A stretch of DNA of 64,000 bases from Streptomyces sp. R44 (GTDB lineage Bacteria > Actinomycetota > Actinomycetes > Streptomycetales > Streptomycetaceae), in assembly GCF_041053105.1 (NCBI RefSeq), contig NZ_CP163444.1, forward strand, positions 1,984,001-2,048,000, in the 5' to 3' direction. The notes below the pieces were generated by a model. It saw nothing but the letters and a program-made list of their open reading frames with translations. It made no database searches and was not told the DNA's origin. The translations under genes and the position numbers were made by a program. Shown here one piece after another: positions 1 through 64,000 of this stretch (within the stretch, counting starts at the first letter, position 1; each line of letters begins with the position of its first letter).

Positions 1-1
1 C

Positions 2-574
2 CTGGTCATCGGCTGGTGCGTCGGCGGCTACATCTGCGCCGCGATCCTGGCGATCAGCGCGGGCTCCCGCCCCGCGAACCGGGAGCGGGCGATCATCCGG
101 CTTGGGGTGCTGGCGCTCTACTCGGCCCTCGGCGGCCTCGGCGGCGCGATCATCGTGGGCCCGATCCTCGGCGCCCTGCCCGGCAGCGTCGCGGCTCTGT
201 GGGGCCTGGGCACCCTGGTGGTCTTCGCCGTCGGCGCCGCCACCCTCGCCCTCCAGTCCGTCTTCGGGATCGTCGGCATCGGCCTGGCGATCCTGCTCAT
301 CGTGATCGCCGGCAACCCCAGCGCGGGCGGCGCCTTCCCGCTGCCGATGCTGCCGCCGTTCTGGCGGGCGATCGGCCCCTACCTGCCACCGGGCGCGGGC
401 ACCTGGGCGGCGCGCTCCATCGCGTACTTCAAGGGCAACGGCATGACCGCCTCGATGGTGGTCCTGTCGGTCTGGGCGATCGTCGGCGCTGCCGTCACCC
501 TGGTGCTGTCCTCGGTGAAGCGGACGCCGAAGGCGGAGCCGATCGCCTCGGAGCTGGGCGAGACCCGGGCCTAG
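2..574 (+). CDS. Membrane protein, C-terminal part (DUF3533/ABC-2-like)
   Basis: The window opens inside this gene; the readable 190 codons are in frame from base 2 to the TAG at 572-574. The product is a hydrophobic polytopic protein with about four or five membrane segments. A segment near PLPMLPPFWRAIGPYLPPGAG is followed by a last membrane helix and a short charged tail. The loop rich in Pro and Gly before the last helix resembles the DUF3533/YhgE-type and ABC-2-type permeases common in Streptomyces, but the N-terminal half is missing, so the family call is tentative. A perfect hairpin follows directly, so this is the last gene of its transcript. Confidence 0.7.
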   Translation: MVIGWCVGGYICAAILAISAGSRPANRERAIIRLGVLALYSALGGLGGAIIVGPILGALPGSVAALWGLGTLVVFAVGAATLALQSVFGIVGIGLAILLIVIAGNPSAGGAFPLPMLPPFWRAIGPYLPPGAGTWAARSIAYFKGNGMTASMVVLSVWAIVGAAVTLVLSSVKRTPKAEPIASELGETRA

Positions 575-581
575 AAAAGGG

Positions 582-614
582 GAGAAGGCCCCCGCCGGCG
601 GCGGGGGCCTTCTC
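582..614 (+). terminator. Strong hairpin terminator
   Basis: A 15-bp perfect inverted repeat (arms 582-596 and 600-614) with a 3-nt loop begins 8 bases after the stop of the membrane protein gene. There is no long T-run, as is usual in Streptomyces. It lies between convergent genes and may also stop transcripts of the protease gene ending at 712. Confidence 0.85.
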
Positions 615-711
615 CGTGCCGGGGGCGGCTTCCGAGGGAGGGTCGAAGGTCCTGGAAAGAGCGTCCCTCCGGCCGCCGCGAGGCCGCCGGAGGGACCGTG
701 TCACCAGGGGA

Positions 712-1593
712 TCAGTAGACGCTGACCCCGTACGCGCTGAGCGCCTCCGTCACGGGCTGGAAGAAGGTCGTCCCGCCCGAGGAGCAGTTGCCGCTGCCTC
801 CCGAGGTGAGACCGATCGCCCGGCTGCCCGAGTAGAGCGGGCCGCCGGAGTCGCCGGGCTCGGCGCAGACGTTGGTCTGGATCATGCCGTAGACGATGTC
901 GCCGCCGCCGTAGTTCACGGTGGCGTTCAGGCCGGTCACCGTGCCGCTGTGGATGCCGGTGGTGGAGCCGCGGCGGGTGACGGACATGCCGACGGTGGCG
1001 TTGGCGGCGCTGGTGATGTCGACGCTGCCGACCGTGCCGGACTTGGTCACCGAGGTGTTGGTGTAGCGCACGATGCCGTAGTCGTTCGTCGGGAAGCTCG
1101 ACCCGGCGGTGCTTCCGAGCACGGTGGTGTGCGAGGAGTTGGACCACCAGGTCCCCGCGCCGTCGGTGCAGTGGCCGGCGGTGAGGAAGTAGTAGTTCCC
1201 CGCGCTGTCCTTGACGTTGAAGCCGAGCGAGCAGCGCCAGCTGCTCGCGTAGATGGCGTCGCCGCCGGAGATCAGCTTGTTGAAGGTGCCGGGGGTGCGC
1301 TCGATGCGCAGCGCACCGGCGTTGGCCCCGGCCCGGCGCTTGATCCTGGCGATCTCCGCCTGCGAGACGGTGGAGTCGACGGTGACGACGACCTGTCCGG
1401 TGGCGGTGTCGGTGCGCCAGGCGGTGCCGGCCACGTCGGCGGCGAGGACGGCGTCGCCCGCGGCGGAGAGCTGGGTGGCGCTGAACGTCTGCGCGGAGTC
1501 GGCGCTGGCGGTGGGGACGCCGAGCGTCGCGGCGGCGGCGACGAGACCGGCGGTGAGGGCGAGCAGCCGGAACTTCTTCGTGGGGGTGGTCAC
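712..1593 (-). CDS. Secreted streptogrisin-like serine protease (S1), first of tandem pair
   Basis: A 293-residue preproprotein of the alpha-lytic/streptogrisin family. Residues 1-31 are a Sec signal peptide ending TASA. Residues about 32-108 are the intramolecular chaperone pro-region, and the mature protease begins near ISGGDAIY. The triad is His141 (TAGHC), Asp171 (NDYGIVRY) and Ser249 (GDSGGP); Cys pairs at 121/142 and 243/270 match streptogrisins A/B. The start is GTG at 1593 because AGGAGGA lies 7 bases upstream; an upstream in-frame extension has no signal peptide. The paralogue at 1658-2524 lies just upstream in the same direction, so the two probably share a transcript. Expected to be exported and self-processed for extracellular protein digestion. 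Confidence 0.93.
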
Positions 1594-1657
1594 TTCTTGT
1601 TCCTCCTGTGGGGGGGGGATCAGTGGGTGTCCGTGCGGGATCGGAAGAGGATCGGGA

Positions 1658-2524
1658 TCAGAAGAGGCTGACGTTGTACTTGGCGAGGGCCTCCGGCACC
1701 GGCTGGAAGAAGGTGGTGCCGCCGGAGGAGCAGTTGCCGCTGCCGCCGGAGGTGAGGCCGAGCGCCTTGGTGCCGTCGTACATCGCACCGCCCGAATCGC
1801 CGGGCTCGGCGCAGACGTTGGTCTGGATGAGGCCCTTCACGGTGCCGCCGCCGGAGTAGTGGACGGTGGCGTTGAGGCCGGTGACGGTGCCGCCGCGGGT
1901 GCCGGTGGTGGAGCCGGAGCGCTTGACGGACTCGCCCACGTAGGCGTCGGCCGCGGTGAAGCCGCCGGGGTGGGTGAGCGAGGTGTTGTCGTAGCGGACC
2001 AGGGCGTAGTCGTTGCCCGGGAAGCTGGAGCCGACGGTGGCGCCGATCAGGGTCGACTGGGCCGAGTTGGTGTACCAGGTGTTGGCGACGTTGCCGCAGT
2101 GGCCGGCGGTCAGGAAGTAGTACGTGGAGCCGCTGCGGACGTTGAAGCCGAGCGAACAGCGGTAGCCGCCGCCGTAGATGGCGTCTCCGGCGCCGAGGAG
2201 CGGCTTGAGGACGCCGGGGGTGCGCTGGACCCGGAGCGCCGTGGCGTCGGCGCCGGCCGCTCTCCGGATCTTGGCGAGTCCGGCGTCGGTGACGGTGGAG
2301 TCGGCTGTGACGACGACCCGGCCCGACGCCTGGTCGACGTACCAGGCGGTGCCGCCGACCCCGGCGGCCTCGACGGCGGCGTCGGCGCGGGCGAGCTGGG
2401 CGGCTCCGGCGGGCCCGGGCACGGGGGCGGCCTGGGCGCCGGGCAGTCCGAGGGCGGTCGCGGCGGCGAGACCGGCGGCGACGGCGAGCAGACGGGTGCG
2501 GGTGTTCCTCACTGTGCTCCTCAC
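1658..2524 (-). CDS. Secreted streptogrisin-like serine protease (S1), second of tandem pair
   Basis: A 288-residue paralogue of the downstream protease. It has a signal peptide (about 1-32, ending GAQA), a pro-region, and a mature domain starting near [10 protein letters not shown]. The triad is His142 (TAGHC), Asp172 (NDYALVRY) and Ser244 (GDSGGAM). The two mature domains are nearly identical around the Ser motif and the C-terminal GGTTFFQPV block but differ in pro-region and specificity-loop residues, pointing to an old tandem duplication. Start is GTG 2524, preceded by AAGGAG; an in-frame GTG at 2512 is also possible. The gap to the next gene is only 64 bases, so co-transcription is likely. 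Activity and export are inferred from the family. Confidence 0.92.
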
Positions 2525-2659
2525 AATTCTCCTTCTGGGAAAAGCGGAGGGGCCCGAGGATGGCGGGCCCGTGAGGCGCCATCAGGTGACGTGTTCCTGA
2601 CATGCACCGCCAGTGATAGTGGCCCTCCCTGAGCGGACGCACAAGACCGCCGTACGCAC

Positions 2660-2692
2660 GGGCGCCCCCGGCCGTCACGGCCGGGGGCGCCC
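2660..2692 (-). terminator. Hairpin terminator of the DUF1684/LLM operon
   Basis: A perfect 15-bp stem (2660-2674 with 2678-2692) and 3-nt loop lies 32 bases past the stop of the DUF1684 gene in its direction of transcription. It would end the long minus-strand sulfur-type operon before the protease genes. Confidence 0.85.
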
Positions 2693-2723
2693 GTCATCCT
2701 CACGCCTGGAGAAAAGAGCCTGG

Positions 2724-3512
2724 TCAGGCCGGGCTCAGCCGCCGCTCCCCCGCGGACACCGCGGTGTCCAGAGTGTTCCCGGGCGGCGGGAAGGGGCAGA
2801 TGAAGTGGTCGGCGAAGGCGCACGGCGGCAGCAGCGCGCGGTTGAAGTCGACCGTCACCGAGCCGTCCGCCGCCGGGGCCTCGGGCCGCAGGAAACGGAA
2901 GCGGTAGCTGTCCCGGCCGCTCGTGGCGTCCGCGAAGACCGCCCACAGGGTCCCGTCGTCCTCGACGGCCACCTGGAGGACGTGCTCGCCGCCGTGCAGC
3001 TCGAAGACCAGCTCCCCGGAGAGCCCGAGGCCGCGCTCCCGGCCGTCGGCGTTCTCCACCCGTACGCTGCGCGTCTCCGCGTACGGACGGAAGACGCCGG
3101 GCACCACCCAGCGCTCGTCGTACGGGGTGGCCTCGATGCCCCGGAAGGCGCTGCGCGCCTCCGAACCGGGGTCGAAGTCCCGTACGGCCCACAGCCCTTC
3201 ACGGCGCAGCACCACGAGCCGCCGGCCCGCCGACTCGACCCGGGACTCGTGGATCGGGCCGTGGTCGGCGGTGAGCCGGACCGTACCGGCGAAGGGCTTG
3301 CCGTCGACGGTGAGCCCGTCCTCGGCGCCCGCCGTCAGGACCACCTCGTCACCGTCCTCCCGCCACTCGCCGGGAACGGCCGGAAGTCGCCCCTCGGGGA
3401 AGTCCGCGAGCCAGTGGGTGCCCGTCAGGGAGAGCGGGCCGTACGAGGAGGCGACCGCCGCCTCGCGCTGCTCGTGCCAGTGCTGCCAGTCCTGCTGTGG
3501 ATCCGTGCTCAT
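2724..3512 (-). CDS. DUF1684 family protein
   Basis: About 262 residues, with no signal peptide or membrane segment. The C-terminal block around DFNRALLPPCAFADHFICPFPPPGN, with two cysteines in a Pro-rich context, is the hallmark of DUF1684. The biochemical function of that family is unknown to me. Start is ATG 3512, with GGAAAGG 9 bases upstream, six bases past the stop of the LLM gene before it; this argues for translation from one transcript. It is the last gene of the locus and ends at a terminator. Its place behind two flavin monooxygenases suggests an accessory role in the same pathway, but that is context only. Confidence 0.85.
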   Translation of the reverse strand: MSTDPQQDWQHWHEQREAAVASSYGPLSLTGTHWLADFPEGRLPAVPGEWREDGDEVVLTAGAEDGLTVDGKPFAGTVRLTADHGPIHESRVESAGRRLVVLRREGLWAVRDFDPGSEARSAFRGIEATPYDERWVVPGVFRPYAETRSVRVENADGRERGLGLSGELVFELHGGEHVLQVAVEDDGTLWAVFADATSGRDSYRFRFLRPEAPAADGSVTVDFNRALLPPCAFADHFICPFPPPGNTLDTAVSAGERRLSPA

Positions 3513-3517
3513 GGTGT

Positions 3518-4825
3518 TCAACCTTTCCATACGGGCTCGGGAAGCCCGAGGTGCGACCGCAGCGTGGTGCCCGCGTATTCCGTACGGAAGACCCCGCGTT
3601 CCTGGAGCAGCGGGACGACCCGGTCGACGAAGTCGTCGAGGCCGCCGGGGGTGAGGTGCGGGACGAGGATGAAGCCGTCGGCGGCGTCCGTGGCGACGAA
3701 CTCCTCAAGGGCGGCCGCGACCGTCGACGGGGAGCCCACGAAGGACCGCCGGGTCGTCGTCTCGATGACGGTCTGCCGGATCGAGAGCCCCTTCTCCTCC
3801 GACAGCGCCCGCCACTTCCTGGCCACCCCGACCGGGTCGGCGACCCGCACCCGGCCCTGGACGAGGGCGGAGTCGGGGTCGGGGTCGACGTCCGGAAGCG
3901 GCCCGTCCGGGTCGTAGCCGGAGAGGTCGCGGCCCCAGATCTGTTCGAGCGCGAGGATCGCGTTCTGCGGGGAGACCTGCTGCCGACGGATCTCGTTCGC
4001 CCGCTCCCGCGCGTCGCCGTCGGTGTCGCCGAGGACGTACGTCACGCCCGGCATGATCTTCAGCTCGCCGGGGTCCCTCCCGTACCGGGCGAGCCGCCCC
4101 TTGACGTCGGCGTAGAACTCGCGCCCGGCATCCAGGGTCGAGTGCCGGGTGAAGATCACGTCGGCGGCCGACGCCGCGAACTCCCGCCCCTCGCCGGAGT
4201 CCCCGGCCTGGATGACGACCGGCTGCCCCTGCGGAGACCGCGGTACGGGGAACTCGCCCGAGATCCGGAACTGCGGCCCGCTGTGCGCGAAGGGCCGCGG
4301 CTCGCCGTCCGGGGTCCAGGAGTCCCACAGCTCCCGGACGGTGCCGAGGAACTCGGCGGCCCGGGTGTACCGGTCGGCGCGGTCCAGATAGCCGCCGCGC
4401 CGGAAGTTCTCGCCGGTGAAGGCGTCGGAGGAGGTCACCACGTTCCAGGCGGCCCGGCCCGCGCTGAGGTGGTCGAGCGAGGCGAGCCGCCGGGCCAGTT
4501 CGTACGGCTCGTTGAAGGTGGCGTTGACCGTGGCGGCCAGACCGAGCCGCTCGGTGACGGCCGCGAGGGCGTTCAGGACGGTGATCGACTCGGGCCGGCC
4601 GACGACGTCCAGGTCGTGGATACGCCCCGCGTGCTCGCGCAGCCGCAGCCCCTCGGCCAGGAAGAAGAAGTCGAAGAGACCCCGCTCCGCGGTCCTGGCC
4701 AGATGCTCGAACGAGGAGAAGTCGATCTGCGAACCGGACCGCGGATCGGCCCAGACGGTCGTGGAGTTGACGCCGGGAAAGTGCGCGGCGAGATGGATCT
4801 GCTTCTTGCCCGACACCCCGCTCAC
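3518..4825 (-). CDS. LLM flavin-dependent monooxygenase (NtaA/SnaA/DszA type)
   Basis: A 435-residue bacterial-luciferase-like monooxygenase. The start KKQIHLAAHFPGVNSTTVW, the FDFFFLAEGLRLR block, the WNVVTSSDA block, and a C-terminal NH(R/L)GL-like end (RSHLGLPEP) are typical of the NtaA/SnaA/DszA/YtnJ subgroup, which uses reduced FMN from a partner reductase to oxygenate C-S or C-N bonds. Start is GTG 4825, overlapping the upstream TGA (GTGA); a second GTG lies at 4816. No dedicated flavin reductase is evident in the locus. In Bacillus, relatives YtmO/YtnJ/YxeK sit with cystine-type ABC transporters and cleave S-alkylcysteines; the same neighbours here suggest a similar substrate. Confidence 0.88.
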   Translation of the reverse strand: MSGVSGKKQIHLAAHFPGVNSTTVWADPRSGSQIDFSSFEHLARTAERGLFDFFFLAEGLRLREHAGRIHDLDVVGRPESITVLNALAAVTERLGLAATVNATFNEPYELARRLASLDHLSAGRAAWNVVTSSDAFTGENFRRGGYLDRADRYTRAAEFLGTVRELWDSWTPDGEPRPFAHSGPQFRISGEFPVPRSPQGQPVVIQAGDSGEGREFAASAADVIFTRHSTLDAGREFYADVKGRLARYGRDPGELKIMPGVTYVLGDTDGDARERANEIRRQQVSPQNAILALEQIWGRDLSGYDPDGPLPDVDPDPDSALVQGRVRVADPVGVARKWRALSEEKGLSIRQTVIETTTRRSFVGSPSTVAAALEEFVATDAADGFILVPHLTPGGLDDFVDRVVPLLQERGVFRTEYAGTTLRSHLGLPEPVWKG

Positions 4826-5829
4826 GCTCCGGCTCCCGTCGACGCGTACTGACTGACGGGCCGGACGAGCCCCAGATGATCGCGGAGGGTGGCCCCCTCG
4901 TACTCCGTACGGAAGAGTCCACGCTCCCGGAGCCGGGGCACGGTCTCCCCGGCGAACCGCGCCAGATCCCGCTCGGGCACGGCCGGCACGAGATGGAACC
5001 CGTCGACGGCGCCGCCCCCGTGCCAGCCGGCGATCAGCTCGGCGAGCGCCCCGGGCCCGCCCTCGTACACGTCGAGATCGACGGCCAGCGAGAGCAGGAC
5101 GCGCAGCTGCCCGGGGTCCCGGCCGTGCGCCCGGGCGGCCCGGTGCAGTTCGGCGCGGAGGGCGGCGGCCTCCTCCGCCGAGGCGGCCCGGATCAGGGCG
5201 ACGTCGGCGTGGTGGGCCGCGGTGTCCCGGGCGGCGGGGCGGGTGGCGTCGACGACGGTCACCGGATTGCCCTGCGGGGGCCGGGGCACGATCGAGGGCC
5301 CCTTGACCGAGAAGGTCGCCCCTTGGAAGTTCACGTAGTGCAGCTTGCGGCGGTCGATGAACCGTCCGGTGGCCACGTCCCGTATCTCGGCGTCGTCCTC
5401 CCAGCTGTCCCACAGCTTCCGGGAGACCTCGGCGACCTCGCCGGCCTCCTGCCAGAGCTCGGCGGTGGGGGGCGCGGGGCGCCGGCCGAGGAGCCTTGCC
5501 TCGGCCCCGGTCGGGGAGACCGCGATCCGCCAGCCCGCCCGGCCCCGGCTCACCCAGTCGAGGGTGGCGACGGCGGCCTGGACGTGGAAGGGCTCGGTGT
5601 GGGTGGTGGTCACGGTCGGCACGAGACCGACGGAGCGGGTCTCGGGGGCGACGCGGGCGAGGACGGCGAGCGCGTCGAGGCCGGGCCCGGCGAAGGAGTC
5701 GTCGTGGGTGAGGAAGTCGAGCGCGGCGGCTTCGGCGGCCCGGGCGAGCGCGACGGTACGGGAGGCGCTGTCGGGCCGCCCGGAACCGGCGACGAGCTCG
5801 GCGGCGAGGTGAAGTCGGGTTCTGGTCAT
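4822..5829 (-). CDS. LLM flavin-dependent oxidoreductase, second
   Basis: A 335-residue luciferase-like monooxygenase, shorter and divergent from its neighbour. Recognisable blocks are the TRTRLHLAAEL start, the VPTVTTTHTEPFHVQ strand, WVSRGRAGWRIAVS, and a C-terminal FRTEYEGATLRDHLGL matching the end of the downstream enzyme (FRTEYAGTTLRSHLGL). Start is ATG 5829; the upstream purine stretch is only a weak RBS. The stop overlaps the next start (GTGA at 4822-4825), so the two LLM proteins are translationally coupled and may form a heteromer or act in sequence. Substrate is inferred only from the transport genes upstream in the operon. Confidence 0.85.
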   Translation of the reverse strand: MTRTRLHLAAELVAGSGRPDSASRTVALARAAEAAALDFLTHDDSFAGPGLDALAVLARVAPETRSVGLVPTVTTTHTEPFHVQAAVATLDWVSRGRAGWRIAVSPTGAEARLLGRRPAPPTAELWQEAGEVAEVSRKLWDSWEDDAEIRDVATGRFIDRRKLHYVNFQGATFSVKGPSIVPRPPQGNPVTVVDATRPAARDTAAHHADVALIRAASAEEAAALRAELHRAARAHGRDPGQLRVLLSLAVDLDVYEGGPGALAELIAGWHGGGAVDGFHLVPAVPERDLARFAGETVPRLRERGLFRTEYEGATLRDHLGLVRPVSQYASTGAGA

Positions 5830-5878
5830 ACGGGTCTCTCTCACTGCAAGGACGGACCGGAGGACGACGACGGCGGGA

Positions 5879-5907
5879 GGGGCCGGGGCCGCGGAGGCCC
5901 CGGCCCC
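5879..5907 (-). terminator. Intra-operon hairpin (partial terminator or stability element)
   Basis: A 12-bp GC-only inverted repeat (5879-5890 with 5896-5907, 5-nt loop) sits in the 119-base gap between the binding-protein gene and the LLM genes. It could reduce read-through, giving more transporter than enzyme, or protect the upstream mRNA. Confidence 0.55.
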
Positions 5908-5948
5908 GGCGGACCACCGGCCCCCGGATCCGGGACGGCGCGCGGGGG

Positions 5949-6923
5949 TCAGTTCTTGGTGCGGGGCAGACCGGCCGGGTTGATCTCCGACTTCGGCACG
6001 GCCTCGGTGCTCAGCCCCCACCGCTTGAGGACCTGCGCGTAGGTGCCGTTCTCGATGAGGTGGTCGATCGCGGCGGCGTACGCGGCGACGAGGCCGCTGT
6101 CCTTCTTGGTGGTGGCCGCGATCTTCCCCTGGAGTCCGGCGCCCGCTCCGGAGAACTTGCCGACGGCCTCGGTCTGTCCGGCGGAGGCCACGTGGTACGC
6201 GACGGTGGGGTTGGGCCCGAGGTAGCCGTCGATCCGGCCGGACTGGAGGGCGAGGTAGTAGTCGGTCGTGTTGTCGTAGTACTTGATGTCGACGCCCTTG
6301 CGGCCGGCCTTCTCGTTCTGCTTGGACCAGTCGACGAGGATCTTCTCCTGGTTGGTGCCGCTGCCGACGGCGATCCGCTTGCCGGACACGTCCTCGGGAC
6401 CCTTCACCGTCCAGCCGGACCCCTTCTTCGCCTCGAAGGCGAGGTCGTCGAGGCGGTAGGTCGCGAAGTCGTACTTGTCCTTGCGCTCCTCGGTCACGGT
6501 GACGTTGGAGAAGACGCCGTCGTACTTGCCGCTGTCCAGGCCGACGAAGAGGTTCTCCCAGGAGACGGGGTTGAACTCGGGCTTCAGGCCGAGGGTGTCG
6601 GCGACGAGGGTGGCGAGGTCGAGCTCGACGCCGATCAGCGTCTTGTCGTCGGTGGCGCGGAAGGCGAGCGGCGGGTTGCTCTTGGCGGAGACGCCGAGGA
6701 TCAGGGTGCCTCTCTTCCTGACGGCCTCGGGCAGCTTGCCGGCGATGGCGTCGACCTTGGCGGTGTGGATCCGGTTCTGGTTCGGGCCGACGTTGATGCC
6801 GGTGTCCTTCTGGCCCTCCGGCTTGATCTGCTCGACGGCGGCGTCGCCCGAACCGCAGGCGGTGAGGACTCCGAGAGCGGTGAGCGAGGCGAGGGCGGTG
6901 AGAACGGCGCGACGGGTCTTCAT
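5949..6923 (-). CDS. Amino-acid ABC transporter solute-binding lipoprotein
   Basis: A 324-residue family 3 (SBP_bac_3) solute-binding protein. The signal peptide ends in a lipobox LTAC with the acylated Cys at 23. The mature part begins VRKRGTLILGVSAKSNPPLAFR and includes GVELDLATLVADTLGL, VTVTEERKDKYDFATY and a C-terminal YAQVLKRWGL, all standard for cystine/glutamine-type receptors. It is anchored on the outer face of the membrane. ATG 6923 lies 30 bases after the ATPase gene, in the same operon. It resembles the lipoprotein at 12244 in length and layout; having two receptors for one transporter set recalls TcyJ/TcyK of the Bacillus ytm operon. Confidence 0.92.
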   Translation of the reverse strand: MKTRRAVLTALASLTALGVLTACGSGDAAVEQIKPEGQKDTGINVGPNQNRIHTAKVDAIAGKLPEAVRKRGTLILGVSAKSNPPLAFRATDDKTLIGVELDLATLVADTLGLKPEFNPVSWENLFVGLDSGKYDGVFSNVTVTEERKDKYDFATYRLDDLAFEAKKGSGWTVKGPEDVSGKRIAVGSGTNQEKILVDWSKQNEKAGRKGVDIKYYDNTTDYYLALQSGRIDGYLGPNPTVAYHVASAGQTEAVGKFSGAGAGLQGKIAATTKKDSGLVAAYAAAIDHLIENGTYAQVLKRWGLSTEAVPKSEINPAGLPRTKN

Positions 6924-6953
6924 GGCGGTACAGCTCCTTCGGATGGGTGGGGG

Positions 6954-7781
6954 TCAGAGAACCTTGGAGAGAAAGGCCCGGGTCCGCTCGTGGCGGGGGC
7001 TGTCGAGGACCTCGGCCGGGGAGCCCTGCTCGACGATCCGGCCCTCGTCCATGAAGACCACGGTGTCGGCGACCTCGCGGGCGAAGCCGATCTCGTGGGT
7101 GACGACGATCATGGTGGTGCCGGAGGCGGCCAGGTCCTTGATGACGTCGAGGACCTCGCCGACGAGTTCGGGGTCGAGCGCGGAGGTCGGCTCGTCGAAG
7201 AGGAGCAGGCCCGGCTCCAGGGCGAGCGCGCGGGCGATGGCGACCCGCTGCTGCTGGCCGCCGGAGAGCTGCTTGGGGTAGGCCGCCGCCTTGTCGGCGA
7301 GGCCGACGCGTTCCAGCAGGGCCAGGGCCGTGGCCTCGGCCTCCTTGCGGGGCCGCTTCAGCGCGGAGACCGGCGCCTCGACGATGTTCTCGAGGACGGT
7401 CAGGTGCGGGAAGAGGTGGAAGTTCTGGAAGACGAAGCCGATGCGGGTGCGCTGCTTGAGGATCTCGCGCTCGCGCAGCTCGTAGAGCTTGTTCCCGGAG
7501 CGGCGGTAGCCGACGAGGACGCCGTCCACGCCGACCGTGCCGCTGTCGACCTTCTCCAGGTGGTTGATGGTCCGCAGCAGGGTGGACTTGCCGGAGCCCG
7601 AGGGGCCGAGGACGACGGTGACCTCGCCGGCCCGGACGTCGAGGTCGATGCCGCGCAGGACGTGGAGGGCACCGAAGCGCTTGTGGACGGCCCGGATCTC
7701 GACCTTGGCGGTGGTGGCGGCCTCGGCGGACCCGGTGGTCGTGCCGGCGGGGCCGGCGGCGGTCTCGGTGACGGAGCTCAT
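6954..7781 (-). CDS. Amino-acid ABC transporter ATP-binding protein
   Basis: A 275-residue ABC ATPase of the polar amino acid class. After a short Ala/Thr-rich N-terminal extension come Walker A GPSGSGKST, Q-loop VFQNFHLFPH, signature LSGGQQQRVAIARALA, Walker B LLLFDEPTSALD and H-loop VTHE. All catalytic motifs are intact. It has the GlnQ/TcyN-type insert before the Q-loop (KLYELREREILKQRTRIG). Start is ATG 7781, overlapping the stop of the upstream permease (ATGA at 7778-7781). It is the only ATPase gene in the locus, so it presumably drives both permeases. Confidence 0.95.
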   Translation of the reverse strand: MSSVTETAAGPAGTTTGSAEAATTAKVEIRAVHKRFGALHVLRGIDLDVRAGEVTVVLGPSGSGKSTLLRTINHLEKVDSGTVGVDGVLVGYRRSGNKLYELREREILKQRTRIGFVFQNFHLFPHLTVLENIVEAPVSALKRPRKEAEATALALLERVGLADKAAAYPKQLSGGQQQRVAIARALALEPGLLLFDEPTSALDPELVGEVLDVIKDLAASGTTMIVVTHEIGFAREVADTVVFMDEGRIVEQGSPAEVLDSPRHERTRAFLSKVL

Positions 7782-8665
7782 CGGACGCTCCCCTTCGCGT
7801 AGTGGCGTTCGACGTAGTGCTGGACGACGGAGAGCGCGGTGGTGAGCAGGACGTACCAGGCGGTGGCGACCATGAGCAGCGGGACGACCCGGCCGTTGCG
7901 GCCGTAGACGACCTGGACCTGGTAGAAGAGTTCGCCGATCGCCATGACGGAGACGATCGAGGTGCCCTTGAAGAGCGAGATGATCTCGTTGGCGGCGTTG
8001 GGCAGGATCGAGCGCATCGCCTGGGGCAGCACGATCCGCCGCACCTGCCGGAGCCTGGGGATGCCGAGGGAGGCCGCGGCCTCCAGCTGGCCCTCGTCCA
8101 CGGCGAGCACGCCGCCCCGGACGATCTCGGCCGCGTAGGCCGCCTGGTGCAGGGCGAGTCCGAGGACGGCGGCGCTCATCTCGCCGACGAGGCCCATGGT
8201 GTCGAAGGAGAGGAAGCTCGGCCCGAAGGGGATGCCGATGCTCAGTTCCTTGTAGAGGTAGGCCAGGTTGAACCAGAAGAGCAGCTGGACGATGAGCGGG
8301 ATGGAGCGGAAGGCCCAGATGTAGCCGAAGGCGACCGACCGCAGGAACGGGCTGGCGGACAGGCGCATGAAGGCGAGGACGATGCCGATCGCGAAGCCGA
8401 GCGCGGTGCCGTAGAAGGTGAGCTGGAGGGTGACCCAGACGGCCCGGAGGATCGTCTCGGTGGTGAAGAAGGCGGCGAAGACGTCCCATTCCCAGCCGGG
8501 GTTGGTGACGAGCCCGTGGGCGAACTGGACGAGCAGCACGGCGGTGGCGGCGACGGCCACCCAGCGCCAGGGGTGACGCACCGGCACGACGACGAGCTCG
8601 GGCGCGGTGGGTTCGGGCTCCTTCGTCACGGGGTCGGTGACGGGCGGATCGCTGGTGAGAGACAT
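7778..8665 (-). CDS. Amino-acid ABC transporter permease, first
   Basis: A 295-residue inner-membrane protein of the HisM/GlnP family. A 50-residue cytosolic start is followed by about five helices. The EAA loop reads EAAASLGIPRLRQVRRIVLPQAMRSILP, and the TLKGTS-like segment is SLFKGTSIVSVMAIGELFYQ. Start is ATG 8665 (MSLTSD), with GAGGAA 7 bases upstream. It overlaps the ATPase gene downstream and lies 46 bases after the FAD/NAD(P) gene. Closely related in layout to the permease at 10514-11362, with which it may form a heterodimer. Confidence 0.93.
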   Translation of the reverse strand: MSLTSDPPVTDPVTKEPEPTAPELVVVPVRHPWRWVAVAATAVLLVQFAHGLVTNPGWEWDVFAAFFTTETILRAVWVTLQLTFYGTALGFAIGIVLAFMRLSASPFLRSVAFGYIWAFRSIPLIVQLLFWFNLAYLYKELSIGIPFGPSFLSFDTMGLVGEMSAAVLGLALHQAAYAAEIVRGGVLAVDEGQLEAAASLGIPRLRQVRRIVLPQAMRSILPNAANEIISLFKGTSIVSVMAIGELFYQVQVVYGRNGRVVPLLMVATAWYVLLTTALSVVQHYVERHYAKGSVR

Positions 8666-8711
8666 GGCGGTTCCTCGGAAACGGGGCACGGGGCACGGAC
8701 GGGAGCGCGGA

Positions 8712-10517
8712 TCAGGCGCTCAGCGGAGCGGGGAGGCGACACTCCCGGTCGCGCAGGAAGGTCAGGGCGGTCCGCGCGGTGGCGTCGTTCTGCCCGAAGG
8801 CGGGTGCGCCGGTACGGGGCCGGGCGAAGCCGCTGCCGGTGCGGGCGGTGGTGTGCGGGCCGAGGGCGAAGCGGCGCGGGTGCGGGCGCCCGTCGTGTTC
8901 CAGGATCCGGCCGTCGGCGGGGTCGACGACGAGGAGCCCGTCGGTGGTGGTGCGGGTCCCCTCCTCGTGCAGGGCGCGGAGCAGCGGGCTGCCGGTGAGC
9001 TCCAGGGTGGGTTCGGGTATCCGGGCCTCGACGAGGGCGCGGGCCTCGGTCCACTCCCCCGGCGCGGCGGCGGAGGCGGCCCGGAAGAGGCCGCGTTCCT
9101 CGTCGGTCTCCAGGGTGACCTGGGGGCCGAGGAAGCGGACGACGCCGGCGCGGGAGAGCGCGAGGAGCTGCCGCAGCCGGGGGCCGGGCGGCCCGGAGGC
9201 GAGGTAGCTGAAGAAGCCGTGCCACCAGCCGTCGGACTCCAGCCGCTTGCCGAGCCGCAGGAGCTGGCCGTAGACGGAGAGCAGTCCGGCGAAGACGGCG
9301 GCGTCGGGGCTGTGGGCGGGGTCGTGGCGGCGGGTCAGGTCGTCGGTGATGTAGTCGCGCAGGCCCTGCTGGAGGGCTTCCGCGGACTCGTAGCGGATGC
9401 CGTCGAGGGGGTGGTCGAGGGCGTCGAGGTCGAGCCTGTCGGCGGTGTCGGGGACGGCGGCGGCGACGACCGCGGCGAGCTCGGCCGAGCGCGGCGGCGC
9501 CTCCTCGTAGGCCTTCTCGAAGTCGCTCCAGGCGAGGGTGGTGCGCTCGGGATGGGTGGAGAAGAGCCGGTGGTAGTGGGCCCAGCCGAGTTCCTTGTCG
9601 ATGAGCGGCCAGACGTCGCGCCGGAAGTGGACGGGCCCGGGGCGGGCGAGCAGGGCGTCGGTCTGTTCGGTGCCGAAGAAGCGGGGCAGCGGGGGCCGTT
9701 CGCCGTCGAGGACGTAGCCGATCTTCGAGTGGTACGGGACGCCCCGGCGTGATCCGACGTGCAGCACCGGCTCCTTGCCGGAGGGTAGGTAGACGAGCTC
9801 GTCGCCCTCGCCCTCGTACCGTCCGCCGCGGCCCTCGGTGAGCAGCACCATCAGGTCGACGAAGGCGAGGCCGAAGCCGCGGACGAGGACGGGTTCGGCG
9901 GCGGGCAGGGCGGCGAGGTCGGCGTCGGCGGTGAAGTCGGGCGGGAGGTGGACGAGCCGGTGGCGGGCGGCGAAGTCGGCGAGTTCGCGCTGTTCCCGGT
10001 CGGGTTCGGCGTCGAGGTGGCCGACGGTGAGGACGACGAGGTCGGCGAGGAGGGGCACGGCGCCGCCCTCCAGCCAGACCCGCTGGCGTCCGTCGCGGGG
10101 GCCGCTGATCCGCAGGACGCTGGTGCGGTGCTCGTGGACGGTGACGGTGGCGGGCAGCGCGTCGCGGGCCCGCTCGTACACCCAGCGCAGATAGGCGCCC
10201 TGCTGCGGACGGGTGGGGAAGGTGCGTCCTTCGATGCCGGCCCATTCGGCGAGGGTGGGTCCGGGGCGGACGGGGCCGTCGAGGGCGACGGTCTCGTCGG
10301 TGAACATCGTGACGTCCTCGGCCAGGGAGTTCATCCAGAGCAGCGGGGACTGGGCGGTGCGCCAGATCCGGCCGGGGCCGGGCGGGTGCGGGTCGACGAG
10401 GTGGACGTCGAGGGGCTCGTCGCCGTACAGCTCGGGCAGGTTGGCGGCGAGCCGTTCGAGGAAGCCGGTCCCCCGCGGCCCGGCGCCCACGATCACGAGG
10501 GAGGGGCGCGGGCTCAT
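8712..10517 (-). CDS. FAD/NAD(P)-binding protein (NAD_binding_9 type)
   Basis: A 601-residue cytosolic protein. The N-terminus PSLVIVGAGPRGTGFLERLA is a Rossmann dinucleotide-binding motif of the variant GxGPRG type seen in the NAD_binding_9 family (PF13454). Further on are LVVLTVGHLDA and a long C-terminal region ending in GLGP/ARPRTGAPAFGQNDATAR, with a GxxP-type FAD contact. It overlaps the upstream permease (ATGA at 10514-10517), so it belongs firmly to the transport operon. It could supply reduced flavin to the LLM enzymes or be a separate N/S-oxygenase-like enzyme; the sequence does not decide. Unusually, it splits the two permease genes. Confidence 0.82.
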   Translation of the reverse strand: MSPRPSLVIVGAGPRGTGFLERLAANLPELYGDEPLDVHLVDPHPPGPGRIWRTAQSPLLWMNSLAEDVTMFTDETVALDGPVRPGPTLAEWAGIEGRTFPTRPQQGAYLRWVYERARDALPATVTVHEHRTSVLRISGPRDGRQRVWLEGGAVPLLADLVVLTVGHLDAEPDREQRELADFAARHRLVHLPPDFTADADLAALPAAEPVLVRGFGLAFVDLMVLLTEGRGGRYEGEGDELVYLPSGKEPVLHVGSRRGVPYHSKIGYVLDGERPPLPRFFGTEQTDALLARPGPVHFRRDVWPLIDKELGWAHYHRLFSTHPERTTLAWSDFEKAYEEAPPRSAELAAVVAAAVPDTADRLDLDALDHPLDGIRYESAEALQQGLRDYITDDLTRRHDPAHSPDAAVFAGLLSVYGQLLRLGKRLESDGWWHGFFSYLASGPPGPRLRQLLALSRAGVVRFLGPQVTLETDEERGLFRAASAAAPGEWTEARALVEARIPEPTLELTGSPLLRALHEEGTRTTTDGLLVVDPADGRILEHDGRPHPRRFALGPHTTARTGSGFARPRTGAPAFGQNDATARTALTFLRDRECRLPAPLSA

Positions 10518-11362
10518 CGCGCACCGGCCGTTCCGCGGGCGTAGTGCCGCTCGACGTAGTACTGGCCGATGCCGAGGACCGAGGTGACGGCGACGTACCA
10601 GAGGGTGGCGACGAGGAGCAGCGGGATGACCTCGTAGGTGCGGTGGTAGATGAGCTGGGTCGAGTAGAGCAGGTCCTGGACGGCGATGACGGAGACGATC
10701 GAGGTGCCCTTGAGGGTGCCGATCAGCATGTTCCCGGCGGGCGGGACGATCGCGCGCATGGCCTGCGGCAGCACGATCCGGGTGAGCCGGCGCCACCGGC
10801 CGAGGCCGAGGGACTCGGCGGCCTCGATCTGGCCCCGGTCGACGGAGAGGATGCCGCCGCGGACGACCTCGGCGGCGTAGGCGGCCTCGTGCAGGGTGAG
10901 GCCGATGACGGCGACGGCGACGGGGCCGAGGAGGTTGACCGTGTTCACGCCGAGGATCTGCGGGTAGAGCACGCCGATGTTGAACCAGAAGAGCAGCTGG
11001 ACCAGGATCGGGGTGGACCGGAAGAACCAGACGTATCCCCAACTGACCGCGCGGAGAATGGGGTTGGCGGAGAGCCTGAGGACCGCGAGCAGGGTGCCGA
11101 GGGCGAAGCCGAGGGCCATGACGAGGGCGGTCAGCCACAGGGTGAGGCCGAGGCCGCGCAGGACGGACGCGGAGGTGAAGTACTCGGCGACGACGTCCCA
11201 CTGGAAGGCCTTGTTGCGGACGACCGAGACGAGCGCGAGGGCGAGCAGGACGAGGATGACACCGGCGGCGGTCCACTGGCCGGCCCGGCGGGTCGGGACG
11301 ATGCGCGGGGGCGGTTCGGCCGGTGGGGCCGTGGAGGGGGTCTTGACGAGGGTCGCGGACAT
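10514..11362 (-). CDS. Amino-acid ABC transporter permease, second
   Basis: A 282-residue permease of the HisM/GlnP family with about five helices. The EAA loop is EAAESLGLGRWRRLTRIVLPQAMRAIVP, and the conserved GTLKGTSIVSVIAVQDLLYS segment contacts the ATPase. Start is ATG 11362 (MSATLV), with ACGGAG 8 bases upstream; a longer GTG form at 11401 lacks support. It is the first gene of the eight-gene minus-strand operon (11362 to 2724) and lies divergent to the leader peptide/GNAT transcript. Confidence 0.93.
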   Translation of the reverse strand: MSATLVKTPSTAPPAEPPPRIVPTRRAGQWTAAGVILVLLALALVSVVRNKAFQWDVVAEYFTSASVLRGLGLTLWLTALVMALGFALGTLLAVLRLSANPILRAVSWGYVWFFRSTPILVQLLFWFNIGVLYPQILGVNTVNLLGPVAVAVIGLTLHEAAYAAEVVRGGILSVDRGQIEAAESLGLGRWRRLTRIVLPQAMRAIVPPAGNMLIGTLKGTSIVSVIAVQDLLYSTQLIYHRTYEVIPLLLVATLWYVAVTSVLGIGQYYVERHYARGTAGAR

Positions 11363-11464
11363 GCGAAGGCTCCGTGGATGCCAGAAGGGCGGACCGGACA
11401 CGGGGGTGCGCCTTCACACGCGCTGAACCGCGGATCCGAGCCCCTCAGCCCGATCCGCCCTTCG

Positions 11465-11495
11465 AGGCTATGCGGTCAACAGGCCCCGCTGTCAA
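11465..11495 (-). promoter_or_regulatory. Candidate promoter of the minus-strand transport/LLM operon
   Basis: On the minus strand a perfect -35 TTGACA (11495-11490) is followed after 19 bases by TAGCCT (11470-11465), which fits the streptomycete -10 TAnnnT. The transcript would begin about 95 bases before the permease start. The spacing is at the long end. Confidence 0.5.
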
Positions 11496-11531
11496 GGGTG
11501 TCCGCACTGTGAGCCGTACGTCTCACCGTGG

Positions 11532-11560
11532 TTGACGCGGGAACGGATGCCTGTTCCACT
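11532..11560 (+). promoter_or_regulatory. Candidate promoter of the leader peptide/GNAT transcript
   Basis: TTGACG (11532-11537), a 17-base spacer and TCCACT (11555-11560). The predicted start of transcription falls at or next to the ATG at 11567, so the leader ORF would be translated from a leaderless or nearly leaderless mRNA. The -10 is poor and the call is an inference. Confidence 0.4.
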
Positions 11561-11566
11561 GGGGCC

Positions 11567-11635
11567 ATGCATCCGCAGCAGCTGGTCACGCGCTCCCACA
11601 TCGACTTCGGTCGCGTGTGGTCCTCTTCCTGTTGA
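11567..11635 (+). CDS. Cysteine-type leader peptide (22 aa)
   Basis: A 22-codon ORF beginning MHPQQLV and ending RSHIDFGRVWSSSC before a TGA. The pattern R-x-H-(I/V)-D-(L/F)-x-R-x-x-(S/A)-x-x-C at the very C-terminus is the signature I know from the short putative leader peptides found in actinobacteria ahead of sulfur-related genes. There, the terminal Cys codon is thought to let ribosome stalling report cysteine supply. It lies 132 bases before the GNAT gene on the same strand with no other gene between. It has no Shine-Dalgarno sequence, consistent with leaderless initiation. Detection rests on the motif alone, but that motif is quite specific. Confidence 0.75.
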   Translation: MHPQQLVTRSHIDFGRVWSSSC

Positions 11636-11767
11636 GCCGAACCTCTGCTTCTCCCCGCCCGCGTGCTGTAGTCCGCGGCGCCTTCACACCCAGGCCCCCC
11701 GTGAGCGCCTGAGCTCTCCCCTCCCCTCGCTCTTCCACGCTGCCTTCCTTCGTCCTGAAGGACCGTC

Positions 11768-12247
11768 ATGACCTTCGCGTTGTCCGTGCACCGGACCACG
11801 ACCACCGACCCCCTGGCCCGCCCGCTCCTGGACGAGCTGGCGTACGAGTACACGACCCGGTACGGATCCGCGCACGATCTGAGCCGCTACCCGGCGACGG
11901 AGTTCGCCCCTCCGCACGGCGCCTTCCTGCTCCTCCTGGAGCAGGGCCGGCCCGTGGCGGGCGGCGCCTACCGCCGCTACGACGACGACACCGCCGAACT
12001 GAAGCGGATCTGGACGCACTCGGCGCACCGCAGGCGCGGCCTCGCCCGCCGTGTCCTCACCGTGCTCGAACGGGAGGCCGCCACCCGTGGCTACTCCCGC
12101 ATCTATCTGACGACGGGGCCGCGCCAGCCCGAGGCCAAGGGCCTCTACCTGGCCAGCGGCTACCGCCCGCTCTTCGACGTGTCCGCCGATCCCGAGTCGA
12201 TCGGCCCGCTGCCGTTCGAGAAACTCCTGGAGAACCCGAAACCATGA
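11768..12247 (+). CDS. GNAT family N-acetyltransferase
   Basis: A 159-residue single-domain acetyltransferase. The acetyl-CoA-binding region reads ELKRIWTHSAHRRRGLARRVLTVLE, the Q/RxxGxG/A motif A being HRRRGLA. Later blocks are SRIYLTTGPRQPEAKGLYLASGY and a closing FEKLL. Start is ATG 11768 with AAGGA 6 bases upstream. The stop overlaps the next ATG (ATGA at 12244-12247), coupling it to the lipoprotein. In B. subtilis the GNAT genes ytmI/yxeL (SnaA) stand beside the same set of cystine-type transporters and LLM enzymes and N-acetylate S-alkylcysteines; I infer the same role here. Confidence 0.88.
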   Translation: MTFALSVHRTTTTDPLARPLLDELAYEYTTRYGSAHDLSRYPATEFAPPHGAFLLLLEQGRPVAGGAYRRYDDDTAELKRIWTHSAHRRRGLARRVLTVLEREAATRGYSRIYLTTGPRQPEAKGLYLASGYRPLFDVSADPESIGPLPFEKLLENPKP

Positions 12248-13209
12248 GAACGCGTACGAGTTCCGGCACCGCACGCACCACCCTCGCCTTCGCCCTGATC
12301 ACCGCGGCCGCGCTCGGCCTCACCGCCTGCTCGGGCGGCGAGCCCTCGACCGCCCCCGCCGGGGCCACCGGAGCGCAGGGCGCTCTTCCGACCGAGGACG
12401 TGGTCGGCGCGGTGAAGAAGAACGAGACGGCGGCGAAGCTGCTCCCCGCCGATGTGCGGCAGCGCGGCAGCCTGACGATCGCCTCCTCGGTGGCGAGCCC
12501 GCCCAGCTCCGCCTATCTGCCGGACGGCAAGACGGTCGTCGGGGTGGACGCCGACTTCTCGGCCGCCGTGGCGAAGGCCCTCGGTCTGGAGCTGAAGCGC
12601 GAGGTGGTGGGCTTCGAGGCGATCCTGCCGGCGCTCGGCAGCGGCAAGTACGACGTGGGCACCGGGAACTTCGGCGTGACGGAGGAGCGGCGCAAGACGA
12701 TCGACTTCGTCACGTACATCAACGACGGGCAGGGCTTCGCCGCGCGCGCCGACAGCACCCTGAAGGCGGTGACCGACCTCACCCAGCTGTGCGGTCTGAA
12801 GGTGGCCGTGAACGCGGGCACCACCTTCGAGCGGACGCTGGAGAAGAACAAGGACCGGTGCGCGCAGGCCGGGAAGCCGGCGTACGAGGTGAACGTCTAC
12901 AGCGAGGCCGGGGCGATCTGGATGTCGCTCCAGCAGGGCCGCAGCGATGTCGTGATGAACACGATCAACGGTGTGCGGTACGCGGTGACGCAGCAGAAGA
13001 ACGTGAAGTTCCTCAACGAGTACCGGCGGCTCGACGTCGGCTTCGCCTTCAAGAAGGGCACTCCGCTGGCGCCGGCCTTCCAGGAGGCGGTGAACGGCCT
13101 GAAGGCCGACGGGACGTACGACCGGATCCTGAAGAAGTGGGGGGTGACGGCCTCGGGCATCGCGAAGTCGCAGATCTCCCCGCCGGAGATCCCGGCGCCG
13201 AAGAAGTAG
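12244..13209 (+). CDS. Amino-acid ABC transporter solute-binding lipoprotein, second
   Basis: A 321-residue family 3 binding protein. The lipobox is LTAC with Cys29. The mature part has VRQRGSLTIASSVASPPSSAYLP, GVDADFSAAVAKALGLE, the FGVTEERRKTIDFVTYINDGQGF block and a C-terminal YDRILKKWGV. Its start overlaps the GNAT stop. It has no transport genes on its own strand, so it must feed the permease/ATPase set transcribed divergently from 11362. The receptor at 5949 has a similar layout but a clearly different binding face, hinting at two related ligands. Confidence 0.92.
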   Translation: MRTRTSSGTARTTLAFALITAAALGLTACSGGEPSTAPAGATGAQGALPTEDVVGAVKKNETAAKLLPADVRQRGSLTIASSVASPPSSAYLPDGKTVVGVDADFSAAVAKALGLELKREVVGFEAILPALGSGKYDVGTGNFGVTEERRKTIDFVTYINDGQGFAARADSTLKAVTDLTQLCGLKVAVNAGTTFERTLEKNKDRCAQAGKPAYEVNVYSEAGAIWMSLQQGRSDVVMNTINGVRYAVTQQKNVKFLNEYRRLDVGFAFKKGTPLAPAFQEAVNGLKADGTYDRILKKWGVTASGIAKSQISPPEIPAPKK

Positions 13210-13251
13210 CGGCGCGCTGGGCCCCGGCGGGGCGGGGTGGCGGACGGGGCG

Positions 13252-14484
13252 TCAGCAACCGTCGCAGGGACAGCAGCAGTCGCAGCCGTCACAGCCGCCG
13301 CAGTCGCAGTCGCAGTCCCGGCAGCAGCCCTCGCGCTTCTTGCGGGACCAGGGGCCCTCGTACTCCTTGGCACAGCAGATCTGGCAGGTGCAGAAGAGCC
13401 AGGTGAACATGGCGCACCCGGCGAGGAAGCCGCGCGGCTTGGGGGCCTGGGGCGCGCCGCCGCCGAACTGTGGAGGGAGGCCGCCGGGGCCGCCGGGCCC
13501 CATGGGGCCGCCGCCCCCGTAGGGGTTGCCCCCGCCTCCGTAGGGGTTGTAGGGGCCGGCGCCCCCGTTCGCGTACGGGTTCCCCGGCACCGGTCCCTGT
13601 CCCGCGCCCGGCGCCCCGTGCGCGCAGCTGGTCGTGCCGAAGGCGCGGTCGACCGAGGTGCGGAGCTCGTGGGCGAGGAGGACGTGGGCGAGCCTGCCGT
13701 CGGCGAACTCGGCGTCCTTGAGGGCGAGGCGGATGCCGTGGACGGCGTCGTCGGCGAGGCGGCGGGCCTCCTCGCGGGAGGTGCCGGTGGCGGTGAGCGG
13801 GTTCCACGCGCCGCTCTCGGCGTCGGCGGCCTGGTCCTCGACGGCGTCGAGGAGGTGGGCGAGGCGGCCGAAGAGGCGGCCCGCCTCGGCGAGCGGCGCC
13901 GCGTTGCCCGGCCGGCCGGCGAGGACCGCGGTGTGCGCGAAGGCGGCCGCGGTCGCCGTCTCGGTCGGCTCGGTGACGGCGAGCAGGGGGGTGCCGCGGC
14001 CGGCGAGGGCCTCGATGCCGGTCTGGCGGTCGACGGCGTCGACGAGGACGGCGGTGTCGAAGCCGAGGGCGCGGCCGGTCCTGGCCCCGGCCCGGTCCCA
14101 GGAGCGGGCGACGCGGCGGGCCGCGAGGGCGACGGGCCGGCGGGCCAACAGGCCGTCCCGGTCGGCGACGTGGTCCCGTACCTTCGCCGAGGCGAGGACG
14201 AGGGAGACGGCGGCGGCGAGCCTGGCGCCCTCGCCGCGGGCGACGGGGGCGGTCCGCATGGCGCGCAGCGCGCAGGGTCCGGCCGTGCGGCGGCTCGCCC
14301 GGGTCACCCCGGTCTGAGCCTCCGTCAGGACGGAGACGATGAGCCCGTCGTAGTTGGTGACGACGCGGGCGAACTGCCCGTGGTCGGCGCGAAGGGCCAG
14401 GCAGAGGCCGCAGAGATGGGCCATCCACTCGGTCTTGAGTCCGTCGGTGAGCCGATGGGTGCAGGGTCTGACGATTCCGAACAA
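13252..14484 (-). CDS. DUF5685 family protein with cysteine-rich tail
   Basis: A 410-residue protein. Residues about 1-290 are an all-alpha domain starting MFGIVRPCTHRLTDGLKTEWMAHLCGLCLALR, with a conserved C-x4-H...C-x2-C arrangement as in DUF5685 proteins of actinobacteria. A Gly/Pro/Tyr/Asn-rich linker follows (NPYANGGAGPYNPYGGGG). The last 58 residues contain 17 cysteines, 12 of them in the final 25. This points to a metal- or Fe-S-type ligand, or a redox-sensitive tail, but the function is unknown. It is divergent from the SepF-like gene across a 325-base gap. The stop lies 42 bases from the convergent lipoprotein gene. Confidence 0.8.
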   Translation of the reverse strand: MFGIVRPCTHRLTDGLKTEWMAHLCGLCLALRADHGQFARVVTNYDGLIVSVLTEAQTGVTRASRRTAGPCALRAMRTAPVARGEGARLAAAVSLVLASAKVRDHVADRDGLLARRPVALAARRVARSWDRAGARTGRALGFDTAVLVDAVDRQTGIEALAGRGTPLLAVTEPTETATAAAFAHTAVLAGRPGNAAPLAEAGRLFGRLAHLLDAVEDQAADAESGAWNPLTATGTSREEARRLADDAVHGIRLALKDAEFADGRLAHVLLAHELRTSVDRAFGTTSCAHGAPGAGQGPVPGNPYANGGAGPYNPYGGGGNPYGGGGPMGPGGPGGLPPQFGGGAPQAPKPRGFLAGCAMFTWLFCTCQICCAKEYEGPWSRKKREGCCRDCDCDCGGCDGCDCCCPCDGC

Positions 14485-14809
14485 GGACTCCCCCGTGAGT
14501 CGTGGGCCGGGGCGGGCGGCGAGGGTCCGCCGCGCGGCCCCGCGGCATCGTAGCGAGCGGCCCCGTTCACCCGTACGCGCCCATCGTCACCCTTGTGGCC
14601 CGACTTTCATATTTTCAGCTACATGGCCCTCCGTCAGGCCCCGCATACCGCAGGTTTCCTGACGAATCGCCAGGAAACGGCCCTCACGTTCTGCACCAGT
14701 ACCGTCACGAATCCCCTGCGCGGCGCCTATCCACTTGGCGCGCGATCCGCATCATGGACGACGATAGGGATTGCGGAACCACAAGTGACCGCGCTGAAAG
14801 GAGGCGTCC
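14485..14809. promoter_or_regulatory. Divergent control region between the DUF5685 and sepF-like genes
   Basis: A 325-base gap with locally lower GC than the surrounding genes. It holds an inverted repeat (14654-14661 GTTTCCTG with 14671-14678 CAGGAAAC, 9-base spacer), suited to a regulator site, and just before sflA a strong AAAGGAGG RBS. No coding sequence is apparent. Confidence 0.5.
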
Positions 14810-15244
14810 ATGGGATCGGTGCGCAAGGCAAGTGCCTGGCTGGGACTCGTCGAGGACAACGACGAGCGTTACTACGACGACGAGTACGCCGACGGTGCCG
14901 AGGGCGGCGACGCCTGGGTGACGGACCCCCGGGTCCGGGTGGCCACGGACACCGCCGAGGAGCGGGGCCGCCGGATCGCCACCGTCTCCCCGGACGGCTT
15001 CCGGGACGCCCGGGGCATCGGCGAGCTCTTCCGGGACGGGGTTCCGGTCATCGTGAACCTGACCGCGATGGAGCCGAACGACGCCAAGCGCGTCGTCGAC
15101 TTCGCCGCGGGTCTCGCCTTCGGTCTGCGCGGCTCGATCGAGCGCGTGGCGACGCGGGTCTTCCTGCTGACCCCCGCCGACACCCAGATCGTCAGCGGCG
15201 AGACGGGCCGGCGTCAGCAGGACGGTTTCTTCAACCAGAGCTGA
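14810..15244 (+). CDS. sflA: SepF-like cell division protein
   Basis: A 144-residue SepF-family protein. Residues 1-55 form an acidic, variable linker after a short [13 protein letters not shown] helix. Residues about 56-135 are the SepF domain ([34 protein letters not shown]...[26 protein letters not shown]), which forms membrane-linked rings and binds FtsZ. Streptomycetes have a true SepF in the division cluster plus SepF-like paralogues. I assign SflA from the short acidic linker and from the neighbourhood, which as I recall matches SCO1749. ATG 14810 has AAAGGAGG 5 bases upstream. Monocistronic; probably active in septation during sporulation. Confidence 0.85.
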
Positions 15245-15256
15245 GCGAGTCCGCCG

Positions 15257-15287
15257 GCCCGGCCGGGCGCCTCCCGACGAGGTCGGG
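15257..15287 (-). terminator. Weak hairpins after the MFS gene
   Basis: A 12-base GC palindrome (15257-15268) and a 6-bp stem (15273-15278 with 15282-15287) fill the 43 bases between the convergent sepF-like and MFS genes. They could serve as a shared terminator. Confidence 0.4.
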
Positions 15288-17027
15288 TCAGAGCACCGGA
15301 CGCCCCGAGCCGGCGGGCTCGATCGCTTCCCGCGTCGCGGGCACGCGCGGCTCGGCCGCCTCGGGGGAAACGGGGCGCTCCGCCGGAGCGGGTGCCGTCG
15401 CCGGCGCTCCCGCCGTGTCCCGGGGCTCCGCATCCCGGTCCGGGCCCTCCTGGGCCAGGGCCGCGTCGAAGGCGTCCTCCGGGTCCACCGGGCATTCCAT
15501 GATCCGGGGCAGCCGCTGGGCCATCAGCGCGCCCACGAGCAGCAGCGCCGCACTCACGAAGAGCGTGACGTGCAGACCGGTCACGAAGGAGTGCCGGGCG
15601 GCCTGGTGCAGGGCGTCACCGGCCGTACCGCCGAGCTGGTCGGCGACCTTGTACGCCTCGCCGAGCGAGTTCGCCGCGGCCCGGCTCGCCTCCGCGGGCA
15701 CCCCGGGGACCGAGGCGAGCCCGGGGGCGTACGCCGCGTTCATCACACTGCCGAGCAGCGCGATGCCCATGCCCGCGCCGAGCTGGTACGAGGTCTCCCC
15801 GATCGCGGCCGCGCCGCCCGCGCTCCGCTGCGGCGCCTCGCTGAGCATCGACTCGTACGCCGAGAAGAGCGTGGTCTGCAGGCCGAAGCCGAGCAGCACG
15901 AAGCCCACCGTGAGCAGCAGCGGCCGGTCGTGCTGCCCCATGAGCGTGAGCAGCAGCACCGCGGAGGCGGTGAGCAGGAAGCCCCAGCCGACCATCCGGC
16001 GCGGCCCGATCCGGCGCAGGGTGTACGAGCCGGTGGCGCCGGCCGCCATGGCGGCGAAGGTCAGCGGGAGGAGCCGGAGCCCGGTCTCCAGAGGGCTGAG
16101 GCCGAGGACCAGCTGGAGGTACTGGACGGCGATGAGCTCCAGGCCGACCAGGGCCAGCATGCCGATGACGATGCAGCCGACCGAGGTGGTGAAGGCGGCC
16201 CGGGAGAAGAGCCGTATGTCGATCAGCGGGTGCGGGCGCCGCTTCTGCCGCCGCACGAAGAGGACGAGGAGCGCGGCGCCGAGCAGCAGCGGCCCGGCGG
16301 TCGACGGGGCGAGCGGCGGGGCGCCGGCCCCGATGTGCTTCACGCCGAGGACGCAGCCGAGCACCCCGGCCGCGGCCATGAGCGCGCCGAGCACGTCCCA
16401 GGGGCCGTCGGTGGCGCCCCGGGACTCGGGGAGGAGGCGCCGGCCGAGGGGCAGGATCAGCGCCATCAGCGGGATGTTGATGAGGAAGACGGAGCCCCAC
16501 CAGTAGTTCTCGACGAGGAAGCCGCCGAGCACGGGTCCGGTCGCGGCGCCGATCGCCGCGGTCGCGGTCCAGATGCCGATCGCGGTGGCCCGCTCCCGCC
16601 GGTCGGGAAAGACCGTCCGGAGGATGGAGAGCGTGGCGGGCATGATCATGGCGCCGCCGACGCCGAGCAGCGCGCGGGCTCCGATGAGGACCCCGGGCTC
16701 GGTGGCGAGCGCGGCGACCGCCGAGGCGATGCCGAAGAGCGCGTAGCCGAGGAGGAGGATCCTGCGTCTGCCGACCCGGTCGCCGAGGGTGCCGAAGAGG
16801 ATCAGCAGCGACGCGCAGACCAGGGGGTAGGCGTCGACGATCCAGAGCAGCGCGGTGGAGCTGGGGCGCAGGTCCTCGGTGAGCGAGGGGACGGCGACGT
16901 GGAGGATGGTCGCGTCGAGGGCGACCAGGAGAAGGCTGACGCAGAGGACGACGAGGACGACCCAGCGGTTGGCGCCGGCGCCGACGACGGCACGCGGTCG
17001 CCCTTGGGCCGTGTTCGTCCGCTGCAT
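15288..17027 (-). CDS. DHA2-family MFS efflux transporter
   Basis: A 579-residue transporter of the 14-helix DHA2/EmrB type. Motif A is GTLGDRVGRRRILLLG; motif C-like sequence is GPVLGGFLVENYWWGSVFLINIP; D1-type sequence LDATILHVAVPSLTEDLRPS follows the first helix. The C-terminal 80 residues are an Ala/Pro/Glu-rich cytosolic tail. Start is ATG 17027 with GGGAGG 7 bases upstream. It presumably exports drugs, dyes or a metabolite by proton antiport. No TetR-type regulator is adjacent; the 407-base upstream region contains a palindrome that could be an operator. Confidence 0.92.
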   Translation of the reverse strand: MQRTNTAQGRPRAVVGAGANRWVVLVVLCVSLLLVALDATILHVAVPSLTEDLRPSSTALLWIVDAYPLVCASLLILFGTLGDRVGRRRILLLGYALFGIASAVAALATEPGVLIGARALLGVGGAMIMPATLSILRTVFPDRRERATAIGIWTATAAIGAATGPVLGGFLVENYWWGSVFLINIPLMALILPLGRRLLPESRGATDGPWDVLGALMAAAGVLGCVLGVKHIGAGAPPLAPSTAGPLLLGAALLVLFVRRQKRRPHPLIDIRLFSRAAFTTSVGCIVIGMLALVGLELIAVQYLQLVLGLSPLETGLRLLPLTFAAMAAGATGSYTLRRIGPRRMVGWGFLLTASAVLLLTLMGQHDRPLLLTVGFVLLGFGLQTTLFSAYESMLSEAPQRSAGGAAAIGETSYQLGAGMGIALLGSVMNAAYAPGLASVPGVPAEASRAAANSLGEAYKVADQLGGTAGDALHQAARHSFVTGLHVTLFVSAALLLVGALMAQRLPRIMECPVDPEDAFDAALAQEGPDRDAEPRDTAGAPATAPAPAERPVSPEAAEPRVPATREAIEPAGSGRPVL

Positions 17028-17434
17028 ATACGTACCTCCCAGTGAAACTCTCGCGCTCGGCGGGCCCCGACCAGGGCGTATGCCCCCTGGGGCGGCCCGG
17101 CATCGACGGGCGAGTGAGCCGTCAGCGTACGCGAGTTCAAGGCCCGAGCGCGTGGTGCAGCTCTCACCCCGGCGGGGCTCGCGGTGTGGCGTACGCCACT
17201 CGGAGCGGCCCGCGCGTCGCATGGAATTCCGCACGGACGTCTGTTTGAGGAAATTCCCCGGCGTTCAAACACTCTTCCGGAATCGACCCTCGCGACAATA
17301 GGGCTGAAGGTCATCGGATTTCCCGACGGACGCCTGGAATAGACCACCCGGTGAGACCCACTCCACATCACACGATCATCACGAAGGGAGCGGAACGACC
17401 GGGTCTGCTTCTCACTCCCTGTAACGTCGATTGG
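17028..17434. promoter_or_regulatory. Divergent control region, MFS pump / PAP2 protein
   Basis: 407 bases without a gene. It contains a perfect 14-base palindrome GTGGCGTACGCCAC (17186-17199) and, near the PAP2 end, a lower-GC stretch with GGAATT...AATTCC half-sites. TAACGT (17422-17427) stands 7 bases before the GTG of the PAP2 gene and may be a -10 box for a leaderless transcript. Confidence 0.45.
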
Positions 17435-18316
17435 GTGCGTACCGACATCTTTGCCCGGCTGGACCGGGAGCCGGAACCGCCGAAGATAGAGGTCCCGCGG
17501 ATGACCCGCACGCGTCTCGCCCTCTTCGGCGGGACGTCGGCGTTCTATCTCGCCATCGTCGTGGCCGTCCTGCTGTCGACATGGCTGGTGACCCTCGACT
17601 GGAAGATCATGCTCTTCCGGCCGTACCAGCAGTGGCCCGAGATCCACGGTTTCCTCGACTACTACGTCGTCCTCGGCCAGCGCGGCCCCACGGCCGTCAT
17701 GGTGGCCGCCTGGCTGGGCTGGCGCTCCTGGCGCCAGCACACCCTGCGGCCCCTGCTGTGCCTCGGCGCCGCCCTCCTGCTGCTCAACGTCTCGGTGGGC
17801 GCGGTCAAGCTCGGACTCGGCCGCCTCGGACCCCACTACGCGACCCAGATCGGCTCGCCCGAGCTCTTCGCGGGCGGTGACATATTCCCCTCGGGGCACA
17901 CCGCCAACGCGGTCGTGACCTGGGGCATCCTCGCCTACCTGGCGACCACCCCGAGGGCCCGGCGCTATCTGTCGGCGCTCTCCGCCGTGGTCGCGCTCGG
18001 GGTCGGCCTCACCACCGTGTACCTGGGCACGCACTGGCTGAGCGACGTGCTGCTCGGCTGGGCCGCCGGACTCCTCGTCCTGCTCGCGCTGCCCTGGTGC
18101 GAGCCGGTCCTCGCGGTGTCGGAGGCCTGGATCCTGGCCGCGCGCGACCGGGTGCGGGAGCGGCTGCGGGACCGCCGCCGGCTGGTGCCCTCGCTGCCCG
18201 TGGCCTCCGGTGGGCCGCGCCCGGTCCGGGAACCGGTCCGCGAGCCCGTACGGGAGCCGGTACGGGAGCCCGTGGGGGTGGCCGGCGGCCGGCGCGCCCC
18301 GGCGACCCGCGGCTGA
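17435..18316 (+). CDS. PAP2-family membrane phosphatase
   Basis: A 293-residue membrane protein with about six helices. Phosphatase motif 2 is PSGHT. Motif 3 reads TTVYLGTHWLSD, where His and Asp are kept but the usual SR pair is TT. Motif 1 is a short K-x4-R (VKLGLGRLGP) instead of K-x6-RP. The fold is clearly PAP2 (lipid phosphate or polyprenyl-pyrophosphate phosphatases), but the altered phosphate-binding arginines make activity uncertain. The C-terminus has four VREP repeats. I take GTG 17435 as start because TAACGT sits at leaderless distance; ATG 17501, with GAGG 8 bases upstream, is the alternative. Confidence 0.8.
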   Translation: MRTDIFARLDREPEPPKIEVPRMTRTRLALFGGTSAFYLAIVVAVLLSTWLVTLDWKIMLFRPYQQWPEIHGFLDYYVVLGQRGPTAVMVAAWLGWRSWRQHTLRPLLCLGAALLLLNVSVGAVKLGLGRLGPHYATQIGSPELFAGGDIFPSGHTANAVVTWGILAYLATTPRARRYLSALSAVVALGVGLTTVYLGTHWLSDVLLGWAAGLLVLLALPWCEPVLAVSEAWILAARDRVRERLRDRRRLVPSLPVASGGPRPVREPVREPVREPVREPVGVAGGRRAPATRG

Positions 18317-18327
18317 CACACGTACGG

Positions 18328-18358
18328 AAGGGCCCCGGCCGGATCGGCCGGGGCCCTT
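18328..18358 (+). terminator. Bidirectional hairpin terminator
   Basis: A perfect 14-bp stem (18328-18341 with 18345-18358) and 3-nt loop begin 12 bases after the PAP2 stop and 24 bases from the convergent I78 inhibitor gene. The right arm continues into TTTC. It fits as a shared terminator. Confidence 0.85.
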
Positions 18359-18381
18359 TCGCGTGCGGTCCCGCAGGCCCC

Positions 18382-18606
18382 TCAGCCGAGCCAGCAGCGG
18401 GTGACGGTGCCGTCCTCGACCTCGAAGTTGATGCGCCCGGAGAGGTACTCCATGGTGATGATCGAGCCGGGCGGCAGGGACCGGACGACGCTCCATCCGC
18501 GGGTCCTGGCGAGCCGCTCGGCCCCTCCGGCGTCGAGGCCCACATAGGACTCGGGAGCATCGCGGGGCGGTTCGGGAGTGCGCGAAGTGGGTGACATGAA
18601 CCTCAC
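18382..18606 (-). CDS. Proteinase inhibitor I78 family protein
   Basis: A 74-residue protein whose C-terminal half, VVRSLPPGSIITMEYLSGRINFEVEDGTVTRCWLG, matches the I78 pattern: basic-Leu start, MxYxxxRINxxxxxxG and terminal Cys-Trp-x-Gly. Family members inhibit serine proteases such as subtilisin or trypsin. There is no signal peptide, so it would act in the cytosol unless exported otherwise. GTG 18606 has GAGGGA at fair spacing; ATG 18597 is possible. A perfect CTTGTG-T-CACAAG palindrome lies at 18628-18640, about where its promoter should be. Stands alone. Confidence 0.8.
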   Translation of the reverse strand: MRFMSPTSRTPEPPRDAPESYVGLDAGGAERLARTRGWSVVRSLPPGSIITMEYLSGRINFEVEDGTVTRCWLG

Positions 18607-18627
18607 GTTAGTCCCTCGGCGGTCACG

Positions 18628-18640
18628 CTTGTGTCACAAG
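18628..18640. promoter_or_regulatory. CTTGTG-T-CACAAG palindrome, candidate operator
   Basis: A 13-base perfect inverted repeat in the region between the I78 gene and ctaD. It resembles TTGTG/CACAA half-sites of Crp/Fnr- or Rex-like regulators, but lacks their 4-8 base spacer. Which gene it controls is open. Confidence 0.35.
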
Positions 18641-18905
18641 TTCTCGACATAAGTCCGCCCGGTCCGCCGTCCCCTCCGAGGGCTGTTTCCGGCCGTTTCT
18701 CCAGTAATTCCGCACGGCATCCATCAGTTCGCACGAAGGGTTCAGAAGTGCGGCCAAGGCGCCTTCAATTCCGCCTTCCCGCAAGCTCGTCCCGAATTGC
18801 CTCGGCGACGCGCGCCCGAGGCGCACACTCTTCCCTTACACAATGCTTACGCTGGCCGAACGCCCGGAGACGCGGAGCCGGGACCACGGCGAGGCGGAGG
18901 CAGGG

Positions 18906-20621
18906 ATGGGCAACGGGGCAGCGACCGCGACCGTCGAATCGGCCCGGCAACGGCACGGCCGCATCCTGATCGACTGGCTCACCACGACCGACCACAAGAA
19001 GATCGGCCACCTGTATCTGGCCACCTCGTTCCTCTTCTTCCTGGCCGCCGGGCTCATGGCGATGCTGATGCGGGCCGAGCTGGCCCGCCCCGGGCTCCAG
19101 CTCGTCTCGAACCAGGTGTTCAACCAGGCCTTCACCCTGCACGGAACGATCATGCTGCTGCTCTTCGCGACGCCCACCTTCGCCGGCTTCGCGAACGAGC
19201 TGGTGCCGCTGCAGATCGGCTCCCCCGACGTCGCCTTCCCGCGGCTCAACATGTTCTCGTACTGGCTGTTCCTCTTCGGCGGCCTGATGGTCCTCGGCTC
19301 CTTCCTCACCCCCACCGGGCCCGCCGCCTTCGGCTGGACCGCCTACGCCCCGCTGAACAGCCTGGAGCGGTCACCGGGCGTCGGTGTCGACCTGTGGATC
19401 ATGGGGCTCGCGCTCTCCGGCTTCGGCACGATCCTCACCTCGGTGAACTTCCTCGCCACCATCGTCTGCATGCGGGCGCCCGGCATGACGATGTTCCGGA
19501 TGCCGATCTTCACCTGGAACATCCTCTTCACCACGATCCTGGTGCTCGCCGCCTTCCCCGTCCTCGCGGCGGCGCTGCTCGTCCTGGAGGCCGACCGGCG
19601 TCTCGGCGCCCTGGTCTTCCAGCCCGAGAACGGCGGGGCGCTGCTCTGGCAGCACCTCTTCTGGTTCTTCGGCCACCCCGAGGTCTACATCATCGCGCTG
19701 CCGTTCTTCGGGATCGTCAGCGAGATCATCCCGGTCTTCTCCCGGAAGCCGATCTTCGGGTACGCGACGCTGGTCGCCGCCACCATGACGATCACCGGGC
19801 TCTCGGTGGTGGTCTGGGCCCACCACATGTTCGCGACGGGCGCGGTGCTGCTGCCGTTCTTCTCGCTGCTGTCGTTCCTCATCGCGGTGCCCACCGGGGT
19901 GAAGTTCTTCAACTGGACCGGGACGATGCTGCGCGGCTCGCTCTCCTTCGAGACCCCGATGCTCTGGTCCGTCGGCTTCCTGGTGTCCTTCCTCTTCGGC
20001 GGGCTCACCGGCGTCATCCTCGCCTCGCCGCCGATGGACTTCCAGGTCACCGACTCGTACTTCGTGGTCGCCCACTTCCACTACACGGTCTTCGGCACGG
20101 TGGTCTTCGCGACCTTCGCCGGCTTCTACTTCTGGTGGCCCAAGTTCACCGGCCGGATGCTCGACGAGCGGCTCGGGAAGATCCACTTCTGGACCCTCTT
20201 CGTCGGCTTCCACACCACGTTCCTGGTGCAGCACTGGCTGGGCGCGGAGGGCATGCCCCGCCGATACGCCGACTACCTGGCGGCCGACGGCTTCACGACG
20301 CTCAACACGGTCTCCTCCATCGGCGCCTTCCTGCTCGGCGCGTCCACCCTGCCGTTCCTCTACAACGTCTGGCGGACCTGGCGGTACGGCGAGAAGGTCG
20401 AGGTCGACGACCCCTGGGGCTTCGGGCGCTCCCTCGAATGGGCGACCTCCTGCCCGCCGCCCCGGCACAACTTCGAGTCCGTGCCCCGGATCCGCTCCGA
20501 GTCGCCCGCCTTCGACCTCCACCACCCGGAGTTCGCCGCGTACGAACGGATGCGGATCAGCCCTCCGAGCGATCGAGGGCCCGGGACAGGCGGTCCCTCA
20601 GCGCCCGCACGGCCTCGGTGA
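18906..20621 (+). CDS. ctaD: Cytochrome c oxidase subunit I (orphan copy)
   Basis: A 571-residue heme-copper oxidase subunit I with 12 helices. The ligands are visible: TLHGTIM (heme a His), GHPEVY (CuB His with the cross-linked Tyr), WAHHMF (CuB His pair) and HFHYTVFG (heme a3 and heme a His). The proton-channel sequence [14 protein letters not shown] is also present. ATG 18906 has GGAGG 6 bases upstream and is preferred; an ATG at 18843 would add 21 residues without an RBS. No ctaC, ctaE or ctaF lies nearby, so this is a second, isolated copy that must pair with subunits made elsewhere. The stop overlaps the convergent WYL regulator gene by 65 bases. Confidence 0.93.
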
Positions 20622-21525
20622 GCTCGGACGGCTCGACCACCTCGAACTCGAAGCCCATGAACATCACGTGGAACACCATCATGTCGAGGGTGCGCGCCCC
20701 CGTCCGCAGCAGGCAGGCGTCCTCGCCGTCCGCCGTCAGGACGCCGTCCAGCGGGCCGACGACGGCGGCCGCCTCGGCGAGCGGGACGAAGAGCCGGACG
20801 GTCGCCTCCTCCGCGTAGGCGGAACCGGACACCCCCTTCGCCACATAGGCGGCGAGGTCCTCGGCGGGCGGCTCGCGGGGCGGGAAACGGGGACCGTGCG
20901 GCGGGGCCGGCTCGATCCGGTCGGCCCGGAACGTACGCCAGTCGCCCCGGTCCAGGTCCCAGGCGACGAGATACCAGCGCCGCTCCGTGCAGACCAACCG
21001 GTGCGGCTCGACGGTCCTGCGGGTGGCCGTGCCGCCGTGGTCGCGGTAGGCGAAGCGGAGCCGCTCGCTGTCCCGGCAGGCGTTGGCCAGCTCGGTGAGG
21101 ACGGCCGGGTCGACGCGCTCGCCGGGGGTACGGAGCAGGGGGACCGTGAAGGCGTTGAGCGCCCCGATCCGGCGCCGGAGCCGGCCCGGCAGCACCTGCT
21201 CCAACTTGGCCAAGGCACGCACAGAACTCTCGCCGATGCCCTCGACCCCCTGCCCGGCGGCGGACCGCAGCCCGACCGCCACGGCGACGGCCTCCTCGTC
21301 GTCGAGGAGCAGCGGCGGCAGCTCGGCCCCGGCCCCGAGCTGGTACCCGCCGCCCGTGCCGGGACTGGCGTGCACGGGATAACCGAGCTCCCGCAGCCGG
21401 CCGACGTCCCGCCGCACGGTCCTCGGGGTGACCCCGAGCCGCTCGGCGAGATCCTCACCGGACCACTCGCGATGGGCCTGAAGCAACGACAGCAGCCGCA
21501 GCAGCCGCGCGGAGGTCTCCAACAT
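20557..21525 (-). CDS. HTH/WYL-domain transcriptional regulator (YafY type)
   Basis: A 322-residue regulator. Residues 1-60 are a winged helix ([51 protein letters not shown]). Residues about 140-225 are the WYL domain, with the core seen as [23 protein letters not shown], and a WCX-type C-terminal region follows. Such proteins sense nucleotide or other ligands through the WYL fold. Start is ATG 21525. The 3' end overlaps ctaD tail to tail by 65 bases, so the two messages are antisense over that stretch. The target is unknown. Confidence 0.9.
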
Positions 21526-21584
21526 GCGGGCGAGTCTGCCACGCCCCGTTGTGGGCAGGCGTTCCGCAAGGGGCGGTGCCCACC

Positions 21585-21792
21585 CCGTTGTGGGCATGCG
21601 TTCCGCCGGGGCGGAACGGGTGGGCACAACGGAACGGCGCTCCTGCCGGCGCCAGAGGCTCCCGCGCCTGAACCCGCACCACTGGTGCCGTACAGCAGGT
21701 GCTGGTCCAGGCGCGGAACGCGGAGGCGCCGCTGGGCGCGCCGTCCCGTGTGCCCACCCGTCCCGCCCCAGCGGGACGATTGCCCACACGGG
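21585..21792 (+). repeat. Three-hairpin intergenic repeat, copy 1
   Basis: Hairpin A is at 21585-21632: outer stem CCGTTGTG/CACAACGG, 6-nt internal loops GGCATG and GGTGGG, inner stem CGTTCCGC/GCGGAACG. Hairpin B is at 21745-21792: outer CCCGTGTG/CACACGGG, inner CGTCCCGC/GCGGGACG, loop CCCA. Between them is a 112-base middle segment nearly identical to copy 2. An extra partial left arm stands at 21546-21567. It ends 31 bases past the stop of the minus-strand glycosyltransferase. Confidence 0.9.
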
Positions 21793-21822
21793 GGGGGTGG
21801 GCCCCACACGGGCGCGGCCGCG

Positions 21823-23097
21823 TCAGCGGAGGCGGCGGACGATTCGGCCCGCTCTCGCCTTCTGGGCGTAGATCGCGTCGATCAGGCGACCAAGCCCCCG
21901 GTGCACCCGAACCCGCCCCGGCGAGTGGACGCGACGGCTCGCGCCCCGAGCGACCAGCTCCGACCACAGCGCCTCGTGCCGCGCGGCGATCCGCACCGGG
22001 TCGAAGCGTTCGGACGCGGCGAGCGCCGCCCGCCCCGCCTTGGCCCGCAGCTCGTCGTCCGAGATGAGCTCGCGCAGCGCGGAAGCGACCGCGGCGACGT
22101 CGGCGACCGGCACGAGCCGCCCGTCGACCCCGTCCTCGATGATCTCGCGCGGCCCGTAGGGGCAGTCGGTGGAGACGACGGGCAGCCCGCACCGCATCGC
22201 CTCGACGATCGTCATGCCGAAGGACTCCCGCTCGGAGGTCACGGCGGCGATGGAGCCCTTGGCCCATTCGGGTTCCATGGGGGTGACCGAGCCCATGAGG
22301 AAGGCCTGCCCCTCCAGGCCGCGCTCCTTGATCTGCCGGGTCAGCGGGGCCCTGAGGTCCTGGACCGCGTCGCCGGAGCCGTAGATCCGCAGTTTCCAGT
22401 CGGGATGGTCGGCGGCCACGGACGCGAAGGCGTCGATCAGCACGTCGTACCGCTTGACCCTGGTCAGCCGCCCCGCCGCGACGACGGTCCGCGCCGCGAG
22501 GTCGGCGGGCGGAACCGAGGGCGCGGGCACGCTGTTGGGGACGGCCTCGACGCGGACGCCGGGCAGGGCGAGCCGCCGGTACGCGCGGGCGTCGGCCTCG
22601 GTGACGGTGGTGACGGCGTCGAGGAGCGCGTACTCGTGGCCGATGTCCCGGCGCAGCCGGTAGCTGTGGCCGTCCAGGATCAGGTGCTCCTGGCCGACGA
22701 GGACGGGCCCCCGGCGGGCCTGCCGGGCGAGGTGCACGTTGAGCCCGGGGCGGGTGGCGACGAGGACGTCGGCCTCCACTCCGCGCAGGTATTCGCCGAT
22801 CCGGGTGTCGGTGAGCGCGCTGTACTGCTTCCAGCGGCCGTCGCCGCGCGGGAAGACCTGGGCGGGACGGTGGAAGTCGGGGTCGTCGCCGTCGTATCCG
22901 GGGCTGTCCCGGCGCAGGTCGACGAGGTGGCGCAGGGTCACCCCCGACGGGAGGCCGAGGTGCGGCCGGTCCCGGTGGCGGAACACCGAGACGATCTCGA
23001 CCTCGTGACGTTCCGCCAGTTCCTCGGCGAGGGTGAACGTGGTCCGGATCGTGCCGCCGTAGTGATAGCCGTTGTGAAGCAGAAAGGAGATACGCAT
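21823..23097 (-). CDS. Glycosyltransferase, family 4
   Basis: A 424-residue GT-B glycosyltransferase. The N-terminus MRISFLLHNGYHYGGTIRTTFTLAEEL is the acceptor-side Rossmann start. The donor-side domain holds VVAAGRLTRVKRYDVLIDAF, the catalytic EX7E motif ERESFGMTIVEAMRCGLPVVSTDCPYGPREII, and a basic C-terminus. No membrane segment. It probably adds a sugar to a surface glycan or glycolipid; similar single GT4 proteins are common in Streptomyces. Start is ATG 23097 with AAAGGAG upstream. It ends 31 bases before a copy of the three-hairpin repeat. It follows the Liv-type binding protein with an 81-base gap. Confidence 0.88.
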   Translation of the reverse strand: MRISFLLHNGYHYGGTIRTTFTLAEELAERHEVEIVSVFRHRDRPHLGLPSGVTLRHLVDLRRDSPGYDGDDPDFHRPAQVFPRGDGRWKQYSALTDTRIGEYLRGVEADVLVATRPGLNVHLARQARRGPVLVGQEHLILDGHSYRLRRDIGHEYALLDAVTTVTEADARAYRRLALPGVRVEAVPNSVPAPSVPPADLAARTVVAAGRLTRVKRYDVLIDAFASVAADHPDWKLRIYGSGDAVQDLRAPLTRQIKERGLEGQAFLMGSVTPMEPEWAKGSIAAVTSERESFGMTIVEAMRCGLPVVSTDCPYGPREIIEDGVDGRLVPVADVAAVASALRELISDDELRAKAGRAALAASERFDPVRIAARHEALWSELVARGASRRVHSPGRVRVHRGLGRLIDAIYAQKARAGRIVRRLR

Positions 23098-23178
23098 CGC
23101 GCCGCCGGTTCCCCCCGGTCAGTCGGTGTTCTTTCGATCGGTCGGTGCCCGACTGTACTGCGGGTCCGCGGCCGCCTT

Positions 23179-24471
23179 TCACGGACGGTAGCCGAGCTGG
23201 GGGACGGTCGCGCAGTTCTCCGTCATGTCTCCCTGGCTCACCCAGCCCCGTCCGTCCTGCCAACGGGCCACGGACAGACAGGTGTTACGGCTGGCGGGCG
23301 GCCGGGGCAGCCGCTCGAACCGTACGGGGAGCAGCAGTCCGCGCGCGGTGTACGGCTCCGGACGGTTCATGAACTCCTCGACGCAGCCGCGGGTGAGCGC
23401 GCCCCGGGCGAGGCAGGAGCGGGCGGCGTCGGTGAACCACATGGCCGCCGCCCAGCCCTCCAGCTGCCACTGGGACAGCGGCCGGTCCCCCATCGCCGTC
23501 CGGAACTCGTGGACCGCCGGCTGCGCGGTGTCCTGGTAGTTGCGGCTGGATCCCGTCACCCACAGCGAGGCCCGGCAGCCGGGCGCCCGGGCGTAGTCGC
23601 GGGGGACGGCCGAGGACCAGTTCTGCACGTTCGTCACCTTGGCGGAGACCCGGACCCCGAGCGTCTCCATCGCCTCGCACAGCCGCACGTTGCCGTGGGT
23701 GTCCATGGCGTCGAAGACGAGGTCGACGTGCTCGGCCCGCAGATCGGCGGCGACCGCGCGGAAGTTGGGCAGCGCGAAGTCGACCTGTTCCTCGACGACC
23801 CGGTAGCCCTCGGTGCGCAGGCCGCGTGCGACGAGCCGGGCGTAGGCGGCGGACGCGGCCTGGTTGTAGGAGACGACGGCGGCGGTCCGCGCGCCCAGCT
23901 TCTCGCGGAACCAGTGGTAGACCTCGGTCCCGCCGTACAGCGTGCCGTTCCAGCCGGGCGCGCGGCCGGTGCGCGGGGCGGAGCTGCCGTAGATGCCGTA
24001 GAGGTGCGGATAGGTGTCGTAGGCGGGGGTGAGGGGCTGGCCTCCGATGTCGGGGACGCCGGCCCGGGCGACGAGGGGCGCGCCCGCGTAGTTCAGGGCG
24101 GTGGTGGCGACGAGGGCGAAGACGCCGCGCTCGTCGACGAGCCGGTGCACGCAGGCGTTGTTGCCGACGCCGCTGCCGCCGTCGTCGCAGGTCTCGACCT
24201 CGATCCGGCGTCCGTCGAGGCCACCGCGCGCGTTGAGGGCGTCGAACCAGGCACGGGCTCCGTCGCGCGGGCCGGTGAAGGTCTCCCCGCCGACGGGGCT
24301 GGTGGTGCTGGTGATGATCCCGACGCGGAGCGGCTCACCGCCGGAGGGGTTGACGGTGGGCCGCGTCTCGAAGGCGCGCTCCGGGAGCCGGCTGCCGCAT
24401 CCCGTGAGGAGGGTGAGGAGCACGGCCAGGAGCAGCGCCGCGATCGCCTCAGCAGCCCGGAACGGTGACAC
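23179..24471 (-). CDS. Liv-type ABC transporter substrate-binding lipoprotein
   Basis: A 430-residue periplasmic-binding-protein-like lipoprotein. The signal peptide ends LLTGC, giving Cys25. The LivK fold appears as LRVGIITSTTSPVGG, DARAWFDALNARGGLDGRRIEVETCDD and VDLVFDAMDTHGN. It is longer and more Cys-rich than typical LivK. The GTG start at 24471 overlaps the upstream lipoprotein gene by 23 bases. Divergent at 25104-28821 are the permease and ATPase genes of a branched-chain-type transporter, which presumably it serves. Confidence 0.85.
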   Translation of the reverse strand: MSPFRAAEAIAALLLAVLLTLLTGCGSRLPERAFETRPTVNPSGGEPLRVGIITSTTSPVGGETFTGPRDGARAWFDALNARGGLDGRRIEVETCDDGGSGVGNNACVHRLVDERGVFALVATTALNYAGAPLVARAGVPDIGGQPLTPAYDTYPHLYGIYGSSAPRTGRAPGWNGTLYGGTEVYHWFREKLGARTAAVVSYNQAASAAYARLVARGLRTEGYRVVEEQVDFALPNFRAVAADLRAEHVDLVFDAMDTHGNVRLCEAMETLGVRVSAKVTNVQNWSSAVPRDYARAPGCRASLWVTGSSRNYQDTAQPAVHEFRTAMGDRPLSQWQLEGWAAAMWFTDAARSCLARGALTRGCVEEFMNRPEPYTARGLLLPVRFERLPRPPASRNTCLSVARWQDGRGWVSQGDMTENCATVPQLGYRP

Positions 24472-24955
24472 CGCTCAGCTCGACCAGGCCGCACAGGGTC
24501 TTCATGGAGACCTTCCAGGTGTCGTTCTGGAGGACGGAGGTGCCCTTGGAGCCGGGCAGGGCTGGGGAGCCGCCGACCAGGAGGTCGTAGGTGACGTTCG
24601 CGTCGGTGGCCGAGGTGAACTCGATGCCGGTGACCTTCGCGGAGGTCATGGCCGCGTTCTTGTCGGCGGCGAAGGCACCGAGCACGGGCCGCAGCTGCTC
24701 CCCGTTCTCCAGGAGCTTCACCTTCTCGGCGACGGGGGTCCTCGGGTCGAAGAACGCCGTCCAGTTCTTGGTGATCTGGGCCTTGGCGGCGACCGGGTCG
24801 GCGGGACCGACCGTCGGCGGGGAGGACGAGACCGTGCCGCCCGTCTTCCCGCCGTTGTCGTCGGAGCAGCTCGCGAGAGCGGGCGCCAGGGCGAGGACGG
24901 CGACGGTCCCGAGGACCGCGAGGCGGCGGCGTCCACCGAGTCGTACGACAGCCAT
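24449..24955 (-). CDS. Small lipoprotein
   Basis: A 168-residue secreted lipoprotein with a basic start (MAVVRLGGRRR) and lipobox ALASC (Cys about 30). The mature part, ADPVAAKAQITKNWTAFFDPRTPVAEKVKLLENGEQL, followed by VTGIEFTSATDANVTYDLLVGG, looks like a small NTF2-like fold often seen in Streptomyces low-molecular-weight antigen (Mtb12-like) lipoproteins. It ends in ...VTVPGC. It lies ahead of and overlaps the Liv-type binding protein, so the two are probably made together. Function unknown. Confidence 0.75.
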   Translation of the reverse strand: MAVVRLGGRRRLAVLGTVAVLALAPALASCSDDNGGKTGGTVSSSPPTVGPADPVAAKAQITKNWTAFFDPRTPVAEKVKLLENGEQLRPVLGAFAADKNAAMTSAKVTGIEFTSATDANVTYDLLVGGSPALPGSKGTSVLQNDTWKVSMKTLCGLVELSGVTVPGC

Positions 24956-25103
24956 CTGGTCACCACCGGATGTCGCGCCGGTCCGGAGCCGGTCCGGAGC
25001 GGCTGGTGTTTCCAGGGTGAGACGGATCGGGGCATAGTGCAAGGAAAGGGAAGACAAGGGGACGCCAACGAAAGGGCAGGGGGAGGAGACGAGGGAGGCC
25101 CCG

Positions 25104-25502
25104 GTGCCGACATCCCGGATCCTGCTGTGGAGCGGTCTCGCGGCGGCCGCCGGGGGCGCGGTGCTCAGTGCGCTCGGCTGGTACGGGATCTCCGGCGAGC
25201 GGTTCGCGGAGCGCCAGCTGCCCTATCTGGCCTCGTGCACGGTGCCGGGGGCGGCGCTCCTGGTGGCGGGCGCGGTCCTCGTGGCGGCGGCCGCGCTGCT
25301 TCCCGTACGCCCTCCGGAGCCGAGTCCCCCGCCTCCGGAGGAGACTCCCCGGCCGTCCTCGGACGGCCCCCTCCTGCGGGTCCCGGCGGGGACGCTCGCG
25401 CACCGCCCCGACTGCCCGCTGGTGGCGGGCAAGGCGGAGGCCGTGGAAGCGGGGGACGCGGAGCTGGCGCCCTGCCCGGTGTGTGAACCGTGGCCTCCCT
25501 GA
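25104..25502 (+). CDS. Small two-helix membrane protein
   Basis: A 132-residue protein with two membrane helices (about 5-27 and 45-67), then a Pro/Glu-rich stretch. The tail has HRPDCPLV...LAPCPVC, a Cys/His arrangement that could bind a metal. The GTG start at 25104 follows GGGAGG. The stop overlaps the LivHMG start by 13 bases, so it is co-translated with the transporter and may be an accessory subunit. I do not recognise a family. Confidence 0.75.
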   Translation: MPTSRILLWSGLAAAAGGAVLSALGWYGISGERFAERQLPYLASCTVPGAALLVAGAVLVAAAALLPVRPPEPSPPPPEETPRPSSDGPLLRVPAGTLAHRPDCPLVAGKAEAVEAGDAELAPCPVCEPWPP

Positions 25503-28168
25503 CGTACGAGCTGACGCTCGCCGGCCTCGCGGTCGGCAGCGCCGCCGCGCTCACCGGCATCGGACTCGTCGTCACCTACCGCGCGACGGGCGTGCTGAAC
25601 CTGGCGCACGGCGCCGTCGCCATGGTCTGCGCGTATGTGCTCCGCCAGCTGGTGGTCGACTGGGGCTGGCCGCTGCCCCCGGCGGCCCTCGTCACGCTCC
25701 TGGTCGTGGCCCCCGCGCTCGGTCTGGTCCTCGACCGCGGCGTCTTCCGCCCCCTCGCGCTCCGCGGCTCGAACCCGGCGCAGACCCTGGTGGCGACGAT
25801 CGGCGTCTTCGTCCTCCTGGTCGGCGGCGCGGTCCTGCTCTGGGGCCCGGGCGCCCGGGCCGACGCGCCGGTGCTGCTCGGCGACGATCCCTGGGCCCAG
25901 CTCGCGGCGGTCCTGGCGCTGGCCTTCCTGATGGGGGCGGTGACCCGGTGGACCCGGTTCGGCCGGGAGCTGAGGGCGGTCGTCGACAACCGGCCGCTCG
26001 CCGTCCTGGCGGGGATCGACGCGGACCGGGTCGCGGCGGCGGGCTGGGCGTTCGGCTCGTTCACGGCCGGGCTCACGGGCGTCCTGCTCGCCCCGTACGT
26101 ACGGCTCGACCCGTACGGGATGCCGCTGCTCGTCGTCGAGGTGATCGCGGTCGCGGTGATCGCCCGGATGCGGTCCCTGCCGGTCGCGGTGGGGGCGGCG
26201 CTCGCGATCGGGGTGGCCCAGGCCCAGCTGACCCGGCTTCACCCGGAGGGCTGGGCGGGACCGCTGCTCCAGGCCGTCGGGGCGAACCTGTTCGTGGTGG
26301 CGCTCCTGGTGGCGGCGCTCGTCCTGCCGGGCGTCGGCGGCAAGGGCCGGGACGCGCTGCCGCCGCCGTCGCGCGCCACGCGCGTGCCGACGGCCCTGTG
26401 GCTGGTGGTGGGCGTCCTGCTCCTCCTCCCCCTGGGCCTGGCGGGCTCGGACCTGCACACGGCGATCCAGGTCCCGGCGCTCGCCGTGATCCTGCTGTCC
26501 CTCGTGGTGGTGGCGGGCCGGGGCGGGCAGATCGCCCTGGGCCAGGCGGCGTACGCGGGCCTGGGCGCCCTGTTCACCGCGCTCCTGGCGGCAGCGGGGA
26601 TCCCGACGCTCCTGGCCCTGGGACTCACGGTGCCGATGGTGGCGGTCACGGGCCTGGTGACGGGCCGGCCGGCGATCCGGCGGCACGGCCTGGCGCTCGC
26701 CCTGGCGACCCTGGCCGTGGGGGTGGCGGTGAGCCGCTTCGTCCTGACCCAGCCGTACGCGACGGCCGGCGTGACCCTCGGCCGCCCGGCGGGCTTCTCC
26801 GACGACCGCGCCTACTACGCCCTGGAACTGGTCGTCCTGGCCGGCTGCCTGGCGTCGGTGGCGGCCCTCCGCCGGGGCCGCACCGGCCGCGCGCTCGCCG
26901 CCCTCCGGGACCACGAACCGGGCGCCGAGGCGGCGGGCGTCCCGGTGCCCCGCCTCAAGCTCCTCGCCTTCGTCCTGGGCGCGGCCCTGGCGGCCCTGGG
27001 CGGCGGGCTCCTGGGCATGGGCCTGCGCGCCTTCGACCCGGAGCAGTACGACCCGGTGCGCGGCCTGCTCTGGTTCGCGGCGGTCCTGGTCCTGGGCGCG
27101 GACAGCCTCCTGACCCCGCTGGCCGCGGCGGCCCTCCTGACGACCCTGGACGCGGGCCCCCAGGCGGGCACGGCGGCGGCCCTGATCGGCCTCCTGGCCA
27201 CCCTGACGGGCAGGATCCCCCCACTGACGAACCTGCTGCCGAAGGCCCGGAGGGCCGTGGCGGGCGGCGGGAACACCCCCCTCCACGGCCCGCCGCCCGC
27301 CGAGGGCGCGGCACCCTCCACGGGAAGACCCGCACCTCGGTCGACAACCCGCACGGGCGGTGCGGGTGGGAACCCCGGACCGGCCGAAGGCCGGACGCAC
27401 CCCCACGGCCCGCCGCCCGCCGCCCGCCCGGCACCGCCCACGGCACGGGCAGGACCCGCGCGCTCCCCGCACCCGACGCCCCCGCCCGCGCCCTCGTACT
27501 CGTCCTCGCCCGGCCAGGGCCTCCGCGTCGACGACCTCACCCTCACCTACCCCGGCGGGGTCACCGCCCTCTCCCACGTCACCCTCGTCCTCGCCCCCGC
27601 CCGCGTCACCGCCCTCGTCGGACCCAACGGCGCCGGCAAGAGCACCCTCTTCGACTGTCTCGCCGGGACCCTCCGGCCCCGCCGCGGCCAGGGCCGGGTC
27701 ACGCTCGACGGCACCGACATCACCGCCCGGTCCGCGCACGCCCGGACCCGCCTCGGCATCGCCCGCACCTTCCAGCGGCTCGCCGTCTTCCCGTCCCTCA
27801 CCGTCGAGGAGAACGTCCGCCTCGGCGAGGAGCAGAAGAGCCGGCACGGGGACCCGGACGCCGTGGAGCGGAGCCTCCGGCTGTTCGGGCTCGCCGGACC
27901 CGTACGGCACCGGCCGGCGGCGGACCTGCCCACCGGCACCCTGCGCCGCGTCGAGCTGGCCCGCGCCCTGGCCGGCCGGCCGCACACGCTCCTCCTCGAC
28001 GAACCGGCCGCCGGCCTCGACGCCGCCGAGACCGCCGCGCTCGCCCGGATCCTGGCGGCCCTCGCTGCGGACGGCCTGACGGTCCTGGTGGTGGAGCACG
28101 ACCCCGACCTGGTCGCCGGGATCGCGGACACGGTGCACACCATGGAGGGAGGCCGGATCCTGTCGTGA
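25490..28168 (+). CDS. Fused branched-chain-type ABC permease-permease-ATPase (LivH-LivM-LivG)
   Basis: An 892-residue fusion. Residues 1 to about 285 are LivH-like (TGIGLVVTYRATGVLNLAHGAVA, the NxAHG motif). About 300-590 are LivM-like (GRGGQIALGQAAYAGLGAL, LRDHEPGAEAAGVPV). About 595-685 are a Pro/Ala/Gly-rich linker. About 688-892 are a LivG-like ATPase with Walker A GPNGAGKST, AxTFQRLAVFPSLTVEENV, Walker B LLLDEPAAGLD and H-loop VVEHD. The ABC signature is degenerate: LPTGTLRRVELARAL instead of LSGGQQ. The start GTG 25490 and end overlap neighbours on both sides. The protein would handle uptake of branched-chain amino acids, amides or a related solute with LivF (28165) and the divergent binding protein. 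No frameshift is seen; the linker is continuous. Confidence 0.9.
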   Translation: MASLTYELTLAGLAVGSAAALTGIGLVVTYRATGVLNLAHGAVAMVCAYVLRQLVVDWGWPLPPAALVTLLVVAPALGLVLDRGVFRPLALRGSNPAQTLVATIGVFVLLVGGAVLLWGPGARADAPVLLGDDPWAQLAAVLALAFLMGAVTRWTRFGRELRAVVDNRPLAVLAGIDADRVAAAGWAFGSFTAGLTGVLLAPYVRLDPYGMPLLVVEVIAVAVIARMRSLPVAVGAALAIGVAQAQLTRLHPEGWAGPLLQAVGANLFVVALLVAALVLPGVGGKGRDALPPPSRATRVPTALWLVVGVLLLLPLGLAGSDLHTAIQVPALAVILLSLVVVAGRGGQIALGQAAYAGLGALFTALLAAAGIPTLLALGLTVPMVAVTGLVTGRPAIRRHGLALALATLAVGVAVSRFVLTQPYATAGVTLGRPAGFSDDRAYYALELVVLAGCLASVAALRRGRTGRALAALRDHEPGAEAAGVPVPRLKLLAFVLGAALAALGGGLLGMGLRAFDPEQYDPVRGLLWFAAVLVLGADSLLTPLAAAALLTTLDAGPQAGTAAALIGLLATLTGRIPPLTNLLPKARRAVAGGGNTPLHGPPPAEGAAPSTGRPAPRSTTRTGGAGGNPGPAEGRTHPHGPPPAARPAPPTARAGPARSPHPTPPPAPSYSSSPGQGLRVDDLTLTYPGGVTALSHVTLVLAPARVTALVGPNGAGKSTLFDCLAGTLRPRRGQGRVTLDGTDITARSAHARTRLGIARTFQRLAVFPSLTVEENVRLGEEQKSRHGDPDAVERSLRLFGLAGPVRHRPAADLPTGTLRRVELARALAGRPHTLLLDEPAAGLDAAETAALARILAALAADGLTVLVVEHDPDLVAGIADTVHTMEGGRILS

Positions 28169-28821
28169 GCGTCGAGATGGCCCTGCGCGCGGCCAGGGTC
28201 CGCTACGGCCCCCTGGAGGCCCTGCACGGCCTCGACCTGCCCGTACCGGCCGGGACGGTCACGGTCCTCCTGGGCCGCAACGGCGCGGGCCGGACGACGG
28301 CCCTGCGCGCCCTCGCCGGGACGGTGGGCCTGACGGCGGGCCGGGTGGAGTGGCGCGGGGCGGACGTCACCCGGCTGCCGGCGCACGCACGGGCGCGCCG
28401 AGGCCTCTGCTTCGTACCGGACCTGCGGGCGGTGTACGCGGGCCTGACCGTCGCCGAGAACCTCGCCCTCGCCGCACCCGGGGTCCCCGCGCCCGACGCC
28501 ACCGCCCCGTACCCCGAGCTCGTCGCGCTGCTGCCGAGAACCGCCGGGACCCTCTCCGGCGGGGAGCGCCGGATGCTGGCGCTGTCCCGCGCGCTGCTCT
28601 CCCGCGCGCGCGTGGTGCTGGTCGACGAGCCGTCGCTCGGCATGGCCCCGCCGGTCGCGGCCCGTACGTACCGGATGCTCGCCGCGCTCGCCCAGGACCG
28701 CGGGGCGGCCGTGGTCCTGGCCGAGCAGCGCGTACCGGACGGGCTGCCGCCCGGCTCGCTCGTGCACGAGCTGCGGCGCGGCTCCCGCGCGTCGAGCGGG
28801 GAGCCGGCCGAGTACCGGTGA
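28165..28821 (+). CDS. LivF-type ABC ATPase with altered Walker A
   Basis: A 218-residue ATPase of the LivF family, started by GTG overlapping the stop of the LivHMG gene (GTGA). Walker A reads GRNGAGRTT, with Arg43 in place of the catalytic Lys. The signature LSGGERRMLALSRALL and Walker B VVLVDEPSLGMAPP are intact. The H-loop position is Gln (LAEQ), as in the LivF family generally. Lys to Arg in Walker A usually cripples hydrolysis. In the LivG/LivF dimer this would spoil the site that also uses the degenerate LivG signature, leaving the other site whole. It is about 15-20 residues shorter than usual at the C-terminus. Confidence 0.88.
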   Translation: MSVEMALRAARVRYGPLEALHGLDLPVPAGTVTVLLGRNGAGRTTALRALAGTVGLTAGRVEWRGADVTRLPAHARARRGLCFVPDLRAVYAGLTVAENLALAAPGVPAPDATAPYPELVALLPRTAGTLSGGERRMLALSRALLSRARVVLVDEPSLGMAPPVAARTYRMLAALAQDRGAAVVLAEQRVPDGLPPGSLVHELRRGSRASSGEPAEYR

Positions 28822-28825
28822 CACC

Positions 28826-29473
<648 letters not shown>

Positions 29474-29681
29474 CTAGGCAGCACCCCGGCACCCCCGGCC
29501 CGTGCCGCGCGGAACACTGTTCACACCCCACCCGGTCGGAGTCACGCGCCCCCTCGCACACGCCACTGGCAAGTTGCCTCGGTTCCGCGCGTGACCCCGG
29601 CCGAGGCTGGCCCGTTGAACTCGTCATGAGACGCCCGGGAACGGCCCGGCGTCCCCCCGTACCGAGTCCAGGGAGCCCCCC

Positions 29682-30464
29682 GTGCCGCGCATGCTCGACG
29701 TCAGCGAGGACGTACGCGCCGAGATCGGCGACGAAGAAGCGGACCGGCTGCTCGCCGGCGACAACGCCCCGGGCAGCTACGACTGCACCTCCTGCCGCAC
29801 GCCGGGGGACTCCGAGCAGGAGCGCACCAGCACGGTGCTGTTCGTCGGCGAGGAGACCGCGGTCCTCGCGTTCGCCCACGCCAGCTGCATCCCGTCCCAG
29901 GTCGTCAAGGTCGAGGAGGCGCAGCTCCAGGGCGCCGTCGCCTCCATCACGGCCTCCGACGCCGCCGACGCGCTCTCCGCCGCCCACCCCGAGCAGGCCG
30001 TGCTCGGCGTCACCAGCGGTCTCGTCCTGATCGAGGGCGAGCTGCACCCGGCGCTCGTCGTGGAGCCGACCGCGCCGGTGGCCCGCCCGGGTTCGGACGG
30101 CCTCACCGACGAGTTCCTGCCGCTCCTGGCCGAGCAGGGCTTCCAGCCGGTCATGAGCCTGGGCGAGAAGCCGGCGGTGCTGCCGGGCTGGTCGGTCCTG
30201 GTCGCCATGGGCCAGCTGCACTCCGTGCTCCAGCCGGGTCCCGGCGGTGCCGGTCAGGCCGCCTGGTGGCAGGCGCACCAGCCGCTCCAGGTCACCGAGG
30301 GCTGGCGTGCGGCGGCCAACAAGTCGCACACGGTCCTGGTCTTCGCCGCCCCGGTGGGCTCGATCGGCCAGCAGCCGCGCGAGGACCTGCTGCGCGACGC
30401 CCTGGAGAAGGCCGCCGCGAACGGCCGCCTGGTCGCCGCCGCGATGCCGCTGGCCGGCACCTGA
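29682..30464 (+). CDS. Conserved hypothetical protein
   Basis: A 260-residue soluble protein with no signal peptide. It starts at GTG 29682 with GGGAG upstream (an in-frame ATG follows at 29691). It has an early C-x2-C (YDCTSCRTPGD) and another Cys after HASC, so a metal site is possible, then an alternating hydrophobic alpha/beta region (AVLGVTSGLVLIEGELHPALVVEP). It ends with AAANGRLVAAAMPLAGT. I recognise it as a protein conserved in Streptomyces next to der but know no function. Divergent from the Rpf-like gene. Confidence 0.75.
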   Translation: MPRMLDVSEDVRAEIGDEEADRLLAGDNAPGSYDCTSCRTPGDSEQERTSTVLFVGEETAVLAFAHASCIPSQVVKVEEAQLQGAVASITASDAADALSAAHPEQAVLGVTSGLVLIEGELHPALVVEPTAPVARPGSDGLTDEFLPLLAEQGFQPVMSLGEKPAVLPGWSVLVAMGQLHSVLQPGPGGAGQAAWWQAHQPLQVTEGWRAAANKSHTVLVFAAPVGSIGQQPREDLLRDALEKAAANGRLVAAAMPLAGT

Positions 30465-30610
30465 TGGAAGACGGCCGGCCCGGCATAGGGCGGGCGGGGC
30501 TCTCCGGGACGGGGGCGGGGCCGGGCGTGCCGACCGTGCCGCGTCCCCGGAGCGCTCCCCTTTCGGAGAGCCGCCCGCATCCGACGGGCGGCGGTGTCGT
30601 TGGCACCTAT

Positions 30611-30931
30611 GTGCACCCATACGACCCGTTCCTCCAGCCGTATCCGAGCCCGATCCCTGCGATGCGCCCCGCGCAGGACGTCACGGCGGGCCCGTCGCCC
30701 ACGCCGATCTACGACGCCCTGTACTCGGAGTACCGCAGGTCGTTCCGTACGCTGCCGGGCGACCGCAGCGGCGAGGAGGAACTGGGCTTCCGGGCCTTCG
30801 GCACCGTCCTGAGCACGGCCTTGTACGGGCAGGGGCACCGGCACGCGGCGGCGTATCCGACGGCATGGTCGGCGCAGCAGCACCCGCCGGCCCAGGCGGC
30901 ACTGCCACCGGGACCGCGCAGGGGCCTCTAG
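30611..30931 (+). CDS. Conserved small hypothetical protein
   Basis: About 106 residues beginning HPYDPFLQPYPSPIPAM after a GTG start. A Pro/Tyr-rich start leads into a helical core (YDALYSEYRRSFRTLPGDRSGEEELGFRAFGTVL) and an Ala/His/Pro-rich end. No Shine-Dalgarno precedes GTG 30611, so initiation may be leaderless or at another GTG (30593). Codon bias in the frame supports coding. No family is known to me. It ends 13 bases before a strong bidirectional terminator shared with der. Confidence 0.6.
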   Translation: MHPYDPFLQPYPSPIPAMRPAQDVTAGPSPTPIYDALYSEYRRSFRTLPGDRSGEEELGFRAFGTVLSTALYGQGHRHAAAYPTAWSAQQHPPAQAALPPGPRRGL

Positions 30932-30944
30932 GGCGGAAGAACGT

Positions 30945-30984
30945 ACGGCGGAGGGCCGGGACCTGAGTCCCGGCCCTCCGCCGT
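30945..30984 (-). terminator. Bidirectional terminator between hypothetical gene and der
   Basis: A perfect 18-bp stem (30945-30962 with 30967-30984) with a 4-nt loop stands 11 bases past the der stop and 13 bases past the convergent gene's stop. Confidence 0.9.
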
Positions 30985-30995
30985 GTCACGTCGTC

Positions 30996-32444
30996 CTACT
31001 TCTTGCGGCCGCGCTTCTCGCGGACCCGGACCGAGATGTGGATCGGGGTGCCGTCGAAGCCGAACTCCTCGCGCAGCCGGCGCTCGATGAAGCGGCGGTA
31101 GCCGGCCTCCAGGAAGCCGGAGGCGAAGAGCACGAAGCGCGGCGGCTTGGTGCCGGCCTGCGTGCCGAAGAGGATGCGGGGCTGCTTGCCGCCGCGGACC
31201 GGGTGCGGGTGGGCGGCGACGATCTCGCCCAGGAAGGCGTTGAGCCGGCCGGTGGGGATACGGGTCTCCCAGCCGGCGAGGGCGGTCTCGATGGCCGGGA
31301 CCAGCTTCTCCATGTGGCGGCCGGTCAGGGCGGAGACGTTGACCCGGGGCGCCCAGGCGACCTGCTGCATCTCGGTCTCGATCTCGCGCTCGAGGTAGTA
31401 GCGGCGCTCCTCGTCGAGCTCGTCCCACTTGTTGTAGGCGATGACGATGGCGCGGCCGGACTCGACCGCCATCGTGATGATGCGCTGGTCCTGGACCGAG
31501 ATGTTGTCGGTGGTGTCGATGAGGATGACGGCCACCTCCGCCTTCTCGATGGCGGCCGCGGTCCGCAGGGAGGCGTAGTAGTCCGCGCCCGCCTGGAGGT
31601 GGACCTTCTTGCGGATGCCGGCGGTGTCGACGAACTTCCAGGTGACGCCGCCGAGCTCGATGAGCTCGTCGACCGGGTCGCGGGTGGTGCCGGCCAGCTC
31701 GTTGACGACGACCCGGTCCTCGCCCGCGACCTTGTTGAGCAGGGAGGACTTGCCGACGTTCGGGCGGCCGATGAGGGCGATGCGGCGGGGGCCGCCCACC
31801 GCGTTGCCGAAGCGCTGCTCGGGGGCCTCGGGCAGCTTCTTCAGGACCTCGTCGAGGAGGTCGCCGGTGCCGCGGCCGTGCAGCGAGGAGACGGGGAACG
31901 GCTCGCCGAGGCCCAGGGACCAGAGCATGGCCGCGTCGGCCTCGCCGGACTGGCCGTCGACCTTGTTGGCGGCGAGGACGACGGGCTTGCCGGCGCGGCG
32001 GAGCAGCTTGACGACGGCCTCGTCGGTGTCGGTGGCGCCGACGGTGGCGTCCACGACGAAGAGGCAGGCGTCGGCGGCCTCGATGGCGTACTCGGCCTGG
32101 GCGGCGACGGAGGCGTCGATGCCGAGGACGTCCTGCTCCCAGCCGCCGGTGTCGACGACCTTGAAGCGGCGGCCGGCCCACTCGGCCTCGTACGTGACGC
32201 GGTCGCGGGTGACGCCCGGCTTGTCCTCGACGACCGCTTCGCGGCGGCCGATGATGCGGTTCACCAGGGTCGACTTGCCGACGTTCGGGCGGCCGACGAC
32301 GGCGAGAACGGGGAGCGCGCCGTGGCCGGCCTCCTCGATCGCACCCTCGACGTCCTCGACGTCGAAGCCCTCTTCCGCGGCGAGCTCCATGAACTCCGCG
32401 TACTCGGCGTCGCCAAGTGCCCCGTGGTCGTGCTGGTCGTTCAT
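30996..32444 (-). CDS. der: Ribosome-assembly GTPase Der (EngA)
   Basis: A 482-residue double GTPase. G-domain 1 has [14 protein letters not shown] and NKVDG (NKxD); G-domain 2 has [14 protein letters not shown] and NKWD. A KH-like C-terminal domain follows ([16 protein letters not shown]...[10 protein letters not shown]) with the basic end REKRGRKK. It acts in late 50S ribosomal subunit assembly. An acidic 50-residue N-terminal extension is usual in actinobacteria. Start ATG 32444 (MNDQHDHG) has AAGGAA 9 bases upstream; the longer GTG form runs into the upstream spacer. Confidence 0.97.
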
Positions 32445-32474
32445 GAAGTCCGTTCCTTGATCATTCGTGGTCGG

Positions 32475-32498
32475 TGGGTCCCCGGTCACCGGGGCCCA
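32475..32498 (-). terminator. Hairpin after plsC-like gene
   Basis: A 10-bp stem (TGGG-CCCCGG with CCGGGG-CCCA) with one bulged T and a 3-nt loop lies 17 bases past the acyltransferase stop and 31 bases before der. It could end the aroH-to-plsC transcript. Confidence 0.6.
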
Positions 32499-32514
32499 CT
32501 ACTGAAAGTCTCGC

Positions 32515-33159
32515 TCAGCGCCCGGTGAGGCGCCTGGCGTTTTCCAGGTGGCCGGTGAGCCGCTCCTGGATCCGTACGGTGGCCTCGTCGAGCGCCTTGC
32601 GGGTGCGGCGGCCCGATCCGTCCCCCGCCTCGAAGGCGTCGCCGAAGACGACGTCGACGCGGCCGCGCAGCGGAGGCAGCGCCTTGACCAACCGTCCGCG
32701 GCGCTCGGTGCTTCCCAGGACGGCGACCGGGACGATCGGCGCGCCGCTGCGGACGGCGAAGTACGCCAGGCCCGCGCGCAGCGAGGCGAAGTCGCCGTCG
32801 CCGCGGGTGCCCTCGGGGAAGATCCCGAGGACGCCGCCCTGCTCCAGGATGCCGAGCGCGTTGCCTATCGCGTTGCGGTCGGTGCTCTCCCGGTCCACCT
32901 TGAGCTGCCCGATGCCCTCAAGGAAGCTGCCGAGCGGGCCGACGAACGCCTCCTTCTTGATGAGGAAGTGCACGGGGCGCGGGGCGGTGCCCATGAGCAT
33001 GGGGCCGTCGATGTTGTGCGCGTGGTTGACGGCGAGGATGACGGGGCCGGAGGCCGGCACCCGCCAGGCGCCGAGGACGCGCGGCTTCCAGAAGCCGTAC
33101 ATCAGGCCGATGCCGATCCGGCGGCCGACGGCCGCGCCCTTCGCTGAGGGCAGGGTCAC
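32515..33159 (-). CDS. plsC: 1-acyl-sn-glycerol-3-phosphate acyltransferase
   Basis: A 214-residue PlsC-type acyltransferase. The HX4D motif is NHAHNID, the glycerophosphate-binding motif is FPEGTRGDG, and a hydrophobic block VPVAVLGS follows. It transfers the second acyl chain to lysophosphatidate at the membrane. GTG 33159 overlaps the cmk stop (GTGA), so it is translationally coupled to cmk, as in many actinobacteria. The symbol is by family; streptomycetes have several paralogues. Confidence 0.92.
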   Translation of the reverse strand: MTLPSAKGAAVGRRIGIGLMYGFWKPRVLGAWRVPASGPVILAVNHAHNIDGPMLMGTAPRPVHFLIKKEAFVGPLGSFLEGIGQLKVDRESTDRNAIGNALGILEQGGVLGIFPEGTRGDGDFASLRAGLAYFAVRSGAPIVPVAVLGSTERRGRLVKALPPLRGRVDVVFGDAFEAGDGSGRRTRKALDEATVRIQERLTGHLENARRLTGR

Positions 33160-33830
33160 TTGGCGCCCGCCCTCTTCTCCTCGACGAGGGTGACGACGCA
33201 CTCGATGACCTGGTCCAGGGTGAGGTCGGTGGTGTCGACCTCGACGGCGTCGTCGGCCTTGGCGAGCGGGGAGGTCTTGCGGCTGGAGTCGGCCGCGTCC
33301 CGCTTGATGAGGGCTTCCTTCGTCGCGTGCACGTCGACGCCCTTGAGCTCGCCGGAGCGGCGGGCGGCACGGGCCTCGGGCGAGGCGGTGAGGAAGATCT
33401 TCAGGTCGGCGTCGGGCAGCACGGTGGTGCCGATGTCCCGGCCCTCGACGACGATGCCGATCTCGGCGCCGCGGGCGATGGACCGCTGGAGCTCCGTGAT
33501 CAGGCTCCGCACCTCGGGGACGGCGCTGACGGCGCTCACCTTGGAGGTGACCTCTTCGGTACGGATCGGGCCGGAGGCGTCGGCGCCGTCGACGGTGATC
33601 GTGGGCCGGGCCGGGTCGGTGCCGGAGACGATGACCGGCTTGGACGCGGCGTTCGCGACGGCCTCGGCGTCGGTGACGTCGACACCGTTGCTGATCATCC
33701 ACCAGGTGATCGCCCGGTACTGGGCACCGGTGTCGAGGTAGCTCAGCCCCAGCTTGGCGGCGACCGCCTTCGAGGTGCTGGACTTGCCCGTGCCGGAGGG
33801 CCCGTCGATGGCGACGATCACGGAATCCAC
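33156..33830 (-). CDS. cmk: Cytidylate kinase
   Basis: A 224-residue (d)CMP kinase. The P-loop is AIDGPSGTGKSSTSKAVA, with GLSYLDTGAQYRAITW next. The NMP-binding insert and the VVEGRDIGTTVLPDADLKIFLTAS and RSGELKGVD blocks are present. It phosphorylates CMP/dCMP for nucleotide and lipid precursor supply. GTG 33830 has AGGAAGG upstream; no other start fits the family length. It is coupled to plsC and lies 255 bases after tyrA, with a truncated hairpin repeat in the gap. Confidence 0.95.
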   Translation of the reverse strand: MDSVIVAIDGPSGTGKSSTSKAVAAKLGLSYLDTGAQYRAITWWMISNGVDVTDAEAVANAASKPVIVSGTDPARPTITVDGADASGPIRTEEVTSKVSAVSAVPEVRSLITELQRSIARGAEIGIVVEGRDIGTTVLPDADLKIFLTASPEARAARRSGELKGVDVHATKEALIKRDAADSSRKTSPLAKADDAVEVDTTDLTLDQVIECVVTLVEEKRAGAK

Positions 33831-33986
33831 GGTGGGAACACCTTCCTGGGGTGAGCGGTAGGCCCGGCGGGATGCGGGGGACCCCCACAAGGTTACCGAG
33901 TCCCCAGCACCCGTTCGGCCCCGCGTGCGGCCTGCGCCCGCTGCCGTGTGGGATGCGCCCGGCTGGGCGGGGCGGCACCCCCGCCC

Positions 33987-34059
33987 CCCGTGTGGGCAAT
34001 CGTCCCGCTCGAGCAGGGGGGACCCCCATCGCCCCTTGCGGAACGCCTGCCCACAACGG
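33987..34059 (-). repeat. Shortened three-hairpin repeat, copy 4
   Basis: A 73-base derivative. The left arm belongs to hairpin B (CCCGTGTG, GGCAAT, CGTCCCGC; 33987-34008) and the right arm to hairpin A (GCGGAACG, CCTGCC, CACAACGG; 34038-34059). The middle and inner arms are gone, leaving one imperfect hairpin. The centre holds a 25-base module (34006-34030) that also occurs inverted in copy 3 at 60115-60138. It lies 27 bases past the tyrA stop. Confidence 0.8.
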
Positions 34060-34085
34060 CGGGAGCGCGGCCCACGGCCGAGGGC

Positions 34086-35174
34086 TCAGCTCGTGCGGAG
34101 GGACCAGCCTCGTTCCTGCAGGGCCGCCCCCAGCGACCCCGCCGCCGACGGTTCCACCATCAGCTGCACCAGACCCGCCTGCTGCCCCGTGGCGTGTTCG
34201 ATGCGGACGTCCTCGATGTTGACCCCCGCCCGCCCCGCGTCGGCGAAGATGCGGGCCAGCTCGCCGGGCTGGTCGCTGATGAGGACGGCGACGGTCTCGT
34301 ACACCGCGGGGGCGGCACCGTGCTTGCCGGGCACGCGGGCCCGCCCCGCGTTCCCTCGCCGCAGCACGTCCTCGACCCCCGTCGCCCCGTCGCGGCGCTC
34401 GTCCGCGGAGGCGGACTGCAGGGACCGCAGCGCCCGCACCGTCTCGTCGAGGTCCGCGGCGACGCCGGAGAGGACGTCGGCGACGGGCCCGGGGTTGGCG
34501 GAGAGGATCTCGACCCACATGCGCGGGTCGGAGGCCGCGATCCGGGTGACGTCGCGGATGCCCTGCCCACAGAGCCGTACGGCGGACTCGTCGGCCTCCT
34601 CCAGACGCGCGGCGACCATGGAGGACACCAGCTGCGGGGTGTGGGAGACGAGGGCCACGGCCCGGTCGTGGGCGTCGGCGTCCATGACGACGGGGACGGC
34701 CCGGCACAGGGCGACGAGCTCAAGGGCGAGGTTGAGGACCTCGGTGTCGGTGTCCCGGGTCGGGGTGAGGACCCAGGGCCGGCCCTCGAAGAGGTCGGCG
34801 GTGGCGGCGAGCGGTCCCGAGCGCTCCTTGCCGGACATGGGGTGCGTGCCGATGTACGCGGTGAGGTCGAGGCCCAGCGTCTCCAGCTCCCGCTTCGGCC
34901 CGCCCTTCACGCTCGCCACGTCCAGGTAGCCGCGGGCGAGCCCGGCCGTCATGGCCTCGGCGAGGGTGGCGGCCACGTGCGCCGGCGGTACGGCGACGAC
35001 GGCGAGGTCCACGGGCCCTTCGGGCGCCTCGTCGGTGCCCGCGCCGAGCGCGGCGGCGGTGCGGGCGCGCGCCGGGTCGTGGTCGCGCAGGTGGACGGTG
35101 ACGCCCCGGCCCGCGAGGGCGAGGGCGGCGGAGGTACCGATCAGACCGGTACCGATGACGAGCGCTGTTCTCAC
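34086..35174 (-). CDS. tyrA: Prephenate dehydrogenase
   Basis: A 362-residue TyrA. The N-terminal NAD-binding GxGLIG is VIGTGLIGTSAALAL; the catalytic-region His motif is YIGTHPMSGKERSG. The helical dimerisation domain follows, and residues about 280-350 are an ACT domain (ISDQPGELARIFADAGRAGVNIEDVRIEH) for tyrosine feedback. It oxidatively decarboxylates prephenate to 4-hydroxyphenylpyruvate. The GTG start at 35174 overlaps the chorismate mutase stop (GTGA). It is the second step after the mutase, so the two form a tyrosine-branch pair. Confidence 0.95.
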   Translation of the reverse strand: MRTALVIGTGLIGTSAALALAGRGVTVHLRDHDPARARTAAALGAGTDEAPEGPVDLAVVAVPPAHVAATLAEAMTAGLARGYLDVASVKGGPKRELETLGLDLTAYIGTHPMSGKERSGPLAATADLFEGRPWVLTPTRDTDTEVLNLALELVALCRAVPVVMDADAHDRAVALVSHTPQLVSSMVAARLEEADESAVRLCGQGIRDVTRIAASDPRMWVEILSANPGPVADVLSGVAADLDETVRALRSLQSASADERRDGATGVEDVLRRGNAGRARVPGKHGAAPAVYETVAVLISDQPGELARIFADAGRAGVNIEDVRIEHATGQQAGLVQLMVEPSAAGSLGAALQERGWSLRTS

Positions 35175-35533
35175 TGGGCGATGTCCTTGCGCAGGGCGGC
35201 CGCGGCGCCGAGGTAGACGTGCGCGATCCGGGACTTGGGCAGTTCGGTCTCGACGTGGGCGAGGAGCCGGACGACCCTGGGCATCGCACCCTCGATGTCG
35301 AGTTCCTGTGCGCAGATCAGGGGCACGTCGACGATCCCGATGCGCCGGGCCGCGGCGGCGGGGAAGTCGCTGTGCAGATCGGGCGTGGCCGTGAACCAGA
35401 TGCTGATGAGGTCGTCGGTGGTGAGCCCGTTGCGTTCGAGGACGGCGGTGAGCAGCTCCTCGACCTGCTCGCGCATGTGTCCGGCCTCGTCCCGCTCCAG
35501 CTGGACGGCTCCTCGGACCGCTCGTACCGCCAC
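35171..35533 (-). CDS. aroH: Chorismate mutase, AroH class
   Basis: A 120-residue AroH-type (trimeric alpha/beta barrel) chorismate mutase. The start VRAVRGAVQLERDE supplies the active-site Arg; the ISIWFTATPDLHSDFPA and ICAQELDIEGAMPRVVRLLAH blocks are typical, and HVYLGAAAALRKDI closes it. It converts chorismate to prephenate. GTG 35533 opens the aroH-tyrA operon; tyrA begins within its stop codon. Confidence 0.95.
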   Translation of the reverse strand: MAVRAVRGAVQLERDEAGHMREQVEELLTAVLERNGLTTDDLISIWFTATPDLHSDFPAAAARRIGIVDVPLICAQELDIEGAMPRVVRLLAHVETELPKSRIAHVYLGAAAALRKDIAQ

Positions 35534-35601
35534 GTCGTGCTCCTTCGCCTGCGTCAGTGCTCCGTTCAGCCTAGTCAGCGGCGGGGCCGGCGCGCCGCTG
35601 C

Positions 35602-35640
35602 CGCCCGCCCTCCGAGACGAAGCACGACGGAGGGCGGGCG
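35602..35640 (-). terminator. Hairpin terminator after the YidB-like gene
   Basis: A perfect 13-bp GC-rich stem (35602-35614 with 35628-35640) with a 13-nt loop begins 14 bases past the stop of the YidB-like gene and separates it from aroH. Confidence 0.8.
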
Positions 35641-35653
35641 TCCGGAACGGGGG

Positions 35654-36085
35654 TCAGAGCTGCTGCTGGCGGATGATCTCCTCCAGGGAGGCGCCCTGGG
35701 GCAGCGAGCCGCTCGGGGTCAGCTTGTCGACGGCCTGCGGCAGGGACCGGGCGATCTCGTCGGCGGCCTCCTGCGGGCTGACGCCGGCATCAGCCGCGAC
35801 CTTCTGCAGGGTGTCGTCCGGGAGGGCCTCGGCGATCTGGGCGCCGCTGACGGCCTGGTTCTCGCCGGTGCCGACCCAGGACTGCGTCTGGTCCGTGAGG
35901 CCGGACCTGGTGAGCATGTCCAGCAGCCCGCCGAGCGGGTTCGAGCCGTTGGCGCCGCTGCCGGCCTGGCCGCCCATGAGGGCTCCCAGGAGGGAGCCGA
36001 GGATGTTGCCGCCGCCCTGCCCGCCTCCGCTGCTGCTGCCGCCGAGGAGACTCCCGAGAAGACTGCCGAGGTCGTTGCCCGCCAT
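35654..36085 (-). CDS. YidB-like (DUF937) protein
   Basis: A 143-residue protein. The first 50 residues are Gly/Ser/Leu-rich (NDLGSLLGSLLGGSSSGGG), then LGGLLDMLTRSGLTDQTQSWVGTGENQAVSGAQIAEALPDDTLQKVAADAGVSPQEAADEIARSLPQAVDKLTP, the hallmark block of YidB/DUF937. Its function is unknown. ATG 36085 (MAGNDL) has AAAGG 8 bases upstream. It stands alone between a terminator and the divergent Rieske gene. Confidence 0.85.
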   Translation of the reverse strand: MAGNDLGSLLGSLLGGSSSGGGQGGGNILGSLLGALMGGQAGSGANGSNPLGGLLDMLTRSGLTDQTQSWVGTGENQAVSGAQIAEALPDDTLQKVAADAGVSPQEAADEIARSLPQAVDKLTPSGSLPQGASLEEIIRQQQL

Positions 36086-36219
36086 GGTCCTGCCTTTCGT
36101 CCGGTACGGAAACACGCCCAATGTCACCCGAACCGGGGCGTTCCGCCACTCGGAGTAGGCGGCGAGGGAGGGCAGGCGTGTTGCGGGCCCCGGGGGCGAT
36201 GCGCGACGAAGCTGGCGGC

Positions 36220-36663
36220 ATGACTACGAGCTCAACGACCCGCCGTACCGTCCTGTTCGCCGCGGCGGCCCTGACGACGGGCTGCGGCTCCGACGGCGGG
36301 GGCGACGAGGGTGCGCAGACGAGCGCGCCGGCCACCAGCGAACCGGCCCCGACCGGCACAGCCGCCCCGAGCGGCCCCGCACCCCTGGCCAGGACCTCCG
36401 AGATCCCGGTCGGCGGCGGCACCGTCTTCGCCGAGCGGAAGGTGGTCGTGACGCAGCCGGCGGCGGGCGAGTTCAAGGCGTTCTCGGCGATCTGCACCCA
36501 TCAGGGCTGCACGGTGAACAAGGTCGCGGACGGCACGATCGACTGCCCCTGCCACGGCTCCAAGTACCGCATCGCCGACGGGTCGGTGGCGGCGGGACCG
36601 GCTCCCCGTCCCCTCCCGGCCGAGCAGATTATTGTCTCGGGGGAAACGATCACCCTGGCGTAA
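36220..36663 (+). CDS. Rieske [2Fe-2S] lipoprotein
   Basis: A 147-residue exported ferredoxin-like Rieske protein. The N-terminus TTRRTVLFAAAALTTGC combines a Tat-like twin arginine with a lipobox (Cys21). After a Thr/Ala/Pro-rich linker, residues about 60-147 hold the Rieske cluster ligands CTHQGC and CPCHGS, spaced as in the family. The cluster would accept or donate single electrons at the outer face of the membrane; the partner is not in the window. ATG 36220 is the start that gives a Tat signal; its RBS is weak. Confidence 0.88.
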   Translation: MTTSSTTRRTVLFAAAALTTGCGSDGGGDEGAQTSAPATSEPAPTGTAAPSGPAPLARTSEIPVGGGTVFAERKVVVTQPAAGEFKAFSAICTHQGCTVNKVADGTIDCPCHGSKYRIADGSVAAGPAPRPLPAEQIIVSGETITLA

Positions 36664-36673
36664 TCTGCCCCGC

Positions 36674-37363
36674 ATGACTCCGGACGAGCTGGTGCGCGAG
36701 CACACGATCTACTCCTGCGTGATGGGCTCGCGCGCCTTCGGTCTGGCGACCGAGGACAGCGACACGGACGTACGGGGCGTCTATCTCGCCCCGACGCCGC
36801 TCTTCTGGCACTTCGACAAGCCCCCGGCACATGTGGAGGGCCCGGGCGAGGACCAGTTCAGCTGGGAGCTGGAACGCTTCTGCGAGCTCGCCCTGCGCAA
36901 CAACCCGAACGTCCTGGAGTGCCTCCACTCCCCCGTCGTCGAGCACGTCGACGACCGGGGCCGCGAGCTCCTCTCGCTGCGCGGGGCCTTCCTGTCCCGC
37001 CGGGCCCACCAGACCTTCGTGCGGTACGCGGCCGGCCAGCGCCGCAAGCTCGACGCCGACGTCCGTCAGTACGGGCATCCGCGCTGGAAGCACGCCATGC
37101 ACCTGCTGCGGCTCCTCACCAGCTGCCGCGACCTGCTGCGCACGGGCGAGCTCCGCATCGACGTCGGCGAGGCCCGCGACCGCCTCCTCGCGGTCAAGCG
37201 CGGCGAGGTGCCCTGGCAGGAGGTCGAGTCCTGGATGAACCGCCTCCAGGAGGAGGCGGACCGGGCCCACGACACGACCCCGCTCCCGGCCGCCCCGGAC
37301 GAACCCCGGATCCAGGACTTCCTGACCCGCGCCCGCCGCGCCTCGGCCCTGAACGAGCTCTGA
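36674..37363 (+). CDS. Nucleotidyltransferase (YcgL/pol beta superfamily)
   Basis: A 229-residue protein. The pol-beta nucleotidyltransferase motif is visible as YSCVMGSRAFGLATEDSDTDVRGVYLAP (GSRAxG...SDxD). The C-terminal part is helical (HAMHLLRLLTSCRDLLRTGEL). The family comprises predicted nucleotidyltransferases of the YcgL type, of unclear substrate, thought to modify RNA or proteins. ATG 36674 follows the Rieske gene by 10 bases. The stop is the first of a run of repeated stop codons (see repeat at 37355). Confidence 0.88.
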   Translation: MTPDELVREHTIYSCVMGSRAFGLATEDSDTDVRGVYLAPTPLFWHFDKPPAHVEGPGEDQFSWELERFCELALRNNPNVLECLHSPVVEHVDDRGRELLSLRGAFLSRRAHQTFVRYAAGQRRKLDADVRQYGHPRWKHAMHLLRLLTSCRDLLRTGELRIDVGEARDRLLAVKRGEVPWQEVESWMNRLQEEADRAHDTTPLPAAPDEPRIQDFLTRARRASALNEL

Positions 37364-37398
37364 GCGAGCTCTGAGCGAGCTCTGAGCGAGCTCTGAGC
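37355..37398. repeat. 11-base tandem repeat (GAGCTCTGAGC) x4
   Basis: Four exact copies of an 11-base unit and a partial fifth span the end of the nucleotidyltransferase gene. Each unit carries a TGA, and because 11 is not a multiple of three the TGAs fall in all three frames (37361, 37372, 37383). The first copy encodes the last residues and the stop. Confidence 0.9.
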
Positions 37399-37414
37399 GA
37401 GCTCCGGGGGCTCG

Positions 37415-38446
37415 CTACGCGTCCCAGAGCGCGCCGAAGGTGAGCAGGTCGCTGTGGTACTCGACGCGCTCCTCCCACTCCTTCGGCCAGGCGTCCGCGC
37501 CGAGGTGGGCGCCGGCGAAGGCGCCCGCGAGGGCGGCGATCGAGTCGGAGTCGCCGCGGGTGCAGGCGGCGCGACGGAGCGCGGTGAGGGGCTCGTCGGG
37601 GAAGAGCAGGAAGCAGAGCAGACCGGTCGCGAGGGCTTCCTCGGCGATCCAGCCGTCACCGGTGTACTCACAGGGATCGAGCTCGGGGTCGGCGGTGCGC
37701 TGGACGGCGTCGAGGCGCTCCAGGACGGCCAGGCACTCGTCCCAGCCCCGCTGGACGAAGTGGAGGGCGCTGGGGTCCTGGGAGCGGGTCCACAGGTCGC
37801 CGAGCCAGTGCTCGTGGTAGCGGGAGCGGTTCTCGTACGCGTACGAGCGGAGCTGTCCGACGAGCCCGGCCGGGTCCACGCCCTGCGCGAGCAGGTACAC
37901 GGCGCGGGCGGTGAGGTCGGAGGCGGCGAGCGCGGTGGGGTGACCGTGGGTCAGGCCCGACTGGAGCTGCGCGGCACCGGCCCGCTGCTCCTCGCTGAGC
38001 CCGGGGACGAGCCCGATGGGCGCGACCCGCATGTTGGCGCCGCAGCCCTTGGAGTGGATCTGGCTGGCGTCCTGCCAGAGCCGGTCGCCGTCGAGGAGCG
38101 CGCAGGCGCGCAGGCAGGTGTTGCCGGGGGCCCGGTTGTTCTCCGGAGAGTGGTACCAGGTGACGAACTCGTCCCGGACGGGCCCGGCGAGCCGTTCCGG
38201 GGCGAGCACCCCCCGGTCCATGGCGGTGCGGATGCCGCGGGCGAAGGCGAGGGTCATCTGGGTGTCGTCGGTGACGTACGCCGTCCCGTTCCTGACGGGC
38301 AGGGCCATCTGCCGCCAGGGTCCGACCTTGGCGAGGATCGACGGCACGTCGTTGAACTCGGTCGGGAATCCCAGCGCGTCGCCGAGCGCCAGCCCGATCA
38401 GGGAGCCCGTCGCGGCCTGCTTCGTCGCGTGGCGTCCGAGGTTCAT
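37415..38446 (-). CDS. ADP-ribosylglycohydrolase
   Basis: A 343-residue protein of the ADP-ribosyl-glycohydrolase (DraG/ARH) fold. GLALGDALGFPTEF opens the fold, and the dinuclear-metal ligands are in DDTQM (residues about 60-64) and the C-terminal GDSDSIAALAGAFAGAHLG. It removes ADP-ribose from proteins, or acts on related free compounds. The start overlaps the stop of the NUDIX regulator gene (ATGA at 38443-38446). It is the last gene of a three-gene NAD-linked operon. Confidence 0.93.
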   Translation of the reverse strand: MNLGRHATKQAATGSLIGLALGDALGFPTEFNDVPSILAKVGPWRQMALPVRNGTAYVTDDTQMTLAFARGIRTAMDRGVLAPERLAGPVRDEFVTWYHSPENNRAPGNTCLRACALLDGDRLWQDASQIHSKGCGANMRVAPIGLVPGLSEEQRAGAAQLQSGLTHGHPTALAASDLTARAVYLLAQGVDPAGLVGQLRSYAYENRSRYHEHWLGDLWTRSQDPSALHFVQRGWDECLAVLERLDAVQRTADPELDPCEYTGDGWIAEEALATGLLCFLLFPDEPLTALRRAACTRGDSDSIAALAGAFAGAHLGADAWPKEWEERVEYHSDLLTFGALWDA

Positions 38447-39180
38447 GCGGTTCGTCCTTCTGGTCGCAGGAGGGGCGGGTGGAGGGTGGTGGCCCCGCCT
38501 GCCCGGTAGAGAGCGGCCGGTTTCCCCCGTCCGCCGGTGAGGCGCGGCGGCCCTTCCACGGCCTGCACGAAGCCGGGCGTGGTGAGGACCTTGCGCCGGA
38601 AGTTGGGGCGGTCGAGTTCGACGCCCCAGACCGTCTCGTAGACCTGCCGCAGCTCGCCGAGGGTGAACTCGGCCGGGCAGAAGGCGGTCGCGAGGCAGGT
38701 GTACTCCAGCTTGGCGCCGACCCGTTCGTGGGCGTCGGCGAGGATCCGGTCGTGGTCGAAGGCGAGCCCGCCGTGCGTCCCGTACGGGATCCAGCGGGCC
38801 TGGGCCGCGTCGCCGCCGCCGCGCGGTTCCGGGGGGTCGGGTACGAGCGCGGTGAAGGCGACGGAGACCACTCGCATCCTCGGGTCGCGGTCCGGTTCGG
38901 TGTAGGTGCGGAGCTGTTCGAGGTGGAGGCCGGCGACGGTGGTCTCGGAGAGTCCGGTCTCCTCGGCGAGTTCGCGGCGGGCGGCCCGCTCGGCCGACTC
39001 GCGGGGCAGCACGAATCCGCCGGGCAGGGCCCAGGACCCGGCGTACGGCTCCTGGCCGCGCTCGACGAGCAGGACGTGGAGGCGTTCCTCGCGGATCGTG
39101 AGGACGGCGAGGTCGACGGTGACGGCGAACGGCACGAAGGCGTACGGGTCGTAGCCCTCGGGGGCCCGGTGGGCGGTCAT
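38443..39180 (-). CDS. NrtR-like NUDIX transcriptional regulator
   Basis: A 245-residue protein. Residues about 15-150 are a NUDIX domain with an intact Nudix box, GFVLPRESAERAARRELAEETGL. Residues about 160-240 are a winged-helix part (AFCPAEFTLGELRQVYETVWGVELDRPNFRRKVLTTPGFVQ), the layout of NrtR, a repressor that senses ADP-ribose. ATG 39180 overlaps the upstream nadR-like stop. The gene order nadR-like/NrtR-like/ADP-ribosylglycohydrolase fits NAD recycling. The complete Nudix box suggests it may still hydrolyse its ligand. Confidence 0.9.
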   Translation of the reverse strand: MTAHRAPEGYDPYAFVPFAVTVDLAVLTIREERLHVLLVERGQEPYAGSWALPGGFVLPRESAERAARRELAEETGLSETTVAGLHLEQLRTYTEPDRDPRMRVVSVAFTALVPDPPEPRGGGDAAQARWIPYGTHGGLAFDHDRILADAHERVGAKLEYTCLATAFCPAEFTLGELRQVYETVWGVELDRPNFRRKVLTTPGFVQAVEGPPRLTGGRGKPAALYRAGGATTLHPPLLRPEGRTA

Positions 39181-40151
39181 CGGCGCTCCGAGGGGGTGTC
39201 GGTGAGGTGCGGGCCCTCGGCGAGCAGTGCGTCGACGGCGGCGACGGCGGCCGCGAGCCGCTCCTCGTGGGGGCCGGTCAGGACGGCCGTACGGCGGCCG
39301 GTGCGCGCGAGCTGGGTGAGGAAGCGCGCGGTCATCCAGGGCCGCAGCTGCTCCCCGTAGGGCGGAACCGTGCCCTCGGCGTACTCGGATGCGACGCCCC
39401 GGTGGTCGGTGAGCAGCCAGAGGTGCTGTCGGCCGTGGGCGGCGATCTCGCCGGTGGCGGGGCTGGTGGTGCCCGTGTACCGCTCGTGCCAGATGGTGGC
39501 GGCGAAGGCGTCGGTGTCGCAGAAGAGGACGGGTGAGCCGTCCCGGGCGGCCTCCTCCTCCAGTTCGGCCTGGCGCTGGGCGATGACGGGGAAGTCGGAG
39601 GAGCGCGGGGTCGGTTCGAGCGCGCCGAACGCGCTCGCGTACTCCGGTACGCAGCGCGTGCGGGCCCAGACGCCGCCGCGCCGCCGGTAGTGGTCGGCGA
39701 GGGCGTGGGCCATGGTCGTGGTGCCGGTGGACTCGGCGCCGAGGACGACGACCCGCCGGGTGAGCGCGGACCGTACCGGCGGCTCCAGGAAGTCCCAGAA
39801 GGCGGCGGGGTCCTCGCGGACGGCGGTGTCGGAGAAGGGGTGTACCCGGTCGACGTGGACGGTCTCGGCGCCGAGGCGGCGACCGAGGTCGTCCGCGTGC
39901 GGCTCCGAGGTGAAGACGGCGTCGACCCGCTCGGGGCCGGCGTACTCCTCGCCGCCGACGACGAGCACGTCGGGGTGGATCTCGCGCATCCAGGCGACCC
40001 GGTCCTCCAGCGGGAGCGTGTCCGTGGTGGAGCCGTGGACGAGCACGGTGAGGCGCTCGCAGCGGTCGCGCGCGGTGCGGACGAGGTGGTGGTGGCCGGC
40101 GTGCGGCGGATGGAAGCTGCCGGGGACGAGGCCGTGGCCGTAGCGCCTCAT
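39177..40151 (-). CDS. NadR-like nicotinamide-nucleotide adenylyltransferase / kinase
   Basis: A 324-residue protein. The N-terminal nucleotidyltransferase domain has PGSFHPPHAGHHHL (HxGH catalytic motif) and ends near the SDTAVR block (an ISxTxIR-like motif). The C-terminal P-loop domain is LGAESTGTTTMAHAL, where the usual GK of the NadR kinase P-loop is GT. It would adenylylate NMN (and possibly phosphorylate NR) to NAD. ATG 40151 has GGGGG upstream. First gene of the operon with the NrtR-like gene; a candidate operator lies 130 bases upstream. Confidence 0.88.
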   Translation of the reverse strand: MRRYGHGLVPGSFHPPHAGHHHLVRTARDRCERLTVLVHGSTTDTLPLEDRVAWMREIHPDVLVVGGEEYAGPERVDAVFTSEPHADDLGRRLGAETVHVDRVHPFSDTAVREDPAAFWDFLEPPVRSALTRRVVVLGAESTGTTTMAHALADHYRRRGGVWARTRCVPEYASAFGALEPTPRSSDFPVIAQRQAELEEEAARDGSPVLFCDTDAFAATIWHERYTGTTSPATGEIAAHGRQHLWLLTDHRGVASEYAEGTVPPYGEQLRPWMTARFLTQLARTGRRTAVLTGPHEERLAAAVAAVDALLAEGPHLTDTPSERR

Positions 40152-40282
40152 GACGTGACCCCCGCCGTGAGCGGCCTCGCCCCTTCGGCGCGCGTGCGGC
40201 GCGTCGGTGGGACGTCGAGACCTGGTCCACCCCCGTGGGCCCAGGTCCACCGGCTGTTCACGGCGGGGCTCACCTCCGATCT

Positions 40283-40308
40283 CTTTAAGAGTCACCTTGA
40301 CTATAAAG
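40283..40308 (-). promoter_or_regulatory. AT-rich inverted repeat, candidate NrtR operator
   Basis: CTTTAAG-AGTCA-CCT-TGACT-ATAAAG: the inner AGTCA/TGACT match perfectly around a 3-base centre and the outer CTTTA/TAAAG halves match apart from one base of offset. It stands in a strongly AT-rich stretch 132 bases before the nadR-like start. Assignment to the NrtR-like regulator is inferred. Confidence 0.55.
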
Positions 40309-40361
40309 CGTCCCGGTCGTCACCCACAAGGCCCACCGGGCCCCGGCCCGGTCCAGGACGC

Positions 40362-40400
40362 GAAGAAGCCCGTGACCGGCGGGCGGTCACGGGCTTCTTC
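40362..40400 (-). terminator. Strong hairpin terminator after the pseudouridine synthase gene
   Basis: A perfect 17-bp stem (40362-40378 with 40384-40400) with 5-nt loop, 14 bases past the stop of the gene at 40415. It would end the parA-scpA-scpB-rlu transcript. Confidence 0.92.
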
Positions 40401-40414
40401 GTACGGCAGGGGCC

Positions 40415-41650
40415 TTACATGCCGACTTCCTTCATCAGCATGCCGACCTCCGTGTTGGTCAGGCGGCGCAGCCAACCCGACTTCTGGTCGCCCAGGGCGA
40501 TCGGGCCGAAGGCGGTGCGGACCAGCTTCTCGACCGGGAAGCCCGCCTCGGCGAGCATCCGGCGCACGATGTGCTTGCGGCCCTCGTGGAGGGTGACCTC
40601 GACCAGGTAGTTCTTGCCGGTCTGCTCGACGACGCGGAAGTGGTCGGCGCGCGCGTAGCCGTCCTCCAGCTGGATGCCGTCCTTGAGGCGCCGGCCGACC
40701 TCGCGGGGCAGCGGGCCGGTGATGGCGGCCAGGTAGGTCTTCTTCACGCCGTACTTCGGGTGCGTGAGGCGGTGGGCCAGCTCGCCGTGGTTGGTGAGCA
40801 GGATGATGCCCTCGGTCTCCGTGTCGAGCCGGCCGACGTGGAACAGCCGGGTCTCGCGGTTGGTGACGTAGTCGCCGAGGCACTGGCGGCCGTCCGGGTC
40901 CTCCATGGTGGAGACGACGCCGGACGGCTTGTTCAGCGCGAAGAACAGGTGCGACTGGGTGGCGACGGTCAGACCGTCCACCTTGATCTCGTCCTTCTCC
41001 GGGTCGACGCGCATGCCCTGCTCGACGACGATCTCGCCGTTGACCTCGACGCGGGCCTGCTCGATGAGCTCCTCACAGGCGCGCCGCGAGCCCATGCCGG
41101 CGCGGGCGAGGACCTTCTGCAGCCGCTCGCCCTCCTGCTCGGCGCCGGGGAAGGTCTTGGGGAGCTTGATCTCGGGCTTGCCGGCGTACCGCTCCCGGTT
41201 GCGCTCCTCCGTACGGGCGTCGTACTCGCGGGAGCGGGCCGGCGCCGTGCGGCCGCCGCCGCGCTGCGGGGACTGCCGGGGGCCGCCCTTGGCGCCACCG
41301 CGCGCGGCGTCGCCACGCCCGCGCTTCGGGGCGTCCGAGGAGCTGTAGCGCTCGTCGTAGGTGCGCTCCTCCGGGCGCGCCTTGCGCGGGCTGGAGCCGG
41401 TCGGCCGGCCGCCGCCCTGACCCGGACGGCCTCCGCCGCCCTGCCCGGGACGCCCGCCGCCCTGGCCGGGACGTCCGCCGCCCTGGCCCTGGCGGTCGTC
41501 GCGGCCGTTGCCGGCGCCGCGGTAGTTCCCGCGCCCGCCGCCACCGCCGCTGTTGCCGCGGCCGCCGCCGCTGCCGCCGCGGCCGCCGCTGTTGCCACCA
41601 CGGCTCCCGCCGTTGTTTCCGCTGCTGTTCCTGCCGCTGCTGCTTCGCAT
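40415..41650 (-). CDS. 23S rRNA pseudouridine synthase (RluB/RsuA type) with long disordered N-terminus
   Basis: A 411-residue protein. Residues about 165-230 are an S4 RNA-binding domain (ERLQKVLARAGMGSRRACEELIEQARVEVNG), then the RsuA-type synthase domain with catalytic Asp in VGRLDTETEGIILLTNHG. It makes a pseudouridine in large-subunit rRNA (RluB-like). The first ~160 residues are a Gly/Arg/Gln/Ser-rich low-complexity region with repeats of PGQGGGR; this is far longer than in E. coli RluB. ATG 41650 overlaps the scpB stop (ATGA); an upstream TTG is not needed. Confidence 0.92.
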   Translation of the reverse strand: MRSSSGRNSSGNNGGSRGGNSGGRGGSGGGRGNSGGGGGRGNYRGAGNGRDDRQGQGGGRPGQGGGRPGQGGGGRPGQGGGRPTGSSPRKARPEERTYDERYSSSDAPKRGRGDAARGGAKGGPRQSPQRGGGRTAPARSREYDARTEERNRERYAGKPEIKLPKTFPGAEQEGERLQKVLARAGMGSRRACEELIEQARVEVNGEIVVEQGMRVDPEKDEIKVDGLTVATQSHLFFALNKPSGVVSTMEDPDGRQCLGDYVTNRETRLFHVGRLDTETEGIILLTNHGELAHRLTHPKYGVKKTYLAAITGPLPREVGRRLKDGIQLEDGYARADHFRVVEQTGKNYLVEVTLHEGRKHIVRRMLAEAGFPVEKLVRTAFGPIALGDQKSGWLRRLTNTEVGMLMKEVGM

Positions 41651-42243
41651 CAAAGTTCCGTCTTGTCGTCTACGTCTGCGTCCGGGTCGAACGACGGGAC
41701 GCCTTCCAGGGAGTCCGGCTCGACCGCCTCGGCCTCGGGGAGGAAGGGGGCGAGCTCGGGGAGTTCGTCCAGGCCGCGCAGGCCCATCCGCTCCAGGAAG
41801 TAGTTCGTCGTCCTGTACAGGATCGCACCTGTTTCGGGTTCCGCGCCCGCCTCCTCCACGAGACCCCGCTGGAGGAGGGTGCGCATGACCCCGTCACAGT
41901 TCACTCCTCGTACGGCGGAGACCCGCGAACGGCTGACCGGCTGGCGGTACGCGACCACCGCGAGGGTCTCCAGGGCCGCCTGGGTGAGCCGCGCCTGCTG
42001 CCCCTCCAGGACGAAGGCCTCCACGGCCGGGGCGAAGGCGGCGCGGGTGTAGTAGCGCCAGCCGCCGGCCACCCGCCGCAGCTCGAAGCCGCGGCCCTGG
42101 GTGGTGTACTCGTCGGCCAGCTCGTGCAGGGCGTCGGCCACCTCGCGCGGGGTGCGCTCCAGGACCTTGGCGAGGTGGGCCTCGGTGGCGGGCTCGTCGA
42201 CGACCATGAGGACGGCTTCGAGGGCGGGCTTGAGGTCGCTCAT
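41650..42243 (-). CDS. scpB: Segregation and condensation protein B
   Basis: A 197-residue ScpB (kleisin-partner winged-helix protein). The hallmark strands are PALEAVLMVVDEPATEAHLAKVLE, RLTQAALETLAVVAYRQPVSRSRV and GRDxRTLL-like DGVMRTLLQRGLVEEAG. With ScpA and SMC it compacts and segregates the chromosome. ATG 42243 overlaps scpA and its stop overlaps the pseudouridine synthase start, a fully overlapping gene row. Confidence 0.96.
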   Translation of the reverse strand: MSDLKPALEAVLMVVDEPATEAHLAKVLERTPREVADALHELADEYTTQGRGFELRRVAGGWRYYTRAAFAPAVEAFVLEGQQARLTQAALETLAVVAYRQPVSRSRVSAVRGVNCDGVMRTLLQRGLVEEAGAEPETGAILYRTTNYFLERMGLRGLDELPELAPFLPEAEAVEPDSLEGVPSFDPDADVDDKTEL

Positions 42244-43274
42244 GCGGTGGCCTCCTGGTCGAATTCGTCGGTCACGGCCCCGGAGGGGTCCGTCTCGCCG
42301 CCGGTCCAGGAGACCGTGAGGTCGCCGAGGGCGGTCTCCTGGTCGAGGGCGACGGCCTTCTCCCGGTAGAGCTCCAGGAGGGCGAGGAAGCGGGCGACGA
42401 CGGTGAGGGTGTCGCCGGCGTCCTCGATCAGCTCCCGGAAGACGGCGGTCCCGCGCTCGCGGAGCAGCGCGACGACCACGGCGGCCTGCTCGCGGACGCT
42501 GACGAGCGGGGCGTGGATGTGGTCGACGTACACCTGGGGCTCGGCCCTGGGCTGCATGGCCTTGACGGCCAGCTTGGCGAAGCCCTCGGCGCCGATGGAG
42601 ATGACGACCTCGGGGAGCAGCTCGGCGTGGTGGGGTTCGAGTCCGACGGTACGGGGGTGGCGGCGGCCCTCGGCCTCCCAGCGCTCCTCGAAGATCGCGG
42701 CGATCTGTTTGTACGCGCGGTACTGGAGGAGCCGGGCGAAGAGCAGGTCGCGGGCCTCCAGGAGGGCGAGGTCGGCCTCGTCCTCCACCTCGGCGGCGGG
42801 GAGCAGCCGGGCGGCCTTGAGGTCGAGCAGGGTGGCGGCGACGACGAGGAACTCGGTGGTCTGGTCGAGGTCCCCGTCGGGCCCGAGGGCCCGCAGATGG
42901 GCCATGAACTCGTCGGTGACCTGGGAGAGGGCGACCTCGGTGACGTCGAGCTTGTGCTTGGTGATCAGCTGGAGGAGCAGATCGAAGGGCCCCTCGAAGT
43001 TGGAGAGCCGCACGGTGAACCGCCCGTCCCGCCCTTCGCCCGCCTCGGGAGGCCCGGAGGCCTCCGGGGCCTCGGCCGCGGGCGGCCCGGGAACCTCCGG
43101 GGCCCCGGGCGCCGCCTCCGGGGCCCCGGGCGCCGCCTCCGGCGCGTCCGGGGCCTCGGGGGCATCGGTGGGTGCGGGCCGTGCGGCCGGCGCCGGCTCC
43201 CCCGACGTCGCGCCCGGGCCGCGGCCCAGGAGGCGGCGGCGGGGGCGGGACGTTTCGTCAGGGGTGTGGTGCAC
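42240..43274 (-). CDS. scpA: Segregation and condensation protein A
   Basis: A 344-residue ScpA kleisin. A Pro/Ala-rich N-terminus (residues about 1-85) contains a repeated APGAPEAAPGAPE stretch. The kleisin domain begins FTVRLSNFEGPFDLLLQLITKHKLDVTEVALSQVTDEFM, with YRAYKQIA and the C-terminal winged helix later. GTG 43274. Follows the parA partner with a 47-base gap, then scpB and the pseudouridine synthase overlap in turn. The N-terminal Ala/Pro region is coded by a duplicated 21-base unit (43095-43136). Confidence 0.95.
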   Translation of the reverse strand: MHHTPDETSRPRRRLLGRGPGATSGEPAPAARPAPTDAPEAPDAPEAAPGAPEAAPGAPEVPGPPAAEAPEASGPPEAGEGRDGRFTVRLSNFEGPFDLLLQLITKHKLDVTEVALSQVTDEFMAHLRALGPDGDLDQTTEFLVVAATLLDLKAARLLPAAEVEDEADLALLEARDLLFARLLQYRAYKQIAAIFEERWEAEGRRHPRTVGLEPHHAELLPEVVISIGAEGFAKLAVKAMQPRAEPQVYVDHIHAPLVSVREQAAVVVALLRERGTAVFRELIEDAGDTLTVVARFLALLELYREKAVALDQETALGDLTVSWTGGETDPSGAVTDEFDQEATA

Positions 43275-43321
43275 GGCGGGGTCCAGGGGGAACGAGGAGA
43301 ACGGCAGCCCGCAGGCTACCG

Positions 43322-43828
43322 TCAGCGGCCGCGCAGGCGGCGGACGAGGATGCTCGCGTCGCCGCGGGACTCCAGGTCCGCCAGGACGACCGCGACGGCC
43401 TCCCGGACGATCCGGCCCCGGTCGACGGCGAGACCGTGCTCACCGCGCAGGACGAGCCGGGCGTGCTCCAGGTCCATCAGCTCCTCGGCGGAGACGTAGA
43501 CCGTGATCTTCTCGTCGTGGCGCTCGCGGCCGCTGGGCCGCCGGTTCGCGGTGCGGCCGCCGCGCCGCCGGGCCGCCGCCGCGGGGGCGGGCACCGAGGC
43601 GTTGGGCGCGGCCTTGGCGGCCGGCGCCTCGGGCTCGGCCGTCCGGGCGCGGGGCTCCGCGGCCTCGGAGTCCGCCGGGGCGTGCTCGGCGGAGCCCTCG
43701 GCCGCCGCCGTGTCGCTCTCGGCCGCCGGTGCCGGGACCGCCCGGCGGGGTGCGGACGCCTGGAGCGCCGTCCCCCCTGTCGTACGGAAGAGTTCGTCGG
43801 CTCCGGGCAGACTCACTCGGCGTGACAC
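43322..43828 (-). CDS. Small basic protein downstream of parA
   Basis: A 168-residue protein. The N-terminal ~95 residues are Ala/Pro/Glu-rich and probably disordered; the C-terminal part HDEKITVYVSAEELMDLEHARLVLRGEHGLAVDRGRIVREAVAVVLADLESRGDASILVRRLRGR has the strand-helix-helix pattern of a ribbon-helix-helix DNA-binding protein. GTG 43828 has GGGAGG 10 bases upstream and overlaps the end of parA by 16 bases. A DNA-binding partner for the ParA ATPase is a plausible role, but that is inferred from structure and position. Confidence 0.7.
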   Translation of the reverse strand: MSRRVSLPGADELFRTTGGTALQASAPRRAVPAPAAESDTAAAEGSAEHAPADSEAAEPRARTAEPEAPAAKAAPNASVPAPAAAARRRGGRTANRRPSGRERHDEKITVYVSAEELMDLEHARLVLRGEHGLAVDRGRIVREAVAVVLADLESRGDASILVRRLRGR

Positions 43829-44946
43829 CGGGCGAGCACCTCCCTGGCGAGCTGGCGGTAGGCGGCGGCGCCCACGGAGTTGGAGGCGTACGTGGTGATG
43901 GGCTCGCCGGCGACCGTGGTCTCCGGGAAGCGGACCGTACGGCCGATGACCGTGTGGTACACGTGGTCGTCGAAGGCCTCGACGACGCGCGCGAGGACCT
44001 CACGGCTGTGCACGGTACGGGAGTCGTACATCGTGGCGAGGATGCCGTCGAGCTCGAGCTCGGGGTTGAGCCGCTCCTGAACCTTCTCGATGGTCTCGGT
44101 GAGCAGCGCGACACCGCGCAGCGCGAAGAACTCGCATTCCAGCGGCACGATGACCTTGTGAGCCGCCGTCAGGGCGTTCACGGTCAGCAGGCCGAGCGAG
44201 GGCTGACAGTCGATCACGATGTAGTCGTAGTCGTTCATCAGCGGCTTCAGGGCGCGCTGGAGCGTGGACTCGCGCGCGACCTCGCTGACCAACTGGACTT
44301 CGGCGGCCGAGAGGTCGATGTTGCTCGGCAGCAGGTCCATGTTGGGCACGGCGGTCTTGAGGAGCACCTCGTCCGCCGACATGCCCCGCTCCATGAGCAG
44401 GTTGTAGACGGTGAGGTCGAGCTCCATCGGGTTCACGCCGAGGCCGACCGACAGGGCTCCCTGCGGGTCGAAGTCGACGAGCAGCACCCGTCGTCCGTAC
44501 TCGGCGAGCGCGGCACCCAGGTTGATGGTCGACGTGGTCTTGCCGACGCCGCCCTTCTGGTTGCACATCGCGATGATCTTCGCGGGTCCGTGGTCGGTCA
44601 GGGGACCCGGGATCGGGAAGTACGGCAGGGGCCGTCCGGTGGGGCCGATCCGCTCGCGGCGCTGGCGGGCAGCGTCGGGTGCGAGGGTGGCCGCGTACTC
44701 CGGGTCGGGCTCGTACTCGGCGTCGGGGTCGTAGAAGTGCCCCTCGGGCACCTCGTCATAGGCGGCGAAGTGGGTGGACTCTCGGCCCATCTCGTTGCCG
44801 GCCGTGGCGTTCACGTGTAGGCCGTCCATCGTCTTCATCGTGTGGGCACTCGTCATGGGCTGGTGCGTCGCGAAGGTCCGCACCGCGACGGAGCCGATCG
44901 GGGCACCTGGCGCACCGCTCCCGGGAGTAAATGTCGACTCATTCAC
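43813..44946 (-). CDS. parA: ParA-family ATPase
   Basis: A 377-residue ParA/Soj-type ATPase. The first ~120 residues are an extra acidic/Pro-rich N-terminal region. The deviant Walker A is CNQKGGVGKTTSTINLGAALAEYGRRVLLVDFDPQGALS; the ELDLTVYNLLMERG and DYDYIVIDCQPSLGLLTVNAL blocks follow. It is not the parAB pair near oriC but a second ParA, as found upstream of scpAB in Streptomyces (SCO1772, from memory). GTG 44946 has AAGGAGG 11 bases upstream. Probably works in chromosome or sporulation-specific segregation. Confidence 0.93.
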   Translation of the reverse strand: MNESTFTPGSGAPGAPIGSVAVRTFATHQPMTSAHTMKTMDGLHVNATAGNEMGRESTHFAAYDEVPEGHFYDPDAEYEPDPEYAATLAPDAARQRRERIGPTGRPLPYFPIPGPLTDHGPAKIIAMCNQKGGVGKTTSTINLGAALAEYGRRVLLVDFDPQGALSVGLGVNPMELDLTVYNLLMERGMSADEVLLKTAVPNMDLLPSNIDLSAAEVQLVSEVARESTLQRALKPLMNDYDYIVIDCQPSLGLLTVNALTAAHKVIVPLECEFFALRGVALLTETIEKVQERLNPELELDGILATMYDSRTVHSREVLARVVEAFDDHVYHTVIGRTVRFPETTVAGEPITTYASNSVGAAAYRQLAREVLARCHAE

Positions 44947-45298
44947 AAGTCGTCTTACCTCCTTGGATGTGACCAGGAACATTTATCGATAGGTCAGCGT
45001 GGCACCATGCCGACGGTTGGCGACTCTATGGCGTGTCACCGCTCCGCAGCAACACAATCCGCCGGACCCGGCACGATGTGTCGGCAACCGAACACCTCTC
45101 TGTCAAGGGTGCGCAGGCATGCATCCACACGTTTCGGGGGTGTGCGAAACGGTTAAAGGGTTACGTTCGAGGCGAGTTGCCCGAACGTTTCGGCGGGGCC
45201 CGAGACGCACCCGGCCGGACCTTGTCGAACAAGGTCCGGCCGGGTGCGTGATATTGACGGCACGCGTTGACGGGGCCTCCGTCAAAAGAGCCTTCGGG
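44947..45298. promoter_or_regulatory. Control region between parA and ald
   Basis: 352 bases without a gene. The parA side is low in GC, with TATCGATA-like sequence near 44990 and an AAGGAGG RBS. The ald side carries a 43-base hairpin (see terminator). Confidence 0.5.
45206..45248 (-). terminator. Very strong hairpin terminator of ald
   Basis: A perfect 20-bp stem (45206-45225 with 45229-45248) with a 3-nt loop lies 51 bases past the ald stop. It blocks read-through into the parA promoter region, and being perfect could work both ways. Confidence 0.92.
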
Positions 45299-46414
45299 TC
45301 AGGCGAGGAGGCTGCTCAGCTCGACGTGCTCGAGGCCGTGCGCCTCGGCGACCTCCTTGTAAACCACCTTGCCGTCATGGGTGTTGAGGCCCAGGCCGAG
45401 GGCGGCGTCGCGGCGGAGCGCCTCGACCCAGCCGTTGTTCGCCAGCGACACGATGTAGGGCAGCGTGGCGTTGGTGAGGGCGTAGGTGGAGGTGTTCGGG
45501 ACCGCGCCCGGCATGTTGGCGACGCAGTAGAAGACCGAGTTGTGGACCTGGAAGGTCGGCTCGGCGTGGGTGGTCGGGTGCGAGTCCTCGAAGCAGCCGC
45601 CCTGGTCGATCGCAATGTCGACAAGGACACTTCCGGGCTTCATCTTGGCGACGAGCTCGTTGGTGACCAGCTTCGGGGCCTTGGCACCCGGGATGAGGAC
45701 GGCGCCGATGACGAGGTCGGCCTCGACGACGGCCTTCTCCAGCTCGTAGGCGTTGGAGACGATCGTCTTCACCTTGGTGCCGAAGATCTTGTCGGCCTCG
45801 CGGAGCTTGTTGATGTCACGGTCGAGCAGGGTCACGTGGAAGCCCATGCCGACGGCGATCTGGGTGGCGTTCCAGCCGGAGACGCCGCCGCCGATGACGA
45901 CGCACTCGCCGGCGTGGGTGCCGGGGACGCCGCCGGGGAGGACACCGCGGCCACCGACGGAGCGCATCAGGTGGTAGGCGCCGACCTGCGGGGCCAGGCG
46001 GCCCGCGACCTCGGACATCGGGGCGAGCAGCGGGAGCGCGCGGTTCGCGGTCTCGACCGTCTCGTACGCGATGGCGGTGGTGCCGGACTCCAGGAGCGCG
46101 TCCGTGCACTCCTTGGAGGCGGCGAGGTGCAGGTAGGTGAAGAGGGTCTGGTCCTTGCGGAGGCGGTGGTACTCCTCCGCGATGGGCTCCTTGACCTTGA
46201 GCAGCAGGTCGGCCGTGGCCCAGACCTCGTCGGCGGTGGCGAGGATCTCGGCGCCGGCGGCGACGTACTCCTCGTCCGTGATCGAGGAGCCGACACCGGC
46301 GTTCTGCTCGATGAAGACCTGGTGGCCGTTGCGGACGAGCTCGTGGACACCGGCAGGGGTGATGGCCACGCGGAACTCGTTGTTCTTGACCTCGCGGGGG
46401 ATGCCGACCTTCAT
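45299..46414 (-). CDS. ald: Alanine dehydrogenase
   Basis: A 371-residue NAD-dependent L-alanine dehydrogenase. Start [27 protein letters not shown] is diagnostic; the NAD-binding part contains [20 protein letters not shown] and the active-site His region YLHLAASKE is present. It interconverts alanine and pyruvate plus ammonia, linking carbon and nitrogen metabolism. ATG 46414; a likely promoter at 46520-46547 and a powerful terminator downstream make it a single-gene unit. Confidence 0.97.
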
Positions 46415-46519
46415 CGTCGATCACGGTCCTTGAATCAGGGGGATAACTGGGGCACTGCGATACATACCCGGATGCACTGCGGCGCACCGGGGCAGACCAC
46501 GTTCGAACGCGGCGCACCC

Positions 46520-46547
46520 AGTCTAATGAAGGAGTTCCCGCTGTCTA
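46520..46547 (-). promoter_or_regulatory. Candidate ald promoter
   Basis: On the minus strand, TAGACA (46547-46542), 16 bases and TAGACT (46525-46520) make a fair -35/-10 pair. The message would start about 100 bases before the ald ATG. Spacing one base shorter than ideal. Confidence 0.5.
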
Positions 46548-46560
46548 GCCTTTCAAAGTA

Positions 46561-48546
46561 CTAATCTTCGCCGGAGCCACTGCGGATTTCGTAGGCTGAT
46601 GGTTCCGTTTCCAGGAGCCTCTCGGCCGCGGACCGGTGCAACCCGGCCGCCGCGGGGTCGCCGAGCCGGTCGAGGGTGTCGGCGAGCCGCAGCTGGAGCG
46701 CGGCCTGGAGCCGCGTGTCCTGGGCCCGGCGGGCCCACTCCACCGCCTCCTCGCAGGTCCGCAGGGATTCCTCGGGCCGCCCCGCGTACTCCTGGACCCG
46801 GGCCGCCTCGCTCAACGCCCGTGCGTAGCCCGGGAGATCGGAGAGCCTCCGGTACCCGGCCGCGGCGGCCCGCCAGCTCCGCAGGGCCTCCCCGTACCGC
46901 CCCGCATAGGTCTGCACGGCTCCGAGGCGGGCGTACAGCCGGGCCTGGTCGGCGCGCTCGTCCCGGGCCAGGCGCTGGGCGAGGGCCCGCCCGTACCAGT
47001 CGCCGGCCCGCTGCCAGTCCCCCAGCTCCTGATACGAGCCACCTACGGATTCCATTGCGCGACCGGTCGCGTACGGGTCATTTGCTTTGCGTCCGGCCTC
47101 CAATGCCGACCGATATCGCAGCAGGGCGTCCTTCGTCCTGCCGGTCCTGGCATCGAGATCGGCCAGGTTCAGCAGGGCCGCGGCCCGCTCGCGGTGCAGC
47201 CCGCGCCGCTCGGCCACGTCCAGGACCAGCCGGTGCAGGCCGTACAGCTCGGGGGCGGCGGCCTCGGCGCCCCGGTGCGCCGCGAGCGCCCTGACGAGCG
47301 AGGCGACGAGCCGGCGGGCGAGGGTGTCGAGCTCTCCGTCGGCGACGGCGAGCCGGGCGGAGGCGAGGAGTACGGCCTGCCGGGAGTCCAGCCAGGCGGC
47401 GGCCGCGGCCGCGCTCGGGAAACGCAGGGCGCGCGGCAGACCGGCCAGCTTCCGGCGGGCGGGCGAGCCCTCGGGTTCGGTGACCGCACGGCAGGACTGG
47501 AGGAGCCGTACGGTCCGCTCCAGCATCCGGGCCCGGGCGAGCTGCACCTCGGCGGGCCGGTCGCGCTCCTCCAGCTGAGCACGAAGGAGGGGTACGAGGT
47601 GCGCCCGCACCTCGTACAGTCCGTCCTCGCCGCCCGAGACGAGCCCCAGGGCGGCGAAGTCGGCGAGGGTGGTCGCGGCCGCGGAGACCGAGCAGCCGGC
47701 CAGGGCGGAGGCGGTGTGGGCGTCGGCCAGGCCCAGCGGGGCCAGGGCAAGGAATCGCAGTATCCGGGCGGCGGTGGCGGGCAGCGCCTCGTGCGCGAGG
47801 AGGAAGGTCCGGGTGAGGGGATCGCCGCTGAGCCCCCGCAGCCGCTTGGCGAGATCGGCGACCGAGGCCTTGGGCTGGGTGGAGAGCCAGCCACCGGCGA
47901 GCACGACGGCGGCGGGCAGCCCGCCGCACTCCTCGACGAGCGTCTCGGCGGCCTGCGGGTCGACGGTGATGCGGACGGAGCCGGTGAAGGCGGTCAGCAG
48001 CTCGATGGCCGACTTGGGGTCGAGCCCGCCGAGGGTGCAGGGCCGGACGTCCGGGATGCCGGTGAGCGGCCCCCGGGCGACGCCGACGACCAGAGTGTCG
48101 GGGTTGTCGGGGATGAGGGGATCGGCCTGCTCGGCGTCGACGGCGTCGTCGAGGAGGAGAACGGCCCGACGGTCGGCGAGCGCGCCCCTGACGAGCTCGG
48201 TCAGCTCGTCCTCGCCGGCCCCGGGGGGTTCGGCGACCCCGAGCGCGGCGAGGAGTTCCTGGGCGACGCGCGCGGTGGGGACGGGCTCGCCACCGGGCTC
48301 GGTCAGCCGGGCGCGGAAGACTCCGTCGGGGTAGCGGTCGGCGAGCCCGGCGGCCAGCTCCTCGGCGAGGGCGGACCGTCCGGAGCCGGGCTTGCCGGCG
48401 ATGAGCAGGACCCGGGCGCGGGGCGCCTTGCGGCCGGTGAGGGTGTCCAGGCCGGTCCGCTCGATGTCGGCGCGCAGGGCCTTCAACTCCCGCTGCCGGC
48501 CGAAGAACTGCCGGCGGCCGGCCGCCGCCACAGCCTGATCCGTCAC
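46561..48546 (-). CDS. NB-ARC/TPR ATPase-like protein
   Basis: A 661-residue STAND-type protein without the SARP DNA-binding N-terminus of AfsR. Residues about 15-250 are the NTPase region: QFFGRQRELKALRADI, P-loop LLIAGKPGSGRSALAEELA (Arg where Lys is expected) and RAVLLLDDAVDA. A winged-helix part follows, then residues about 440-640 form TPR repeats (AALLNLADLDARTGRTKDALLRY, GGSYQELGDWQRAGDWY, YAGRPEESLRTCEEAV). GTG 48546 has GGGAG 9 bases upstream. It may work as a regulatory scaffold. Position between ald and the NUDIX gene is conserved, as I recall. Confidence 0.8.
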   Translation of the reverse strand: MTDQAVAAAGRRQFFGRQRELKALRADIERTGLDTLTGRKAPRARVLLIAGKPGSGRSALAEELAAGLADRYPDGVFRARLTEPGGEPVPTARVAQELLAALGVAEPPGAGEDELTELVRGALADRRAVLLLDDAVDAEQADPLIPDNPDTLVVGVARGPLTGIPDVRPCTLGGLDPKSAIELLTAFTGSVRITVDPQAAETLVEECGGLPAAVVLAGGWLSTQPKASVADLAKRLRGLSGDPLTRTFLLAHEALPATAARILRFLALAPLGLADAHTASALAGCSVSAAATTLADFAALGLVSGGEDGLYEVRAHLVPLLRAQLEERDRPAEVQLARARMLERTVRLLQSCRAVTEPEGSPARRKLAGLPRALRFPSAAAAAAWLDSRQAVLLASARLAVADGELDTLARRLVASLVRALAAHRGAEAAAPELYGLHRLVLDVAERRGLHRERAAALLNLADLDARTGRTKDALLRYRSALEAGRKANDPYATGRAMESVGGSYQELGDWQRAGDWYGRALAQRLARDERADQARLYARLGAVQTYAGRYGEALRSWRAAAAGYRRLSDLPGYARALSEAARVQEYAGRPEESLRTCEEAVEWARRAQDTRLQAALQLRLADTLDRLGDPAAAGLHRSAAERLLETEPSAYEIRSGSGED

Positions 48547-48695
48547 GGGCCACGCTCCCGTCCACCTGCGCACGAGCCGATCCCGCGGGGGGCTCCGCAC
48601 GGGCGATTCCGAGCGTAGTTCAGGGCGGGAGGGGGACCTGGCGGAGCAGCGCGGACAGTTCCCCCGATCGGATCAGCAGATCTTCACACCACCCC

Positions 48696-48906
48696 CCGTT
48701 GTGGGCAGGCGTTCCGCAAAGGGCGGAACGGGTGGGCACAACGGACGGCGCCCCTGCCGGCGCCAGAGGCTCCCGCGCCTGAACCTGCACCCCCGGTGAC
48801 GGCGCGCCGGTGGTGCGGGCCCAGGCACGGAACGCGGAGGCGCCGCGAGAAGGCGCCGTCCCGTGTGCCCACCCGTCCCGCCCCAGCGGGACGATTGCCC
48901 ACACGG
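48696..48906 (+). repeat. Three-hairpin intergenic repeat, copy 2
   Basis: Same orientation as copy 1. Hairpin A 48696-48744 (CCGTTGTG/CACAACGG outer, CGTTCCGC/GCGGAACG inner, 5-nt loop); middle segment 48745-48860; hairpin B 48861-48906 (CCGTGTG/CACACGG outer, CGTCCCGC/GCGGGACG inner, loop CCCA). It ends 13 bases past the NUDIX gene stop on the minus strand. Confidence 0.9.
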
Positions 48907-48918
48907 CGGGCGGGCGCG

Positions 48919-49545
48919 CTACGCCTCGAACGGGCGGGCCGGCCAAGGCGCGGCCGCGGGCCGCAGCGACTCCAGACCGTCGGCCGCCCGCGCCGCCACC
49001 ACCGCCAGCACCCCCGCCACCAGGCACGTGTTGTGCAGCGATCCCGCCAGCGCCCCCCGCGCCAGCTCTCCCAGCGGCACCCGAGCCAGCTCCATGTCGG
49101 CCTCCTCGTCGGCGACCTCGTACCGCTCGCCGTCCGCCTCCGCGAGGTCCCGTGCCAGGAAGATCCGTACGGCCTCGTCGGAGCCGCCGGGCGAGGTGTA
49201 GAGGTCGGTCAGGACCCGCCAGTCCCCCGCCTTGACGTGCGCCTCCTCGTACAGCTCGCGCTGGGCGGCGTGCAGCGGGTTCTCGCCCGGCACGTCGAGG
49301 AGCCCGGCCGGGATCTCCCAGAGCTTCTGCCGCACGGGGTGCCGGTACTGCCGGAGGACGACCACGCGGTCCTGCTCGTCGAGGGCGAGGACGGCGACGG
49401 AGCCGGGGTGGACCTGGTAGTCGCGGCGGGCGACGGAGCCGTCCGGCATGACCACGTCGTCCGTGCGGACACTCGTCTTCTTGCCCGTGAAGGGGGTGGT
49501 GGTGGCGACGACCCGCCACTCTTCCGGGGTGTCCTGCACCTGCAT
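48919..49545 (-). CDS. NUDIX hydrolase (ADP-ribose pyrophosphatase-like)
   Basis: A 208-residue NUDIX enzyme. The Nudix box is AGLLDVPGENPLHAAQRELYEEAHV, and the strand VRQKLWEIPAGLLDVPG before it is typical of ADP-ribose/NDP-sugar pyrophosphatases; TSPGGSDEAVRIFLARDL follows. It cleaves ADP-ribose to AMP and ribose-5-phosphate or a related substrate. ATG 49545 has GGGAGG 8 bases upstream. It follows pyrG with an 84-base gap that holds the pyrG terminator. Confidence 0.92.
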   Translation of the reverse strand: MQVQDTPEEWRVVATTTPFTGKKTSVRTDDVVMPDGSVARRDYQVHPGSVAVLALDEQDRVVVLRQYRHPVRQKLWEIPAGLLDVPGENPLHAAQRELYEEAHVKAGDWRVLTDLYTSPGGSDEAVRIFLARDLAEADGERYEVADEEADMELARVPLGELARGALAGSLHNTCLVAGVLAVVAARAADGLESLRPAAAPWPARPFEA

Positions 49546-49577
49546 CAGTCGTCCTCCCACATGGCCACGTACGAAAA

Positions 49578-49614
49578 CCGGGGTGCCGGTCCCGCGAAGG
49601 GACCCGCACCCCGG
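49578..49614 (-). terminator. pyrG terminator
   Basis: A two-part stem: outer 9 bp (49578-49586 with 49606-49614) and inner 6 bp (49588-49593 with 49599-49604) around a 5-nt loop, 15 bases past the pyrG stop. Confidence 0.82.
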
Positions 49615-49629
49615 CAACGTTACGCCGTA

Positions 49630-51279
<1,650 letters not shown>

Positions 51280-51773
51280 CGCCAAGAGGGGGCTCCCGTG
51301 GTCGCGTTCTGGAGGTGCGTACCGGCTTCCCCTCCGGAAGAATCGGGGGGTGCCGTCGCTGCGGTTTCGGGGTCCTCGGCTGTCGCCGTTTCCCACCGGT
51401 CCACGGGGTACCAGGGTATCAGCGACATCGGGAGACCGCTTCCGGCCACACGCGGCAGTCGGGTGTTCACGGACGGCGACGCGGCGGCCGGAGCCGGGGG
51501 AAGCCGCAGCTCACCCGGGTGGAGCAGCGCGCGGCCCGTGTGATCACTACGGTCGCCGGGGTGGCACGTATTCTGCTCGGACACCGTCCGCCGAGGAGGC
51601 CGGCGTCGCCCGCCGCTCAGGCAGGCCCGTTCCGTCGAGCAGGCCCGCTCGTCCCGTCGAGCAGACCCGTTCGTCCCGCACACTGGCCTTGCCGACATCG
51701 CACAGACATCACGCACATCAGCAGCAAGCGCCCCCTCGGGGGCGGACGTGGCCGTACGACTGGAGTGAAGCAC
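51280..51773. promoter_or_regulatory. Divergent region between pyrG and the GH15 gene
   Basis: 494 bases; I find no convincing gene. Bases about 51621-51678 hold three imperfect copies of a short C-rich unit (CCCG...CCGTCGAGCAG). The GH15 gene RBS is GGAG at 51762-51765. Promoters for both genes should lie here, but I could not fix boxes. Confidence 0.4.
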
Positions 51774-53576
51774 GTGGCCGGGCGCATCGAGGATTACGCA
51801 CTCATCGGAGACATGCAGACCGCCGCCCTGGTCTGCCGGGACGGCAGCGTCGACTGGCTGTGCCTCCCCCGCTTCGACTCGCACGCCGTCTTCGCCGGGC
51901 TGCTCGGGACCGAGGAGCACGGATTCTGGCGGGTGAGCCCGGCGGGTCCGGCGGACGCCGAGCCGGCCCCGGCCGACCGGCGCCGTTACGTGGGCGACTC
52001 GCTGATCCTGGAGTCCGAGTGGGACACGCCGCGCGGCACGGTCCGGGTGACGGACTTCATGCCGCCGCGTGACGGCGCGCCGCAGCTGATCCGGATCGTC
52101 GAGGGCGTCTCGGGCCGGGTGCGGATGCGTTCCTCGCTGCGGATGCGGTTCAGCTACGGCCGGATCGTGCCGTGGGTGCACAAGGTCGGGGAGCGTACGG
52201 TCGCGGTCGCCGGGCCCGACTCGGTGTGGCTGGACACCGACGTGGAGACGCACGGCAAGGACCTGACGACGTACTCCGAGTTCACGGTCACGCCCGGGGA
52301 GCGGATCACCTTCACGCTCTCCTGGCAGCCCTCGCACAAGGAGCCGCCGGCGCTGCCGGACCCGGAGGGCTCGCTGGAGGCGACCGCCGATTTCTGGCGC
52401 GAGTGGGTCGAGCACTGCACGTACCACGGCCCGTACCGGGAGGCCGTGATCCGTTCGCTGATCACCCTGAAGGCGCTGACGTACGCGCCGACGGGCGGGA
52501 TCGTCGCCGCGCCGACGACCTCGCTGCCGGAGGAGATCGGCGGCGTACGGAACTGGGACTACCGCTACACCTGGCTGCGGGACGCGGCGATCACCCTCTC
52601 CTCGATGCTCCGCACCGGCTACCGCGAGGAGGCCCGCGCCTGGCGGGACTGGCTGCTGCGCGCCGTCGCGGGCGACCCGGAGAACCTGCAGATCATGTAC
52701 GGGATCGCGGGCGAGCGCGAGCTCGGAGAGGCGGAGCTCGACTGGCTGCCCGGGTACGAGAACTCGGGGCCGGTCCGGGTCGGCAACGGCGCCGCGAACC
52801 AGCTCCAGCTGGACGTGTACGGCGAGGTCACCGAGGCCCTCCACCTCGGGCACATGACGGGCCTGTCCCGCAACGACTACGCCTCCCTGCTCCAGATCAA
52901 GCTGATCAACTACCTGGAGAAGCACTGGGACCAGCCCGACGAGGGCATCTGGGAGGTCCGCGGCCCGCGCCGCCACTTCGTGCACTCCAAGGTGATGGCC
53001 TGGGTGGCCGTGGACCGCACGATCAAGCTGATCGAGTCCGGCGACGCCGACGGCCCGCTGGAGCGCTGGCGCGAGCTGCGCGACGAGATCCACCGGGACG
53101 TCTGCGAGAAGGGCTACGACAAGGAGCGGAACACCTTCACCCAGTCGTACGGCTCCCAGGAGCTGGACGCCTCGCTGCTGCTGATCCCGCAGATGGGCTT
53201 CCTGCCGCCGGACGACAAGCGGGTCATCGGCACGATCGAGGCGATCCAGCGCGAGCTGTCCACGGAGGACGGCTTCGTGCTGCGCTATCCGACGGCCGGC
53301 GAGGAGGCCGGTGTGGACGGCCTGGAGGGCGACGAGGGCGCGTTCCTCGCCTGTTCGTTCTGGCTGGCGGACGACCTCGCGATGATCGGCCGGGTCGACG
53401 AGGCCCGCACGCTCTTCGAGAAGCTGCTCGCGCTCCGCAACGACCTCGGGCTGCTCGCCGAGGAGTGGGACCCTCGGCTGCAGCGGCAGGTGGGGAACTT
53501 CCCGCAGGCCTTCAGCCATGTCCCGCTGATCGACACGGCGCTGCGGCTGACGGCGAGCGGGGCGTACGGCGGCTAG
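51774..53576 (+). CDS. GH15 family glycoside hydrolase (glucoamylase/trehalase-like)
   Basis: A 600-residue cytosolic protein. Residues about 1-200 are the N-terminal super-beta-sandwich (IEDYALIGDMQTAALVCRDGSVDWLCLPRFDSHAVFAGLLG); residues about 215-595 are the (alpha/alpha)6 barrel with NWDYRYTWLRDA and the second acid region LGLLAEEWDP. In actinobacteria these proteins act on alpha-glucosides; some are trehalases. There is no signal peptide. GTG 51774 has GGAG 8 bases upstream; another GTG at 51765 lies within the RBS. Confidence 0.93.
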   Translation: MAGRIEDYALIGDMQTAALVCRDGSVDWLCLPRFDSHAVFAGLLGTEEHGFWRVSPAGPADAEPAPADRRRYVGDSLILESEWDTPRGTVRVTDFMPPRDGAPQLIRIVEGVSGRVRMRSSLRMRFSYGRIVPWVHKVGERTVAVAGPDSVWLDTDVETHGKDLTTYSEFTVTPGERITFTLSWQPSHKEPPALPDPEGSLEATADFWREWVEHCTYHGPYREAVIRSLITLKALTYAPTGGIVAAPTTSLPEEIGGVRNWDYRYTWLRDAAITLSSMLRTGYREEARAWRDWLLRAVAGDPENLQIMYGIAGERELGEAELDWLPGYENSGPVRVGNGAANQLQLDVYGEVTEALHLGHMTGLSRNDYASLLQIKLINYLEKHWDQPDEGIWEVRGPRRHFVHSKVMAWVAVDRTIKLIESGDADGPLERWRELRDEIHRDVCEKGYDKERNTFTQSYGSQELDASLLLIPQMGFLPPDDKRVIGTIEAIQRELSTEDGFVLRYPTAGEEAGVDGLEGDEGAFLACSFWLADDLAMIGRVDEARTLFEKLLALRNDLGLLAEEWDPRLQRQVGNFPQAFSHVPLIDTALRLTASGAYGG

Positions 53577-53718
53577 CGAGGCGTACGGAAGCTAGCGGGG
53601 CGTACGACGGCCGGCGCGCGTACCGAGGCCGGGTCGCGCACGGAGGCTGAGGGGCGCCCCAGGGGGGCCGGACCTACGATGAGAAGGTCCCGTCCCCCCG
53701 TACGAAAGGGGGGCTCCC

Positions 53719-55101
53719 ATGGCTCCCCACGTCTCCGAGAGCGCCCTGGCCGGACTGGTCGAGGACCTGGCCGGTGAGGTGATCACACCCGGCGATCCGG
53801 CCTACGACGAGGCCCGCGCCCTGCACAACGGCATGATCGACCGACGACCGTCGGTGATCGCCCAGTGCGCCACCCAGGCCGATGTGTCCAACGCGATCCT
53901 GTTCGGCCGCGAGGCCGATCTGCCGATCGCGGTCCGCGGCGGCGGGCACAGCGTCGCCGGGACCTCCATGATCGACGGCGCGCTGATCGTCGACCTCCGC
54001 CGGATGCACGGTGTCGTCGTGGACCCGGAGGACATGACGGTACGGGTCGAGGGCGGGGCGACCATGGCCCAGCTCGACCACGCGTGCCAGCCGTTCCACG
54101 TGGCGACCACCGGCGGCCGGGTGTCCACCACCGGCGTCGGCGGCTTCACGCTGGGCGGCGGATCGGGCTGGCTGGAGCGGAAGTTCGGTCTCGCCAGCGA
54201 CAATCTGCTGGCCGCCGACCTGATCACCGCCGAGGGCAAGCACGTCCACACGGACGCGGAGGAGAACCCGGAGCTCTTCTGGGCGCTGCACGGCGGCGGC
54301 GGCAACTTCGGGGTGGCGACCTCGCTGACGCTGCGGGTGCACGCGCTGCCGCGGATGAGCCTCTCGATGCTGCTGTTCCTGCCGGACGACGCGCCCGAGG
54401 TGGTGCGCACCTTCCGTGATCTCGGCCTGAGTGCGCCCGACGAGATGGGTGGCGGCGCTATCTATCTGCCCGCGCCCCCGGAGCCGTTCATACCCGAGGA
54501 TCTGGTCGGCAAGCTGCTCTGCGGGGCGGTGTTCACGAACGCCGGGCCGGTGACGGAGCTGCGTGAGTTCGCGGCGCCGCTGTTCGCGCTGAAGCCCGTG
54601 GTGGAGATCGTCACGGACATCCCGTACGTGGACCTGCAGTCGATGATGGACGACCCGCCGGGGCTGCGGAACTACTGGTCGGCCGAGTACCTGCGGGAGT
54701 TCCCCGACGAGGCCGTGGACGTCTTCTGCGACCGCGGCGCGGGGATCCCGGCGGAGACGGCCACCCAGCACGTGCTGTTCCTGATGGGCGGGGCCGTGTC
54801 CGCGGGGCCCTCCCAGTACCCGCAGCCGTGGCGCACCGCGCCCTGGGCGGTGCACCCGTTCGCGACCTGGGAGGACCCCGCGTACGACGAGCGGGCGAGG
54901 CAGTGGGTGCACGACGTGCGGGCCGATGTGCGGCCGTGGGCGCTCGACGCGACGTATCTGAACTTCGTCGGCGACGAGGGCGAGCAGCGGATCGTCTCCT
55001 CCTTCGGGGAGAGGAACTACCGCCGGCTCGCCGCCGTGAAGGCCCAGTACGACCCCGACAACGTGTTCCGGTTCAACCAGAACATCGTCCCGGCCGGCTG
55101 A
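53719..55101 (+). CDS. FAD-linked oxidoreductase (BBE/PCMH type)
   Basis: A 460-residue FAD-dependent oxidase or dehydrogenase. The PCMH FAD domain has VRGGGHSVAGTSM, where the His is the covalent FAD attachment site, and GGFTLGGGSGWLERKFGLASDN. The position of the second (Cys) flavin link of berberine-bridge enzymes is Ser here (GGRVSTTGVGG), so only one covalent bond is likely. The C-terminal BBE motif is YDPDNVFRFNQNI. Oxidises an alcohol, sugar or other small molecule. ATG 53719 follows a GGGGGG-type RBS. Convergent with the amine oxidase gene, six bases apart. Confidence 0.9.
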   Translation: MAPHVSESALAGLVEDLAGEVITPGDPAYDEARALHNGMIDRRPSVIAQCATQADVSNAILFGREADLPIAVRGGGHSVAGTSMIDGALIVDLRRMHGVVVDPEDMTVRVEGGATMAQLDHACQPFHVATTGGRVSTTGVGGFTLGGGSGWLERKFGLASDNLLAADLITAEGKHVHTDAEENPELFWALHGGGGNFGVATSLTLRVHALPRMSLSMLLFLPDDAPEVVRTFRDLGLSAPDEMGGGAIYLPAPPEPFIPEDLVGKLLCGAVFTNAGPVTELREFAAPLFALKPVVEIVTDIPYVDLQSMMDDPPGLRNYWSAEYLREFPDEAVDVFCDRGAGIPAETATQHVLFLMGGAVSAGPSQYPQPWRTAPWAVHPFATWEDPAYDERARQWVHDVRADVRPWALDATYLNFVGDEGEQRIVSSFGERNYRRLAAVKAQYDPDNVFRFNQNIVPAG

Positions 55102-55107
55102 TCCGGC

Positions 55108-56742
55108 TCATCGCAGTGCGGTGATCACCTCCTGGGCGGCGCGGGCGCCCTCGGTCGCGCCGCCTTCCATGAAGCCCTGGAAGTCGTACGAGCAGTGCTC
55201 GCCGCCGATGTGGACGTTGCCCTGGGCGGTGCCCTCGTACCCGGCGTACCGGTGGAGGTAGCCGACGGGCCAGCAGGAGTACGCGCCCAGGGAGTAGGGG
55301 TTCTTGTGCCAGGCGGACAGCTGGGCGCGGCCGGTGTACGCCCGGGAGGTGCCGGGGAAGAAGGCGTCGATGCCGGCCAGGTAGCGGGTGACCAGGTTCC
55401 GCACGTACGGGTCGGACTCGGTGGAGAACGGCCCGGCCGGGTTCAGGTTCCGGGCCAGGCTGCCGCCGCCGTACTGGAGGAGGATCCCGCCCGTGCCGCC
55501 CTGGACCTTGGTGGTGTCCCAGGTCTGCTGCACCTCGGTGTCGGTGAAGCAGTCGCCGGCGGAGACCCCGGGCCAGGCGCCGGTGCCGCGCCAGGGCCGG
55601 GTGCCGAACTGCATGTTGAGCTTGGTGCAGTAGCCCATGCGCGCGTCCCGCAGGAGGTTGCGCATGAGCGGGTCGAACCCGGCCTGGGTGAGGTCGAGTT
55701 GCTGGAGGATCGGCAGCGGGACGCACAGGATCGTGTGGTCGGCGGTGACGGTCCGGGTGGCGCCCGCCTCGGTGAAGGTGAGCGTCTGGGTGCCGTCGGC
55801 GTTGGCCCGTACGGCGGTCAGCGACCAGCCCATCCGCAGGGTGCCGGGGGCGAGGGCCCCGGCGACGGCGTTGGGGAGCCGGTCGTTGCCGCCGACGACG
55901 TGGTAGCGCTCGTTGGACAGGCCCCAGACGTTGAAGTTGCCGGGATTGGTCTGGTAGCCCATGAGCAGGACGAGGGCGAGCGAGGACTGCTGGGTGGTGT
56001 CGGCGCCGTACTCGACGTTGTAGGCGACGTCGAGGAACCGGCCGAGCGGTGAGGAGTGCCCGCCGGGGACGCGGCTCTCGATCCACTCGTACAGCGACAT
56101 GTTGTCGAGGGCGGTGCCGGTGGGGGTGGTCTGGTTCCACTTCACCTCGCCCGCGTCGATCAGGTCGCGGTGGAGGGCCTGGTAGACGGCGTTGAAGTCC
56201 TCGTCGGCCTGGGCGCGCGGGTAGTAGGTGCCGTTGAACCAGAGGACTTCCTCGGCGCCGTTGGGTCCGCCGCCGAGGAAGTCCTCGACGGCGAGGTCGA
56301 AGCGGCGACAGAGCTCCAGGATCTTCTTGTGGCTGGTGTCGATCAGCTCGCCGCCGATCTCGGAGGTCTGGCCGTACGCCCAGTGGTCCCGCTGGGTGTA
56401 CATGCGGCCGCCGACCCTGGACGGGTTCGCCTCGTAGAGCACCGGGCTCAGTCCGGCGTCCTGGAGGGTGAGGGCGGCGGTGAGGCCGGAGATCCCGGCG
56501 CCGACGACGGCGATCCGGGCGGTGCTCTTCACGGGTGGGGTCGGGGTGGCGGCCGCGGCGGGCACGGCCGATCCGACGCCGACGGCGATGCCGGCCGCGG
56601 TGGCGTACTTGAGGAGGGACCGGCGTCCGAGGGCGTCGGCTCTCATGCCGCGCAGCTCGTCGACGGGGATGTTCAGCCGGCGGGCGGCGGCGTGCTCGGC
56701 GGCGAGGTTCTTCAGGAGGTGCATCGGGTTGGTGCGTGCCAT
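55108..56742 (-). CDS. Flavin monoamine oxidase, Tat-type
   Basis: A 544-residue flavin amine oxidase. The N-terminus is extended to about 70 residues and includes GRRSLLKYATAAGIAVGVGSAVPAAAA, a Tat-like twin-arginine signal sequence, so export is possible. The FAD Rossmann motif is IAVVGAGISGLTAALTLQDAGLSPVLYEAN; RVGGRMYT and the C-terminal NVHIGGEHCSYDFQGFMEGGATEGARAA are typical of L-amino-acid/monoamine oxidases. It deaminates amines with O2. ATG 56742 has AGGAG 8 bases upstream. It follows the APC permease on the same strand, separated by 29 bases. Confidence 0.92.
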   Translation of the reverse strand: MARTNPMHLLKNLAAEHAAARRLNIPVDELRGMRADALGRRSLLKYATAAGIAVGVGSAVPAAAATPTPPVKSTARIAVVGAGISGLTAALTLQDAGLSPVLYEANPSRVGGRMYTQRDHWAYGQTSEIGGELIDTSHKKILELCRRFDLAVEDFLGGGPNGAEEVLWFNGTYYPRAQADEDFNAVYQALHRDLIDAGEVKWNQTTPTGTALDNMSLYEWIESRVPGGHSSPLGRFLDVAYNVEYGADTTQQSSLALVLLMGYQTNPGNFNVWGLSNERYHVVGGNDRLPNAVAGALAPGTLRMGWSLTAVRANADGTQTLTFTEAGATRTVTADHTILCVPLPILQQLDLTQAGFDPLMRNLLRDARMGYCTKLNMQFGTRPWRGTGAWPGVSAGDCFTDTEVQQTWDTTKVQGGTGGILLQYGGGSLARNLNPAGPFSTESDPYVRNLVTRYLAGIDAFFPGTSRAYTGRAQLSAWHKNPYSLGAYSCWPVGYLHRYAGYEGTAQGNVHIGGEHCSYDFQGFMEGGATEGARAAQEVITALR

Positions 56743-56771
56743 GGGGGCGCTCCTGGAGGGTGAGGGCGGTT

Positions 56772-58286
56772 TCAGTTCTGGGGTACGGAGGCGGGGACGG
56801 GGGCTTCTTCGTCGGTGCGCTCGGTGGCGTCCTCCAGGACGATCCGGCCGATGATCTCGTAGCGCTCGGGCCGCTTGGCCTTGAGGTAGAAGCCGAGGCC
56901 GAGGCCGCCGAAGAAGACGACGCCGACGATCCACGGGATCGCCTTGAAGAAGAGGGAGTCGGCGGCGAGACCGGCCGCGGTCTCCATGTTCATGACCAGC
57001 AGCACGACGACGGCGATCATGCCGATGCCGCCGAGGAGCGGGGCCGTGAGGGTCTTGAACCAGTGCCGGTCCTCGGGGTGGTTCTTGCGGAAGTAGCCGA
57101 TGACGGCGAAGGAGCAGAGCGTCTGCACGATGAGGATCGCCATCGTGCCGAGGATCGCCAGCAGCGTGTAGAGGTGGATGTACGGGTCCTGGCCGGTGAG
57201 CCAGAAGGCGGCGACGAGGGCGACGGCGATGACGCTCTGCACGAACGAGGCGATGTACGGCGAGCCGTGCCTGGCGTGCGTCCGGCCGAGCGCCGGGTGC
57301 AGGAAGCCCTCGCGGCCGATGGCGTACAGATAGCGCGAGGCGCACTGGTGGAAGGCCATCCCGCAGGCGAAGGAGCCGGTGAGCAGCAGCCACTGGAAGG
57401 CGTCGACGGCCCAGGCGCCGATGAAGGTCTGGGTGGGCGCGAAGAACAGGTCGAGCGGCGAGGAGGAGGCGGACAGCTTCACGGACCCGGCGAGCCCGTT
57501 GCCGGCGATCGTCATCCACGAGACGTAGATGTAGAAGAGGCCGACGCCGATGACGGAGATCAGGGTGGCGCGCGGGATGACGCGCTTGGGGTTGCGGGAC
57601 TCCTCGCCGTACATCGCGGTCGACTCGAAGCCGACCCAGGACCAGAAGGCGAAGAAGAGGCCGAGCCCGGCGGAGGTGCCGGTGAAGGCGTTCTTCGGGT
57701 TGATCGGCTCGACGGGGATGCCGTCGGGGCCGCCGCCGGCGATCAGGACGGCGGTGGCGACCGCGAAGAGGACGGCGATCTCCGCGACCAGCATCACGCC
57801 CAGCGCCTTGGCGGTCAGGTTGATGTCGAAGTACGACAGCACGGCGGTGACGGCCAGCATGACCGCCGCGTACAGCACCCACGGCAGGTCCACGCCGAGC
57901 TGGTCGGCGACGGTCGTCTTGGCGAAGTAGGAGAAGACGCCGACGATCGAGGCCTCGAAGACGATGTACGCGAGGACGGCGAGCATGCCGGAGGCCATGC
58001 CGGCGATGCGGCCCAGGCCGTGCGAGATGTAGCCGTAGAAGGCGCCCGCGGCCGTGATCCGCTTGGCCATGGCGACGTAGCCGACCGAGAAGACGGTCAG
58101 GACGAGCGTCGCGAAGAGATATCCGGCGGGGGCGCCGGTGCCGTTGCCGAAGCCGACGGCGATGGGGAGGTTTCCGGTCATCGCCGTGATCGGGGCGGCG
58201 GTGGCGACGGCCATGAAGACGACGCCGACGAGTCCGACCGAGTTCGCCTTGAGCCGGTGGACCTCTGGGGTGGGGTTCTCTGCCAT
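56772..58286 (-). CDS. APC-family amino acid/polyamine permease
   Basis: A 504-residue, about 12-helix permease of the APC superfamily. The first helix holds the substrate/sodium region AVATAAPITAMTGNLPIAVGFGNGTGAPAGYL; later FWSWVGFESTAMYGEESRNPKRVIPRATLIS is the hallmark of this group (yeast/plant GABA and putrescine-type carriers). The C-terminal tail is charged. ATG 58286 is the likely start. It is transcribed just before the amine oxidase gene and divergent from the PucR gene, so it probably imports the amine which the oxidase degrades. Confidence 0.92.
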   Translation of the reverse strand: MAENPTPEVHRLKANSVGLVGVVFMAVATAAPITAMTGNLPIAVGFGNGTGAPAGYLFATLVLTVFSVGYVAMAKRITAAGAFYGYISHGLGRIAGMASGMLAVLAYIVFEASIVGVFSYFAKTTVADQLGVDLPWVLYAAVMLAVTAVLSYFDINLTAKALGVMLVAEIAVLFAVATAVLIAGGGPDGIPVEPINPKNAFTGTSAGLGLFFAFWSWVGFESTAMYGEESRNPKRVIPRATLISVIGVGLFYIYVSWMTIAGNGLAGSVKLSASSSPLDLFFAPTQTFIGAWAVDAFQWLLLTGSFACGMAFHQCASRYLYAIGREGFLHPALGRTHARHGSPYIASFVQSVIAVALVAAFWLTGQDPYIHLYTLLAILGTMAILIVQTLCSFAVIGYFRKNHPEDRHWFKTLTAPLLGGIGMIAVVVLLVMNMETAAGLAADSLFFKAIPWIVGVVFFGGLGLGFYLKAKRPERYEIIGRIVLEDATERTDEEAPVPASVPQN

Positions 58287-58351
58287 GGGCCGAGAGGATC
58301 CTCGTGGGTGACGTAGGCCACAATCGACATCCGGTCGCACAATTCCCGCCA

Positions 58352-58374
58352 CAGGGCGACGAGTTGTCGCCCTG
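58352..58374. promoter_or_regulatory. 9-bp inverted repeat, candidate PucR operator
   Basis: CAGGGCGAC-GAGTT-GTCGCCCTG in the 161-base gap between the divergent permease and PucR genes. It is well placed for autoregulation and control of the amine genes. Confidence 0.55.
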
Positions 58375-58447
58375 GTGTACGAACTGTCCGGTCCCGTAAC
58401 CGTCAGGTGATGTCGCCGGAACACGGACGCGGGTAGCGTCCGGCTCC

Positions 58448-60070
58448 ATGGACAATCAGGGCGGGATCACCGTGCAGCGGGCGCTCGAACTCCCCGGACT
58501 GCGCGGCGGGCTCCCGGAGGTCGTGGCCGGCGCGGACCGGCTGCACCGCACGGTGCGCTGGGTGCACGCGGGCGAGGTGCCGAACATCGCGTCGCTGCTC
58601 AAGGGCGGCGAACTACTCCTCACGACGGGCCTCGGCCTGGGCACCCGCCCGGCCGAACAGCGCGCCTTCGTCCGCCGGCTCGCCGACCGGGGCATCGCCG
58701 CGCTCGTCGTCGAACTCGGCCCGCGCTTCGCCCGCCTCCCGGCGACGATAGTGGAGACCGCGCGGGCGGCCGGCCTGCCGCTCGTCCAGCTCCACCGCGA
58801 GGTCCCCTTCGTCGCCGTCACGGAGGAGATCCACACCGAGATCGTCAACGGCCACTACGCCCTCCAGCGGCAGGCCGAGGAGGTCCACCGGCAGTGCACG
58901 GAGGCGCTGCTCGGCGGCGGCGGAGTGCCGCAGGTGCTCCGCATCCTCTCCGACTTCGCCGCCAACCCGGTCTTCCTGGAGACCGCCGACGGACAGCTCC
59001 TGTACGCGGCGGGCACCGAGTCCGCGCCCGCCGACCCGCTCCAGGTGTGGGACGGGCTGCGCGGCCAGCGGGCGGCCCGCGAATCCGGCCCGCCCACCGG
59101 CACGGTCCTCGTCGACGTCCCCGGCGGCGGCCCCGGTACGGGCTCGGTACGGGCCCGCCTGGTCCTCCTCGCCGTCTCCGGCGCCCTCTCCCCCGTCCAC
59201 CGGATGGCGGCCGAGCGGGCGGCGGGCCTCCTCGCGGTCGTCCTCATGCAGGCCCGCCAGGAGGAGGAGCTGGCGGCACGCGGCCGGGGCGACTTCCTGA
59301 CGGACCTGGCCGAGGGCCGCATCTCGGCGGAGGACGCGCCGGCCCAGGCGAGGGTCCTCGGCTTCAAGCCGGGAGACGGCCCGCTCCTCCCGGTGGTCAT
59401 GCGCCTGGCGTCAGAACTCTCCCCCTCGGGCAACTGGGCGCTCCTGGCCCGGGCGGTCCTGGAGGAACTGTCCTCGGTGGGCGTCCCGGCCCTCCTGGGC
59501 GTCCGCCCGGTGGAGGGCCGGGTGCCCCTGCTCCTGGGCCTGCGCTCGGAGTCGGAACGCACGGCGGTGGCGGACCGGGTCGCGGCGGCGCTGCGCGCGG
59601 GCGTGGAACGGGCGGGCCTGGAACGCGCCGGGGTGCACCCGCCGGTCGTCGTGGTCGGCGTGGCGGGCGGCTGGGCGGCGGCGTCGGCGGGCCTGAGGCA
59701 CGCGGCCGAGACGGCGACGGCGGCGCAGGGCCTCTCGGACCTCCCGTGGTACGACGCCCGACGCCTGGACATCGACCTCCTCCTCTGGCGCCTGCGCGAC
59801 CACCCGGACCTGGCGGCCTTCGTGGACCGGGCGATCGGCCCGCTGCGGGACCACGACAAGACGTCCCGCCCCCCGCTGCTCCCCACCCTGGAGACGTACC
59901 TGGCGCACGCGGGCCGCAAGGCGGAGACGGCGCGCGAGCTGCACCTCAACCGGCAGACGCTCTACAACCGGCTGGCCCGCATCTCCGAACTCCTGGGCAC
60001 GGACCTGGACGACCCCCAGACGGTCCTGGCCCTCTCCCTGGCCCTGAGAGCCCGCCGCCACACGCCGTGA
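58448..60070 (+). CDS. PucR-family transcriptional regulator
   Basis: A 540-residue regulator. Residues 1-130 form the PucR N-terminal purine-catabolism domain (LPGLRGGLPEVVAGADRLHRTVRWVHAGEVPNIASLLKGGELLLTTGLGLG). A middle region follows, and residues about 480-530 are the HTH_30 domain (AETARELHLNRQTLYNRLARISELLGTDLDDPQTVLALSLALR). Members act as activators of catabolic genes for purines, amino acids or amines. ATG 58448. Position across from the permease/oxidase genes indicates control of that operon. The stop is 18 bases before repeat copy 3. Confidence 0.92.
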   Translation: MDNQGGITVQRALELPGLRGGLPEVVAGADRLHRTVRWVHAGEVPNIASLLKGGELLLTTGLGLGTRPAEQRAFVRRLADRGIAALVVELGPRFARLPATIVETARAAGLPLVQLHREVPFVAVTEEIHTEIVNGHYALQRQAEEVHRQCTEALLGGGGVPQVLRILSDFAANPVFLETADGQLLYAAGTESAPADPLQVWDGLRGQRAARESGPPTGTVLVDVPGGGPGTGSVRARLVLLAVSGALSPVHRMAAERAAGLLAVVLMQARQEEELAARGRGDFLTDLAEGRISAEDAPAQARVLGFKPGDGPLLPVVMRLASELSPSGNWALLARAVLEELSSVGVPALLGVRPVEGRVPLLLGLRSESERTAVADRVAAALRAGVERAGLERAGVHPPVVVVGVAGGWAAASAGLRHAAETATAAQGLSDLPWYDARRLDIDLLLWRLRDHPDLAAFVDRAIGPLRDHDKTSRPPLLPTLETYLAHAGRKAETARELHLNRQTLYNRLARISELLGTDLDDPQTVLALSLALRARRHTP

Positions 60071-60087
60071 CGGGGCGGTGCCCACCG

Positions 60088-60336
60088 CCCGTGTGGGCAA
60101 TCGTCCCGCAGGGCGATGGGGGTCCCCCTGCTCGAGCGAAGCCGAGAGCTTGGGGGAGGGTGGGCACACGGGACGGCGCCCTCCAGCGGCGCCTCCGCGT
60201 TCCGAGCCCGGGCCCGCACCGGCCGTGACGGCACACATGCGGTGCGGGCTCAGGCGCGGGAGCCTCAGGCGCCGGCAGGGGCGCCGTTCCGTTGTGCCCA
60301 CCCGTTCCGCCCCAGCGGAACGCATGCCCACAACGG
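60088..60336 (-). repeat. Three-hairpin intergenic repeat, copy 3 (inverted, with insertion)
   Basis: Inverted relative to copies 1 and 2. Hairpin B arms are at 60088-60109 and 60165-60172; its inner right arm is replaced by about 50 bases (60115-60164) with a foldable core (CTCG...CGAG between C- and G-runs). Middle segment 60173-60288 reads as the reverse complement of copy 2. Hairpin A lies at 60289-60336. A further partial arm, ending at 60359, follows. Convergent genes end on both sides, 18 and 45 bases away. Confidence 0.9.
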
Positions 60337-60380
60337 GGGGCGGGCACCGCCCACAACGGACGGCGGGCCCCACGAAACAG

Positions 60381-61460
60381 CTACCGCCCCGACAACTCGT
60401 CGTACACCGACAGCACATGCGCCACCGTGTCGTCCTCCGTAGGCCAGGACCCCGCCTGCACCCGCCCCGCCGCCGCCAGGTCCATCCGGCGGTCCGCGTC
60501 CTCCAACAGCCCCCGGACCGCCCCCGCCAGGGCCCCCGCGTCCCCGTACGGCACCAGCTCCGCCGCGTCGCCGACGAGTTCCGGTACGCCGCCGACGGCC
60601 GTCGCGACGAGCGGCACCCCGAGCCGGAGCGCCTCCTGCGCGAGCAGGGAGCGGGCCTCCCACCGCGAGGGGAGGACCGCGACGTCGGCGGCGGCGAGCA
60701 GCTCGGCGACGTCGTCCCGCCGCCCGATGAGCCGCACGGAGAGCCGTTCCTCGACGATCCGCCGTTGCAGGAAGGCCCGTTCACGCCCTTCCCCGGCGAT
60801 GACGAGCAGCGGCTCCGGATCGAGTCCCCGCCACAACCGCGCCGCGTCGAGCAGCGTCCGGTACCCCCGGCCGCGTTCGAGCGCCCCGACGGCCATGAGC
60901 AGGGGCCGGTCGACGGCGCCGAGTTCGGCGCGGGCCTTGCCGTCGTGGAGGCAGACGGGCCCGCGCGCGGCGGGCACGGTGACGGGCGCGAGACGGGCGT
61001 CCCGGGCCCCGCGCCGCCGGGCCCGGTCGACGAGTTCGGAGGAGGTGCCGAGGACGACGGTCGCGGCCCGCGCGGTCTTCCGTTCGAGGAGCCGCAGCAC
61101 CCCGCCCCGCGCCCCGTCGACGTGGTTGCGGCTGTGCCAGGTGGTCACGAGCGGGGTCCGGGTGCCGCCGGTCAGCGCGAGCGCGGCCCGTACGGAGGCC
61201 TGGAGGCCGTGCGCGTGGACCACGTCGGCGCCGATGCAGGCGTTGCGGAGCGCGGTGACGGTCGCGGGGTCGCCGAGGCGCGGCAACGGCACGAAGTGCG
61301 CGCCGGCGCCCAGGTAGTCGTATGCGCGGTCGAGTTCGGCCGGGGCGCACACGGTCACCCGCACGCCCCTCGCCACCAGCCCCGAGGCAAGTGATCGGAC
61401 GTGCGCGCTGCTGCCCGCGCCGCCGCCGCCCAGCACTTGGACCGTACGGAGCTGTGTCAC
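60381..61460 (-). CDS. Glycosyltransferase, family 4
   Basis: A 359-residue GT-B enzyme. The N-terminus RTVQVLGGGGAGSSAHVRSLASGL has the Gly-rich loop of GT4 enzymes; VVHAHGLQASVRAAL and the donor-site PSRWEARSLLAQEALRLGVPLVATAVGGVPELVGD (EX7E form) are clear. No membrane segment. GTG 61460 is chosen for lack of a longer supported frame; its RBS is poor. It is transcribed after the PNPT-like gene and recN, with a 145-base gap. In Streptomyces this gene sits next to recN, as I recall; the sugar and acceptor are unknown. Confidence 0.86.
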   Translation of the reverse strand: MTQLRTVQVLGGGGAGSSAHVRSLASGLVARGVRVTVCAPAELDRAYDYLGAGAHFVPLPRLGDPATVTALRNACIGADVVHAHGLQASVRAALALTGGTRTPLVTTWHSRNHVDGARGGVLRLLERKTARAATVVLGTSSELVDRARRRGARDARLAPVTVPAARGPVCLHDGKARAELGAVDRPLLMAVGALERGRGYRTLLDAARLWRGLDPEPLLVIAGEGRERAFLQRRIVEERLSVRLIGRRDDVAELLAAADVAVLPSRWEARSLLAQEALRLGVPLVATAVGGVPELVGDAAELVPYGDAGALAGAVRGLLEDADRRMDLAAAGRVQAGSWPTEDDTVAHVLSVYDELSGR

Positions 61461-61605
61461 GCGCCCAAGGATGCCAGCCCGTACCCCGGACCGTACGCAC
61501 GTTCCGGCACCGAAATGGCGTCGTTCCCCTGCGCGGAAGGCGTACGGCGCGACGACCCGCACCACGGGTTCACCCACACGGGTGAGCGCACGGAGCCTCG
61601 GCCCA

Positions 61606-62349
61606 CTACCCCGCGGGGGCGGCCCGCTCCCCCCACACCGCCGCGGCGAGCAACCCGCCCGCGTGCGCGGCGAGCCCGAGCCGCCCGTTGGACGCGGCGA
61701 TGGCGCTGCCGACGGCGGCGCCGAGCGCGTGCGCGCCCATGTCGCCGAGCATGACCTCCTCGCCGAGGTCCTCGCCGAGGAGCGCCGCCGCGGCCCCCAT
61801 CGGGGCGGCGGCGAGGGATCCCCGAAGGAGGCCCGGCGCAGCGAGTCCGAGGACGAACAGGCCCGCGCGCCCGGGCCGTACGTCCACGAGGTTCACCAGG
61901 TGCGCGGTGCCGGCGATGACGACGCCGGCGAGGACCTTGTCGAGGGGCTTCTCCTTGAGGAGGGCCCCGGCGGCGAGCGAGGCGGCACCGATCCCGAACA
62001 ACTTCACGGCCCCGCTGGTCACCTCACCACCCCGAAGCGCCCCCAGGTGCGCCCGGAACCCGCGCCGGTGGTCGCCCCGCAGGTCGTCGTACCGGCCGCA
62101 CACGGCCGCCGCGGCGACGGCGAGGGAGGCGGCGGGCGCGGCGGGCAGGACGGCGGCCGCCGAGCCGAAGGCGACGGCGGGACCGGCCAGCAGGGAGACC
62201 GGCCGGTCCGCGTAGTTGGTCCGCTCCCAGCTCCGCGGGTTCCCCGGCGGCCGCCGTCGCAGCCGCCCGTACGCGAGCCGGGTCGCGCCGAGGGCCGCGG
62301 CGAAGGTCCCGATCCGCCCGAGACCGCCCCGCCCGAGGGCGCGGGTCAC
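61606..62349 (-). CDS. Small PNPT-like (MraY/WecA family) membrane protein
   Basis: A 247-residue multi-helix protein. Short matches to the polyprenyl-phosphate N-acetylhexosamine-1-phosphate transferase family are NYADRPVSLLAGPA, GRYDDLRGD (the DD motif), HLVNLVDVRPGRA (NxxNxxDGxxG-like) and GDMGAHALG (GDxGxxxLG). It is far shorter than MraY or WecA (usually 320-360 residues), lacking some helices, so activity is uncertain. GTG 62349 overlaps the recN stop. With the glycosyltransferase next to it, it may belong to a lipid-linked glycan route. Confidence 0.75.
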   Translation of the reverse strand: MTRALGRGGLGRIGTFAAALGATRLAYGRLRRRPPGNPRSWERTNYADRPVSLLAGPAVAFGSAAAVLPAAPAASLAVAAAAVCGRYDDLRGDHRRGFRAHLGALRGGEVTSGAVKLFGIGAASLAAGALLKEKPLDKVLAGVVIAGTAHLVNLVDVRPGRAGLFVLGLAAPGLLRGSLAAAPMGAAAALLGEDLGEEVMLGDMGAHALGAAVGSAIAASNGRLGLAAHAGGLLAAAVWGERAAPAG

Positions 62350-64000
62350 GCGTCCGCCCGGGCCGTGGCGAGGAGCTCCTCCGCGTGGGCCCTGGCCGTC
62401 TCGGAGTCCTCCTGGCCGGCGAGCATCCGGGACAGCTCCCGGACGCGCTCCTCGCCCTCCAGGACGGTCACGCCGGAGCGGGTGACGGAGCCGTCGTTGG
62501 TCTTCTCCACGAGCAGCTGCCGGTCGGCGAAGGCCGCGACCTGCGGGAGGTGGGTGACGACGACGACCTGCGCGGACTTGGCGAGCTTGGCGAGCCGGCG
62601 CCCGATCTCGACGGCCGCCTTGCCGCCGACGCCCGCGTCGACCTCGTCGAAGAGGTACGTCGGCACCGGGTCGACCCCGGCGAAGACGACCTCCACGGCG
62701 AGCATCACGCGGGAGAGCTCACCGCCGGACGCGCCCTTGGCGATGGGCCGGGGCGGGGCTCCGGGGTGCGGGGCGAGCAGCAGCTCGACCTCGTCGGCCC
62801 CGGACGGGCCGTAGGCGACCCGGCGGCCGCCGACCTCGACGCCCTCCTCGTCCTCGGTCTGCGCGATGGCGAAGGACACGCGCGCGTGCGGCATGGCCAG
62901 CGAGGCGAGCTCGGCGGTGACCGCGTCGGCGAACCGGGCGGCGGTCTCCGTGCGCGCGTCGGTGAGCGCCTGCGCGAGCACCGACAGCTCGTCGCGCAGC
63001 CGGTCCCGCTCGGCGGTGAGCTCCTCGATCCGGTCGTCGTCGCCGTCGAGCTCGCCGAGCCGCCCGGCGCTCTCCTCCGCCCAGGCGAGGACGGCGGTGA
63101 TGTCCTCGCCGTACTTCCTGGTCAGCTGAGTGAGGGCGGCGCGCCGCTCCTCGACGGCGGCGAGCCGCAGCGGGTCGGCGTCGAGGTCGTCGGCGTATCC
63201 GGCCAGCTCCTGCGCCACGTCGGACAGCAGGATGGAGATCTCGCCCATCCGGTCGGCGAGCCCGGCCAGCGCCGGGTCGTGCGACCGTACGGCCTCCAGG
63301 GCCCGGCCCGCACCCGCGACCAGGGTGGTCGCGTCGACGGCCTCGGGGTCCTCGGGGTTGCCCGCGAGCGCGCCGTGCGCGAGCGCGGCGGCGGAGGCGA
63401 GGGCCTCGGCGTGCCCGAGCCGCTCGGCCTCGGCGGCGAGTTCGACGTCCTCGCCCGCGCGCGGCTCGACGGCCTCGATCTCGCCGAGCCCGAAGCGCAG
63501 CAGATCGGCCTCCTGGGCCCGCTCACGCGCGCGCGTGGTGATCTCGTCCAGCTCGGCGGTGACGGCGCGCAGCCGCCGGTACGCCTCGCCGTAGGCGGCC
63601 AGCGGCACGGAGACGGCCTCGCCCGCGTACCGGTCGAGCGCACCGCGCTGCCGGGCGGGCTTGAGCAGTCCCTGCTGGTCGGTCTGGCCGTGGACGGCGA
63701 CGAGCTCGTCGGCGAGTTCCGCGAGCAGCCCGACGGGCACGGAGCGCCCGCCGAGGTGGGCGCGCGAACGTCCCTCGGCCGAGACGGTGCGGCTGACGAG
63801 CAGCACGCCCTCGTCGAGCTCGGCACCGGCCTCCTCGGCGCGTACGGCGGCGGGCGCGCCCGCGGGCACGCTGATCCGCCCCTCGACGACGGCCGACCCC
63901 GCGCCGATCCGCACCAGGGCCGGGTCGGCACGTCCACCGAGCAGCAGCCCCAGGCTGGTCACGACCATGGTCTTTCCCGCACCGGTCTCACCGGTCACCG
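62346..64000 (-). CDS. recN: DNA repair protein RecN (5' end beyond window)
   Basis: About 551 residues of RecN; only the first ~25-30 residues lie outside the window. Walker A is TGETGAGKTMVVTSL. A coiled-coil region and hinge lie in the middle. The C-terminal ATPase half has SGGELSRVMLAVEVVFAG (signature) and PTYLFDEVDAGVGGKAAVEIG (Walker B). This SMC-like protein helps in double-strand break repair. Its stop overlaps the GTG of the PNPT-like gene. Confidence 0.97.
   Translation of the reverse strand, partial: VTGETGAGKTMVVTSLGLLLGGRADPALVRIGAGSAVVEGRISVPAGAPAAVRAEEAGAELDEGVLLVSRTVSAEGRSRAHLGGRSVPVGLLAELADELVAVHGQTDQQGLLKPARQRGALDRYAGEAVSVPLAAYGEAYRRLRAVTAELDEITTRARERAQEADLLRFGLGEIEAVEPRAGEDVELAAEAERLGHAEALASAAALAHGALAGNPEDPEAVDATTLVAGAGRALEAVRSHDPALAGLADRMGEISILLSDVAQELAGYADDLDADPLRLAAVEERRAALTQLTRKYGEDITAVLAWAEESAGRLGELDGDDDRIEELTAERDRLRDELSVLAQALTDARTETAARFADAVTAELASLAMPHARVSFAIAQTEDEEGVEVGGRRVAYGPSGADEVELLLAPHPGAPPRPIAKGASGGELSRVMLAVEVVFAGVDPVPTYLFDEVDAGVGGKAAVEIGRRLAKLAKSAQVVVVTHLPQVAAFADRQLLVEKTNDGSVTRSGVTVLEGEERVRELSRMLAGQEDSETARAHAEELLATARADA

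Follow-up and report, generated by a model that had tools for sequence, protein, structure and literature searches.

A patchily distributed mosaic hairpin family of Streptomyces resembling REPs and REPINs

A hairpin repeat that occurs four times in 64 kb of Streptomyces sp. R44 DNA is, by the reading that we favour with modest confidence, a REP/REPIN-like mosaic hairpin family of Streptomyces that is spread in trans and tolerated as 3'-end hairpins. What was observed directly is its copy number and build, the covarying stems, the conservation of the loop in the matches examined, the patchy spread, the placement behind stop codons and the differences between orthologous sites. What is conserved is a single hairpin of ~50 nt, not a three-hairpin composite; it consists of an outer stem, a 6x6 internal loop GGCANN/GGTGGG and an inner stem.

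The sequence-only reading of the window (the whole 64,000-nucleotide stretch analysed) had reported four copies of a three-hairpin repeat. Inspection of the sequence showed that all four places are real, with three full copies and one short copy; bits are covariance-model scores.

21546..21567, + strand: additional half-A site immediately before copy 1; exact half-site, with a weak model match of 18.1 bits at 21544-21575
21585..21791, + strand: full copy 1, A-middle-B; model matches of 76.2 and 77.7 bits; used in the alignment
21583-21635 (A, +) and 21742-21794 (B, -): hairpins of copy 1, by covariance model
33987..34059, - strand: short copy in which the outer halves of B and A are joined, both half-sites exact
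48696..48906, + strand: full copy 2, A-middle-B; model matches of 75.5 and 74.0 bits
48694-48747 (A, +) and 48857-48909 (B, -): hairpins of copy 2, by covariance model
60088..60335, - strand: full copy 3, in the opposite orientation; model matches of 40.3 and 77.1 bits
60086-60175 (B, +, with insert) and 60286-60338 (A, -): hairpins of copy 3, by covariance model
60117..60157, + strand: insert in the B hairpin of copy 3, a second short repeat (TGGGGGTCCCCC...GCGAAGCCGAGAGC...GGGGGA), from the sequence

Three features are additional to the earlier description: the upstream half-A site, the B-A build of the short copy and the insert of copy 3, which is also found in other copies of the family. 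The short copy lacks the middle, contains GGGGGTCCCCC in its loop and gave no full-hairpin match to the covariance model at E up to 0.1. The window copies align with one another over 68-105 nt at 90-93% identity, and the half-site TGTGGGCANNCGTYCCGC, with up to three mismatches, was matched 17 times in the window against 3.8 expected, a number equalled in none of 100 shuffles.

The build first described for A and B (outer stem of 7-8 bp, 6x6 internal loop, inner stem of 8 bp) was recovered, and the 116-nt middle of the 48.7-kb copy self-folds in computed folding, as had been proposed. The two are versions of one hairpin, placed as an inverted pair. Against the idea of three hairpins, folding the 48.7-kb copy into a single long hairpin gives a lower computed energy (-165.0 kcal/mol) than the sum of three (-135.4 kcal/mol), since A comes close to being the reverse complement of B. 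Long near-complementary ends were likewise found in full copies by a long-fold test covering the 49 of 67 that have no insert.

The sequence-only reading had staked the family on two outcomes, compensatory stem changes between copies and further copies in other streptomycetes, and the first is present across copies. In an alignment of 41 hairpins, 94.1% of cells were paired and 10 of 16 pairs had changes in both partners, as none of 500 shuffles did; these came from 51 listed hairpins, ten of which (three from other genomes, seven from this one) were omitted by hand with no rule recorded. Among 40 distinct hairpins from 50 model matches, 95.1% of cells were paired, again with 10 of 16 pairs changed on both sides, and the covariation count was 70 cells against a shuffle mean of 19.5; this second alignment drew on 41 author-chosen sources, some of them also used in the covariance model. 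Slid controls reached 26-47% paired in both tests. Loop columns were identical in 39-40 of the 40 distinct hairpins, an invariance that is partly ascertained because the matches were picked by a model that rewards the loop, and the apical GGG was present in 32 of 32 (counted on 32 of the 40 rows). A G-quadruplex was rejected as the general cause of the conserved G-tracts: in RNA folding with this option, the predicted fold changed for B only, and those of A and of one diverged hairpin stayed as they were. Rfam 15 gave no window match at gathering score.

Across the 8.89-Mb genome we found 189 exact half-hairpins (backward control, 0), and 67 full A-middle-B elements were counted from 182 of these half-sites, the other seven lying outside the stretches analysed. 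A full element is ~210 bp long, with A and B head-to-head around a ~115-nt palindromic middle; in 66 of the 67, one end is an A and the other a B, inverted relative to each other. Single hairpins without a partner end also occur, the alignment revealed a patchwork of middle variants among copies, and about 90 clusters lie at unrelated sites of this one genome.

The further copies in other streptomycetes were also found, in a patchy distribution. The exact half-site is present in 91 of 295 genomes of the genus, 19 of which carry ten or more, and of 119 genomes surveyed from five genera of the order, 53 had covariance-model matches, every one of them belonging to a single genus. Counts of model matches are lower bounds where they reach the ceiling, 49 scored per genome in this 119-genome survey and 150 in the other counts, and two pairs of genomes (G338/G062 and G296/G066) share coordinates and are apparently duplicates. 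Second modules differ between genomes, and one genome (G363) has inverted doublets with a shorter middle. Plasmids and phages gave no blastn match to the repeat; 16 pattern matches were seen in viral contigs, none with a hairpin partner by eye. When ten sites were compared with S. nymphaeiformis, a related copy was present at three and absent at six, with one left undecided. Related species show full versus short forms at the orthologous 34.0-kb and 21.6-kb sites and both orientations at the 48.7-kb site, and half-site arrays and full/short differences occur at the same site. Several orthologous sites share copies, and part of the population is therefore inherited; this inherited share weighs against the favoured reading.

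Placement behind stop codons, noted earlier for the window, was supported genome-wide. With our own gene caller, a home-made one based on codon scores, the window copies lie 12-45 nt from a stop codon (13-45 nt in the earlier reading), and the 67 full copies lie a median of 22 nt from the facing stop. Full copies are over-represented between convergent gene pairs and under-represented between divergent pairs (22 convergent, 41 tandem and 4 divergent pairs, against 59, 277 and 77 among the other 413 gene pairs). For tandem copies the stop was nearer than the next start in 35 of 41, and 65 of the 67 lie clear of every predicted gene. In the flanking columns C predominates on the left and G or C on the right, and the T-run that follows the GC-rich hairpin of a canonical intrinsic terminator was not found. 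A sense orientation, with the TGTGGGCA half facing the upstream stop, had been suggested by eight resolvable small stretches of other genomes and was rejected: 40 further loci in other genomes comprised 10 sense, 13 antisense, 14 convergent and 3 not callable, and a stricter filter that kept 29 of the 40 left 8 sense and 10 antisense among 18 tandem loci, plus 11 convergent. A strand-specific RNA role is thus not supported by these counts.

These data bear on the possibility that the repeat is a 3'-end RNA device, in which the transcribed hairpin would act as a U-less terminator, exonuclease block or protein-binding site and be kept for that, its spread being secondary. The short distance to facing stops, the convergent bias, the covarying stems and the conserved loop all speak for it, as does a precedent in S. 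clavuligerus, where 353 of 535 highly structured transcript 3' ends have no U-tract (PMC8269248). We nevertheless consider it unlikely, since the copies show no preferred orientation to the upstream gene although their strands differ in the loop, they are missing at many orthologous sites of a close relative, and the flanks are G/C-rich without a T-run.

The first reading had left open whether the repeat is a mobile miniature element or an RNA structure at 3' ends; mobility gained support from the presence/absence and orientation differences between relatives, but neither a target duplication nor an enzyme was found. The flanks of the 67 full copies show no target duplication (no excess of matches for k 2-10 at offsets 0-7), and no clean insertion junction was found; together with the missing enzyme, this counts against the favoured reading. 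The GT[AG]G foot of RAYT-associated REPs was looked for beside the hairpins: 37 of the 67 copies have it or its complement no more than 8 nt from an end (control 14%), but its offset outside the ends varies, and it belongs to an outer GGTGGGCACCGCCC motif beside some copies. Two further observations also weigh against that reading: a strand bias, which single-strand transposition predicts, was not significant (41 of 67 copies by replication strand, p 0.09), and the chromosome has no B site in its outer ~1.03 and ~1.22 Mb, which is unexpected for indiscriminate mobility.

REP-type repeats are usually explained by RAYT transposases. The RAYT-type Y1_Tnp domain (PF01797) had no match in this genome and was absent from 12 of the 13 genomes richest in exact half-sites. 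It was found in 7 of 17 genomes with copies and in 4 of 22 'copy-free' ones (p 0.16), a contrast blurred because one of the latter, G016, has no exact half-site yet carries nine model matches. Five ~3-kb stretches around Y1 genes of relatives contained no half-site. A Y1 transposase is not supported as the driver, being missing here and not tracking the copies. Among 552 predicted proteins of neighbour genes, clustering (clusters unannotated) gave no recognised recurrent family and nothing resembling a transposase.

Could the mosaic have arisen with no dedicated enzyme, old palindromes being spread and remodelled by gene conversion and replication slippage? The full/short differences and half-site arrays at one site, the patchwork of middle variants and the failure to find an enzyme fit this, but it hardly explains the many clusters at unrelated sites of one genome or the lack of a copy at several of these sites in a close relative, and we regard it as improbable. 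Slightly less probable still is a MITE of a DDE-type insertion sequence, with A and B as terminal inverted repeats and a parent element supplying transposase: the long near-complementary ends and discrete full-length copies would suit it, but target duplications are lacking, single hairpins occur without a partner end, no parent element appeared by neighbour clustering or among the coordinates listed, and the only 2-kb pair of ends, a possible autonomous copy (G061:C5:31112-33182), encloses other genes, AraC-type and HD-domain by eye.

Several known systems offer parallels. REPINs are REP doublets mobilised with RAYT transposases, as described for P. fluorescens (PMC3116915); the present repeats likewise pair two imperfect palindromes in inverted orientation around a spacer, can fold into one long hairpin, and are extragenic, numerous and found as doublets and singles, but they have larger hairpins with the 6x6 loop, a ~115-nt palindromic middle and asymmetric A/B ends, in a genome without a Y1/RAYT gene. 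The family works like REPINs but lacks the RAYT that defines them. It shares modular hairpins, half-sites and spacers with BIMEs, the mosaic elements of REPs (PMC3116915), but differs in hairpin sequence and lineage and has no TnpA-REP gene here. CGTC-tagged REPs are also short palindromic repeats, mostly dimers, with no dedicated transposase known, but their tag is unpaired at one end (PMC3733652), whereas here CGT is paired in the inner stem; the following base is T in 20, G in 12 and C in 8 of 40 hairpins, and no unpaired CGTC tag at one end was found. Streptomyces and Actinobacteria go unmentioned in the main text of that paper (PMC3733652). MITE-like intergenic repeats of P. fluorescens share inverted repeats around a core and a convergent bias; an insertion-sequence transposase in trans was proposed for them (PMC2718517), and none was found here. 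According to a RAYT survey, subclass 1.1 is the only one carried by the large Actinobacteridae genomes that it sampled (PMC6006769). Among open-licence papers searched by title and abstract, we found no description of this hairpin repeat.

Under the favoured reading of a REP/REPIN-like family spread in trans, a trans-acting enzyme would recognise the hairpin, probably in the form of single-stranded DNA, and would copy or move it while leaving no target duplication. Insertions would survive mainly behind stop codons, where no gene or promoter is cut, and surviving copies may serve as transcript-end hairpins. The long palindrome could then lose its interior, leaving short hairpins such as 33987-34059. 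More tentatively, and with distinctly less confidence, we propose that Streptomyces has its own REPIN-like system, in which an enzyme other than RAYT/Y1 would recognise a hairpin with an invariant GGCANN/GGTGGG loop and spread it to sites behind stop codons; throughout the genus, copies there would degenerate into transcript-end hairpins and be put to new use as such.

One genome without a Y1 gene carries at least about 150 hairpins, which raises the question of what agent spreads them. The covariance model makes the hairpin family searchable, and if the hairpins shape transcript ends, they would also bear on gene expression, on cloning and on the assembly of genomes in this genus of antibiotic producers.

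The four copies that the sequence-only reading had reported in the window proved to be real by sequence, mutual alignment and half-site matches. The genome around them is a single contig of 8.89 Mb (window, 1,984,001-2,048,000), and its closest named relatives, judged by one PucR-type protein, are Streptomyces nymphaeiformis (99%) and S. litmocidini (98%). The half-site TGTGGGCANNCGTYCCGC, an exact half-hairpin used as search pattern, had 189 exact matches genome-wide, against 0 for the backward control. The window and 73 fetched stretches covered 182 of these, which fell into 94 clusters. Of these, 67 were full inverted doublets, 3 were short copies and 24 had half-sites in a single orientation, some of the latter being full copies with one altered end. 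One end was of the GTTCC type (hairpin A) and the other of the GTCCC type (hairpin B) in 66 of the 67 full copies, and the remaining one carried GTTCC at both ends. At its two variable loop positions, hairpin A of this genome had GG, TG or AT in 98/103 sites. All B sites (n = 75) lay within 1.03-7.67 Mb of the chromosome, with none in its outer ~1.03 and ~1.22 Mb.

The unit of the family is the single hairpin. Each end hairpin has an outer stem of 7-8 bp, a 6x6 internal loop (GGCANN on one side, GGTGGG opposite), an 8-bp inner stem and a short apical loop; the middle of ~115 nt is self-folding. A first set combined 20 hairpins of this genome with 21 of other genomes; across these 41, paired cells made up 94.1% and both sides had changed in 10/16 pairs, a count equalled in 0/500 shuffles. 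The covariance model built from this set gave at least 148 matches in this genome (150 candidates scored). A second set held the 40 distinct hairpins of 50 model matches, and here too the stems showed the compensatory changes that the sequence-only reading had named as a test: 95.1% of cells were paired, and both sides had changed in 70 cells, compared with a shuffle mean of 19.5 and 0/500 shuffles reaching 70, although relatedness among hairpins inflates the shuffle test in either set. The measure of further pair types was less extreme (19/500 shuffles). Slid controls of both sets paired in only 26-47% of cells. Fixed internal-loop columns agreed in 39-40 of the 40 hairpins, an invariance that is partly ascertained because the model that picked the matches rewards those loops.

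Since A approximates the reverse complement of B, the whole element could also form one long hairpin, and for the 48.7k copy this fold had the lower energy (-165.0 vs -135.4 kcal/mol for three separate hairpins). A consensus long fold of 49 full copies of this genome had a compensated change in 1/64 pairs, which is little evidence against it because these copies are near-identical. Differences between A and B are compensated inside each hairpin (e.g. inner stem T-A vs C-G), and covariation favours the local hairpins over the long fold. Two associated features were as follows.

Window 60117-60157; also fetched stretches L051, L054, L067, L095, L236, L237 and others: second short repeat, TGGGGGTCCCCC...CTCGAGCGAAGCCGAGAGC...GGGGGA, with variants.
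Full-copy flanks, e.g. window 60071-60088 and 60336-60365: outer motif, GGGCGGTGCCCACC / GGTGGGCACCGCCC.

The second repeat lies within hairpins of many copies and recurs in other genomes; its position resembles an insertion into the palindromes. Outward of many copies, the outer motif is accompanied by additional half-sites, CCGTTGTGGGC next to A and GCCCACACGG next to B. Separately, an 11-nt unit, GCTCTGAGCGA, forms a tandem array adjoining a gene end at window 37335-37411.

Gene contexts were taken from a home-made gene caller and compared with 413 other gene pairs of the same stretches. Full copies (n = 67) lay in 22 convergent, 41 tandem and 4 divergent contexts, vs 59, 277 and 77 of the other pairs (Fisher, convergent excess p = 0.0006, divergent deficit p = 0.008). 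A stop codon faced 63/67 copies, within 100 nt in 59/63 (median 22 nt), and in 35/41 tandem contexts the copy was closer to the stop than to the next start. A tail-to-tail bias is also described for P. fluorescens repeats (PMC2718517), and the Streptomyces copies are alike in this preference for convergent pairs. The idea of a sense-strand RNA failed its orientation test in other genomes, and a strand-neutral role at transcript ends is thereby a weakened possibility.

For ten sites of this genome the corresponding place in S. nymphaeiformis was examined: three (21.6k, 1713 kb, 1939 kb) have a related copy there, short or in array form, and six show no pattern match (34.0k, 48.7k, 60.1k, 1651, 1816 and 1828 kb, where at 1828 kb the gene content differs too); the tenth, 1909 kb, was counted in neither group. 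At 1816 kb a full copy stands here, and at that place in S. nymphaeiformis two stop codons are separated by ~18 nt. Its 60.1k orthologue carries a different hairpin, GTGGGTGGTC...GACCACCCAC, perhaps the remnant of a short copy. In S. litmocidini the 34.0k site is occupied by a full copy, in the window by a short one; short copies look like full ones and would have arisen by loss of the interior between both hairpin loops. The 48.7k intergenic site (window 48690-48918 vs L126, L123, L117, L206 and L212) is occupied in one orientation or the other depending on the species, and we read it as a hot spot or as repeatedly remodelled.

No Rfam match was found within the window, nor a published description among open-licence PMC papers judged by title and abstract. 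The nearest kinds are REPINs (PMC3116915), BIMEs and the CGTC REPs, which PMC3733652 describes as lacking a dedicated transposase. The repeat works in a REPIN-like way but differs in having no RAYT (a Y1-type transposase) in its genome, and for this reason it is not classed as a REPIN. Related literature covers RAYT enzymes (PMC6006769) and transcript 3' ends of S. clavuligerus (PMC8269248). Y1_Tnp had no match in this genome and did not track exact copies elsewhere (7/17 copy-rich vs 4/22 copy-free genomes, p = 0.16; copy-free G016, so called by exact half-sites, does carry model matches). Target duplications, a proposed check for mobility, flanked none of the 67 full copies; no clean insertion junction was found, and replication-strand bias of copies was not significant. 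A trans-acting enzyme of another kind than Y1 would spread the copies, and recombination alone is a possible alternative.

Further copies did occur in other streptomycetes, with exact half-sites in 91/295 genomes of the genus (R44 included), ten or more in 19 of those 91, and 1-97 per genome in 20/23 near relatives; a first survey outside the genus gave 0/24. Model matches occurred in 53/119 genomes of the order, all within one of five genera. Few exact half-sites do not preclude many diverged hairpins: G244 had 0 and at least 24 model matches, and G293 had 1 and at least 29. One diverged hairpin has outer stem CGCTGCG/CGCAGCG and inner stem CGTGCCGC/GCGGCACG. Genome G363 (contig C1, e.g. 154549-154710; stretch L337) carries same-hairpin doublets ~110 nt apart around a shorter ACGGCGCC...GGCGCCGT middle, the same plan with another spacer. 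Elsewhere, an inverted half-site pair 2 kb apart (L197 3100-5190, G061:C5) encloses two genes, one resembling an AraC-type regulator and the other an HD-domain protein, and in S. purpureus (L130, ~11700-12300) a related but longer unit with GGCGGAACGCATGCCCTACAACGAGGTCCGACG at its end is repeated in tandem. Dominant variants differ between genomes, the A loop bases of S. litmocidini being GT in 25 of the 33 sites listed (by eye), and such genome-specific variants are what amplification within each genome would give.
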